From NCBI GenBank assembly GCA_017506865.1, contig JAFCMP010000257.1:744001-808000 (forward strand): 64,000 bases of DNA. The letters are read 5' to 3'. Made by a program: the position numbers and the translations under genes. Source of the stretch: Tribonema minus (taxonomy: Eukaryota > Sar > Xanthophyceae > Tribonematales > Tribonemataceae). Positions 1-64,000 of this stretch are shown one piece after another. The notes under the pieces were generated by a model that saw only the letters and a list, made by a program, of their open reading frames with translations, had not been told where the DNA came from and ran no database searches. Position 1 is the stretch's first letter, and each line of letters begins with the position of its first letter.

Positions 1-3000
1 GAGGCTGGTGGCGATGCTGGTGGCGCTGGTGCTGCCGGCGGCGTTGAGCGTTGCCAGCAGGTTTTTTAGGGGTTGAGCGCTGCTCTCGGCGTCGGCGGGT
101 TCGATGAAGACTAGGTCCGCGCGGTCGCGCTGCGCCGACAGGAATGGGCGCCCTTCGCATTCGCAGGGACAGAGTACATGTAAAATGCATAAATCAGCTG
201 CTGGTGTACATGTGCTTGAAGTATGTGTGTATGCGCAAGTGTGTGTGAAGCAACACCGTTTTTTGAATTACTCTGACTCTGGCTCTCGAGTACGTCAAGT
301 AGACGAGGTCCGCGCGGTCGCGCTGCACCGAGAGGAATGGGCGCCCTGCGCAGCGGTATGTATGTATACACAGTCGTCAGTGTATGCATATATACTTCGG
401 TAATACTTCTAGTCTACCTCACTGGTAAAACTGATACATTTCAGATGCTTTGTGAAGGATTGTACATACAGAGCGTATGAAGATATTGCATTGAACGTTT
501 GTGGGTATGTATGTATGCGGGCCGCACAGCAGCGTGCTTGCATACTGAGCTGATAAATCGCGGCGACCTTAAGACTGCGCGTATACACACTGCAGCATTG
601 GGCAGTCCTTGGAGCACTTGGCAGTACAACGCACTTGTTCATGCATTTTGACACGAGAATGGCCTGGATGCTGATGCTGCTTCCTGAAGCTGCGTTCAAT
701 TAACAGCGTTCACTGCGTAGTGGCTCCCATGTGTGACCTCCTGTTTGCGACCGACGCTTGAAGCAACGCACTGTACTGCATAATCGCGTTTCAGCATAGT
801 AGTGCGTCACGCAACACGTGGGGTACGTATCTCCCAACCCTCACCGCACCCCTCATCCACTCATGCAGCGCACCCTCACCTTTGCTCAGGAACAGCGACA
901 TCAGCGCCACGGCGACTGTATTCTGATCTCAACCCTACCGCTAGACCTCGCTAGCGGTGCTGTGATGGCACCCAACCTTAATTCCATCCCCAAACTATTC
1001 TTAGAGCGATGCCCTCACCATCTACCCACGACCCTGCTCACCTTTGGTCAGGAACAGCGACGTGAGCGCTGCCGTCATTCAATTCTGACCTCATCCTACC
1101 CCCCCAACCACCCTCAACAACAGCCAATATCCCTCGCGCTTCCCTTCCGTCAGGAACAGCAACATGAGCGCCGCCGTGAATCAATTCTGACCTTGTCCCA
1201 CCCCCCCAACCAACCCTAGAAACAACCACTACGCGGCGCCCCCCCTCACCTTCGGTCAGAAACAGCGACGTGTGCGCCGCGGTGATCTCATTCAGACCCC
1301 AACACCGCTAGACCTAAGCTGGCTTTATGCCACTCCAACCCTAGTAACATCCCGCAACTATCAGCCAATACCCAGCGGCGTCACGACTTGATTCTAACAT
1401 CATTCTACCCCCCCCCCAACCAACTCTAATAACAGCCAATACTCAGCGCGCTTACCTTCGGTCAGGAACAGCGACGTCAGCGCCGCCGTGATCACCGGCA
1501 CCGCCGCGTGCGGCTGCCCGCTGAGCACCGTCAGTATCAGCGCCGACGCGAACGGCGTGCGCGTGACGCTGACGTTGAGCGCTGCCGCGAGTCCCATGCA
1601 AACTACCGCGCGTGACGCTCCTACTGCGGCGAGCGCTGTCACCGCGGTGTGTGGCAGCAGCGCCTCGAGGGCGCGCCCCGCCGCCGCCCCCGTGAAGAAC
1701 AGGGGGAAGATGAACCTGCGGCATGGGGGGGCATGGGGGGTCAGTCAGTCAGTCAGTCAGTGTTGTTCGGTCATTTTCAATTGTTGTCAGGTCTTGACGG
1801 TGGCGCTCTATCACTCAACTGCCGCAGTTGCGGCCGTAGAGAACAGGGGGAAGATGAAGCTGCCGCACAGGGATCAGTCAGTCAGTTCAGTCAGTCAGTC
1901 AGTCGGTCAGTGTTGTTCAGTTGTATTCGGACGTTATCAGTCCTCGACAGAGATGCTCTATCACTCAACTGTCGCAGTTGCGCTTCACCATCACTGCTTA
2001 CTTTCGACCGAGGACGGGCTGACCGACGGACGGAACCCTAACTCTACCAATAACCCTCACCCTAACCCCAATCTTACCTCAACAGTGTCGCCGTTGTGAT
2101 GCGCTGATCATTACTGACTCTTGACTGACCGACGGACTGCCCGACAGACCTAACCCTTAAACCTAACCCTCTTGATGCGTACCCTGACCCTCACACCCTG
2201 AGACCCTAACCCTAAGGCTCACCCCCCCCAAGCCCTGCGTGCACGGATGTGCTGATGGCAATGAGCTTCGCGACGACGGTGGCGGATCTAACCCTAACCC
2301 TAATTCTAGTCATAACCCTAACCCTAATAAATATAATCCTAACCCTAGGACTCACCCCCCCCGCAGTCCCGCGTGCACGGAGGCACTGATGGCGATGAGC
2401 TTCGCAACGACGACGGCGGCGCACGCGCGCGCGCTGTGCCAGGGGAACGGATCCACGACCGCAGCAGCGCTCAGCAGCGGCCAGACCCCCGTGCGGGGCC
2501 ACACGTGGGGGAGGGGGAGAGGGTGCCCCCCTAGCGTGGCTATTTCGAGTTCAGACCAGAACATGGTGGGGGGGAGGAGGACGCCTAGTGTGCCGATTAC
2601 CAGGCCCCCCATGGTGGCCAGCAGGATGGGGTACTTGTGGCGGCGTTCTTCGAAGCTGCCCAGGCCTGGGGGGGGGGCGTGGGAGGTGGGGGAGGAGGAG
2701 ATGGGGAGGGGGGTAAGCTTAGTACTCAGGAGGGGCAAGGATGCTGGAATCATGGGTGAGGGGGAGGGGTAAGCACATTGTGCGGGCGGGGGGCGGGGGA
2801 GGGGGGGGGTCAGGTCATCTGCTGCGAAATGGGGTGGTGACCCGACTGCACTGTGAACTGGCAAGGCAACGGCCGACTGAATTGTGCAAGAAGGGCGCAG
2901 CAAATCATGGCATACTGCTTAGGCTATATTTCGTCCAGCAGTGTTCTCAAGAACCACCGCGGCACCTGGCGCCTTGTCAGATGGCAATAAGTGTACCCCT

Positions 3001-6000
3001 ACCCCTACCCCAAACCCGCACCCCCATGCTAGAACGCACTGTGCAATACCTACAGTTCTTGCAACAGTGAAGGCCCACCAAAGTGTGTGTCACAAGTGGA
3101 CTGTTGCCGTCACCTTGGGATTCCCAACAGGGTCAGACTTGGCATCTAGTTTCAGGCTAGTGAATCAGTTGTGCGACAGGGTCAGACTTGAATTCGGTTT
3201 GCCTGCGCTGTTCAGCGCCATACCACCACCGCATTTACTGTTTCTGTAGTCAAGGGTGTCAAAGAAAATCAGCCCTAACCCCAAAGGCTAACCCTAGCCC
3301 TAACCCTAGGGTTAGGTCAAAGGTCGCCAAGCCGGTTCACCGCGCGGCTTAGCCAGCGGTGCACCCAAGAGCTCCCGCATAATTCTTGATCTCTTTGGGT
3401 AAGTAGGATCCGGGCCTTTGACACCACCTGTGCGCAGGCCACGTCAATTGACCGAGAGCTTTAGCTGCTTTAAAAGAAGGATTCATTTACAACTGACACT
3501 CACCAAACCACTTCACAGCGCGGCCGAGCCAGCGGTGCAGCACGGCAAAAGCCAGGCCGATGGCGGCCCCAATGACGCCTAGCACTACGCCGACTAGCAC
3601 TGCACTAGCGCTGCACTTTGGCACCTCGGGGAATTGCCAGATGGCGCCGAAGGTGGCGGATTGCGCGCCGCGATAGATGGCTGGGGGGGGGCACGTAGGT
3701 GGGTGGGGTGAGAAGCAGGGGGGGCGAGGGCGGGTTGGGGGGGGGGGGTCAGAAGGGGGGGTAATGATACGCGCCAGTGTGTAGACACGAGATACTTTGA
3801 GGTAAGCAGGAAGGAGGGGGGTAGCGTTGAGTGCATTGACATGAGCAAGTGACTTGTGGGTCGACACGTTTTATCATGACATTTGGCGCTTCAGGACTGT
3901 GTCAAGTACACATTGCAAAACACAACACTTGAGAGTATGGCAGTGAAGGTGGTGAAATGCGTGCCGCAGTGACGCGGTAGATGGCTGCTGCGGTGCACGC
4001 AGCAGGGGGTGGGGTGGGGTGGGGGGGCAGCGGCGGGGGATCTTGGTGCGCATACGCGGCGATACGTGCAACCGAAGAAGAGATGTATTGGTGTGGTTAC
4101 AAGAACCTCAAGTTTAACAGAGTTCAACACGCGCCGTAACGCTCAGCGGCCATGCCTCGGCCCTAACCTATCTCTAGCAAAAGTGTCGTCAATAGGACCT
4201 AGTTGAGCTCGCAAGCACATGATGCCCTAGGAATCTGCGCCCCTGCCCTGGCCCTGACCCTAGCAAGCATATCGCCACTGGCTCCTCACGTAGGCATACG
4301 TTACGTGAGATTGAGAAGATAGTGCATGGCCAGAACCTCAACCCTAGCAAACTTGTTGACATCAGTACTGACAAAAATTGAGCAGCCCTCGCCCGAACCC
4401 TAGCAAACACGTTAACAACAGCACCTTCTCACCTAGGCATATGACGCCTGAGAAGATAGCGTGTGGCGCCACTTCAAAGTACTGGAGCCCCATGGTGTGA
4501 CAGACCTCCAGCGCAAACAGGGCCCCTGCAGATGAGGGTAACAGTTGCGGCGGTGAGCATTGCGTCACCTGTTGAAGTACATTATAACTTCAACGTGCGG
4601 CGCCACCTCAAAGTACTGGAGTCCTATGGTGTGACAGACCTCCAGCGCGAACAGGGCCCCTGCAGACGAGGGCAGCAGTTGCAACGGTGAGCACACTATG
4701 TCACCTGTTGAAGTAAGTCACTATTTCAACATTGCGATGTGGCTCCAGCGCAAACAGGGCCCCTGCAGACGAGGGCAGCAGTTGCAACAGTGAGCACTGC
4801 GTCACATGCTTCAGGTACCTGAGGGGGGGGTAGTGTCGGGGTTGAACAGCTGACCTCGCAGGAATGGATGGTTCGTCTCAGGTCTCAGCTTCTAGGAGGG
4901 TACGTCGAGGTGAGCACCAACTTAGGGTTAGGCCTAACCTAAACCTAAGCAAGCTGAGTTTCAGATTAATGTAGGGTCAGGGTTCTCATCCCTGGCAGGA
5001 AGAGCCCATCCCAACGGAGGCCTTACAAGGGCAGATACCAGGCCAGGTTCAGGCAATCCGAACCTAGCCGTGGGCTAGTAGTGGCAAAGCCCTTTTCCAC
5101 AACGAGGGGCACTGCTACGGCTAGGCTCTGCCGAACGCGGAGCTCGCAGGACTGAGGCTGTTGATGGGGCTAGGACGAACTGAGCACTGCTCACCTCTCC
5201 AGCAGCACGCCGAACGGCTGTGCACAGCACCCTCTTTTCAACACCCTCTTTTTTCCAAAACGCTGGGCAGTGCTGGGGATGCTGCTAAGCGCGCCTCTGT
5301 GCTTGTAACAAGCGTTGGGATTAGGATGGCGCACCTCTGTGTAGGATTAGGGTTGTCACTGAGGCTAGGGTTAGTTGAGCACTGCTCACCTCTCAACGGC
5401 ACGCCAAACTGCTGGACACGGCGCCCTTTGTCAGACGTGCGGCAGTGCTAGGGTCAGAGCGCTGCTGTACGCTGAGTTCACGCAATTAGGGTTGGAACTA
5501 GGGTCAGGATTAGCTGAGCGCTGTTCACCTCCCGGCGGCACGCTGAAGGTCTGGACACAGTGCCCTGTTTAGAATAAAGTTTGCACCTAGGGTTGGGGTT
5601 GCGCCTCTGTGCAGAATCAGGACTGTAACTAGGGCTAGGGTGCAAGTGAGCTGAGCGTTGCTCACCTCCCAGCGGCACCCCGAATGGCTGGACACTGCGC
5701 CCTGTTTCCACAACGCGCGACAGTACTGGGGCTGAGATTGCTGAGCGCGCCTCTGTGCAGAATAAGGCTTACAATTAGGGTTAGGGTTGTGCCTCTGTGC
5801 AGAACTGCAATCAATTGGGGTTGTAAATAGGGCTGGGGTTAGCTGAGCGTTGCTCACCTCCCAGCGGCACGCTGAAGGTCTGGACACAGCGCCCTGTACA
5901 GAACTAATTTGTACCTAGGGTTGGGGTTGCCCCCCTGTGTAGACTTAGGACTGTAAATAGGATTAGGGTTGGGGTTAGGGTGAGCTGAGCGCTGCTCACC

Positions 6001-9000
6001 TCCCAGCGGCACGCCGAAGAACGCCGCCAGCCCCGCGCTCATGCCCATGAGCGTCGCCTTGCGCACCATGCTGGGCGCCTGCGCGCGAAGCACATGGCAA
6101 GTTCAAGTTGCTGTGAGAACTTCAAGTTGTGGCACAACCGCCTCGTGTGGCGAGTTCTAAGTTGCTGCAGGAACTTCGAGCAGTAGCGCATCGTATTTCT
6201 GAAAGTGAGGCAGCTGCGGATCGTGACGGAGACGGGGCAGGCGCGCTGCAGGCCCGTGCGGACTGCGTTGCATGCCTTGGTGGGCGGCTGGGCGTGATAT
6301 CTCAAGTTGAAGTAACCATTTTGAAAAGTCACTGGAGTGCCGTACGCTACTACTGCGCATGGCGGCGCACCAACCACTGTGAACTAGCAAGGAAGCAGCG
6401 CGGTACAAGGACTACTTCCAATCTCACCAGTTAAGGGTCGTGTGATGAGCACCAGCCAATAGCCCGCGCAATCTCGGGCGCGTTGGTGTGCATACTTTAA
6501 GGTATGCTATAGGCGTTGCCGCTATGCATCAAAGCACCAAGGCCGGTTCTGACCATCGCAAGCCATGCGCGCGCAGCGCAGCACACGTACACACACGAAC
6601 ATGCAGAAGGGCCTTTGTGCACGCGCGCCGCACGCACGCACACCTGCCTGTACTGTTTCTGAGTTCGCGCTCCGTGCGCAAGAAAGCCCAGATGATTGAT
6701 GTCCAAGCTTGTAGTACGGAATCTACATGACATGAGACAATTCAAAAACGTCGCAATGACAATCACTTCTAAACGGTGCCGCCAAAAGGCATCTCCCCCC
6801 CCCACTACACCCTCGTCCATCTGTCCGCGCCCTCCAAGCTCTGCCATGTGTGCCATCACACGGCAAGGAGTACGCCATGTGGAGCGCTGCCGAGAGGCCT
6901 GAGCGTATGCTTGGCCAGTGCTACGCCTTTCAATTCTGCCTTACTTTCGAAGTGTTGAAATGCGGCCGCAATGCGGCAGCGGCGCACCAGCTGCTTAATC
7001 ACACGTACCTACATGTCAAGCGCACAGAAGCACCTCCGTGTACATACTACAACAGGAAGCCTACTTCAAGTACTGAAGTTTTCGGTGATGCACCTGCCCA
7101 GATTTTCTGGAAATGTGGCCGCACACTGCTGAGCAGAGACATCGCAGGCATGCTTGCACCCACACGTCTGTCTTCATGCCCAGAAATGCCAAGTTGCTCA
7201 CAACACTACCTTTGAAGTATTTCAACTTCTGAGTTTTTCAGTGCCGCACCTGCCCCGCATTTTCTAGAGATGTGGCCGCACACTGCTGAGCAGAGGCACA
7301 CCAGCAGTGCCTCTGGCATGTTTGCACACACGTCTGTCTTCATGCGCAGAAGTGCCATTGTGTGCTCACAACACTACGTCCGAACTACTTCAACTTCTGA
7401 ATTTTTCAGTGCCGCACCTGCCCGCATTTTCTAGAAATGTGGCCGCACACTGCTGAGCAGAGGCATACTAGAGGTGCCTCCGGGCCCAGCGACGCGCCTG
7501 CGGCGATGGAGAATAACGAACACGCCGCCATGGCCGGTGCCTGCCGCAGCGGCACGCAGCCGTGCCTGCGATGGCAATATATACAGAGAGCAACAGCGTC
7601 ATGGGAGTGGAGCGTAGGCATCTTTGGTCACTTGAAGTTTATGAAGGTCACTTGAAGTTTATGTGATGGTTGTTACTTCAAAGTATGCATCCATTCGGCG
7701 GCAAGCATGCCGCGTTGGCCGGTGCCTGCCACAGCGGTACGCGGCCGTGCCTGCAATGACGATATATGCAGAGAGCGTTGTTTTGCTGCTTTGAAAAAAG
7801 TGTTGAAGTAAGGCAGCGAGCACGCTGCCATGGCCAGTGTCTAGCGCAGCGGCACGCAGCCGTGCCTGAGGTGCGGATCAGTGCAGAGAGCAACGGCGTC
7901 ATGCGACTTTGTGAATGTTGTGCGTGACGTACGTTACATCTTTTTCCCAGTATGCTTTGAATTATTTACTTGGAATTGTATGGCTGCATGGCGCCTGGCG
8001 CACTGGCAGTAATCCTGACCGTTACCCTATTTCTAACGCTAAATCTAACCCTAACCTGACCCTTGCCCTAAACCTAGGAGCGGGGCGCCATGCAACCAGA
8101 GGTCGTGCGCCTTACATTTTAAAACTGTGTGTAACTTCAACATCTTACGGTCTGAGTAGCCATGACGCTGAACTGTGCAGTTTGAGGGTTCAGAATACTA
8201 GCGCGCAGGTGATGTACCCGAAGCCTGGGGCGTGTGCTTCAACTTCACCTGCCTCCTGGGGTTTCCACGATAAAGCTCTGACAGTATTCCGCAAGTGCGT
8301 GCATGCCCACCCACATCTGGATCGTGTACTTTATATTAAAAAAAAACAGGGCGCGAAAAAGCCCAGATGATGGTCTAACTTGATGCTGCTGTACGGAATC
8401 TGCATGTCGTGTGACTTCTGAAAGTGTCTCAACGACAACCACTCAAACGCCGCCGCCGCCAAATGGCATCTCGTGTACTTCAACGGGCCCCACAGCGGCT
8501 CACACAGCCACCTTAACCCTAGCCCTAAGACTGCGTCAGGACCACGGCCAAAGCGCGTTATTGAAGCGTGTTATGGGACACAGAGCTGGATCAACAGTGT
8601 GCCGAGAGTGTGTGCACGTATACTGAAGCACGTGCACCTACTCCATGCGAGGCTGCTGAGGCAGCCACCTCCAACTTGCACAACTTCAACTTCAGCAGCT
8701 TCAACTGATCATACCAACGGATGTGTTGTGTTTCAGCTGCTGCTGCTGCTCCTCGCTCAGGGGAAGTTTGTTCATTGTGCGTATGCCATGTACGGTATAC
8801 ATGTATATACTTCTGAAACGCAAAGAAGCTTTCGTGTTCAAGGGGCATGGGACATCTTTTTTTTTTCTTCTTACTTCGACTCTCAGTTGCAGGGCTCTGA
8901 CCTAGGTGCGGCTCCTCACCTGTGAACGCATTCCACGACGTTGGGAAGGTCGCCTGCAGCACGCAACAATGAACCGAAAGAGCGCACGCATTGCATCGTT

Positions 9001-9703
9001 ACCGCAGGCGTGCCAATGCAACTAAGCTGTGACTGTACTAGTAGCTTCACTCAAACGGCTCGGGTAAGAAATGCCCTGCAATCTACAAGTGAAGTTCCCC
9101 CCTTCGAGTTGACGTGCCTGAAGTGAGCTTGGCAGGCCCCGTTGTGGGGCTGAAGAAAATGAAATGCCCGCAGACAGCAGCCGTGCTCTGTCAATGAACA
9201 AGCAGTGCTAGCAGCGGAGCCAATAGATGAGAACAGCAGGCCTGAATCTCAGCAACTCTCAAGGCAGTGGGCACAGAAGGCCTGCCGCAGTGTCAAATGT
9301 GGAAGTGCACCTTTGTGTGTTTTTTTACTTCAAAATGCGTCTCTGACGATTGTGATCTTGACATCAATCAAAATTGATACATCATTAGCGCACCTGGGAA
9401 TCCCAGCAGCTTGATGGAGGCCCCAGCTGCTGCTGACAAAAGCACCGCCATCAGCAAGGTGTAGAGCCATGCGTATGCGCCAGGCGGGCCCCACAGCGCC
9501 TCGGCAGCAGCTGGCACCTGCTCCCACACCAGCTTCAGCAGGCTCTCCATTGCATAGTCGTAGGCAAGAGCTACGGCACTCGAAATGAGACCAGCCGCCA
9601 CCATCATGATCAGCAGAGTCCATCGCTCCCTGCTTGACTTGACATGCACCGGTTTTTCCTCGTCTTTCTCATCGTAGTCGTCTCCCTCTGTGAGATTGAA
9701 CAT
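1..9703 (-). CDS. CLC-family chloride channel/transporter (partial, 3' end outside window)
   Basis: Polytopic membrane protein moving chloride or another anion. Exons in transcript order: 9703-9394, 8953-8920, 7565-7418, 6078-6000, 4525-4433, 3680-3504, 2665-2356, 1715-1456, 152-1. All have GT/AG borders and the phases join into 521 codons without a stop. Motifs in order: a PGDLP loop in place of GSGIP; GASLGPEAPLV with the gating Glu; FFGVPLGG followed by GALFALEV; LLPPTMFWSE and LPHVWP; the GGFIFPLFF filter helix. The last exon enters the cytosolic tail. In LFALEV the second acidic residue of the exchanger LFxxEE motif is Val, as in channel-type CLCs; that functional reading is inference. 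The first ATG is 9703, but the frame stays open to an AG at 9742, so an upstream exon is possible. The introns are full of degenerate exon-end copies. Confidence 0.88.
871..1290 (-). repeat. degenerate copies of the CLC exon 8 donor end
   Basis: Four copies of the sequence encoding ITAALTSLFLTEG plus its donor lie downstream of the real border at 1456. Copy borders are near 1250, 1146, 1042 and 880. Some keep GT and some have lost it. Confidence 0.75.
2041..2350. repeat. interstitial telomere-type CCCTAA repeats
   Basis: Multiple short CCCTAA/CCCTAACC runs, some degenerate, in the CLC intron before exon 8. A copy of the exon 7 donor end is embedded at about 2215-2285. Confidence 0.8.
4590..4790 (-). 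repeat. degenerate copies of the CLC exon 5 acceptor end
   Basis: CTGCAGGGGCCCTGTTCGCG and flanking sequence recur upstream of the true exon start at 4525; the copy at about 4590-4670 covers most of the exon and one near 4740-4775 is shorter. A copy of the exon's donor end also occurs near 4285-4335. Confidence 0.75.
5190..5890 (-). repeat. degenerate copies of the CLC exon 4 donor end
   Basis: Five copies of GGCGTGCCGCTGGGAG|GTGAGC (plus-strand GCTCACCTCCCAGCGGCAC) with borders near 5858, 5666, 5529, 5400 and 5195 follow the real border at 6000. Spacing is about 130-205 bp. Between them the intron contains TTAGGG-type runs. Confidence 0.85.
6940..7330 (-). repeat. degenerate copies of the CLC exon 3 donor end
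   Basis: About three copies of the exon end encoding CLCSAVCGHISRKCGQ, with the CAGGTGC donor region, lie near 7240-7310, 7090-7140 and 6955-6990, downstream of the true border at 7418. Confidence 0.7.
7690..7890 (-). repeat. degenerate copies of the CLC exon 3 acceptor end
   Basis: Two copies of the exon start encoding HGCVPLRQAPAMAAC with its CAG acceptor (near 7755 and 7865) precede the true exon start at 7565. Confidence 0.75.
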
Positions 9704-9785
9704 GATGCGAGCTACGCTCAAGTTCAACTCTAGGGTGTTCGCTGCGAGAGGCAGGACAGAGATGGTGGTGCGTGAGAGCTAGCTT

Positions 9786-10253
9786 GTGTGCTCCCGTCTA
9801 CATCGGAGATTGGCTCCGTGCGCCGGCCGTCGACGGAAGTACCGATCGCCTGGCCTCGAGCCATCTCGCAACATTAGACATGACGTGACCGTGAGCCCTA
9901 GTGCGCCATCACATCACGACAAGTGCGCGAGAGCTCAGCTACATCTGGAGATATCTCAACCTGAAAGGGTCGGTCGGAAAGCACGCGCGTTCCGTTGCAA
10001 AACGTTCCCGGAATTCATTCACGTGAGTTCACATGAGTTGTCTCGCCACGAAGTGGGGGAATTTCGTGTGAAATTTGACAAAGAAGCGGGGGGACATGCT
10101 GTGAAAAGTGAGGTTCGACTTGTGCGCATTGGCAAGCCAGTCAGCACTGAAGGTGAGCCAGAAAATATTTGGTCATCAGTCGGAGTGAACACATTCACGC
10201 ATGCAACATGGGAGCACATTGCAATGGCAACACATCTGATGATGCCTTTGTAA
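9786..10253 (+). other. uncertain ORF between the CLC and RhoGEF genes
   Basis: A 155-codon plus-strand ORF lies in the 0.8-kb gap between the CLC start and the RhoGEF stop. The second half (HELSRHEVGEFRVKFDKEA to the stop) has protein-like composition but no known motif. The same stretch would have to hold the CLC promoter or an upstream CLC exon. I see nothing else in this gap. Confidence 0.2.
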
Positions 10254-10536
10254 GAGTATTGTCAGCACCACGTTACTATAGTACTTCTTAAAGTATGCAG
10301 TATGCGCACTGAGCGCATGTTCTTTCCCCCCAGACTGCCCCCCCCTGCGGTGTGCCGCGCAGGCAGGTCCCTGCCCTTGTGTATGGCAGTATAATGTATA
10401 GAGGCATGTGGCAACTTGCGCTAATCTACTGTATGACACTTCTCGCCCCCCACTCGCCGCACTGACAGACAACATCGATACAACTTGCACCAGCTGCACC
10501 CAATCACCCACGCAGCTGTTTCGCACGCCGAAACTG

Positions 10537-10776
10537 TCAACCGCCGCTATCGGCATTTGCTGCACCGCCGCCGCTGCCATCGACCCCAGGCTTTTGCTGC
10601 TGCGGCAGCGCCGGCGGCGGTGGCTGCTGAGGCAAACGCAGCACGAGCACCGAGACGGGCTCGTTGGCTCTGTGGCTGTTGATTGCTGCGAGCGCTTCCT
10701 GCACGCTGTGCACGCGCTTGCCGTCCACCTCAGACACAATATCCCCCTCTACAAGCTCCGGCGCCGCCGCCGCCGC

Positions 10777-10807
<31 letters not shown>

Positions 10808-11065
10808 GCCGCCGCCTCCGCCGCCTTCGGACTGGAGCCGCCGGACAGGCTCCCCTTGTTGGAGTGAGAGCCGCCATTGGTGCCGCGGAAGGGGCTGCGC
10901 GACACCGCCGCCGACGGCGGCAGCGCGGCCTGCGGCGGCGGCGCAGCGTGCACGACGACGCGGCCATGCGCCTCCGCGAAGACGAGCGCTGCCGCGGCGG
11001 CGTCGAAGCGCAGCAGCGTGCGCAGCTCCACGCGCGGCGCCTCCACCGTGCCGAGCGACTTGCGC

Positions 11066-11097
<32 letters not shown>

Positions 11098-14000
11098 CCC
11101 GCCCCCGCCCCCGCCGCCGCCGCCGCCGCCGGCAGCGCGCCAGCCCTGCAGCAGCAGCGCCTTGGCGGTCGTTTCGCGCCGCTCGTGCGCGGAGGATGGC
11201 GATGGGAGGCGCTTCGGCGCGCCGCCGCTGCCGCCGCCGCCACTGGCAGCAGCGCTCAGTTGCTCGAGTTCGCTTGAAGTTGCTGCGGCGGCGGCGGCGC
11301 TGAGCGCTGCCGTGATGGCGGCGCCGACGTCGCCGGAGTTGAGGCTGTGCGGGCGCTGCGTCAGGCTGCTGGGCATGGTGCGGTGGCCCAGGGACGTCGA
11401 GGGGCGCCGCGGGGGGGGTGGGGTAATCGCCATTTCATTCTGGGAGTGTGAAGGGGAGGGGGAGGCGGGAGGGGGGTGCCGTGAGCTATATGGAATTGGT
11501 CCGAGGTACAATGATGCATGTGATGGTGAACGCCGTCACGGGTGCTGTCAGAGGGGAGGGCGCTTCGTTCTGAGTGGTGAGGGGGAACCGGAGAGTGAGT
11601 GGCAGGCCTCAACGTGATGATTGCATCACGACACACACTATGTTGACCGGGTTCCGTCAGGGCTAAGATTAAATGAGTCCTGCCGCAGTTTGTGGATCAC
11701 TCATCCTCAAGGTGCTAGACAGCAAGAACCTTCAAACCGTGTGCACTCACGTCTAGGTCCGGATCTGTGGCCTGATCCGTATCCGGCGAGTGACCCCGGT
11801 CTGGTCGCTCGGGCCGTTCTGGCGACGACCAGCGGCGTCCGCGCGATGGAGAACGTTCCATGGTCACCAGAGCGCGTTCTCCGGAGGTAGAGCCGCGCGG
11901 CGATATTCGCCCCGCAATGTTGAGCCTGCGAGAGCGGGTGGGGGGGGGCGGGCAGGCCGTGAGTTGAAGTTGCAAGAGCGCAAGGGGGATGTGGTCATGT
12001 GCCAGTGCGGCGGTGCCCAGGTTCCCAAAGAACGCTTGCATGCGGCACAACGATGCTGAGCACTGCAACAAGGACAAAGTGCTCACGCGCCAAGCCCCAA
12101 CTCCCAACTCCAACCCCTAGATGAGGCATTGCTCAAGCCTGACCCTTGATGAGACACCGTCCCGCCGCACCTGGTCTACGAGTCCCCAGAGAGGGCCAGC
12201 ATGCGATCCGATGTTGCAGTGAGGATGGATGCTTGTACGCTTAGCCCTAACCCTAACCCTACCCCTAGCCCTATTTCTACCCCCCAATGCGGCTAGCCCT
12301 AACCCTGACCCTAACCCTACCCCTAGCCCTACCCTAGCACCGCTCCGCCTCACCTAGTACCCAGATCCCCGAAGAACGCCAGTATGCGGTGCGGCGATGA
12401 CGATGCGGAGCGCTGCGACGACGAAGAGTGCTTGCGCCCCGCGGCCGCGCCGCGCTGCGAGTGCGTCAGCGGCGCGCACTGCTGCTGCCCCGCCGCATCC
12501 GCCAACGCCAACGCGTCGTTGCCCGCCGCCGCCGCCTCCGCCGCCGCCGCCCCGGAGGCATCGGCGGCGGCCTGCCGGCTCAGGGTCTCTTGAGACCCGC
12601 GCTTCGCGCCCAGGCGCAAGGGGGGGGCATCGGGGGACTCGGCGTTGATGGACGTGCGCGGCGTTGTCAGGCGCCGGGCTGAGCACTGTTGCTGCTGCTC
12701 TGAGCACTGCTGCTCGCCCTTGACCTCCAGGCGCGCCACCGCCTTGGCGACGGCGCCGCCTGCGCCGCCGCCGCCGCCGCCGCTGCTGCTGCTGCTGCGC
12801 GGCGACGCTGCTGCCGCCGCCGCCGCCGCCGCCGGAGAGGCGGCTGCAGTAGCAGCAGCTGTGAGCTGTGCTGGTGCGGCGGCAGCAGCGGCGGCGGTGG
12901 GTGGAGATGCTGCCGCACGCGCGGAAGCTGCAGGCAGAGCGGTAGGAACCGCTGCCACTGATGGAGCTACGGCTGCCTTCGCCGTTGAACCTGCCGCCGC
13001 AGCTTGCGCTGCCGCTTTCGATGCTGGCGCTGCCGCGTGCGCTGCCACCGCCACCGCTGCCGCTGCCGCAGCTACACTAGTTGCAGTCGCTCCACCCGCA
13101 TCAGCAGCCGCGACTTGCGCTGCCGCTGCAGGTGATGGCGCGGTGCTTTTCGCTACCGCTGCTGCTTGCGCCGCCGCCGCCGGCGAGCTCGGTGCCGCCG
13201 GCGCCGCCACTGCTGCTGCTGACGGAGCAGATTTCCCTGCTGCATTCAGCGCCCCCGCTGCTGACACCGCAGTCCTCTCACACGCGGCTCCCGGTGCAGT
13301 CGCTACCGCCGCCGCTGTTGCCTTTGCAGCACCTGCAGCAGTTGCCGCAACAGGCGTCACCACAGGCCTGGCAGCACCAGTGGCGGCCGCCTCCGCCCTT
13401 ACCCCCGGTGCACTGGCACCAGCCGCGGGCAACTTGCCGGCCCCAAAGACAGCCGCCGCAGCGGGCGCTGCTGCTGCTGCCGGCACCCTCGCCGCCGCTG
13501 CCGCCGCCGCCGCCGCCACAGACAGCGACCCTGCGGCGTCAGCTGCGTCCGCCGCTACCCTGACCTGCTTCACCGGACTGAGCGCTGCTGCCACGGGCCT
13601 CAGCACCATGCCGCCGTAGGCCATTTTCTGAGCGCTGCTGCTGCTGCTGCCGGGGTGGGTCGCGGCGCAGGGGGACGCGTGGGGGGACGCGTAGGGGGAC
13701 GCGTAGGGGGGCGGGGTAGGTATGCTGATGTCGTCGTCGCCGTCGGATGCGGACTCGTACTCGGCGACGGACTCTGCGTCGCTGGCGTTGTCCTCCAGTA
13801 GGCGCTGCGCGGTGCGGTGGCTCCCGTCGCTCGCGGGGCGCGCCGCGCTGCAGCGTGCGGGAGTGTCAAGCGTTAGTGTCAGGCCTAACACTGTACTAGC
13901 AAGTCACTGTAGGATGGCTGCGATTTCAGGTTGAGGGTGAGCAGGACTGGCAGCTAGGGCTTTGCCAGTGGTTCAGATACCCCATTTGACAGTGAAATTT

Positions 14001-14208
14001 GAGCACAACGATGCTCAGCCACACAGCAGCAATTCAGCAAGCCCCGCCGCATTTGGAGCACTGACGTATACTTCTTGAAGCACTTCCATCAGCAGGTCCC
14101 AGTTTACGTGTAATTTTACGTGTAATCATACGTACATGCCCCCCTATGCAGAGCCTGCTGCAATTTTCATCACCAAGACGTTCAGCCATTGCAGAGCAGC
14201 GATTCAGC

Positions 14209-14241
<33 letters not shown>

Positions 14242-15222
14242 CCCCTGTTCGGGGCATCGACATATACTTGCATCAGCAGATATCAATGTAAGTGTAACAG
14301 GTGCTCAAACTTACTTGCCCCCCTCTGCGCTGGTGCAGCTGTCGCCCAGGCCGGCAGCGTCGTCGCCATCGCCGTCACCCGCCAGGGCGGTTTCAAATGG
14401 CCCTGCCGCGTCAGTGTCGTCGCCACTGTCATCGCCGGAGCCGCCGTTGCTGCGGACGTCAACGATGGCAAGTGGCGTGAGTCACTGAGTGAGTCGTGGA
14501 GTAAGCCAATGAGTAACTCACTGAGTCAGGCATTGAGTGTGAGCTGGCACATGAACTGACCATGAAGCACAGCAATGAACGGCTTGGCCGTAGACCTAAC
14601 GCTAGGTCACAGGAGGGACCCGCGGTTGAGCGCATGGACACAGGGGTAGGGCAAGGGTTAGGGTTAGCCGTAGAGTCGCTCAGCAATACACTGACACAAT
14701 AGAGTCAGCGACAACAGGTGGATCACGTGCTTCACACCTTCGGGTTTGGGCTGCAGGCCGTGAACCGTTCCATGCACGTGCTTTCACAAACACACAAAAA
14801 AACAAATGCACAACCACGGATGCTGCTCGCCGCACGCGCCCCCGCCCCTGAGCACTGCTTCGGCGGCATGCACGCCACCTCAGCCGCTGCAGCATCCGCT
14901 CTCACAAAGTACATCTGACTGCAGGCAGACAAAGACAGCCGCCCTCCCTTGAGCGCTCAATGGTTCAGGTGCCGATGCACAAGTACATACATGTGAGATC
15001 CATATGCACTGCACAGCAAGACCTCAGCGCCGCTGCCGCGCGCCCCACCTGTCCCGAGTGCCGACGCTGCGCAGGCGCGCGCGCGACGCCTTGAGCGCCG
15101 CGGCGTCCGGCGCCGGCGGCAGCGGCGCCGCCGCCGCCGCGCGCGGCTTCTCAAACAGCGCGCGCAGCTTGGACACCTCGCCCTGCCGCTGTGCGATGAC
15201 GCGCCAGCTGGTGTGCTTGTGG

Positions 15223-15265
<43 letters not shown>

Positions 15266-15567
15266 TGCCGCCGCTGCCGCCGCCGCCGCGGTCGTCGTCG
15301 CTGTCGTCCGCCGCCGCTGCCGCCGCCGCCTCCGCCGCGGCACTCAGCGGCAGCGGCGCCGTCGCCGCAAACAGGCTCTTGATGAAGCTCGGCGTGCGCG
15401 GGTGCGAGCCGAGGCGCCGCGGCGAGAGCGACAGGCTGCGCGGCGACGCCGGCCGCGACGACGCCGGCGACGCGCCGCTGTGACAGCGCTCCGCATCCTG
15501 CGGCAGCGGCGGCGGCGGCTCCTGCTGCGCGCCGCTGTGTTGCGCAGAAGTCGAACTGAGCGCTGCT

Positions 15568-15598
<31 letters not shown>

Positions 15599-18500
15599 AC
15601 TCGGCGGCGTGCGCCTCCGCGGCGACGTTGGACGCGCTGGCGAGGGTCTTGCGGCGCAGGGAGAGGCGCGAGGGGCATGTGGATGGGGCCTGCGGCGCTG
15701 CTGCCGCGGAAGCGTCTGCGGCGGGAAGAGCGCGGAGCGTTGTGCACGTGCTTAGGGTTAGGATTAGGGTTTGGGGTAGGGTCAGGCAGAGCAAAGGGTG
15801 AGGCGCGCAGCGAGGATGATGGGTGTTGGGTAAGGTTGCTGAAGTTGAGGCGTGTGCTGAGCGCTGCGCACGTTGCGGCGGTCACGGCTCTCGTCACCTT
15901 TGGGATCATCGCGTTCCAAGGATAGCCTCAGCGTATTGAGAAGACCAAGTGAGCTGGCCAAACCTAACTCTCATCCTAACATCAAATCTAACCCCAACCT
16001 CAACCCCATTGCTCACCCTAATCCTTGCCCTAACCCTTCAAGTCAGGTGATGCCTATGCGCAGCTAGTCAGCCCTAGGCGTTCAAGGCAGCACTCGTACA
16101 AGGACAGAAGCATCCCACAGCCGGTACTCAGCACTCTTCCTCAATAGTCGCGGCACGGCCGATGCTGAACTGACCTGCAATCGAGCAGTTGATGGCGAGA
16201 CGCGGGACCGACGGCGCCACCGCCTCCAGCGCAGCAGCCGCCGCCGCAGCGTCTGCGGCCAGCCTGTTGCTGCCGCCGCGGCTGCCGCCGCCGCCGCCGC
16301 CGCCAAAGGCTGCTGCGGCAGCCGCTGCCGCCGCGCCCAGGCTGCCGCCGCCTCTGCTCGCCTTCATCGCGGCGGCAGCAGCGGTAGCAAAGCCGCCGCT
16401 GCCCTTGCCGGCCTCTGCGACGATGGTTACGTTGCCGCTGCCGCTGCCTCTGCCGCTCTTGCCCGCTGCCGCGGCGGCGCCCACGCTGCCACCGCCGCCC
16501 CTGCCGCCGATCGCCGCCGCGGCTGCCGCCACTACGCTCAGGTCCCCGGACACGAGCATCGGCGACGACGCCGGCGACAGCAGCGCCGGCGGCGCCACCG
16601 CCGCCGCCTGCGCTGCCGCCGCCGCCGCCGCCGCCCCCCCCGTCACAGCGCCCAGCGTCCCGAGCACCGCGTCCGTGGAGCGCGAACGCTGGCGCTGGTG
16701 GCGGCGCAGCGGCGGCGGCGGCGACACGCTGCGCGCTCCCGCTGCCGCAGCAGCGGCGGCGGCGGAGGCGGCAGCGCTGCGCGGGGCGGGCGCCGAGCCG
16801 GCGCGGCCGCGGGCGGCGGCGGCGGCGGCGGCGGCAGAGGCGGCGGCGGTGGCGTCGGGGCTAGGGTTAGGGCTAGTCTCGCTGCGCACGCAGAAGACGC
16901 CGTAGCGGAGCAGGCCCTCCGGCAGGCCGCTGAGGGAGATCTCGTGCATCTCGGTGCGGCCGGCGTCGTCGGGGACCCAGACCTGGGGGGGCAGGAGGGC
17001 AGGTAGGTATGTAGCGGTGGGGGTAGGGGGGTGAGAGGTTGGGGTAAGGCGGTCTGGAGGAGATGTCACATGTCGTGAGAGCGGCTCTGTGCGAGTCAGA
17101 CCTGGGGGGCAGGGGGCAGGTAGGTATGTAGCGGTGGGGGCAGGGGGGCGGGAGGTGGGGGTTAGGTGTACGATCCGGGGGGATCATGAGGTGAAGGCTC
17201 TGTGCAAGCCGGCTCATTGGGGGGGCTGCACGTGACAAGCAGGGGCATGTATATGTATGGGCAGGGGTATGCATGTATCATATATGGATGGATGGGGGTG
17301 CTACGGCTAGCAACAGAGTCAGGAGTGAACTGAGGCCGAGAGCCAGTCATGCGCAGGCAGTAGGAAAAGTGATCAAATTCAAGCTTGCCAGCTTGACTCT
17401 AACTGGGCCAGCTTCACCCAGTGATTTCCAAAGTGCAACAGTCTCGCTGTAGTCTCTTTCCTAAGGGGCGAGCTGTCACCCTCAAACTGCGAGTAAATAC
17501 TACCATCAGTAAAGAGCAGACGTGCACATGCAGCAGACCTGCACATCTGGCAGTACAGCCCCAGCGCACCTGCACCGTCCGAGGCCCCTGCGTCTTGGAA
17601 GGCGACTCCACGGCAGCGACGCGCTGCAGCCCCACGCTGTCCTCCATTGAGCTGCGCCGCCGCCGCGGCGTGCCCCCCGCCGCCGCCGCCGCCGCCGCCG
17701 CTGCCGCTGCCACCATCGCCACCACCGCAGTGTCGCTGTCACGCATGGCCAACTGCTCGTCACCACCGGCAGCAGCGGCGGCAGCAGAAGCGGCGCTGGC
17801 GGCGGCGGCGGCGGCGGCGGGAGAGTGCAGCGAGACTTGCGCTGAGGACAGTGAGCCGTCGTCTGTGGCACTGGAGGCGTCCCTGTCGTGGCCGGCGGCA
17901 GCGGCGGCGGCGGTGGCGGCGGCGGCGGCGGCGGCGCCGTCGGTGTGCGCCAGTATGGCGGCCTGTCAATGCAGCAGCAAGACAGAAGTAGGGTTTGTGA
18001 GTGATTTTGCACTTGAAGTTGGTGCGGACGTAGACAAGTTGAATTTCAGCCATTGGTTGGTGTGCGTGCACTGCTGTTGGTATTGATGTCATTGAATGCG
18101 ATCATGGCATCGACACCGGCAGCGGCAGCTGCGGCGGCTGCGGTGGCTTTCACAGTAGCAGCAAGTACTTGTATAGACGCACTTGAACTTGGTGAGGATG
18201 CTGATTACTTGAACTTTAGCCTGTGGTTGGTGTGCGTGCACTGCTGCCGGTGACGGCGGCGTTGAATGCGGCCATGACATGGCCACCGGCGGTGGCGGCA
18301 GTGGCGGCTGCGGCGGCTGTCACAGTAGCAGCGAGTACTTGTGTACATGAACATGCTTGCATATTTCGCTGCCCCTGAGCGCTTGAAGCACTTGATGAGC
18401 CCGCCAAGCCACTTGCCTACAATACCTCGTTGCCCCTGAGCGACGCGAAGTGCTCCGTAAATGCGTCGAGCCACTCCTGCTTGACGCGTGCAGTGTGTGT

Positions 18501-21500
18501 ATACACATACATACATACATCTGCATGCACGTTCATTATTCATAATACTTTGCGAAGTATACATATATACGTGCATACCTCGTTGCCCCTGAGCGATGCA
18601 AAACACTCGGTGAATGCGTCGAGCCACTCCTGCTGGGCGCGTGCAGTGTGTGTATACGCATACATACATACATGCACATTCATTACCTATTTATACTTTA
18701 CGAAGTATATATACATACATACCTCGTTGCCCCTGAGCGACGCGAAGCACTCTGTGAATGCGTCAAGCCACTCCTGCTTGGCGCGCGCCGTATCGGCCAG
18801 TACGATGAATGACTTGCCGGCGTGGTTCACGATGACAAAGCCCACGTCGCTGTCGTAGTCCAGCACCATGCACTGCGCAGCGGGCAGGGTATGTATGTAT
18901 GAGAGCAGGTTAATGTCAGAGTAAGGTATCTAGGCATGACAGCAGAAGCAGAACGAAAGTCCAGCGCTATGCACTGCGCAGCGGGTAGGGTATACTTGAA
19001 GTATATATTTATAAGTACGAGAGCAGACTACATCAGGGTCATGTACTTTGAAGTATGTAGGTGTGACCGCAGCAGCAGCATAGCAGTCGAGTGCCATGCA
19101 CTGCACAGCGGGCGAGTACATAAGTACGAGAGCAGAATGACACTAGAGTCCTGTATGTGGGTATGACTGCAGCAGAAGTAGGTGGTTGGGGTTAGGGGTA
19201 GGGTTATGGCTAGGACTAGGGTTAGGGCTAGCATGCACTGGTACACGGGCGAAGATCGTGCGACACAGAGAGCAGCTGCGCCGCGAGCAGGGCACGTTGT
19301 AATGAGAACGGGCGCCGTGGTATTGGAGCGGCATATGTGAGACTGACTGCAGCAGCAGCGCAGCAGTCGAGTGCCATGCACTGCATGGCTAGCAGGGCAT
19401 GTAAGTGTGAGAGTAGGGTGTACGCAGAGAACAGTATGCCAAGTTAGGGTTACCCTAACCCTAACCCTAACCCTTGCAGCAGTACAGAAGTCATGAAGTG
19501 GAGTGGTCAGCTCACCGTCTCCGGAGGCATCCATTTTGCGCCTCGCAACGGCTTTTGCGGTGGAGTGCGCCCGGCGTCATCATCAACAAATAATAAACTT
19601 GACGGTTTCCAGAGCCCTTCAACTTGGAAAAGCCAACAACTTTAACAATAATGCCAGCGCGCACTCACCCTCTGACCCTAACCCTACCTCAAACCCTAAC
19701 AGCTCACCGTCTCCAGCGGTATCCGCTCGTGCGTCTTGTAACGGCGCTTGTGATCGAGCCAATAACTACACCCTTTGCACTTTTCACTGTTTTAACAGCA
19801 CCTGAGTTAACGTAACCCTAACCCTAACCCTAAACCTACTTCAAACCCTCAGAGCTCACCGTCTCCAGCGGTATCCGCTTGTGCGTCTTGTAGCGGCTCT
19901 TGCGGTCGAGCATGCTGCGGAGCGTCTCCGTGCCGTAGATCACCATGTCGTTGAAGAGGACGAAGCGGTACTTGCGCGGACCGCTGTTGCAGACCTTGCG
20001 CAGCGGACCCTCCTTCACCTGCAAGAGGGGCGTGTTGTCAAGTCGCATGTGAAGTTTAACGTTGAAGTGGACGAAGCGGTACTTGCGGGGGCTGCTGTTG
20101 CAGACCTTTCGCAGCGAACCCTCCTTCACCTGCGAGAGGGGCATGATGGCATGTCACATTGTGAAGTTACACTCGAAGAGGACGAAACGGTACTTGCGGG
20201 GGCTGCTGTTGCAACTTTGTGCAGGGGGCCCTCCTTCACCTGCGAGAGGGGTATGGTGGCAAGTCACATGTGAAGTTACACGTTGAGGCGGACGAAGCGG
20301 TACTTGCGCGGAGCGCAGTTGCAGACCTTGCGCAGGGGGCCCCGCTTACCTACAGGTGAGAATTGAAGGCAAGTCACATGTGATGTTACACATCGAAGAT
20401 GATCATTATCGCTCGGTGTTGCTGACCTTGCGTAGGAGCCCTCCTTGACTTGCAGAAAAGGGCATGATGGCACGTCACATGTGAAGTCAAGTTACGTGTT
20501 GAAGGGGACAAAGCGGTACTTATGCCAGCTGCTGCAGACATTGCGCCTTTCACCTACAAAATGAGCATTGGAGACGAGTCACATGTGATGTTGCACAATG
20601 AAGCGGATTTTAATTGCCCGCTATTGCAGACCTTGCGCAGAAGGCCCTCCTTGACCTGCAGAAGGGCATGATGGCAAGTCACATGTGAAGTTACACACTG
20701 AAGAGGAAAGCAGCACTTGCGGGCGCCGCTGCTGCATGCCTTGCACATGGGCCTCTTGCAATGAAGGCAATCACCACAGGCAAAGGTTCATGCTGTTGCC
20801 AAGCGCATGTCAGCATATACCAGTTCCACGAGAGAAGCTGTGCTCTTCTCTCGCAGTCATTTGTGCGCACCGCTGTGCAACGTGCTGAACCTTTCACGTA
20901 TCACATGCTTTCCATCATCTCAGTCCAGAAGCAACAAGACAGCGGCTGGCAGTTACACAGCTCTCAACCAAGTAGCGGCTGGCAGTTGCGGCTGGCAGGT
21001 TCAAAGTGCTCACCAGATAGCGGCTGGCGGTTACAAAGCTCTCGCGGAACTGCTCCTGCACGTCGAGAACGCGCTGGCGCCTGTCGTGGTCGCGCGCGTT
21101 CTCGTTCAGACGCACCGCCACGCGCGTGATCTGAGCAGTGACACACACACAAACAGCGCAACAGAGCAGCCGGCACAGTTTGAGCGTGAGTGTTGTTGTT
21201 TCAGACATTGCTGAAAGGCGGTTTCTTTTCAGAGAAGATGAAGATGCAAGCAATCTCTTAAAAACATATTTACATTGTCATTGGTCGTGGTCGCGTGCGC
21301 TCTTGTTCAGACGCACCGCCACCCGCGAAACCTGATTAACGTCACGTTTGGGACAGACAGTGCAGCGCACCGGCGACAGAGCAAGCGGCACAGTTTGAAT
21401 GTGAACTGTATTGTTTCAGTCACCGTTGAGAGTTGTCATCGCGCGTAAACTCATTCAGATGCACCGCCATTCATGTAAGCTAAGCAGTGACGCGCAGGGG

Positions 21501-24500
21501 AAGACAGCACAAGGCACCGAGAACAGAGCAGCCGATGCAGTTTGCATGTGACGTTGTTGTTGTTTTTAACACTGCTGAGCGATGTCATCGGTTGTGCTCC
21601 CTGCGCATTGTTGTTCAGACGCTCTGTCGCAGCGTGACCTGAGCAATGTCTCATACAAGACATACAGTGCAGGGCTCCAGGGGCAGAGCAGCCGGCACAG
21701 GTGAATACTGAGTGGTGTCACAGGCGACAGCCACTGCAGGGCACCAAGGTCAGAGCAGCCGGCACAGTTTTTTGCAGCCCAGTTTTGCCGTTCTATGCAC
21801 TGCAGAGCACCGTCAAAAGATGTGTTCACACGCGTTCTCATGTAGTCGCTTGCCTGGTGACCGGAGCGGTGATGTGCATGGAAGAATGCAACATTTGCTA
21901 GGGCTAGGTTTTGGTTAGGGTTAAGGTAAGGGTTAGGGTGAACCTAACTTTAACCTTAAGCTGCTGAGCGTTGTCATGAAGTCGCGGTCGCGTGCGTTCC
22001 GATTCACCAGCGCCGCCACCCGCATTACCTTTGCGTTGTCATGAACTGCTGCTGAGTACTGCCCCTTGTGCGACGCGAGCATCTAACCCTACCCCTAACC
22101 CTAACCCTAACCCTAACCCCACATGGAGGCAGTCGACATAGGTCACAGCTGAGCAGTGTCGCGTTGTCATTAGTGCAATCTGACCGTTGCCACGGGGAGG
22201 TGGTACGACACACAGGTCACAGCAGGTCACAATCAGGCGGTGTCATGCTGTTGTCATCCCAGTCGTGCGTTTTTGCAGGGGGGGGCTACAGGTGCCAGTG
22301 GCATGTGCTGGCACCTGTTGTGCGCTCAACAGGAATGTGATCACCCAATACCCCACAAATCATACTTTGAAGTACGAGCCTTGTTGAAAGAACTCATGGC
22401 TCAACTTGGCATCAGGCACAAAGCCCCCGCTCCCGCCTGTTGCAGGGCGGCTCTGATGTCAACAGAAGCTGATACATGCATACATGCTCACAGTTGAGAT
22501 TGGAAGCTGATACATACGTGCTCACAGTTGAGGTCGGTAGTACAAGATGCACTCTGTGTATGTACGATATATGTTCGCACCTGCTCGAGGGCGGTGCTGA
22601 TGTTGACCCAGTCGGGGTGGGTCTCCTTGGTGTGCTTCAGCAGCTCCGCCAGCAGCAGCTTGTAGCGCGGCACGCGCTGAACGGGCTGTCACATGGCTCA
22701 GCAGGAGATCGAGACTCACGCGTATTAGTAATAGAGAACAAGTCCTTGGTGTACTTCAGCAGGTCCGCCAGCAGCAGCTTGTAGCGCGGCATGCGCTGAA
22801 CGGGCTGTCACACGGCTCAGCAGGAGATTCAGACTCCCAAGTATGAGTATTTGAGTACAAGTCATTGGTCTGCTTCAGCAGCTCCATCAGCAGCAGCTTG
22901 TAGCGGGGCACGCGCTGAACGGGCTGTCACACGGCTCAGCAGGAGATTCAGACTTGTGAGTATGAGTTCGTGAGTACTGCTGAGTAGCGCGGCACGCGCT
23001 GAACAGGCTGTCACACGGCTCAGCGGGAGATCACGACTCATGAGCGTGAGTAGTTGAGCACCGCCGAGTAGTGCGGCGCGCGCTTCAACATGCTGTCACA
23101 TGGCTTAACACGATGTCGTTGATTGAGTGAGCAATTATGTGCAACCTCCGAGTCTTGTGTGGCGTCAACAAGTAGAGTCGACACTGTTGGTGGGTAGGGT
23201 TGGGTCTTAGTGCGCTGTGAGTAGGGTGTGTGTGGGTGGGTGATGCGCTTTACCGATGCTATTCTCCTTTGTCTAAAGCACGCCCTGGCAGCTGACAGCA
23301 CATCCCTGCTTGGAGCACATTGGCCCACGTGCATACGTACACGGCAGCACTCTGCGATGCAGCCCCTCACGCCAGTGAGGGAAGCTCTTCCGGCATCAGA
23401 TCGAATCCACTCCGCTTCATCCCCCAATGGGTTCCTCCAGCCCCTGACCCTCACCCCAGTCCTGACCCCAATGGCAACCCTTGACCTAATCCTAAAGCCT
23501 GGACCTACGCTTTGCATCCCACACTCCGATGGAGGTCCTTCAGCTAACCTTGCGACCTTTGTAACGTTTGCATCCGACACACTACTTGCAGACTAGGTGT
23601 AGCCCAAACTTCAAACTGGTTACTCTACCTGCCCCTCTTCCTAGACAAATCTAGATCTCTCTCCGTGCTTTAGCAAACCTCAACAACGCAACTCAACAAC
23701 GCATCTCAATACCCCATGGCAGCGCTCAGCAATGTGGCAGTGCTCTGCTGATGCACGCCGGCCCCGGCAGCCTGTTGCGCTAGCCCATCCCCCTCCCCGT
23801 CCCCCCCAGGCTGCAGCAGTGCTCATCACGTGCGCTCGTCTGTGACACGGCAGTGGCACAGGGACTGCCCCCCCCCCCCTCCTCTGCAGCTGACACAAAA
23901 ACTATGCTCAACGCGACACTGAAGGCCTCCTGCGCTAAACGTGTGCACAGCCGCAGCAGCAGCGCTCAGGAGGGGCGTGAATGTGACAGTGCTCAGCACA
24001 TCCCAGCTGCTGCAACAGCGCTCAGAGTGCACACTCGCATGAGGCCGCTGCGCAAGCCCACACCCCTTCAAGCCCCCTGCAGGTTGCACTCGCTTACAGA
24101 AGCCCTCAGATCTGCCCTGGACTAGATCAAAGTACGTGTGCGATACTTCAAAGACAATATAGTATACATGTATACACGTACCTGTATGAGATAGCTGCAC
24201 AGGTCCTACCCCCTGTAGGCCTCCTGCAGCTCGCACGCCCTCACAAAGGCCCTGAACTTTGCGCTTTCTTGACATCAGTATCTGTATGACACTGAAGACT
24301 TTAACGTTCAAGTAGGAAGATTCATGTACTTCCAAGTACATACATATGTATGCACATACCTGTATGAGGTAGCTGCGGAGGTCCAACCCCCTGCACGCCT
24401 CCTGCAGCTCGCACGCCCTCACAAACGCCCTAAACGCTGCATTGACTAGATCTCACCATTTCGAGGACTAATCACCCAGCATCCTCGATGACTATATTCT

Positions 24501-26260
24501 GTAAAGTAAGGAAGAAGCATGAATGTGCAGACATACCTGTATGAGATAGCTGCGGAGGTCCAACCCCCTGCACGCCTTCTGCAGCTCGCACGCCCTCACA
24601 AACGCCCTAAACGCTGCATTGACTAGATCTCACCATTTCGAGGACTAATCACTCAGCATCCTCGATGACTACATTCTGTAAAGTAAGGAAGAAGCATGAA
24701 TGTGCAGACATACCTGTATGAGATAGCTGCGAAGGTCCAGGCCCCTGCACGCCTCCTGCAGCTCGCAAGCTCTCACAAAGGCCCTGAACTCCCCCGCGCC
24801 CTCCAGCAGCCTTACGCGCTTCATGGCCTCATCGTAGTTGTTGATGTAGATGGAGTACATCTTGAAGAAGCTCGCCGACTGCGCATACATGCATACAAAC
24901 CGCATCATGCTGAGCAATGACACACTCTTGTTGTGTTGGTAGACTACATGTTGAAGAAGCTCGCCGACTGCGCATACATGCATACCGCGTCGTGCTGAGC
25001 GATGGCGTACTCGCCGTTGGTTACAATGCACAGGCTGAACAATTTGCAAAAGTTCACAGACTGCGCATGCGTGCATGCCATACAAGACTGCGCAATGCCG
25101 CACGTTTCATGGCCGTGTCGTAGTTGTTGATGTAGACTAGATGGGATTCATCGCGCAGACACTAGCGGACTGCACGGACTGTACACGCATGGACAATACA
25201 TGTGTACTCATGGCAGTATTTTGAGAAGTGTGATGGTATTTGCTCACCTCCTTGAAAACAATGCCCAGCCTTTTCTTCTGCGCGTACTCTGCCTGCAGCG
25301 ACTGCAGGAACTGCTCATTGAACGCCAGCAGCTGCTCCAGGTTTGAGAACACCCGCGACAGGTCCGCTGCGGAGGCAGGAGGCGCATTTTTTTCACCGTG
25401 CATCGCGAGATGTAGGCAGCATACAACGGAGGGTTAACCATAGAAGCAAAAGTGCTTAGGCACCACGCATTATGCGTACATACGCCCAGGACAGGTATGC
25501 TGCAGAAACGTAGCGCAGCTGCTGCGCATCGCAAAGCGTAGAGTCTCATGCGGCAGAGTGCCAGTGCAGCGAACCTGCACGGGCACTTATGTTGGTATGC
25601 ACAACGGTGCACTTTTGGCGCAACTTGCACTGCCCCAAAGCGCCATCAGGGAGAAGAACAGACATCGGCAAACTGCTACTGATCCCCAAGACAGGCGGAT
25701 GGCAGAGATGCGCGTGCAGTTAGATGTTGATGCTAGCTCCACCTTCCAAACAGCATGCAACTGCAACCATGTACGCCTGAATCGACGTTCTTACTTTCGG
25801 GTTAGTGATAAAGCGGCTTGTTGTGCAACCACCCCCCCCTTGAGCTGCAGCACCTGAGCTCGTATCATACATGCGGGGACGCACCTTCGGTACAGGGAAG
25901 CTTGTCCTTGCCGTCATTGAGCCATGCCCTCAGAGGATTGACGAACACCTTCATCAGCACTCGCAAGTGCTTCACATAGGTCTCCTCCGACCCCACGATC
26001 TCGTCCAAAATCTGCGCAGGGGGAATGCAAGGAGTCTCAGCATGCCTGTCCTGCGTCATACAAGCACGTGTCAGTCTGCTCGTGTCGTTTCTCATGCCTG
26101 GACCGCATCAATAGCACTCGTGCCGACTCATCACCTGACTCCTGTGGGTGACCACTTTCCCTTTCCGCTGCTCCGTTGCCACCTGCGGACCAGTGACGGC
26201 CCGCAGCAATACGGCTGGCCCGACGCTCGCGACGAGCCCATCTGCACTATCTGTGCTCAT
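10537..26260 (-). CDS. Dbl-family RhoGEF: DH-PH with low-complexity tail and PDZ-like C-terminus
   Basis: Activates Rho-type GTPases by GDP/GTP exchange (family knowledge). Fifteen exons: 26260-26135, 26011-25885, 25366-25248, 24878-24714, 22685-22581, 21130-21014, 20018-19860, 18872-18723, 17962-17570, 16982-16175, 15715-15049, 14449-14315, 13847-12354, 11925-11751, 11439-10537. Phases all agree and give 1880 residues. The DH domain (about 43-235) starts ILDEIVGSEETYVKHLRVL and contains the signature LIQPVQRVPRYKLLL; the PH domain (about 254-356) ends with the canonical Trp in KQEWLDAFTECF. The rest is Ala/Gly/Ser-rich with acidic and RS-like stretches. Near the C-terminus LVEGDIVSEVDGKRV followed by VSVLVLRL resembles the second half of a PDZ domain; its first half is probably separated by a poly-Ala run. 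The first exon (42 codons, MSTDSADGL...) is short; its ATG and the AGTCAG|GTGATG donor fit in phase. Confidence 0.85.
12241..12346. repeat. interstitial telomere-type repeats
   Basis: CCCTAACCCTAACCCTACCC and variants in the RhoGEF intron between exons 13 and 14. Similar runs lie near 19205, 19445-19475, 19815-19835, 22084-22118, 33550-33570, 36735-36785 and 42400-42430. Confidence 0.85.
14210..14240. repeat. 31-bp homopolymer C run
   Basis: Uninterrupted C31 on the plus strand in the RhoGEF intron upstream of exon 12. Interrupted poly-C tracts of 10-17 also precede CNNM exon 5 and its copies (34561-34575, 34691-34720, 35030-35066) and act as pyrimidine tracts. Confidence 0.95.
18350..18640 (-). 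repeat. degenerate copies of the RhoGEF PH exon (exon 8) donor end
   Basis: Three copies of the sequence encoding EWLDAFTECFASLRGNE and its GTATG donor lie downstream of the real border at 18723. The best is at about 18572-18640. Each is followed by GTATATACA-type palindromic stretches. Confidence 0.85.
19505..19760 (-). repeat. degenerate copies of the RhoGEF PH exon (exon 7) donor end
   Basis: Two copies of the exon end encoding DRKSRYKTHKRIPLET with the GTGAGC donor, at about 19690-19750 and 19508-19560, follow the true border at 19860. Confidence 0.8.
20030..20760 (-). repeat. ~110-bp tandem array of the RhoGEF PH exon (exon 7) acceptor end
   Basis: Seven copies of the acceptor plus the sequence encoding KEGPLRKVCNSGPRKYRFV, with borders near 20129, 20239, 20349, 20449, 20553, 20655 and about 20757, precede the true acceptor at 20018. 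Spacing is 110-111 bp for the nearest copies and about 100-104 bp further away. Divergence increases with distance, and some have lost the AG. Confidence 0.85.
21285..22030 (-). repeat. degenerate copies of the RhoGEF exon 6 acceptor end
   Basis: At least four copies of the exon start encoding ITRVAVRLNENARDHD lie at about 21285-21332, 21430-21488, 21575-21645 and 21975-22030, upstream of the true acceptor at 21130. Confidence 0.75.
22690..23095 (-). repeat. 119-bp tandem array of the RhoGEF DH exon (exon 5) acceptor end
   Basis: Copies of CAGCCCGTTCAGCGCGTGCC and the following codons (PVQRVPRYKLLLAELL) have borders at 22804, 22923, 23007 and 23092 against 22685 for the real one. Spacings are 119, 119, 84 and 85 bp. 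The first two copies are nearly identical to the exon. Confidence 0.88.
24040..24620 (-). repeat. 177-bp tandem array of the RhoGEF DH exon (exon 4) donor end
   Basis: Copies of the end encoding CRGLDLRSYLIQ with the GTATG donor have borders at 24537, 24360 and 24182 against the true 24714, spacings 177, 177 and 178 bp. The first copy is almost identical for the whole unit. A shorter remnant lies near 24040-24110. Confidence 0.88.
24945..25145 (-). repeat. degenerate copies of the RhoGEF exon 4 acceptor end
   Basis: Three copies of the start encoding SASFFKMYSIYINN with its CGCAG acceptor lie upstream of the true acceptor at 24878. Confidence 0.75.
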
Positions 26261-26679
26261 GGGACCCCGCTCTAAATGGCCTGCAGTATGTAGCTGCAGC
26301 GACTCTGTTTACACCACCCTTCGAACCCCTTCCCTTGTCTGCATGCACATGACCAGTGGCCACATCTCTAGCGATTCGATCAGCCTGCCGTGGTGTTCAG
26401 CCGCCTGTCCAGCCGCCTCGCACTGCAGTGGAGCCGAGCCACGTTGGGGTCTCCATCGCGAAAAACGTTACATTCTGTGAGCGACTTTGGTCGGATACGA
26501 CCCCGGCCGAGCGCAGAAGGCGACACGTCTCAAAGTGACACGCGTCAACCCGTGAACCTGTCTACATTGTGTTTGGCCAAGTGGGACAGCTGTGGGTGGT
26601 GGCGCCTGGCGTAGCAGCTGAGAAGAATCGAAAGGGGGCAGCAAATTCTTTTGAGCATTGCATTGCACAGCAGGCGGAC
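26261..26679. promoter_or_regulatory. divergent intergenic region, likely bidirectional promoter
   Basis: Only about 420 bp separate the proposed RhoGEF start (minus) from the plastid-protein start (plus). Both promoters and 5' UTRs must therefore lie here if the start calls are right. No TATA box or other core element stands out. Confidence 0.35.
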
Positions 26680-28934
26680 ATGCAATCAGCTTGTGGCCAC
26701 GCCACAGCAGCCTGCTTGTGGTGCGCCGCTGCTGTGGTCTGCGTCGTCCTCGTGGCTCAGCCTGCTGCAGCCTTCACAGCGCCGCTATTGACAAGATGGC
26801 AGCAGCATCCAACGCGGCAAACCTGCTCCAGCCGCAGCCACCACTGCCATAGCCCCTTGCAGCGGCGGCCATTGACTTCAACTGCAGAAGACCTCGATGA
26901 CATACTAGCCGAGCCTGCTACAGTCGAGGAGACAGTCATTGAAGTCGCTGAGCCGGGCAAGAGGAAAAGGGGTAGACCCCGGAAGGCGGAGACGGAGGCC
27001 GCAGCAGCAGCAGCCGGGGAGCTTCTACCCAAGCCACGCAAGCGCAAATCGAAGAAAGCGCAGCAGTTCTCTTTCTTGCAACCAGGCGAGCAGCCCCACC
27101 CAGATTGCCGAGCGCACTTGGCTATCGTACATACGGGGAGCGATGAGGACTGTCAAACGGTGTCGGGCTTGAGGGTGCTGCTGGCGGACCGTTTTGGGGA
27201 CGTGGTGAACGTAAGTCCAAGCGCAAGCCGTCAACTGAACTGATTCAGAGCAATTAATGTCACACTGTTTTGTGCAAAGTGCATTTCACAAAATTATTGT
27301 AGCACTTTATACAGTACATTAGTTGAATTGCTCTGATGCTGCCTGAACAGCAGCGTTGGTCGCACAAACCCTTCAATAAGCTGCTCTTGGTCACCCAGAC
27401 AGGGTGCCCATGCGTAGACCAGTCGCGACAGTACATGTGCGGAGTGGTCATGTGCTCGTCTGTCTGTGGACTGGTTCATAGTTAAACCAGCGTACTCTCC
27501 AACAGCATACATCACATCTCTGTTGTCACCACCTATTCCTCTACCACGAGTGATTTCTGAATTCACTATCGTGAGCCTTCAAGCACGCTTTCAACACGCC
27601 TACTTTGTTGAAGTACATCCATCTTCGTTGAAGCACATTTCCTCTTTGGAGACCCGCCTCACGAACTCGCTTTGCAGTGTGCCCCTGTTTTCATGGTGCA
27701 AGTGCATCATGCTTTGGACTATAGACTGTTTACCACGAGCCAAGCCGCTTCCATGTATACATGTTCAGATAGAGCGTGTGCAAGACGACATCCCACACGC
27801 TTCAAGGTGAAAGGTTTACTTTCAGCAAACCTGTGAAGGCAGAGCCCGCTTCACCAAGAGCTGGTTCAGGAGCACCAGTGGTAACTTATTGAAGTATCCA
27901 CCAGAAACGCTTTGGAAATAGGGATGCAGAGGGCTTCAGAACTCAAGCAAGCCTCAGAAACCCCAATTGGCAGCAGCAGCAGCAAGGCGCTGCACATAAC
28001 TGTGCGTCTGTAACATCGTCACCAACCTATACAGTGACTGTCACGTAACAGTCATGCCAATCGCATCCGCGTTGCACCTGACCGTGGCCAGTCAGAGAAG
28101 TCGATGGTGGTGAGGCGTGCATGCGGTATGGTCATGTTGTTGCATGCCACCCTATCTGCACTAGACCAGTGTTGTTGGCACTCGTGTACTTGGTCGATCT
28201 GATTAGTGACGTTGGTATTCAAGATGGAGTTGGACGACACATGTCTGTTGACGTCGGCGTCTGATGGCAACAAACGCAGTGGGACAAGTCGCATTTACAG
28301 CGTGTAGCTTACCGTCTGCGCCATTATCGCCAGCTAAATGCAACTTGTGTCCACATCAATCATGCATCTGGACGCAACTTTGTCCACTTCAATTCTGCAT
28401 CTCGTCACGAATTTTCATTTCTATGCGCTTCGGCCAGTGAAGTCCTCGCGCTTGCGTGCGCGACGCTCCTTTCCACGACAAGCCACGGCCGTGCTAGACA
28501 CAGCACAAACGGCGGTACCACCCTATTTGACGTCGGCCCAGCAACTTCAACTTTGACCAAAACTTCAACTTCCCCGTCGCACATGACTGTCGTTCGCCTC
28601 GCGCATCACCTGTTCCAGCGAGCTTGGCCCTCAGCTTGGGGCGCGCACTTCACCGGACGTCACGGCGCTTGCGTGTATGTGCACGAATCACCTCATGCCC
28701 ACCCCCCACTTTCCCCCCTCCCTGCGCTGAGCGCTGCAGGTGTACGACGAGGCCTACGACAAGGAGGCGAGCCGCCTGTTTGAGATGTGGCTGGAGGGGC
28801 CCAACATTGTGCGCCTATACTCGCGTCAGGGGCAGCTCGATGGGGACCTCGATGACGCTGCGATGGAGAGAATCATGGCCACTGTCGAAGAGGAAGTCTC
28901 GGACATTGCGCTGCACACGTACGGACCGTTCTGA
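26680..28934 (+). CDS. predicted plastid-targeted protein with AT-hook-like motif
   Basis: Two exons, 26680-27210 and 28740-28934, joined in phase 0 (GTAAGT donor, GCTGCAG acceptor) to give 241 residues. The N-terminus has a hydrophobic core and Ala-rich cleavage region followed by AFTAP, the ASAFAP-type bipartite presequence of heterokont-like plastids, then a Ser/Arg-rich stretch like a transit peptide. Next come an acidic segment and a basic KRKRGRPRK, an AT-hook-like core, with a second Lys/Arg cluster after it. The C-terminal ~100 residues form a compact globular domain (HLAIVHTGSDEDC to the end). Its strand-helix order recalls small thioredoxin-fold Rdx/SelW proteins, but no CxxC is present, so that assignment is weak. 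The 1.5-kb intron shows no exon-copy array. I chose the ATG at 26680 because it starts the signal peptide; the frame is open further upstream but without an ATG. Confidence 0.75.
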
Positions 28935-29736
28935 GCGAGGAGAGGAGTGGGCCGCATTAGGGTGGTGGTGATGAAGTGCGGGAAGGGGGGGGGGGTGGAG
29001 GGGGGGGGGGGGAGATGTCTGTGGCGTTGCAGCGCCACTCGGGCCCGCTATGCCATGCACCTTGGATGTTAACAAATGTTGACAAGTGGACACATGAGTG
29101 CAATAAGCTGCAGTGTGTGTGTTGTTGCGTTTGCATCCATTCTACTTGTGCCAATTGTTCCGTGTGTTCGCCCTACGGCTTTGTTGGGTGTGCCATGGTA
29201 GCAGCAGTGGGGCGCTGCGCTGTTCCTGTGCATGTTGACATATGCTGAGGTCATGACGCCTCATACGCACAGGGCATCCACATCAGCTGTGCCAGTCTCT
29301 CAACAAGCGTGCGTTGAAAACAGCACAGTGGAAATCGCACATGTAGTTGAAGTTGAAGCTGGAACTTCGGAGGGTGAATAAAAAAGTTGAAATAAAGTAG
29401 CACACTTCTCGCCATCGACACCGGAGCCCGCGCCTGCTGTGCCACACTGAATGGAAAATGATTATGTGAGTACGCTGCACTGGTTGTGCATGCTCCGGCT
29501 AGCTCGTTCGCTCACGATGATGCGCCATGACGAGTTGTTCTATGGTCCTGTTAAAACCTGTTGCGATGTAGAGCGCTCCTATACATGCTGTTGATGCGCC
29601 ATTGTCGCCCACCTCGACAGTTTCGTGGCTGGAGAAATAATGCCTGCTGGTTGCTGTTTGTCTGGTTGCTCAAATGACTCAATTTTTTGGAGACCAGCGT
29701 CCTTACGAGTTGCGATGTGGCGATGATTTGGTTGCG

Positions 29737-29850
29737 GCATCTGTGCATGCAGAATAAGACATGACACGTCTATTTCACCGTCGGAATCAACCGGCGTCTG
29801 TGCATGCAGAATAAGACATGACACGTCTTTTACACCGTTGGAATCAACAC
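29737..29850. repeat. imperfect ~58-bp tandem duplication upstream of CNNM
   Basis: Two units share TGTGCATGCAGAATAAGACA and a following TGACACGTCT...ACCGT...GAATCAAC. They lie just 5' of the first recognised CNNM exon. Confidence 0.75.
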
Positions 29851-29906
29851 AAACCTCGTTGGCACTACACCTGATTGTCACATTTTTCCTGCCCGTTTGG
29901 TCTCAG

Positions 29907-39748
<9,842 letters not shown>

Positions 39749-39873
39749 TCGCCGACGTGCTTATTCGAAGCTGGGGGCGGAAGGGGGAGGGGGTGGGGGG
39801 GGGTCAGTCTCACTACGAATGAGGGGGGGAGGGGAGTATGTGCCGTCACAACAAGCACAACTGATTTATGTGC

Positions 39874-40504
39874 CTATTCGTCCAGCATCCGCACAAAGGC
39901 AGAGAGGATGCGGTTGGGTGTGGGCACAGCGTGGAGCGTTGCTGCCTCATGTTGCAGTGCTGAAGCCCTGACACTAGCCTCATGTTGCTCTGCTGAAGCC
40001 CTGATACTCACATGTAGTGACTTGTTCTGTTCCAGCACGACCGCTTTCGCTTGTAGACTGTGGGCGCAATCCTGATGGCGATTACCGATAGGTGCATCAG
40101 ACAAGCGACACGGCTGCCTTCTTTGCTACTGTGTGTGGGTCCCAGATGGCGTAATCAACGCTTGTTACAGGGAAAGCGCAAAGCACCGCCCTCTGTGAGA
40201 GAAGCTTATCACCAGCGCTGTATACAATGAGGACACTGGCTCTGTGCGGGAAAATGCGATGGGATACACAAATAATACACTTGTTGCTTGCGAATGCAAA
40301 AATCTGTAGTTGCACTTCTGTCTTTGCTGCAATACACCGGTTGGTTGCAAGATGCCTGTTCATTTGGCGGACAATGCATGGATTGTGGGGCATTCCAGTC
40401 AAACTGTGCACAGCATGCATGATGTTGCTCTTTGAGCTGCGCACTTGTGGTACTGACACGGCCTTAGACGTGAGTTCAATTTCAATATGAACAGTCAAAG
40501 ACAA
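39874..40504 (-). other. two adjoining minus-strand ORFs, uncertain
   Basis: Between CNNM and YHYH two open stretches (40504-40097 and 40104-39874) follow each other with a small overlap. The second contains two similar ten-residue units (SIRASAEQHEA and SVRASALQHEA) and coiled-coil-like composition. No domain is recognised and no splice model is convincing. The rest of 39749-40944 shows nothing I can name. Confidence 0.2.
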
Positions 40505-40944
40505 CGCTTCAGCAACCCATACAAAGATTTGTCTCTAAATTGCCTGTAGTCAAGAGCGCGGGGGTGCAACCGCTAAACGCAGATCGCAGGGTCACTCGCG
40601 GAAAAAAACCCAGTGCCTTTTTTTTCCCTTACATCACAGTTTTCATCTGTAGGTTTACAGGCACCACGACAAACTGCGTCTCGTCAGTGCTGCACGTCAT
40701 TCGGGGGAGGGCGTGCGGACGGTCCATTGTGCGGTAAGCTTCATATTTGCTGTTCAGCCAAAAAAACCCGCGCGTGTATACGTATCGATATCCGGCCTGC
40801 TGTTGACACCACCTGGTGTGACAGCCATGCTCCAGGTCGACACGCCAGGCCTGGATTGATTGCTGATGCATCTACACTTCGCTCATCGCGTACTTGCGGT
40901 GCAGGGAGCATCATTTGCCAGGCACAGATCGAAAGCTTCTGAAG

Positions 40945-43900
40945 ATGCACTGCATGAAGCCAGTGGCGTTGGCTTTGATGGCGACGCAGGCGGTCAGAGG
41001 ACAGTCAATTTGCGGCAAGGTAACGTCAACGAAGCAAGTGGATATAGAGACCAACCATCAGACGCTCGTCATTACCTCCACGGGTGAGTGGAAGCCAACG
41101 GGAACATTATTTGCACGACCTCCGGTTGCAAACTTCATTGCTGATGCGAGATACCTAAAGGCCAAGACATTGTCGCCGGACCTGTGTGCTCCTGCAGCTT
41201 ACAGGAGAATCTTCACAAGAGCTTGTTCCGTGAGATGCATCGTGGGCTCTGTGTCGCATTTGCTGTTCACACCTCACGATCTTGTGTATACAGGTCACTC
41301 ACTTTTGGAAAGCTTCTGAGCAGTATCTGTTGAGTAATTATGGCTGCTAAGGACGGACGGATAGCTCTGCCAGTGTAGTAGTGCCAAATCCACGATGCAG
41401 CAAGAGCACTTGGCTTCAGGCATGCTTGATGCTGTTCATCCGCACTTGCACAAAGCCTCGACTTGAATGCCTCAGGCGTAGAAAGCAAACGCGTACGCCC
41501 GCATACATGCAGGATTTCTTTGTAATCGCCATGTGGCGGAAGAGCTGACCAGACAGTGACAGCTGCTGAAACTCAACATCTTTCTCGAGCGAAACTCAAC
41601 ATCTTTCTCGAGCGTTTCCCATCATGCGAGTGTCCACACTGTGACCAAGCCAACAAACACGGCCCCCAATGCTGCTGTCCAACTTGCAATGTTTACGCAA
41701 TGGCGATCCCTCTTCTGTTGTAGGCTGCCCGGGCTATGACTGGACCTCCGAGACGACTCCCAGCGAAGCCGAAACCATACCAATGAGATGGTGGTGCCGC
41801 TGACGCCGACTATTGCCAGCAAACCTGTACAATGGGTAGGTATAGAGGACGCAAATGGCAACCTACCCAACCCCGTGATCATGGGCACGATAGGCTACGC
41901 GACGAATGGCGTGGCGATCTTTGGCAACGCGGATGCGGATAAGCAGGATGCGTTTATTAACGAGAGCCACACGTTTGACACGTGCAAGGGGCATCCGGTG
42001 AGCCACAAACCAAATGTCACATTGAGTGTCAATTGCAACAATCAACAATCAGTGCGGATAAGCAGGACGCGTTTATCAATGAGGGCCACACGTTGGCATG
42101 TGCAAGTGGCACCCGGTGAGCTTTGATGCCACCATAAATTCATAAATTGAATGTTATGTTGTCAACTTCAACAATCAGTGCGGATAAGCAGGAGGCGTTG
42201 ATCAATGAGAGCCACACTTTCGACACGCGCAAGGGGCACACGGTGAGCTGTCATGCCACGAATGAGCGGCTCGTTGAATGTCAACTTCAACAGTGCGGCT
42301 GATGCCAATTGAACTTGTTTTCGTTGGCGTCACCGCACTGCTGCGCTTATGCGTGCCAGTGTGGTGCTTCTGGCCACCGAAGTAGCCCTAAACCCAACCT
42401 CACCCTAACCCTAAACCTAACCCATACCCTAGGTCATCATGTTGGTAGCAGCGACTGACTGGTAATGCCACTGCTTGCTCTCAGTGCTGGCCTGCATGCG
42501 TGTGAGCTAAAGCCTACGGTGGACAAGCGTGTGTCAATGTGCCATTCATCATCACATTACTCCAATTTCACCCACCTCGAGGACCTGTGATTGATGCGCG
42601 GACCATCCCCCAGCCCCCTGCAACCTCACAGGTACAGTCAATGTACGAGTTCTGCTGCAATACATTGGTTGTTTTCTGATCAAGCCATTGCATCACTGCC
42701 TGGCACTCCACCTAGACACACAAGAAACAGTCAATGCAAGACCACCGTTGCAACATGCCGAGTGCTATCTGATCAACCCATGTATCACATCAATGCCCGG
42801 CACCCCTTGTTGCAGGACCGGCAAGGCGACTACCACTATCACAGCGAGCCAGCGCAGGGCTGCGTTTTCACGGACACTGCGGGAGAGCACTCCCCACTGT
42901 TTGGAATTATGGCGGACGGAGTGCCCATATTTGGCTCGCTGGGCGATGGGGGCGTCGCTCCCACGGATTTGGACGCGTGTGGGGGGTACGTAGGTATACC
43001 GTCAATTTACAAACTTTGAATCAAAGACCTCAAGTTAAAGACTGCAAGTGAAGACTTCAAATTACCAAAAAAAGCAGCTATTGGAGGGTAGGCATCCCCA
43101 AATTCTAAGGAAAGCAGTCCATGGAGGGTATGTGATTGCAGTGTGTGTAGACGCAAGGTGTGTAGCGTGTGTGTAACAGCAGCTTGCGGCTGGTGTTCAA
43201 GGTATACAAGAATGCAGCGCGTGGAGCGTACATGGGGCATGTACATGGGGTATGTGCAGTTTGACTGATCTCTGCGGGTCATTGCTCAAAGCACTATGTG
43301 TCACTAGGCACCGACGCTGATACTGCCGCCGCGGATTATGTATGCTGACACTGCCGCCGTGAGTTGCGTATGTAGTCCATGCAATTGTAGCCCTGAGCAC
43401 CGATGCTGGGGTAATCTATATGGTATATACAGTTAAAGCGGTTTGGGGGACGTAGCTCAAAGCAGCTGCGTCACTGGGCACCAACGCTGAGACCGCCGCC
43501 GTGTGTTACATGTGTGATCCATGCGCTTGTAGTACTGAGCACTGATGCTGAGCACTGATGCTCAGACCGCCACCGTGCACCTCAGTGCTGGCTTCTGAGA
43601 TGCAACCACTCGCCAGCAGCAGTGCTCAATCCAGAGCCACGCCTGAGAACATTACGCAGGACGTTCAAACCGTGTTTGCTGACAGCACAGGCCGCCTTTC
43701 GTCATCGTAGGAACATCAGCGCAACATGCTTCTGCTTATCATCATCAGATAATAATGCCCAGTGTTGCCTTGCCCTTCTACACCCCCCTGAGCCCTCCCC
43801 CCCATCCCAAGCACGCTTACGCTCCCACTCTTGTAAAACCAGGCCCTCCCCTCCATGTACCTACTACCCATGCTTCCACCAATGTTTGGTGCCAGGCATG

Positions 43901-44545
43901 TCAACTGGTGCAACGTACGCCTACTACCACTGCCACCTCCCCCCCATCGGCGCCTTCCCTGCAAGGTCGTGTGCCAGCGCCGCTACCTTTTTACACCCGG
44001 CGGCCCTAACCCTTGCCCTAATCCTGGCCCTAGTCGCACCTCCGCCGCACCCACCTGCAGGCACGTAGACGCCACATACGCCTACTACCACTATCACCTC
44101 CCCCCCAACAGCGCCGTCCCCTACATGGCATGGCTACTCCTTTTCCTAGCGTTGACTGCGACTTGAACCCTCACTTGAAACTAGTACCCTAATCCTAGCC
44201 TACCCCGCTTCCGCCCACTTCGACTGCAGGCACGTCGACACCACATACGCCTACTACCACTACCACCTCCCCCCCAACGGCGCCTTCCCCTACACAGTGG
44301 CGTGCCTCCGCGGCCGCCTCTCCGACACCTCCTTCACCAACGGCTCTCCCAACCTCCTCCAGAGCCTCCCTGCGTGCACGCCTCAGGCGCAGCAGTACAA
44401 CTACACGGGCGTCGCGGCCATGTTTGCCGCGGCGGATCCCGCAGGCGCCGACTCCACTGACACCGGCGGCGCCGCCGCTGCTGTCCCCTCTGTGCTTGCT
44501 GTTGTGTGCGGCGCGGTGTTTGCGGCAATGGCAGCTGCCTTTTGA
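40945..44545 (+). CDS. secreted YHYH-domain protein (apparent frameshift in exon 2)
   Basis: Exons 40945-41083, 41724-41997, 42816-42985 and 44230-44545 have matching GT/AG borders. Exon 1 starts with a signal peptide (MKPVALALMATQAVRG core). The family motif appears as GDYHYHSEP in exon 3 and as AYYHYHLPPNG in exon 4. MVVPLTPTIASKP in exon 2 and GIMADGVPIFGSLGDGG in exon 3 are also typical of YHYH proteins. The tail ends in a hydrophobic Ala/Val stretch after a small-residue region, as in GPI-anchored or membrane-tethered proteins. In exon 2 the 5' part (GCPGYDWTSETTP) and the 3' part (from about 41785) lie in different frames: one base is missing, or two are extra, near 41775-41790. This is either an assembly error or a true break. 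The molecular function of YHYH proteins is unknown. Confidence 0.72.
42010..42245 (+). repeat. copies of the YHYH exon 2 donor end
   Basis: GCGGATAAGCAGGA...GAGAGCCACAC...GTGAGC recurs with borders at 42115 and 42242 against the true 41997. Spacings are 118 and 127 bp. Confidence 0.88.
43896..44145 (+). repeat. ~167-bp tandem copies of the YHYH exon 4 acceptor end
   Basis: Acceptors at 43896 and 44061 precede copies of the codons for TYAYYHYHLPPNGAFPY; the true acceptor is 44230. Spacings are 165 and 169 bp. The second copy retains YYHYHLPPN. Confidence 0.9.
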
Positions 44546-45305
44546 TGAGCGCTGCTGTGGGGGTGCGACGCTCCTTGTTCCGGTGACAACGTCTCCCCTC
44601 AGCGCCCCTTGTCAGTGTCTCATCTCATGTGGTTACTCAAGGTGAAGCCATTGTCAGACCGGAATGGGGGTAGATCGGCCCTCTGGTGATAACTACAGCG
44701 CTGCTGTTGCAGAGTTGAAGTATCGCCGCATGACAACGTGGCCTTTCCTCTGTCAGCGGGCCCCACAGGTCCCTGGCTCTGGTTTCCTCCACAGCATTCA
44801 GCCGCTGCTGCAGCGGCGACGGCACCCTGAGACCCCCCCTTGTTGCCGTTGCCATGAGTGTCGTGTCTGTTTTCATTCCCGTGATTCCGTATCCATCGCA
44901 CATTGGCACGGTACGGGCGCTTGCAGCCCCCAGCGTTGTTGAGCACTGCTGCCACTTAGCCCCCCTCCCCCCCCCCGTCCCCCCTTTCGAACCAGCGGCC
45001 TTTGCTGCAACATGCGAAAGATGCCTGTTTTCATTCCTCCGTCTGCCGAGACGTCTCAAGAGCTGCACCTCCACTATCTGTGGTGATATCACATGGTGAC
45101 TGTCTCGGTTCTTTGACGCTGCATGGCAACGCATTGTGGCGCGGTGGCAGCCGGCCACGTCAGAGACGATACACTTGTGGAAAACAGATGCGCATTGAGA
45201 AGAACGATGATACCCCCACCACAACACCTGAACCTTTCCTGCAGTGTTGTGCGCTGCGCCTGGTGTTTGTGTCGTAGGGAGGAGAACCTTGTGCCACTGC
45301 GTGCT

Positions 45306-45662
45306 CTAGCAACGCTGCAGCCCATGGTCTTGAATTCTGTCAATAAGGAACCTACAAGCATGCAACACTGCGGAACACTTGCACGCAGGGGGCACAAGCC
45401 TGAGCAGGCGATGAGTTGAAGTTACGGCCTCTCCGATTTTTCTTTTAAAAGAATCATGATCAGTCTCTGCCCTCTGTGCAGCCTTGAAAGCACTGTTGAT
45501 ATAGACAAAAAGCAGCACAATGGCCAGACGAACCCTCAACGCTACACAACTTCCATAATCATCCATGGCCGCATCTATTCTGCAGCGCAGAACTTTCTGG
45601 ACATCCTGCACCTTGTGGGACACGAGCCAGTTACCGCGCCGCCGCGCTTCTCTTGTCAGCAA
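45306..45662 (-). other. uncertain 118-codon ORF with one hydrophobic segment
   Basis: A minus-strand ORF with a possible transmembrane stretch (VRLAIVLLFVYI) and charged flanks. It lies in the 1.4-kb space between the YHYH stop and the methyltransferase 3' copy array. No family is recognised. The remainder of 44546-45947 shows no gene. Confidence 0.2.
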
Positions 45663-45947
45663 AGGTATATATCAGCAACGCTGCCGTTATGATGCGCACG
45701 TGCTGTCGCACACACAGCGTCAACCGCAACTTCAACTGTGTCAGCAGACTTGAAGATCGGCTACACACCAAGTACACGAGGCGGCAAAATCAGCAGCGAC
45801 GTGTCCACCATGGTCTCGTGCGGGCCGCGCTTTTTCGGCTCGAAAGCTCCACACTAAGTACAACCTTATTTGCGAGGAAGGACTTGAAGTTGCTACCCTC
45901 CAGACTGCAACCTCAACTGTGACCTAGGACTTAAAAGCGCTGCGCTA

Positions 45948-46165
45948 GATGTCCGCGCACAGGTACGAGGCGACGATCAGCGACACCGCCATGGCCTCCC
46001 TCAGGTCGCGCTCTCGGCTCGAAAGCTCCGCACTGCAACCTAAACTGCGACCCAGGACTTGAAGTTGATACTTGAAGTTGCTATGCGCTAGATGTCCGCG
46101 CACAGGTGCGAGGCGACGATCCGCGACACGTCCGCCACGTCCTCCCTCAGGTCGCGCTTTCAGCT
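45948..46165 (-). repeat. copies of the methyltransferase terminal exon end, including its stop codon
   Basis: The sequence encoding DVSLIVASYQCADI and the TAG recurs twice in the 3' flank, at about 45948-46016 and 46090-46160, with spacing of about 140 and 115 bp. These copies lie outside any intron of the gene as modelled. Confidence 0.88.
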
Positions 46166-46223
46166 CGAAAGCTCCCGCACTGCAACCTCAAGTGTGAATC
46201 AGGACTTGAAGTCGCTACATGCG

Positions 46224-49151
46224 CTAGATGTCCGCGCATTGGTATGAGGCGACGATCAGCGACACGTCCGCCATGGCCTCCCGTAGATCGCGCTCCGGCG
46301 CGCCCGCCGCCACCGCCGGCAGCCCGTACGCAGGTATGCCCAGATCCTCCGCCGCCGCCAGCAGCTCTGCGCAGCGCGCCGCCCACGCGTCGCGCCGCGC
46401 CGCCGCCGCCACTGCCGGCCCCACCGACTGCGCGAATGCCTCCGTGAGTCCTCCTGACGCTTGCGCAGCGTTGCCTGTGGCATCTGCTGTCACCGCCGCC
46501 GCCGCCGCTGCTGCTGCGGAGAGTGGTGGCGGTGCCAGAGTGGCGCCGCTCGCGCCGGCGGCAGCAGCGGCGGCGGGGCTGCTGCCGTCCGCCGCCGCGC
46601 CCGCCGCCTGACCGTCTGCCGCCGCTGCTGCCGCCGCCGCCGCCACTGCTGCCGCCGCCGGCCGCCTTGCGTGCACAACCCACATGGGGCGTGCGTTGGC
46701 AGCGCTCAGCTCCGTGCTGCAGACGTCCGCGAAGCCCGCGGCGCGCGCGAGCGCCTGCACGAGCTCCACGCGCTGAGCGCTGGTGCGTCGCGCCCAGCCG
46801 CGCGTGGCCTTCACCTCGAAGCAGTTGCGCGTGAAGGAGACGGCAAGCGCGCCGCCGGGCGCGAGGACGCGGCGCGCCTCCGCGAGCACCGCCTCCGGCT
46901 GCGTGAGGTACTGGGTGTTGAAGTTGAAGTTGAGGGCAAAGGGGGGGTGGGGGTGGGGGGTGAGGCGGAGCGCGGCAATGTGGGTAGAGCAAGCGGCCCT
47001 CGGCGAGCACTGCCTCCGGCTGCGTGAGGTACTGGGTGTTGAAGTTGAAGTGCAATGGGGGGGGGAGGGGGGTCAGGCGGCGCGCGGCGAGAGCAGAAGG
47101 GCCTCGGCGAGCACTGCCTCCGGCTGCGTGAGGTACTTGTGTTGTAGTTGAAGTGCAATGGGGGGAGGGGACGAGGCAGCGCGGCAAATTGTGCAGGAGG
47201 GGCATCGCGTGCCGCTCACATCTTCGAGAGGTACTGCATGTTGAAGTACAAGTAGAAGTGAAAAGGGGGGGGGGGGTGGAGGCAGCCGCGCGTGGCGTTG
47301 TGTGCGCAGCAGAAGGGCCAGCACCGCATGCCGTGCGTCTGCGTTCGCGTACAGCGGCTAAGTCGAAGTTGAAGCAGCACAAGAGGGCAGGTAACGCTGC
47401 GCCGCGCTCACAAACGTCTGCATACGCGTACAGCGGCTGAGTTGAGATTGAGGCAGCACGAGAGGGCATGTCTGCTGCTGCTGCTGCTGCATGCTGCGCC
47501 GTGCTCACGAGGTGGCCGTGATGTGCTGCAACGGGCTTCAGCTAAGGACTGCCGCTGGGTAGCGCCGCTCTGGCTCCCGAGCACCGATCAGCACCATTTT
47601 ATAGAAGTTTGTATGCTGGTGCAGCGATTGCGTTTGCCTTCAGCACTCTCTACCGTGAATGAAGGTGACTGCTCTGAATTCCAGGCACGAGCCACACCAT
47701 ACATGTGAATAGCTCCATGAGCGACAACACCTTTCCGCAAGCAAGCTTGGCGCTCACGTCAGCGCCGCAGTTCTGGACATTGGTGAAATCATGCGCTCTG
47801 AAAAGTGGCATAACGCGCCCAGACTGCAATACTGCAAGTCCAGGATGATACAGCAAACCAGTAGGGTGACAGGGCGCACGCACTCCTGCCGTCTCTGCTT
47901 TTGCTCCGTAGAAACTAGATTGGGCCAAAAAGGTTTGTAGTTCTGTCGGAGACAAACTTCAAAATCGGCAGCGCTCAATCCTATTGGAATATGGGCTTGT
48001 TCTGTGTCTCGCCTATAGTTCTATGGTTCGTGCCTGTTCGCAGGGACAGGTACAGCGGTTACGTAACCGCCACCGACAAAGCTTGTTTTGTTGGTAAATG
48101 CACACTGGTGGTCTCGGGCAGCACGGACATCTTGGCTTTATGCTCCTGCTGCTGTCATGTCATCTGAAGACGAGTACTTTCTCAAGAAGTACGAAGTTCC
48201 TCCTGAGGAGGACCGCTCGAAGATAACTTCAACATTCCATCACCTGAATGCCGCAGCACATGAGCACCGCATCGAACTTCCCATCCGGCAGCGGCAGCCG
48301 CGGTTCCAAGTTCAAGTCCTGAACAAAGTAGGCGTCGAGCAGGGGGTTGCAGCGCAGCTCCCTGACGTTCATCCCCTGGCCCTCCACATGCGACAGCGAG
48401 AGCTCTCGCGGCAAGTGACTGACCCTGAAATGAGCACGGCGGAAGGTGCAGAGGGGACACTTACTCCAGTGGAAAATGAGGCCATTCTTCTGTTGGAAGC
48501 TCAGTGGCGTGCGCAGTCTCATGACGGGTCACAGCGCCGAGGTTCCGGATTTGCAACGCCAATGTCTTTCATGACTTCTTTGTGCTTTCACGTGCAACAT
48601 GGGAGTGGTTTTTTGTCTCCCGGATTAGGTGTGGAGTTCGCTTTGCCAGCCAGGTTGCTGTGCCGCGGTGCTCGCTTTGCCGATTTCCCATCTATAGTCG
48701 AAAGAGGCCTACATCGAAGGTCATGAAGTTCACGAATAAAATCAGGCAGGCCAAGCGGACATCAGAGCCTAAAGCGTTGTCGACACACTCTCCGCAACCA
48801 GTACCTCTGCCGATCATCAAAAGCTGTGCCCAAGTTGCTACAGAAATTACGCGAGGTAGCCAGCATGCATCCGTGGACCTGCATATGCCAGATGCACTTG
48901 AAGACAGCAATCATCACACAGGCAACAAGGTCTTTGAGCACTGCACCGAAGGAGCGCAATCTTTCAGCCAAGCACAGGACTAGCATTGCTCGCGCTCTCA
49001 CCAGCTAGAGCATAGATCCAGAACAGCGCCGCCCTGGGGGATCATTCTGAAGTACAGCTCCTGCAGCTGCGCCAGGCAGTCGTGATCCGCATGATACACC
49101 AGCCTGGTATTCCTGTAGAACAGGCAGTCCGGGCTCTCGTCCGCTCTCCGC
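46224..49151 (-). CDS. SAM-dependent methyltransferase (class I, 5' end unresolved)
   Basis: Three exons resolved: 49151-49002, 48424-48244, 46910-46224, phases 2 then 0, 339 codons including the stop. In order: FYRNTRLVYHADHDCLAQL, then GGAVLDLCSSWVSHLP (SAM-binding motif I region), GQGMNVRELRCNPLLDAYFV with QDLN, FDAVLMCCGIQYLTQPEAVL (motif II/III) and LAPGGALAVSFTRNCFEVKA. This matches a Methyltransf_11-like family found in algae, plants and bacteria; the substrate is not evident. A poly-Ala insert of about 70 residues follows the methyltransferase core. Exon 1 must end in phase 2. A candidate ends at 49478 before GTATGTAG, inside a perfect hairpin, but its frame is not convincing. Copies of the third exon's 5' edge (47.0-47.25 kb) and of its 3' end including the stop (45.95-46.16 kb) flank it. 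Confidence 0.78.
47020..47250 (-). repeat. copies of the methyltransferase exon 3 acceptor end
   Basis: CAGTACCTCACGCAGCCGGA and following codons (YLTQPEAVLAE) recur with borders near 47033 and 47138. A more decayed copy lies near 47230. The true acceptor is 46910. TTCAACTTCAACACCCAG-like pyrimidine tracts are copied with them. Confidence 0.88.
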
Positions 49152-49471
49152 CTGTCTACATCATTCAAGACACTCATTGGTCTGTGCAGCGATGGTCTGC
49201 TGTTGTGTATCGCTTGCTGGACCACCAAGAACCCTCTGCACCTGCGCAAGGCAAGGCCTGCCGTAGTCAGAACAAGGGAAATCCAGCACGATCTCATGTA
49301 TGGCTCTGCTGCTGCTTCCTGATCCTTACTGTGGGAAAGCAGTGATGCGACAGTCGGTACAATGGACGTATCAAGTGGAGAGCTGGTGTGTGCACACACA
49401 CATCTTCCGAAGTTCAGAAGTTGAAGTTGAAGTGAAGTTTCATCATGCCGTTGTTGAGCGCCTCGGAAGTC

Positions 49472-49520
49472 GAGGTATGTAGAGGGGAGTCCCCAGGCGG
49501 GACTCCCCTCTACATACCTC
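49472..49520. repeat. perfect 22-bp inverted repeat with 5-bp loop
   Basis: Arms 49472-49493 and 49499-49520 are exact reverse complements (GAGGTATGTAGAGGGGAGTC and its partner) around the loop CAGGC. The left arm overlaps AGGTATGT and the right arm, read on the minus strand, also presents AGGTATGT, a good splice-donor sequence. It sits at the likely 5' exon border of the methyltransferase gene. Confidence 0.9.
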
Positions 49521-50354
49521 CTGATAGGGGGAAGGGGAGGGCACAGAGGCCGTCGGTGCTGTAGCGCATGAACGGCCGCTTGCGTGTGAGGACATCCAGG
49601 CCCGTACAGAGGCAGCTTGACGACACGTGCGGTCTTCAAACCCTCACTTTTGTCAAGCTGTCACGCACCGAGGAAGCGTATTGTGTTAGAGCTGACGCGC
49701 TCACCACTGTGCTCAGGAAGGCAGAGAGACCACAACGACATGGCATGCACTGCATGCGGGACGGATGTAGCACAGCCCGTGTGAGCTGTACGGGTTAGAG
49801 CCATCGACCATGATGATTTATGGATAGGTTGAACCTATCGGCAAGCCGAACCAGCCCACCAGCCAGCCAACCAGCCTTCTTGCAACCTTGACATCCATCC
49901 ACAACGAAACGTTCACTGCTGACAGGTGTCAACTGATGCGGCCGATGATCTTTTCTTTTCCATCCATTTTCAGCGATGGATGGCTTACACAGTGCGCACT
50001 GGAGCAACGCAGCGTAGCAGTTATTATATACTGCATACTAGTATCTTATAGGGTAAAGCAAAGCAGCACCCTTGTCAAGCAAAGCAGCAGCAACATGAAT
50101 GTCAACATTTCAGATAGAGGCATGTGGTCAAGCACCACGCGCATCTCCTGCATGGCCCAACATGTGCTTAATGACATGAATTTGCTCGTATCACTCGTAC
50201 TCCTGAAGTAATATGTGCACACTTAGCATGCACCAAGCTGCTTTGCCCGACTGTTTCACAATGCGTATACGTACGTACGTCGCATCCTGTCAACAACCTG
50301 CGTACATTGCCTTTCAGAAAACGAGGCAGATCGTCCCCCGTGGCCGCCATCACC

Positions 50355-53300
50355 ATGAGACCGATGTGGCTGGTGAGCTTGCTCCTCTGCTGGCAATCCG
50401 TCGCAAGTGGTCACAGCGAGACTCAACGCGGCGTAGCAGTCAGCGAAGCCAACCTTTCCCATCAAGCTCCGTCTTCTGCAGTTCTTGCTGGCGGCGATGA
50501 TGCGCTGTGGCGAGAGCTGGCAGGAGGATCAAGCTCACACGCGCATCACGAGGAGGAGGCAGAGGTAGCAGAGCCCGAACATGAGCATGATCATGAGCAG
50601 GAGAGCCAAGGCCCTGACGCCACGACTGCTGCTACAACTTGCGCTTCGGATGTCGCTGGCTTCGACCACAAGGTGTCTCTCAACTCGCAGCTGTCGATGT
50701 ACTGGAGCGTTGTGACCGTGGGAGGGGTGGAATCCATGAAGGCGAGGATGGTTTACAGCGATGCGGGCTGGGTGTCTTGGGGCATAAGCTCCAATGGCAT
50801 GATGGCAGGGTCCCAAGCGGTGATCGGCATCCCTGGCGACGGTAAGCACACTGTGTTTGCAGCAAATCACTCTAGATTATCGAGCTTATAGCTGGCCTAA
50901 CCGTACGTTATCGCAGGATTCTTTTGTGGAATCGTCGAAGGCAGGTTTGATTCAACGAACTACAGCAGCATCCCAGTGAAAAAGCAGGCTGAAGATAGTG
51001 TGCGCCGCCCTTGCGCCTGTTGCGACCTGTGCGACTTCTGCCGCACCACACATCGCTTGTAGAACTGTTTTGCATTTATTGTTGAATCGATCCATCGTGC
51101 TGCGCGTGACACGCGATGCCGGATCACTGAGCTATCGCCACCATGTTCACTAGCCCCAGCCCGCATCACTTCACATCGCGCAAGGTCTCTCATGGCGTAA
51201 GAGTCGACGTGCACCCCTGCACATCCTCGCCAACTGTGACAAGATGCCACTTCTGTTTGACTACTGTGTGTGCCCTCTACATGATGGCCAATTTGCTTAC
51301 GGTAGCCCCTGCACTTCGGAATCCTTCCCCGTACTTCATGCCCCACGGGCCGTTCAAGTGCTTGGCACAGTAGCGATGTTTCTTGCAAGATGAAGTATGC
51401 ATATCCAACCGCGTATGTTCTCCACAACCTCTTGCTCAAAGAAACTGCAGACTGCACGCATACCCCCATCATCTTTCGATACACTGCCACCCCCCCCCCA
51501 GCCTAGCAAGCCGCCCTGCAGGCACAGGCGCCTTCGACAATGAGGTCTTACAAGGGCCATGACCGCCACATTGACACTTCAACTTCCTCGATCCCTCCCC
51601 CCCCCCCCCCGCCCCCCCGCTGTACAACTGCCTTGACACCCCCCCCCCCTCCCCTCGGTGGACCTGCCTTGACCCCCCCCACCCCCCCCCTGTCCTTCCC
51701 GTCTTCATTCTTCTGCCGTACAGGCGTGTACGAGTACGACCTCGTCACGCGCAACGAGAGCGGCGTGCGGCGCCGCGCGGCGCAGACGCTGCTCTCCGCT
51801 GCCGCCATCAGCACGCTCGGCGGCGTCACGACGATGGACTTCACGCGCCCCCTCGCCGGAGCGCTGAGCACTGACACGACGCTGGACCCTGCAGCCCCCC
51901 ATTACCACATCTGGGCGTACCGGCCTGGCGCCGTCACTAGCGGAGCGTTGCTGCAGGAGCACTCGAACTTCGGCCACGTGCGGCTGACGCTCGCGTTGTG
52001 CGAAGGCGTAACTTCAAGTGTGGAGGGCGGCGGCGGCTCAGTGGCAGCGGCGCACGCGCACGGCGTCCTGATGGCAGTGGCGTGGGCGGTGGTCGTGCCG
52101 GCGGCAGTCGCGGTGGCGCGCTTCGGGCGCGGGCGCGCGTGGTGGGTGTACGCACACATCGCCATGCAGGTGCGTCACCACTTCAACTGCTGTAAACTTA
52201 GCTTCACCGTAACTCTCTGTAGCTGCAATTCTTCGTCAGTCACCTCATCAGTGGGCAACTGTACCCGCAACTGTGCCCGTAACCGCATTCGTAACTGTAG
52301 CTGCATCTGTTGACAATGGGTGTGTGGGAGCCCCTTCAGTTTGGAGCTGCTGTGCTGGTGCATCGGCGATGACGGTGCTGGTGGCACGGACCAGGAGCAG
52401 GGGGCGGCAGCGGCGGGCGGTTACACGTGCCGCGGTGAAGTTACAAAATTGTGTCAAGAGTTGTCCCCCTAGCCCGCCCCTCCGGCTTGTATCCCTATGG
52501 GGTTTGTAGAGGCGGGGGTGCCAGATGACAGGGCCCAGAGTGGCGCTGGTGGAGGGGGGAGGGGCATGCGCGCGCGTTCGTTCAGTTCACGTGGACCATC
52601 TAAGAGTGATCTTGACTCATCACGTCAAATGCCATCCTACCGTCACGTGCATGCCTCAGTGCTGGCCATCGCCGCTACTGACGACCGCGATGAGAGCGTG
52701 TCTGACATGGCAGACATGGGCAGTTCGTCAGGGGTACTCACGTGGCTCAATGCGCGGCTGCGTGGTACTAGTGGGCCCTCTTGCCGAACCCCTACCCGAA
52801 CTCTGACCTTGGCACTTGCACGACTTCACAAAGACATCCATGTTGTTACAGTAACACAAGTGTTGCCCCCCCCCGCCCCTCCTCTACCCCCCCTGCCCCC
52901 CCAACCCCCCCCCCTCTGCACGCAGGTGTCGGCGCTCGTCATCGTGATCGCGGGCTTCCTGGTGGCCCTCACCATACCCGCCGACGGCGACCACTTCTAC
53001 CACACGCACGGCCAGCTCGGCCTCTTCCTGGTCCTGGCCCTCTGCGCGCAGGCCGCAGTCGCGGGGATGCGCCCCGCGGCGCAGCGCAGCAGCAGCGCTC
53101 AGGACGCCAAGGCAGCGGCAGCGGCAGCGGCGCAGCAGGGCGGCAGCGCGGCGGCGCCGGCGCCGCAGAAGAAGACCGTTGCGCGGCGCGTCTGGGAGGC
53201 GCAGCACAAGGTCACGGGCGTCGTCCTGCTGGGCGCGGCGTACTACAACATTTACGACGGCGTGTCCATGCCGGACGCGCAGGTGGCCAGCGGCTGGCGC

Positions 53301-53620
53301 GGCGCGCTGATTGGCGTCGCCGTCGCCACGCTCGCGCTCTTCGTGGCGGCGGAGGCGGCGCGCCACTGGCGGCAGCGGCGGCAGCAGCAGCAGCAGCAGA
53401 GCGCTGCGGACAAGGGGGCGCGCACGGACAGCACGGCGGCGGCGTCGCCGAGTACGGCAGCGCTCAGCGAGACGGAGCTGGCCGCGAAGGCGCCCGCGCC
53501 GCCAGCGCAGCAGCAGCAGCAGCAGCCGCCTCGCGTGCTGCCGCAGCAGCAGGGGCAGCAGCAGCAGCAGGGCCAGCAGCAGCAGCAGGGGCAGCAGCAG
53601 CAGCAGCAGCAGCAGCAATC

Positions 53621-53677
<57 letters not shown>

Positions 53678-53720
53678 GCACGCGGCGCGGCGCCCCGGCA
53701 CCCAGCCGCTCGACATGTAA
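50355..53720 (+). CDS. DOMON-cytochrome b561 membrane protein with polyglutamine tail
   Basis: Probable transmembrane electron-transfer protein (DOMON haem-binding domain plus cyt b561, as in FRRS1/CYBDOM proteins). Exons 50355-50841, 51724-52169 and 52926-53720 join in phases 1 and 0 to give 575 residues. The signal peptide starts MRPMWLVSLLLCW. A His/Glu-rich linker follows, then the DOMON domain (about 95-240: WSVVTVGGVESMKARMVYSD, WVSWGISSNG, DFTRPL, HIWAYRPG). The b561 helices carry the haem histidines in HAHGVLMAVAW, YAHIAMQ, HTHGQLGLF and QHKVTGVVLLG. After the last helix comes a basic cytoplasmic tail ending in about 100 residues dominated by CAG-encoded Gln. The ATG at 50355 is preferred over the upstream frame opening because it begins the signal peptide. 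Introns of 882 and 756 bp carry poly-C stretches but no clear exon copies. Confidence 0.85.
53500..53680 (+). repeat. coding CAG trinucleotide repeat (polyglutamine)
   Basis: Interrupted CAG runs near the end of the DOMON-b561 reading frame, the last (about 53610-53675) nearly pure. Encodes the Gln tail. Confidence 0.95.
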
Positions 53721-54710
53721 CTGCCGCGAGCGCTGCACGTGCGCGGCAGCGCATCGCCCCCCTTTGCGAAGGGCTTGCGGACTGAGCACGCTGCCTGAGC
53801 TGCGTAGAAGAGCACCGCAGCCAGCCTCTGGAGCGTCACTGCTTGCAGGTGCTGCTGCAACGGCTGCTGCTTTGCGCAGCTGTGGCGTCGCACGACGTGT
53901 AGGGGCGCCTGCCGTGTGAAGCAGCTTGACGCTCTCCAGTTGCGCGCGCCATGTGCGCGCACCGGCGCCGGGCAGCAGCAGCGCTGCGCTTTCCGCGCGC
54001 AACTGCCGAAGATAGTCGTGGAGAACCTGAAGCAGCAAAGAGTGCGCTCGGCCTCCAGCAGCATTGCCGGCGCAGCAACACGTGCCGGCGCAACCGCCAT
54101 GTCAGAGACTCACCTTCGCTGTCGTCAGCGCCAGCGCGCCCGTTTCGCCCGCTGCGCCGTGCTGCAGCAGCGCTCAACACATGCGCAGCGAACCCCCCCC
54201 CTTCTTCTGCTCGTGGCGCGGCGCCTCTTGCGGCGCCTGCCCCCCCTCCCCCCTCCCCTCCCCTTATTAGTAGCTTCCTACTTCCTGTTGTGGTCCGTGC
54301 TGTAACAGTTGCGCGTGCGGTGCGCGTGCGCGTGAGCATTGCTCAAGGCAGCGCTCAGCGCATATATGGGTGGCGCGCCCCTCTCGTGCCGGCAAAACGA
54401 GACACAGCAGTATTCGCCTGCGGGATTTGGCTAAAGTGCTGGCATGCAGGTTTACAGAGATGCACCGTATTAATATCATCAGAAGATCAGAAACATCTTA
54501 TGTGTGCACGCACTGCAAGCAGCGCATGCGGCGCTTCTCCTGATGACCCTGGCAATCACAAGCACTGCTTCTGGTAAAAATGTGCAGCAATGGCAGTCAC
54601 TGGTGTGCGAAAAATTCGGTGGCATACCCTGTCAGCAAGGTATGTAGCAAGATGGGTGACCATGCCACGGACTAGTTCGCATCTGGCTGGCGTGGCAGGG
54701 CGCCCCAGGA
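53721..54710. other. no gene called 3' of DOMON-b561
   Basis: Several overlapping open frames occur on both strands because of high GC, but none has a recognisable domain or convincing start. A minus-strand frame around 53620-54040 is partly the shadow of the CAG run. Confidence 0.4.
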
Positions 54711-55371
54711 TTGCGAATCGACTCACACCACCCCAACCGAGTCATCGAGTCATGTATAATTGCCTGGTGGGCCAGTGGTGGCTCACAGCAGCATGACTGC
54801 CTAGTCCGACCAGGAGGTCCAGAGGATGCTGAGTATTCATCTCAGAACTTCTGTGGCCCACCTCGTGTGCTCGCTACGCGCAGCGGGGCCCGTGTGTGTG
54901 CTGGGCGCTGCAACAGGCCTGCCATTCCTATGGCGCACACGCACGGGAGATGGTGTGGGTGGCGACCACTGGCAGCGTGGTCGCAGGGGCCATTGCGGCC
55001 CTCCCCTGAGGCAGCATTTGCGTGGGTGCCTCAGCATCATCCTTGGCGTTCTGGGCGTGGCGCAGCTGGTGTCAGCGGGGTTCAGACCTTGCGTCGGCGG
55101 AGTAAGCTCAGAGGTCCCATCGCGTCTGCTGCAGCGGGCGCCCTGGCCTGGGTTTGGGAGAATTGTAGCCTGGAGGATGTTCATTAGCATTGATAGACCT
55201 GAGGAATCCACGGCCAGAGTTGGACAGCAGGAGGGCGCTTCCACCTGCCTACAGCGCTGGGTGAGCAACATATCTTTTGACAAGCACTCGTGTTCCTGGC
55301 CGTGCAGCGTTCTTGAGACCTTTAGTAAAGCACTTGAAGCCTACGAAACAGCGATCCAATCGGCGAAGTAG
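54711..55371 (+). other. overlapping open frames, uncertain terminal exon
   Basis: Three frames are open for 100-180 codons on the plus strand. The one ending at 55371 finishes with FSKALEAYETAIQSAK, amphipathic and preceded by a CCGTGCAG acceptor-like site, so it could be a last exon. Hydrophobic stretches occur in two frames. No family is recognised. Confidence 0.18.
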
Positions 55372-56189
55372 CAGCTGGATTCTTGCAGTAGAGGTTATCA
55401 CAAGTAACGCTGGTCGTCGCGACAGCACTGCTGACGTTTGGCATGGTCACTCTCTTCAATCGGCTGTTGATGTGCCAGCATGCCCCGCGTAAGCAGCACA
55501 TGAAGAGAGTGTCATATCAGCACGCTGGTGGTGCTGATGCGTCGGGCTGCTGGCTGATGTCGTCAGTGGTCTCATTTGCAAGCATGACACAGCTGCTGCT
55601 GTAGCTGAGGCGTCGTCATTAATGTAAACGTCAGGCTCCAGCTGCGTTACCACGCTAGTCTCACACGATGCTGCACAGGAATGTGACACTAGAGCTTGCT
55701 ACATGATATCTGCTCACCCAGCCTAGTATGGAGGCGAATGACCTAGATGCAGCCTGCGCCTAGCCATTTTTTCCAGAGAGCAAACACGTGCCATTGAGCA
55801 TTCTCCAATCTGCGCGGGCATTTGGACGTAGAGACTAGGCATCTCTCATTGCCTGGTCTTGGCAGTTGCGGTTTTGGAGGCTGCTGTGGGAGGCTTGTAT
55901 GGTGTTCCTGGGCCAATGAGCACTCAGCTTTCATGCCGCGTAGCGCGGCCTGTGCAGCCAGCCTCGTGATCTGTCTATAGTCGACCTGGGGCACTGTCGG
56001 TGGTTGGCGACCAGAAAACAGACGTGGTCGCAGGAGCATGAATGCGCACATGCCCTTCTCTGGGGGGTTGGGGGACTCCGTCGCTCCCTCCCTTCCCAGG
56101 GCCGTCCCCTATGTCCAAATGCCCTTTGAAGTTTTGATCGTCACAGTGAGGCGCACTTGCAGTCACTGTGGGTGCTGTGCGCCCAGGTG

Positions 56190-56400
56190 TTGTCGATACA
56201 ACGCATCTTGGTACCTGTACGACAGAGTTGTCGTTACAACACATCTTGGTACTGTACAACAGTGAAACAACACATCTGGTACTGTACCTGTACCTGTACC
56301 AGAACCGAGATGCGTTGTGTCACTATTGTAGAGGTACCGGGATGCGTTGTGTCACCTGTCGTACACGTACCGAGATGCGTTGTATCAACAACACATGGGT
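56190..56400. repeat. inverted/direct repeat cluster
   Basis: ACAACGCATCTTGGTACCTG and shorter variants on the left are mirrored by GTACCGAGATGCGTTGTATC-type units on the right, with several internal copies of each. The region could fold into a long imperfect hairpin. No coding potential is recognised. Confidence 0.6.
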
Positions 56401-57017
56401 GCACAGTGCTTGTCAAACACTGGATCCTGCAAATGAGCGTCGCATTGCACATTATTTCACTTGCGGCTTCGTTCGCGAACTATTTGTAACCCTCTCCAAG
56501 CCGCTTGAACCGACAATTTTAATTTGCACTGCAGGTGTTATGTTTTTGAAAAATTAGTGTTGGTTTGCACTGGAGAAGAAGAAGGCAACCAGTGACTTTT
56601 TGTGAAGTTACTGCTTGGTCAGCCCTGTTTTTAGCGGACCGCTTTTTAAAACGTGTCTGCCGATTATTTACCGGAATTTAGCACGAAATAGGAGCATGCA
56701 TTTTCGACTTTATAGTGTTGCAGTGCTACCATTAGACATTGCTCATCTCCAGAAAGCATGACCATTAGCAAGTTGTCTTTGTAGTTAGTGTAATTCCCTT
56801 GCAAACGGTCTGCACCTTCAAGTTGCCGCGGTGTGGGGGCCTCAACACAGAATTGATGTCCAACCAAGACAGACCACGACTCCGAGTCTCCCAGGCAAGT
56901 GTGAGCATGTCTTTTTCTCCTTCGCAGCAACCTTCGATTGGCCCCTGAAGTTCCCATCACCTAGTCTAGGGCGTTGGTTGTCAGGCCAACAACGAATATA
57001 CCTCAGGTAAACCGAGT

Positions 57018-57093
57018 TTCAGATGACGTCAACCCAAAAACCAGAATTCTTTTGATTCAGATGACGTCAACCCAAAAACCAGAATTCTTTTGA
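57018..57093. repeat. 38-bp tandem duplication containing TGACGTCA
   Basis: Two consecutive identical 38-bp units (57018-57055 and 57056-57093), each with the palindrome TGACGTCA and an EcoRI-type GAATTC. Confidence 0.9.
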
Positions 57094-57916
57094 ATGTGCA
57101 AGTGCTCATGATGATCGATAATTCCCGTGTCGGCATTGCAAAATGTGCGCCAGCTGACATATCTCTGCAAAGCGTCCTCGGTGTGTTCAGGGCATGCAGC
57201 CAAGGTGATGAGGAGCCAAAAGCAACATCCACCTACCACCACCATAGCTACAGTACATACTCTCGGTCAATACTACTTGTAGTAACTACATGATATCGGT
57301 CAGGAAAAATTCAGGGAGAGGACGACGCCTCGGAGAAGAGTGGGGGGCTTCTGACAACGGCGCTTTCAAAATTAATACGGTCACGGACGGATCCGCACAT
57401 GGGTCTTGTGCGCATGCATTGAATGCTACTTAACAATTGTCTTGAACACAACACCTGGTCCGTTGTGTGTACTACATAGTATGTGTATGTCTTCACCTAG
57501 GTTGTTCCGTCTGCATGCACATTATGCTCCGTAATTTGTGTCGCATGGCTGAACAAATGCATTTGCCAAATGCGGCACTTCCATGTTGTCCGGTCATTGA
57601 GAGTTGCATCAAGTCATTGACATGTTGGCTGCATATTGATCTACATATATGCATATACGCATAGTTGCATGATCTGTTAAAGATCTTTGCAATTGCATAT
57701 AAACTTAGATGTGTGTGCACGCTCCTCCTTCTACGCAACAGCGTCGATTCAGGAACACCCCGTGTCATCTCTGCAGCAACTCTACACCAGCAAACGACTT
57801 GAAATCATGTAATGCAAAAACATGTTGTTTATATGCAAAGTAACACTTGTTTGCGATCATGCCATCTGTTTTGTAAGCCAACTAATAAATTGTGCAAGTT
57901 GTGAAATTGTTCATCC

Positions 57917-58762
57917 CTGGGGGTGAGGTATGAGCAATCAGGATTCGGGTTGAAATAAATTTCAAAAGTGGGTCGGTCGGTCGACTCAAACCAAACCGTT
58001 TTGTCAAACCGATACCGGCCAAAATCGACTACATTCGGTGATGTCCGGTGACACTAACTTCAAGCTGCCGGTGATAACCTCCTTGCATGGCTCAGAGCAA
58101 GTGCCGTGAACAAGGTAAGGTGTCAGTCGCCAAGCCTGAGCTTAGGGCTAGGAATACCTCGGGTTAAGTTTAGGGTAAGGTTATAAGTAGGGTTAGGGCT
58201 GGAATAATCTGTGGAACTTTCCTTGAACGCATTCCCGGGGTCTCACTGCGCCACCCAACACACACAGTGGGCGAAGAGGCGATACAGTCACTACGGTAGC
58301 GCCGCTGTGCTTCATCACCATACCCCCTGCAGCGTGGTAAGCTCCCAATCTCTGAGAGTCGGCGGCACATTCACAATTCGTGCCACCTTCAACTTCACTG
58401 CTCCGGCTCCCCTCGAGGTTGCGCTAGGAACAGTGCACCTCGGTTGTGCCTGGCGCCCCTTTGCTGATGATCAAAGAGTCTAGGCAGAGTTGCCTGCACC
58501 AGCAGCTCATCAGCCCACAGCTACGGCCCTGTGGACCCAGCCGTGCTGTCGTAAACCAGCATTTGCACGGGGAGACTTCATGATGAGCAGCAGCTGCTAG
58601 CGTCTCCACGGACTCTACACCAATGACAGCGTAGCTGTGCAGCAAGGGAGCCGATATTTCAAGGTTTTGGAGGTTTGATACTGTTTGAGGTTTGTCAGGT
58701 CGGGGGCAGAAAATTGGGTCGGGCGTCGACCCGAATCGCGATTGCTCATACCTCACCCCCTG
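57917..58762. mobile_element. 846-bp element with terminal inverted repeats (MITE-like)
   Basis: The left end CTGGGGGTGAGGTATGAGCA and the reverse complement of the right end CAGGGGGTGAGGTATGAGCA match over about 37 bp with few mismatches, continuing into ATTCGGGT. Nothing coding for a transposase is seen inside, and no target-site duplication is obvious. A non-autonomous foldback or MITE-type element is the simplest reading. Confidence 0.55.
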
Positions 58763-59514
58763 ACACACAGTTAACGATTGTTTGGTGCTATTTGCAGACA
58801 AATGTCAGTGGCAGTTGCACAGATTCCAGGCGGGTCCTGTCGTCAAATGCTTTGCAGCCCTGCTGATAACAAACGGAGGAAATGAACTTCTTGAACAAGA
58901 CAGAAGATACATAGAAGTAGATGTAATGTGTGCGTTGGGAATCAGCATGTATTCTGCCATATGGGAGACCATGCAGCATAGCACTTGCGGACAGGGGGGA
59001 TGCCACAGTGTAGTCGTCGCGCGGACGCTTAGGTGTGAAGCTTCCGTCATTTATTGCTATGATGGACGCGAGGGGGCTCAATGTTGCAGCAGTTTCTGCT
59101 GCCCACACAATAGCAGAATCTTATTTAATGAACTATAAACCGCGCACCATCGCGCTGATGCCCTCTCAGTTTTAAAGCCACATTACCATACCATCACTTG
59201 AGTTTGCGTCTGCTGGTGATAAGCGACTTAATCCATGACTCATGACCATGATAACTTGGTCGGCGCACACGCTGGCAGTTGAGTGTTGTGGTCATGTATA
59301 ATATGACATCTCGTACATGTGTACAGTATACCATATAGGTTGCACCGAGATGCCACGCAGTTGCCGAGATCATCCGAGATGCATCGCGACGACAGCACCT
59401 GCCCATGGACGCACAGCAGCATCATGACCATGTGCACAGAGTTTTGTTTGGATACACTGCCACGTTTTTTGGGCTGCTTTTGCAGAGCCGCCACTGTCAC
59501 TCAGAATCTCGATG
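58763..59514. other. no gene seen
   Basis: Between the inverted-repeat element and the ORFs of the right end there are only short open frames with no recognisable motif. Confidence 0.45.
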
Positions 59515-60019
59515 ATTACTCTACTGTACAGCAGATTGTGATATTTATGACACTCAGGTTGCATGCGTGCGCGCAGTGCGCCGCCGCTCGTTGCGCCAAC
59601 TTGAAGGCGCCCTCATTTGCGCCCTAAGGCTTGCTGCTAGTGTGATGTGCCGGTTGCTCAATGTCGCCAGCCTGCTGCATAAGCGGTGCCAAACGATGGT
59701 GGCATCACCGCTGCTGCTGCCGTCGGCACTGCTGGCTGCTTTGACAGCTGAAATCGCTGAGACTGATGCTCAGTTGATGGAGCCGCTGCGGCAGTCACTG
59801 CTGCCATTGCTGCGGCTGAGCACGGTGAAGGCGCAGTACGCTCTGTGGTGGCTTGTGCCTCGGCTCGCCCGCTCTGTCTTGACAAATCACAATGGGTGTC
59901 GCCTCGTCCAGGAGCACCTGCAGCATCTTGCGGTCCTTGAGCTCCTGGGGGCGTTGATTTGGCCCACCTCAACTCCATCAGGCACCACTCTGGCGCAGAA
60001 TGCCTGCCACCAAAAGTGA
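59515..60019 (+). CDS. open reading frame upstream of the unknown gene, uncertain
   Basis: A 168-codon open stretch rich in Leu/Ala helices (LLRLSTVKAQYALWWLVPRL, QEHLQHLAVLELLGALIW) with no recognised domain and no good ATG. A short stretch at 60255-60275 resembles GTGAAGGCGCAGTACGCT inside this ORF. In the rest of the window such copies mark real exon borders, which is weak support for coding. It could be an upstream exon of the unknown gene or chance. Confidence 0.22.
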
Positions 60020-60094
60020 ATGAAGGGTACCTCGAGAGTTCATTCTGACTTGAAGTTCAAGTCTTCTTCAACTTTCGCCAGATGTTGACAATCC

Positions 60095-63000
60095 ATGCGG
60101 TGGAGCGGCACGAGGCTGTACATGGGCTTTGGCCTCTTGTCGGCGCTCGGGTTATGCGAGCTGCGACATGATCCTGATGCAGTGCTGTTGCACTTTGAGA
60201 ATGAGGTGAGTTGAAACAAACTTGCATCAGAAGCATGTGAGCACGCCTATATATGCCTGTCAAAGCGCAGTATGCTCATCGTGTGTTCGATCGCCGTGCA
60301 TCACTTGCTGCAAACGACGGCAAGGTGGCAGTGCGCATGCGCATCGAGAAGCGGAAGACAAGGAAGTGTGTTGGGGGATGCTCTGAAAGGGACATGCACA
60401 CAGGCTGTCGAAACAGCAGCCTCCCAACCAACAACCTGCATTATTTCATTTGACAAAATTTGAGACCATGTGCACTGCCAGGTGCCTGGGCAGACTTCTG
60501 TCAAAATCATCCAGAGCCTTCAAAGATAAAACCAACAGCAAGCAGGCACCAAGTGTGGTGCGAGAAAAATGCTTGGCTGATCGACTGACTTCCATGACGT
60601 TCCGTCAATTGCTGCAGTCTCAGGACCCTCTGATAGTTAGTTGGATCAACATGGAAGGGAACGTTGCCCTGCTGCCGCAGACATTAGACCCCATTGCAGC
60701 ACAGGGCGATCGAGCAGACATCGCCACTTTCAAGTGAGCACCTACACTGACTCTTCTGTGACATGCTGACACTAGTAAATTTGTTGTGTCCGTTGTTTGC
60801 AAACAGGTTTTAAAAGACCTGATAACCCCATGTCCCGCCTCTGCCCTAATGACTTGTCTATACTACTATGTAGCACTTCAATTTTCTCAAAGCACAGCCT
60901 CAGTTCCGCCTCTGCAAATGAAGATGCAGAAGGCGCCAATAGCCGTGCGCTTTCATTGGACTGACATTGCAGAGCCTGGCACTTGCGCGAGTGGCAAAGC
61001 CATTGTGCATCTTGATGTTGGATGATCAATGCTCTTGTACGAGCAGATGCGGTGCAGACTTTGAAGCATACATTGTGTATGCTGTAGAAAAATGACATGA
61101 ATTACGGGTTGGCACTTGCGCGAGTGGCAAAGCCACTGTGCATCTTGACGCTGAATGATCGAACGCTGCTGCACGAGCAGATGTGGTGCAGACCAATTTG
61201 ATTCATACATTATGTATGCTAGAAATATGACATGAATTGCGGGTTGCATTCATGTGCTCTCCTGCAGGGGTCACTCATTTGTGGCGCACAAAGCGCACGT
61301 CGCCATGACACGCGACAAAATAGAAGCGGGCCATTCTGCGGACGCCATTACATTCTCTGCATCAGAGTGGGGGGGCACAGTGACCGTCACCAGCAACGAG
61401 GTAAATTGGGCATCGAACTGAGATGTAGCTCAACAAGTCCGCGCCAGCAACTGTCCTCGTTGCTGAGATTTGGTCAGCTGAGATTTGGTCAGAGGCAGAA
61501 ATTTCTGGCAAGCTGCAGCAAGCACAGCATACATGGTTCATCCTGGCAATGCACATCATATTGTTGTTCATTAATAACGTTTGCACTTTGAGGGAGCATA
61601 CCATCATACTATCCTGTTCATGCCCTCACCAGTCCCATATTGCAGTGCTGCTGCGCCATTGCCGGCGCATCGCTGCCCCTGCACGCTTAAGGTGCAGGGT
61701 TGCTGTGGTGCGGTTTTAGACACATTCAGTGGAACATGTGCCACGCATGCATGTCTGTGTGGGCATGATACATGGTACACCTGTAAGGGCTGGACTGCTC
61801 ATGCGCGTGCGCAGCTATCATATCTTAGGTTTTCCTCGATGGGGCAATGATGAACAGACGCTACCGTATACTTCGAAGTACTATAGTTTCAGCGCTGAGT
61901 CACCAAAACGCTTTGGCATTGCTTGGTCTGTACCATGACCTCATATCCAAGCACATTGCAGCACATTGGCGTGCCAAAAGTTTACAACTGGGATAAATAT
62001 TTTTTTGAGGTCATCATCTACAAGTATGTGTTCATTGCTCACTGACAACCCACAATGCAGGCGTATGCTGGGACAGTAACACTCAACCCCAAACAATATG
62101 CGTCGCTTTTGGGGGCGGGTTTAACGCAGGGGTGTATGATCTAAGCTGAATTGGCAACAAACCTACTCAACTCAAATCACCAGGGTAAAGTCCTGATGCG
62201 TGAACCAATGTGGACAACAGACTCTCAGATGGTCGCGACAGATGGCCATGCCAGATGTCACACTAAGCCGAGGATCGTGAGTGCATGCGAGCCAATGACG
62301 GATGCTCTGCATCTTTGGTCTTGTGTGATGCTTCAGGATGGCAGCCTCAGGTTGCATGAGACGAACAGCTACATTCGCCTTAGAAAGCAGATGACGGAAG
62401 CCGCCACACAGTGCAGACAGGAGAAGGGCAGGGATGACCCAGCAATCCTGGACAAGCACATGCTGAAGTGTGTGACTGACATCATGGCTGCGCATGTCGC
62501 ATCACTGGTGAGAGCCATTGCAACAAGTGGGTGCTGCTTGTGAGCTGGCGCATGTAAAAGAGCACATTGACGTGTTTGCACCCATCGCACACCACTTTAA
62601 GGAAATTGACACGATGCCTTGTCGAATGCGCATGCACAGTAGATTGATCCGAGCCGCCACTGTTGAGCTCCTCTGTCGCTGCACTGCAGTCCATGTGCAT
62701 AACGAATTGCTGGCAGCACTTAACGGGGGCGGCGGTGTACCTGACACATTAAAAACCTCAAGGTGTGTCAAGAAAGGCAGACTTGGCGAGGCATCTACAG
62801 TTGCTGACTTTAAATCTATGCATGGAAACCTGCAACTTGAAGGGGCACCCTTAGTGCTCCATTTTGCCATGCATGAAGCACTCAGGTTGAATGTACAGCT
62901 CGCAGCCAAAGTTATGAAGCCAGCAATGGAGTGGAAAGCTTGCGCTAGTGATCGCCTTCACATTTGAGCATCAGCTTGCACCTGTGTGCTAATCGCATGT

Positions 63001-63281
63001 GCGTGCTGGCAAGTGCCCCCATCACCAACGCGTGCAGCATCACCTGCACGCTTGCTGCATGTGCTGCATCGTCTGCAGTGCCGCTGGTTCAGCACACACT
63101 CCTGCCGCGTGTTCGACTCAATGCTCTTGATGTGCGTTGCTACTGTCAGGATCGCGAGCTCTCGCGGCAGCGCAGGGCACTGGACCATGTGTCGGACCGC
63201 ATGACCAGCTATGCCTGTAGCGACCAGGTCAAAGACACCACCGATCCACCACTGAGCGTGGAGGAATGGGAGGGCAGAGAG
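60095..63281 (+). CDS. multi-exon gene of unknown function, probably continuing past the right edge
   Basis: I do not recognise the product. Phase-compatible exons: 60095-60205 (ATG, MRWSGTRLYMGFGLLSALG, signal-like), 60417-60733, 61268-61400 and 62184-62507, then an open stretch to about 62960, and 63150-63281. Residue blocks include FRQLLQSQDPLIVSWINMEG, HKAHVAMTRDKIEAGHSADA, LRLHETNSYIRLRKQMTEAA, FAPIAHHFKEIDTMP and RRALDHVSDRMTSY. At 62508 a GTGAGA donor coincides with a frame change; a very short intron (37 or 55 bp) or a frameshift must be assumed. An extra possible exon at 62059 reads AYAGTVTLNPKQYASLL. GC content and codon use are lower than in genes to the left. Alternatives are a mobile-element ORF or a decayed gene. 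Splices were inferred only from phase and consensus. Confidence 0.42.
60980..61250. repeat. ~130-bp tandem duplication in the unknown gene
   Basis: GGCACTTGCGCGAGTGGCAA begins both units; each also carries ACGAGCAGATG and GACATGAATT near its end. The units differ at scattered positions. They lie in the intron before the exon at 61268. Confidence 0.8.
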
Positions 63282-63369
63282 GTATGTAGGTACCGTGCTT
63301 TCTGGGAAGCAGGTGCCACACATGAGCTGCACGGCCGGATAATATAATGCCTGTGCAAACATTAGCATG

Positions 63370-63855
63370 GTCAATACCGACCCGCCGCTGAGCGTGGAGG
63401 AATGGGATAGTCGAGAGAGGTAGGTACCATGCTTTTAAGCAGCATGTGTCATGTATAAGCTGCATGGCTGGCTAACAATGCCTTGTGCAAACATTAGCAT
63501 GGTCAATACCGACTCGCCGCTGAGCGTGGAGAGGGGTGGGCGGGCAGAGAGGTAGGTAGGTACCATGCTTTTGAGAAGCACGTGCCACATACAAGCTGCA
63601 TGGCTGGCTATTTGAATGCCTGTGTAAACCTAAGCATGGACACGCGTGGCCTGTTGCTGAGCGCTGACGACCGGGAGGGCAGAGCAGTGGTAGGTACCAA
63701 GCTTTTGAGAGTGGGAGAGCAGAGAGGTATGTACCATGCTTTTGTGAAGCAGGTATCACATGTGCGCTGCATGGCTGGCTATGCCTGCAGGTGCAAACCT
63801 TAGCATGGGCACCAGCGGCCTGTTGCCGGGCGCTGAGGAGCGAGAGGCCAGGAAT
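63370..63855 (+). repeat. copies of the last visible exon end of the unknown gene
   Basis: Four degenerate copies of the end encoding TDPPLSVEEWEGRE plus the GTA(T/G)GTAG donor follow the border at 63281, each after AGCATGGTCAATACCGAC or a variant. Spacing is roughly 130-150 bp. Confidence 0.8.
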
Positions 63856-64000
63856 ATAGGCATCATATATTTGAAATTTACTTAAAATGGGAAGACGTAT
63901 TCTTTTCAACAAGCAGTTGAGTGCTCACGCACCGCGTGCGGTTGCTTGCATCGTGCATGCTGTGGCTTGAACATTTGTACACAGCTGCTGATGCACTCAC

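Follow-up and report, generated by a model that had tools for sequence, protein, structure and literature searches.

Many introns of Tribonema minus contain tandem, slowly decaying copies of the adjoining exon edge together with the splice site there, suggesting that small duplications over exon edges have recurred and helped to lengthen these introns. This was studied in a stretch of 64,000 nucleotides (contig JAFCMP010000257.1, positions 744,001 to 808,000; hereafter the window) and at further loci of the genome. Intron lengthening is usually ascribed to transposons or left unexplained. The exon-edge arrays represent a distinct lengthening route with a readable and dateable record, in which each fossil names its parent exon. 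They offer a natural clock (a free copy against a constrained exon), provide a test of how the many intact decoy splice sites are passed over in splicing, and might be a reason for the long introns of yellow-green algae. No description of introns built from tandem exon-edge copies was found in the literature searched.

The copies are direct, local, one-sided, mostly junction-crossing, neutrally decaying, absent from the proteins examined and independent in paralogues. Probably, the arrays are built by recurrent local tandem duplication over splice junctions, a copy with a single splice site not being spliced in. Short duplications with units of about 85-180 bp would recur, the duplicated stretch starting mostly 15-80 bp inside the exon and ending in the adjoining intron, and the array would subsequently gain and lose units. 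Because one of the two splice sites of the exon is missing from such a copy, the copy would fall inside the intron and the spliceosome would still join the original borders. Duplication would therefore be nearly neutral, leaving a longer intron and a copy that decays as a fossil. Tolerance is probably achieved through exon definition, and the duplicating step may be replication slippage or short-homology repair.

Gene models required some care. The ab initio gene finder, whose codon table was partly trained on antisense frames, called 297 exons (65 with a stricter penalty); it overcalled and included some fossil copies, and exons were kept on the basis of high score, Pfam support or protein support. 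Gene finders may call such half exons as real, as seen in this analysis. The original prediction had placed arrays in the CLC, RhoGEF, CNNM, YHYH and methyltransferase genes, and copy search and cluster test recovered them in each. Outside the CNNM gene, the following features were detected in the window:

1456..1715, minus strand: CLC exon, donor end copied downstream and acceptor end upstream (Pfam Voltage_CLC on joined exons; junction probes)
1029..1493, minus strand: donor-end array of this CLC exon, TRF period 102 (TRF, cluster test, copy search)
1690..1982, minus strand: acceptor-end copy of the same exon (junction probes, cluster test, copy search)
4460..4818, minus strand: acceptor-end array, CLC exon 4433-4525 (cluster test, copy search)
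5165..6019, minus strand: donor-end array, CLC exon ending at 6000 (cluster test, copy search)
18422..18791, minus strand: donor-end array, RhoGEF exon 18723-18929 (junction probes, cluster test, copy search)
19672..19911, minus strand: donor-end copies, RhoGEF exon 19860-20018 (junction probes, cluster test, copy search)
19949..20751, minus strand: acceptor-end array, RhoGEF exon 19860-20018, seven copies, TRF period 111 (TRF, cluster test, copy search)
21083..21422, minus strand: acceptor-end array, RhoGEF exon 21014-21130 (cluster test, copy search)
22624..23105, minus strand: acceptor-end array, RhoGEF exon 22581-22676, TRF period 119 (TRF, cluster test, copy search)
24168..24790, minus strand: donor-end array, RhoGEF exon 24714-24878, four copies, TRF period 177 (TRF, cluster test, copy search)
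41934..42259, plus strand: donor-end array, YHYH exon 41840-41997 (TRF, junction probes, cluster test, copy search)
43910..44314, plus strand: acceptor-end array, YHYH exon 44230-44545 (cluster test, copy search)
46863..47297, minus strand: acceptor-end array, last methyltransferase exon, confirmed by protein P0122 (TRF, junction probes, cluster test, copy search)
45805..46302, minus strand: tandem copy over the methyltransferase stop codon, not a splice junction (P0122 borders, cluster test)
63240..63851, plus strand: donor-end array by predicted exon 63150-63281 of an unknown gene, TRF period 136 (TRF, cluster test, copy search)

The spliced methyltransferase query was matched by an annotated T. 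minus protein, and one array, that over the stop codon of the methyltransferase gene, crosses a stop codon rather than a splice site. The unknown gene had been named as a probable further case; its donor-end array was recovered, but the adjoining predicted exon has no homology support.

Self-BLAST of the window yielded 86 pairs, 84 of which lie within 4 kb. All 84 near pairs are direct, with no inverted repeats among them, as befits local direct duplication, and the two distant pairs are inverted. At 58 loci outside the window, 126 direct and 13 inverted pairs were detected, all 13 of the latter being palindromes lying on themselves. Insertion of introner-like or other transposable elements beside exons is highly improbable as a source of the arrays: repetition alone would fit it, but each array copies its own exon, the near pairs are free of inverted repeats, and three array segments searched against the whole genome (very common words skipped) gave no match outside their own locus except, in two cases, one RhoGEF paralogue on C533. 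The predicted local tandem duplication agrees with these private, direct and nearby copies.

The geometry follows the gene structure. Probes of 75 bp were placed on 54 predicted window junctions (27 acceptors and 27 donors; one 'acceptor', MT1, actually lies within the first exon, and a few further borders were misplaced by some bases), a score of at least 40 defining a copy. Intron-side copies were detected at 26 of these junctions, upstream of 12 acceptors and downstream of 14 donors, and 28 had no copy; far-side copies were found at none of the 54 (top score 36), and inverted copies in none of 108 cases. The sidedness originally proposed, with acceptor-end copies upstream and donor-end copies downstream, is thereby confirmed. 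Longer, non-overlapping probes revealed 71 copies (one place counted twice) at 27 of 53 window junctions, with 1-7 copies each. Many junctions carry no copy with these probes (26 of 53 in the window and likewise 44 of 56 in Pfam loci), an observation that weighs against recurrent duplication.

Exon-border copies also occur beyond the window. At 60 exon matches elsewhere in the genome, 23 intron-side copies stand against no far-side copy: the 5' end was copied upstream at 11 exons and downstream at none, the 3' end downstream at 12 and upstream at none. Mid-exon probes gave no upstream and one downstream copy, and no inverted copies were found at these 60 exons. Overall, 97 of 110 copies extend over the splice site, so that the initial wording 'always' was too strong. 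The copy nearest to the exon, expected to be the most similar, was so by score in 18 of 30 multi-copy arrays, with no clear trend of identity against distance from the exon (Spearman -0.12, p 0.22, 110 copies).

Repeat clusters accumulate at coding borders. Among 29 clusters in five genes of the window and one paralogue, 25 extend over a coding border, compared to 8.65 by shuffling; in the window, 26 of 32 do so (1000 permutations: mean 5.8, sd 2.1, maximum 13), one low-complexity pair being excluded and exons 39352-39628 and 63150-63281 being predictions without homology support. Duplication might be actively focused on splice junctions, e.g. by polymerase pausing or RNA-DNA hybrids at these sites during transcription, in which case splicing itself would drive intron growth in the T. 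minus lineage; this is conceivable, if rather doubtful. It is a serious possibility, somewhat short of an even chance, that tandem duplication has no junction preference at its origin and strikes indiscriminately, junction-crossing events merely being kept longer through the anchorage of one copy in a conserved exon, or most events dating from an era in which introns had no space for a unit. This would agree with the 48 of 85 clusters located away from known junctions (some beside exons without resolved borders), with the reduction of the 401-bp CNNM2 intron to about 144 bp once its array is collapsed, and with a junction excess that falls with youth, from 11.6-fold for arrays of any identity via 10.1-fold at ≥85 % to 4.6-fold at ≥90 %, assuming a 120-bp target per junction. 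However, the simulated detection advantage of junction pairs is just 1.1-1.2-fold (in a simulation without large deletions), and some excess persists in young arrays (4 of 17 clusters at junctions, p 0.018). Furthermore, copies at stop-codon borders were seen in 1 of 5 terminal exons and in none of 18 single-frame kinases, versus 45 of 119 splice junctions in all (longer probes).

In six genes with 29,876 intron bases in total, border-crossing array hulls account for 10,501 of them (35 %), and 20 of 25 introns contain at least one copy. The claim of a major route of intron growth is supported by this share, 'major' being shown for a few genes only. Introns with more copies are longer (Spearman 0.63, p 0.0008), although part of this correlation is circular, as a long intron can accommodate more copies. 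Comparison with the C533 RhoGEF paralogue, which has six copies in all, gave a mixed result. The paralogue carries no copy at the junction matching the acceptor-end array 19949..20751 and one copy where the array 24168..24790 has four. Four introns have more copies in the window gene; compared with the paralogue, three of them are longer (in one case by just 63 bp) and the fourth is shorter. A single intron with equal copies is longer in the window gene. RhoGEF paralogue lengths thus follow copy number only partly, which likewise counts against recurrent duplication.

The clearer window arrays have TRF periods of 84-177, and copy spacings show a median of 144 (IQR 117-178), with copied junctions located, for example, at distances of 177, 354 and 532 bp or 111, 221 and 331 bp. 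The arrays are not whole multiples of their unit. Tandem duplication of whole exons with both splice sites does not describe them: mid-exon copies occurred at 1 of 60 loci, and no copy attained 90 % of its exon, the probes (≤100 bp of exon) being informative for exons up to about 110 bp. Between two haplotype-like contigs (L069 and L070), a unit is present in one only; since it belongs to an old repeat (82 % identity), this difference was rejected as the birth of a duplication and represents unit gain or loss instead. An assembly artefact can scarcely be credited. Tandem arrays are hard to assemble, but the majority of copies diverge by 5-30 % and vary in length, one array is common to two haplotype-like contigs, and the one-sidedness follows gene structure.

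Divergence between copy and exon (32 arrays) is lowest at codon positions 1+2 (0.084), higher in the intron part (0.160) and highest at position 3 (0.206), corresponding to ratios relative to positions 1+2 of 2.47 (2.07-2.97) for position 3 and 1.91 (1.61-2.27) for the intron. Ratios near 1:2:2 are expected for a free copy and a constrained parent exon, and the copies are neutral fossils of a constrained exon, as the term 'ageing fossils' had anticipated. The exon's GT or AG is retained in 58 of 66 spanning copies (neighbouring exon pairs, 0.77-0.89). This could speak for functional copies, i.e. spare splice sites, decoys or enhancers under selection, yet it matches the rate for a constrained parent and a free copy (0.916 squared = 0.84). 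Neither the codon-position pattern over the 32 arrays nor the dinucleotide retention indicates selective constraint on the copies; their exon parts diverge neutrally, arrays differ between paralogues, and the three proteins available skip them, all of which renders a function very improbable.

Skipping is best documented in the CNNM gene:

31196..31341, plus strand: CNNM exon (borders from transcript protein P0002)
31280..31650, plus strand: youngest of the donor-end arrays, with 3.3 units of 113 bp at 97 % identity (TRF, self-BLAST, P0002 borders, copy search)
32577..32729, plus strand: CNNM exon (borders from P0002)
32680..34093, plus strand: donor-end array of exon 32577-32729; each of its six copies includes 48-51 bp of exon (P0002, cluster test, copy search)
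34387..35158, plus strand: acceptor-end array of exon 35079-35381, four copies, AG intact in all (P0002, cluster test, copy search)
36608..37333, plus strand: donor-end array of exon 36512-36684 (cluster test, copy search)

The youngest array makes up 309 bp of its 401-bp intron. P0002 contains none of the copies of arrays 32680..34093 and 34387..35158. In P0002 (CNNM exons 1-5), P0122 (methyltransferase) and P0003 (C3 CNNM), the exons are joined and the copies between them skipped; this evidence comprises three proteins, from transcript or annotation, and the introns they cover, few genes having protein-confirmed borders. P0002 departs from the CNNM gene within exon 5, after residue 353, and may therefore be an odd isoform. 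CNNM paralogues each copy their own exon and differ in some intron positions, indicating that introns were gained or lost here. This would suit arrays that are traces of intron birth by tandem genomic duplication. This origin is very unlikely: the corresponding signature (intron start resembling the downstream exon start, intron end resembling the upstream exon end) reached the threshold of 40 in none of 25 introns (scores 6-17), although old births would be blurred.

Recurrent duplication over existing junctions shares traits with several known systems. Intragenic duplication reportedly produces duplicated exonic segments that stay genic; duplication inside genes shapes gene structure there as well, whereas the copies in T. 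minus contain an exon fragment and are removed by splicing. Intronic minisatellites (VNTRs) are head-to-tail arrays of fairly constant period. The T. minus arrays likewise consist of head-to-tail units of roughly constant period detectable by Tandem Repeats Finder, but their unit straddles an exon border and they lie at borders above random placement. Introner elements are similar copies dispersed at many genes. Their large share of intron sequence (PMC9860276) is paralleled by the large contribution of the T. minus arrays, the units of which, in contrast, are not dispersed, those tested being private to their own exon. In intron gain by tandem genomic duplication, an exonic piece with AGGT is duplicated to yield a new intron (PMC3443670), a case of which is described for potato (PMC4974935). 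Short local tandem duplication in genes alters intron content in this system and in T. minus, but the system outlined in PMC3443670 gives birth to a new intron, whereas in T. minus duplication affects junctions already present and extends old introns. Finally, direct repeats at intron borders are common to T. minus and the system in PMC11782384; in the latter, the repeats are 4-30 bp long and lie near both borders of one intron, whereas the T. minus units occur in multiple copies and include about 50 bp of exon.

Self-comparison of the window, which spans positions 744001–808000 of contig C257, yielded 86 repeat pairs, 84 of which lie at most 4 kb apart and are all direct, the other two being distant and inverted. 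With 75-bp probes, an intron-side copy was detected at 26 of the 54 predicted junctions (acceptors, 12 of 27; donors, 14 of 27), a copy on the opposite side of the exon at 0 of 54, and an inverted copy in 0 of 108 trials. The original prediction, according to which acceptor-end copies lie upstream and donor-end copies downstream of their exon, is thus borne out. Longer probes retrieved 110 copies (one place counted twice) at 27 of 53 junctions in the window, 6 of 10 in the paralogous CNNM gene on contig C3 and 12 of 56 at the Pfam loci, which carry CLC, kinase and ABC exons elsewhere in the genome (158 Mb, 554 contigs). For the survey outside the window, exons were located with these Pfam families and a CNNM protein; 66 of 68 loci were usable, and 60 remained once those lying in the window and those duplicating another by overlap or as an allele had been removed. 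Among these 60, exon 5' ends had an upstream copy at 11 loci and a downstream copy at none, exon 3' ends a downstream copy at 12 and an upstream copy at none, and mid-exon pieces no upstream and one downstream copy; inverted copies were not detected. Copies occurred at 5 of 7 CNNM, 8 of 18 ABC, 3 of 7 CLC and 2 of 28 kinase loci, many of the kinase matches being complete domains within one open frame. The window also contains many short interstitial telomere-like CCCTAA/TTAGGG tracts in both orientations (12245–12336, 19452–19474, 22083–22119, 36731–36784).

Tribonema minus is a yellow-green alga, and its annotated protein P0122 matched the entire spliced methyltransferase query (324 residues) at 100 %; P0122 starts 22 residues earlier and has one extra at the first splice point. 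Transcript-derived P0002 covered 91 % of the CNNM query at 100 % after rounding (protein search); mapped to the window gene, its first exon is 97 % identical and its third differs by one residue. P0002 leaves the CNNM frame after residue 353, within exon 5, and the off-frame part (residues 353–431, of which 353–399 resemble window 39833–39973 at 47 %) may represent an odd isoform, a paralogue or a mis-assembly. P0002, P0122 and the C3 CNNM protein P0003 skip the copies in whichever introns each covers. Pfam confirmed CLC, RhoGEF, YHYH and Methyltransf_11 in the window, with PH and cytochrome b561 matches slightly under their cut-offs. Low-complexity open frames at 10300–18300, rich in alanine and serine and with a sub-threshold PDZ match, may form the tail of the RhoGEF gene.

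Probes most often had a copy further into the intron when placed at the exon border. The rates for donors and acceptors were, respectively, 48 and 44 % with the probe on the junction itself, 52 and 44 % with it shifted 25 bp into the exon, 8 and 12 % with a shift of 75 bp in that direction, and 30 and 33 % with it 25 bp inside the intron; probes 400–600 bp from the border on the intron side gave 4–26 %. Random non-exon points had a copy on one side in 11–12 % and on either side in 17.5 %. Coding borders are crossed by 26 of the 32 repeat clusters of the window (25 splice junctions and one stop codon), as compared to 5.8 ± 2.1 (maximum 13) in 1000 random placements. Within the spans of six genes, 25 of 29 clusters cross a border, as against 8.65 by random placement (CLC, 4 of 6; RhoGEF, 7 of 7; CNNM, 8 of 8; YHYH, 2 of 2, P 0.06; methyltransferase, 1 of 2, P 0.51; C3 CNNM, 3 of 4, P 0.10; the latter two not significant singly). 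Six clusters of the window lie away from placed exons (108–352, 7061–7483, 7517–7906, 18009–18345, 47336–47471, 60977–61246), some of which may mark unrecognised exon borders.

Taking 120 bp as target per junction, cluster density per base over the window, C3 and Pfam loci was 11.6 times higher at known junctions than elsewhere (37 versus 48 clusters), 10.1 times at identities of at least 85 % (16 versus 24) and 4.6 times at 90 % or above (4 versus 13, p 0.018), where at least 3 of the 13 non-junction clusters lie at ends of exons with unplaced borders or belong to the same array. A simulation without large deletions gave junction pairs a detection advantage of 1.1–1.2. Since the excess shrinks with youth, part of it may stem from persistence instead of origin; the remainder may be a real origin bias or a legacy of introns having once been shorter. 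The tandem copy crossing the methyltransferase stop codon (45805–46302) was the only one among five terminal exons examined, two of which are predictions, and of 18 single-frame kinases whose stop could be measured none had such a copy. These counts hint at a preference for splice junctions above plain coding ends, though kinases may be a special class.

The exon part of the copies has a median of 48.5 bp and exceeds 80 bp in 6 of 110 (probe limit, 100). Only 97 of 110 extend across the junction, so the claim that copies always include the splice site was too strong. Within an array, the exon part of the copies tends to begin at one shared base (48–51 bp in six copies of the window CNNM exon CNNM4, and 48 bp in four copies at the final acceptor of the C3 gene). 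This suggests that each array was founded by a single duplication and grew afterwards. In copies spanning at least 8 bp on both sides of the junction, the splice dinucleotide is kept in 58 of 66 (0.88), resembling neighbouring exon pairs (0.77–0.89), unlike pairs deeper in the intron (0.43–0.70). As about 0.84 is expected if the parent cannot lose its splice site and the copy is free, there is no sign of copies being kept or purged as splice sites. Divergence from the present exon (32 arrays) amounted to 8.4 % at codon positions 1 and 2, 20.6 % at third positions and 16.0 % at intron positions, about 1:2:2 being expected if the exon is constrained and its copy free. The closest copies had been described as usually most similar; the nearest scored best in only 18 of 30 arrays, and no clear fall of identity with distance from the exon was found.

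The three CNNM genes (window contig C257, C3 and C44) have in common the introns at or close to P0003 positions 140, 190 and 291. In every one of them the copies are similar to the exon of the same gene, and hence arose after the genes parted. The intron at position 190 measures 2349 bp with ten copies in the window and 558 bp with one copy in C3; that of C44 has one donor copy. Other positions differ (near 69/70 and 348, window only; 309, C3 only; 321, C44 only; 260, C3 and C44), so introns were also gained or lost. The six introns are all retained in the RhoGEF paralogue on C533 and have GT-AG borders but for the last acceptor, which could not be placed; this paralogue has 6 copies (0/0/1/2/3/0 per intron; lengths 350/870/1459/727/660/867) versus 24 in the window gene (0/2/7/2/8/5; 518/369/2037/1450/995/930). 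A donor copy of RhoGEF exon GEF3 is common to both, spaced much alike in the two (177 and 184 bp) and expanded to four copies in the window; the GEF7 donor has three copies in each, and the seven-copy GEF6 acceptor array of the window has no counterpart in C533. Intron length correlates with copy number (0.63 over 25 introns). Two haplotype-like contigs have one array in common and differ in another by about one unit. On C90 and C179, which are probably two haplotypes remaining in the assembly, collinearity of three kinase matches extends across some 445–479 kb (length difference, 34 kb), and two stretches compared are about 91–96 % identical. Kinase matches of identical score and frame length on C144, C223 and C278 are perhaps recent segmental copies.

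The duplicating step would be replication slippage or short-homology repair. Tolerance would be provided by exon definition, which is well established: a copy bearing one splice site would not be an exon. Ectocarpus genes are said (PMC12477816) to bear mammal-like exonic enhancers. Duplications lying within an exon, or covering a whole one, would alter the protein and hence be lost, those across a single border being nearly free of cost. Among the papers listed in the literature searches, largely those outside subscription, none described introns built up from tandem copies of exon borders, and the signature of tandem genomic duplication was absent from the 25 introns tested. That process, the nearest known concept, differs in creating new introns and in leaving a different signature.
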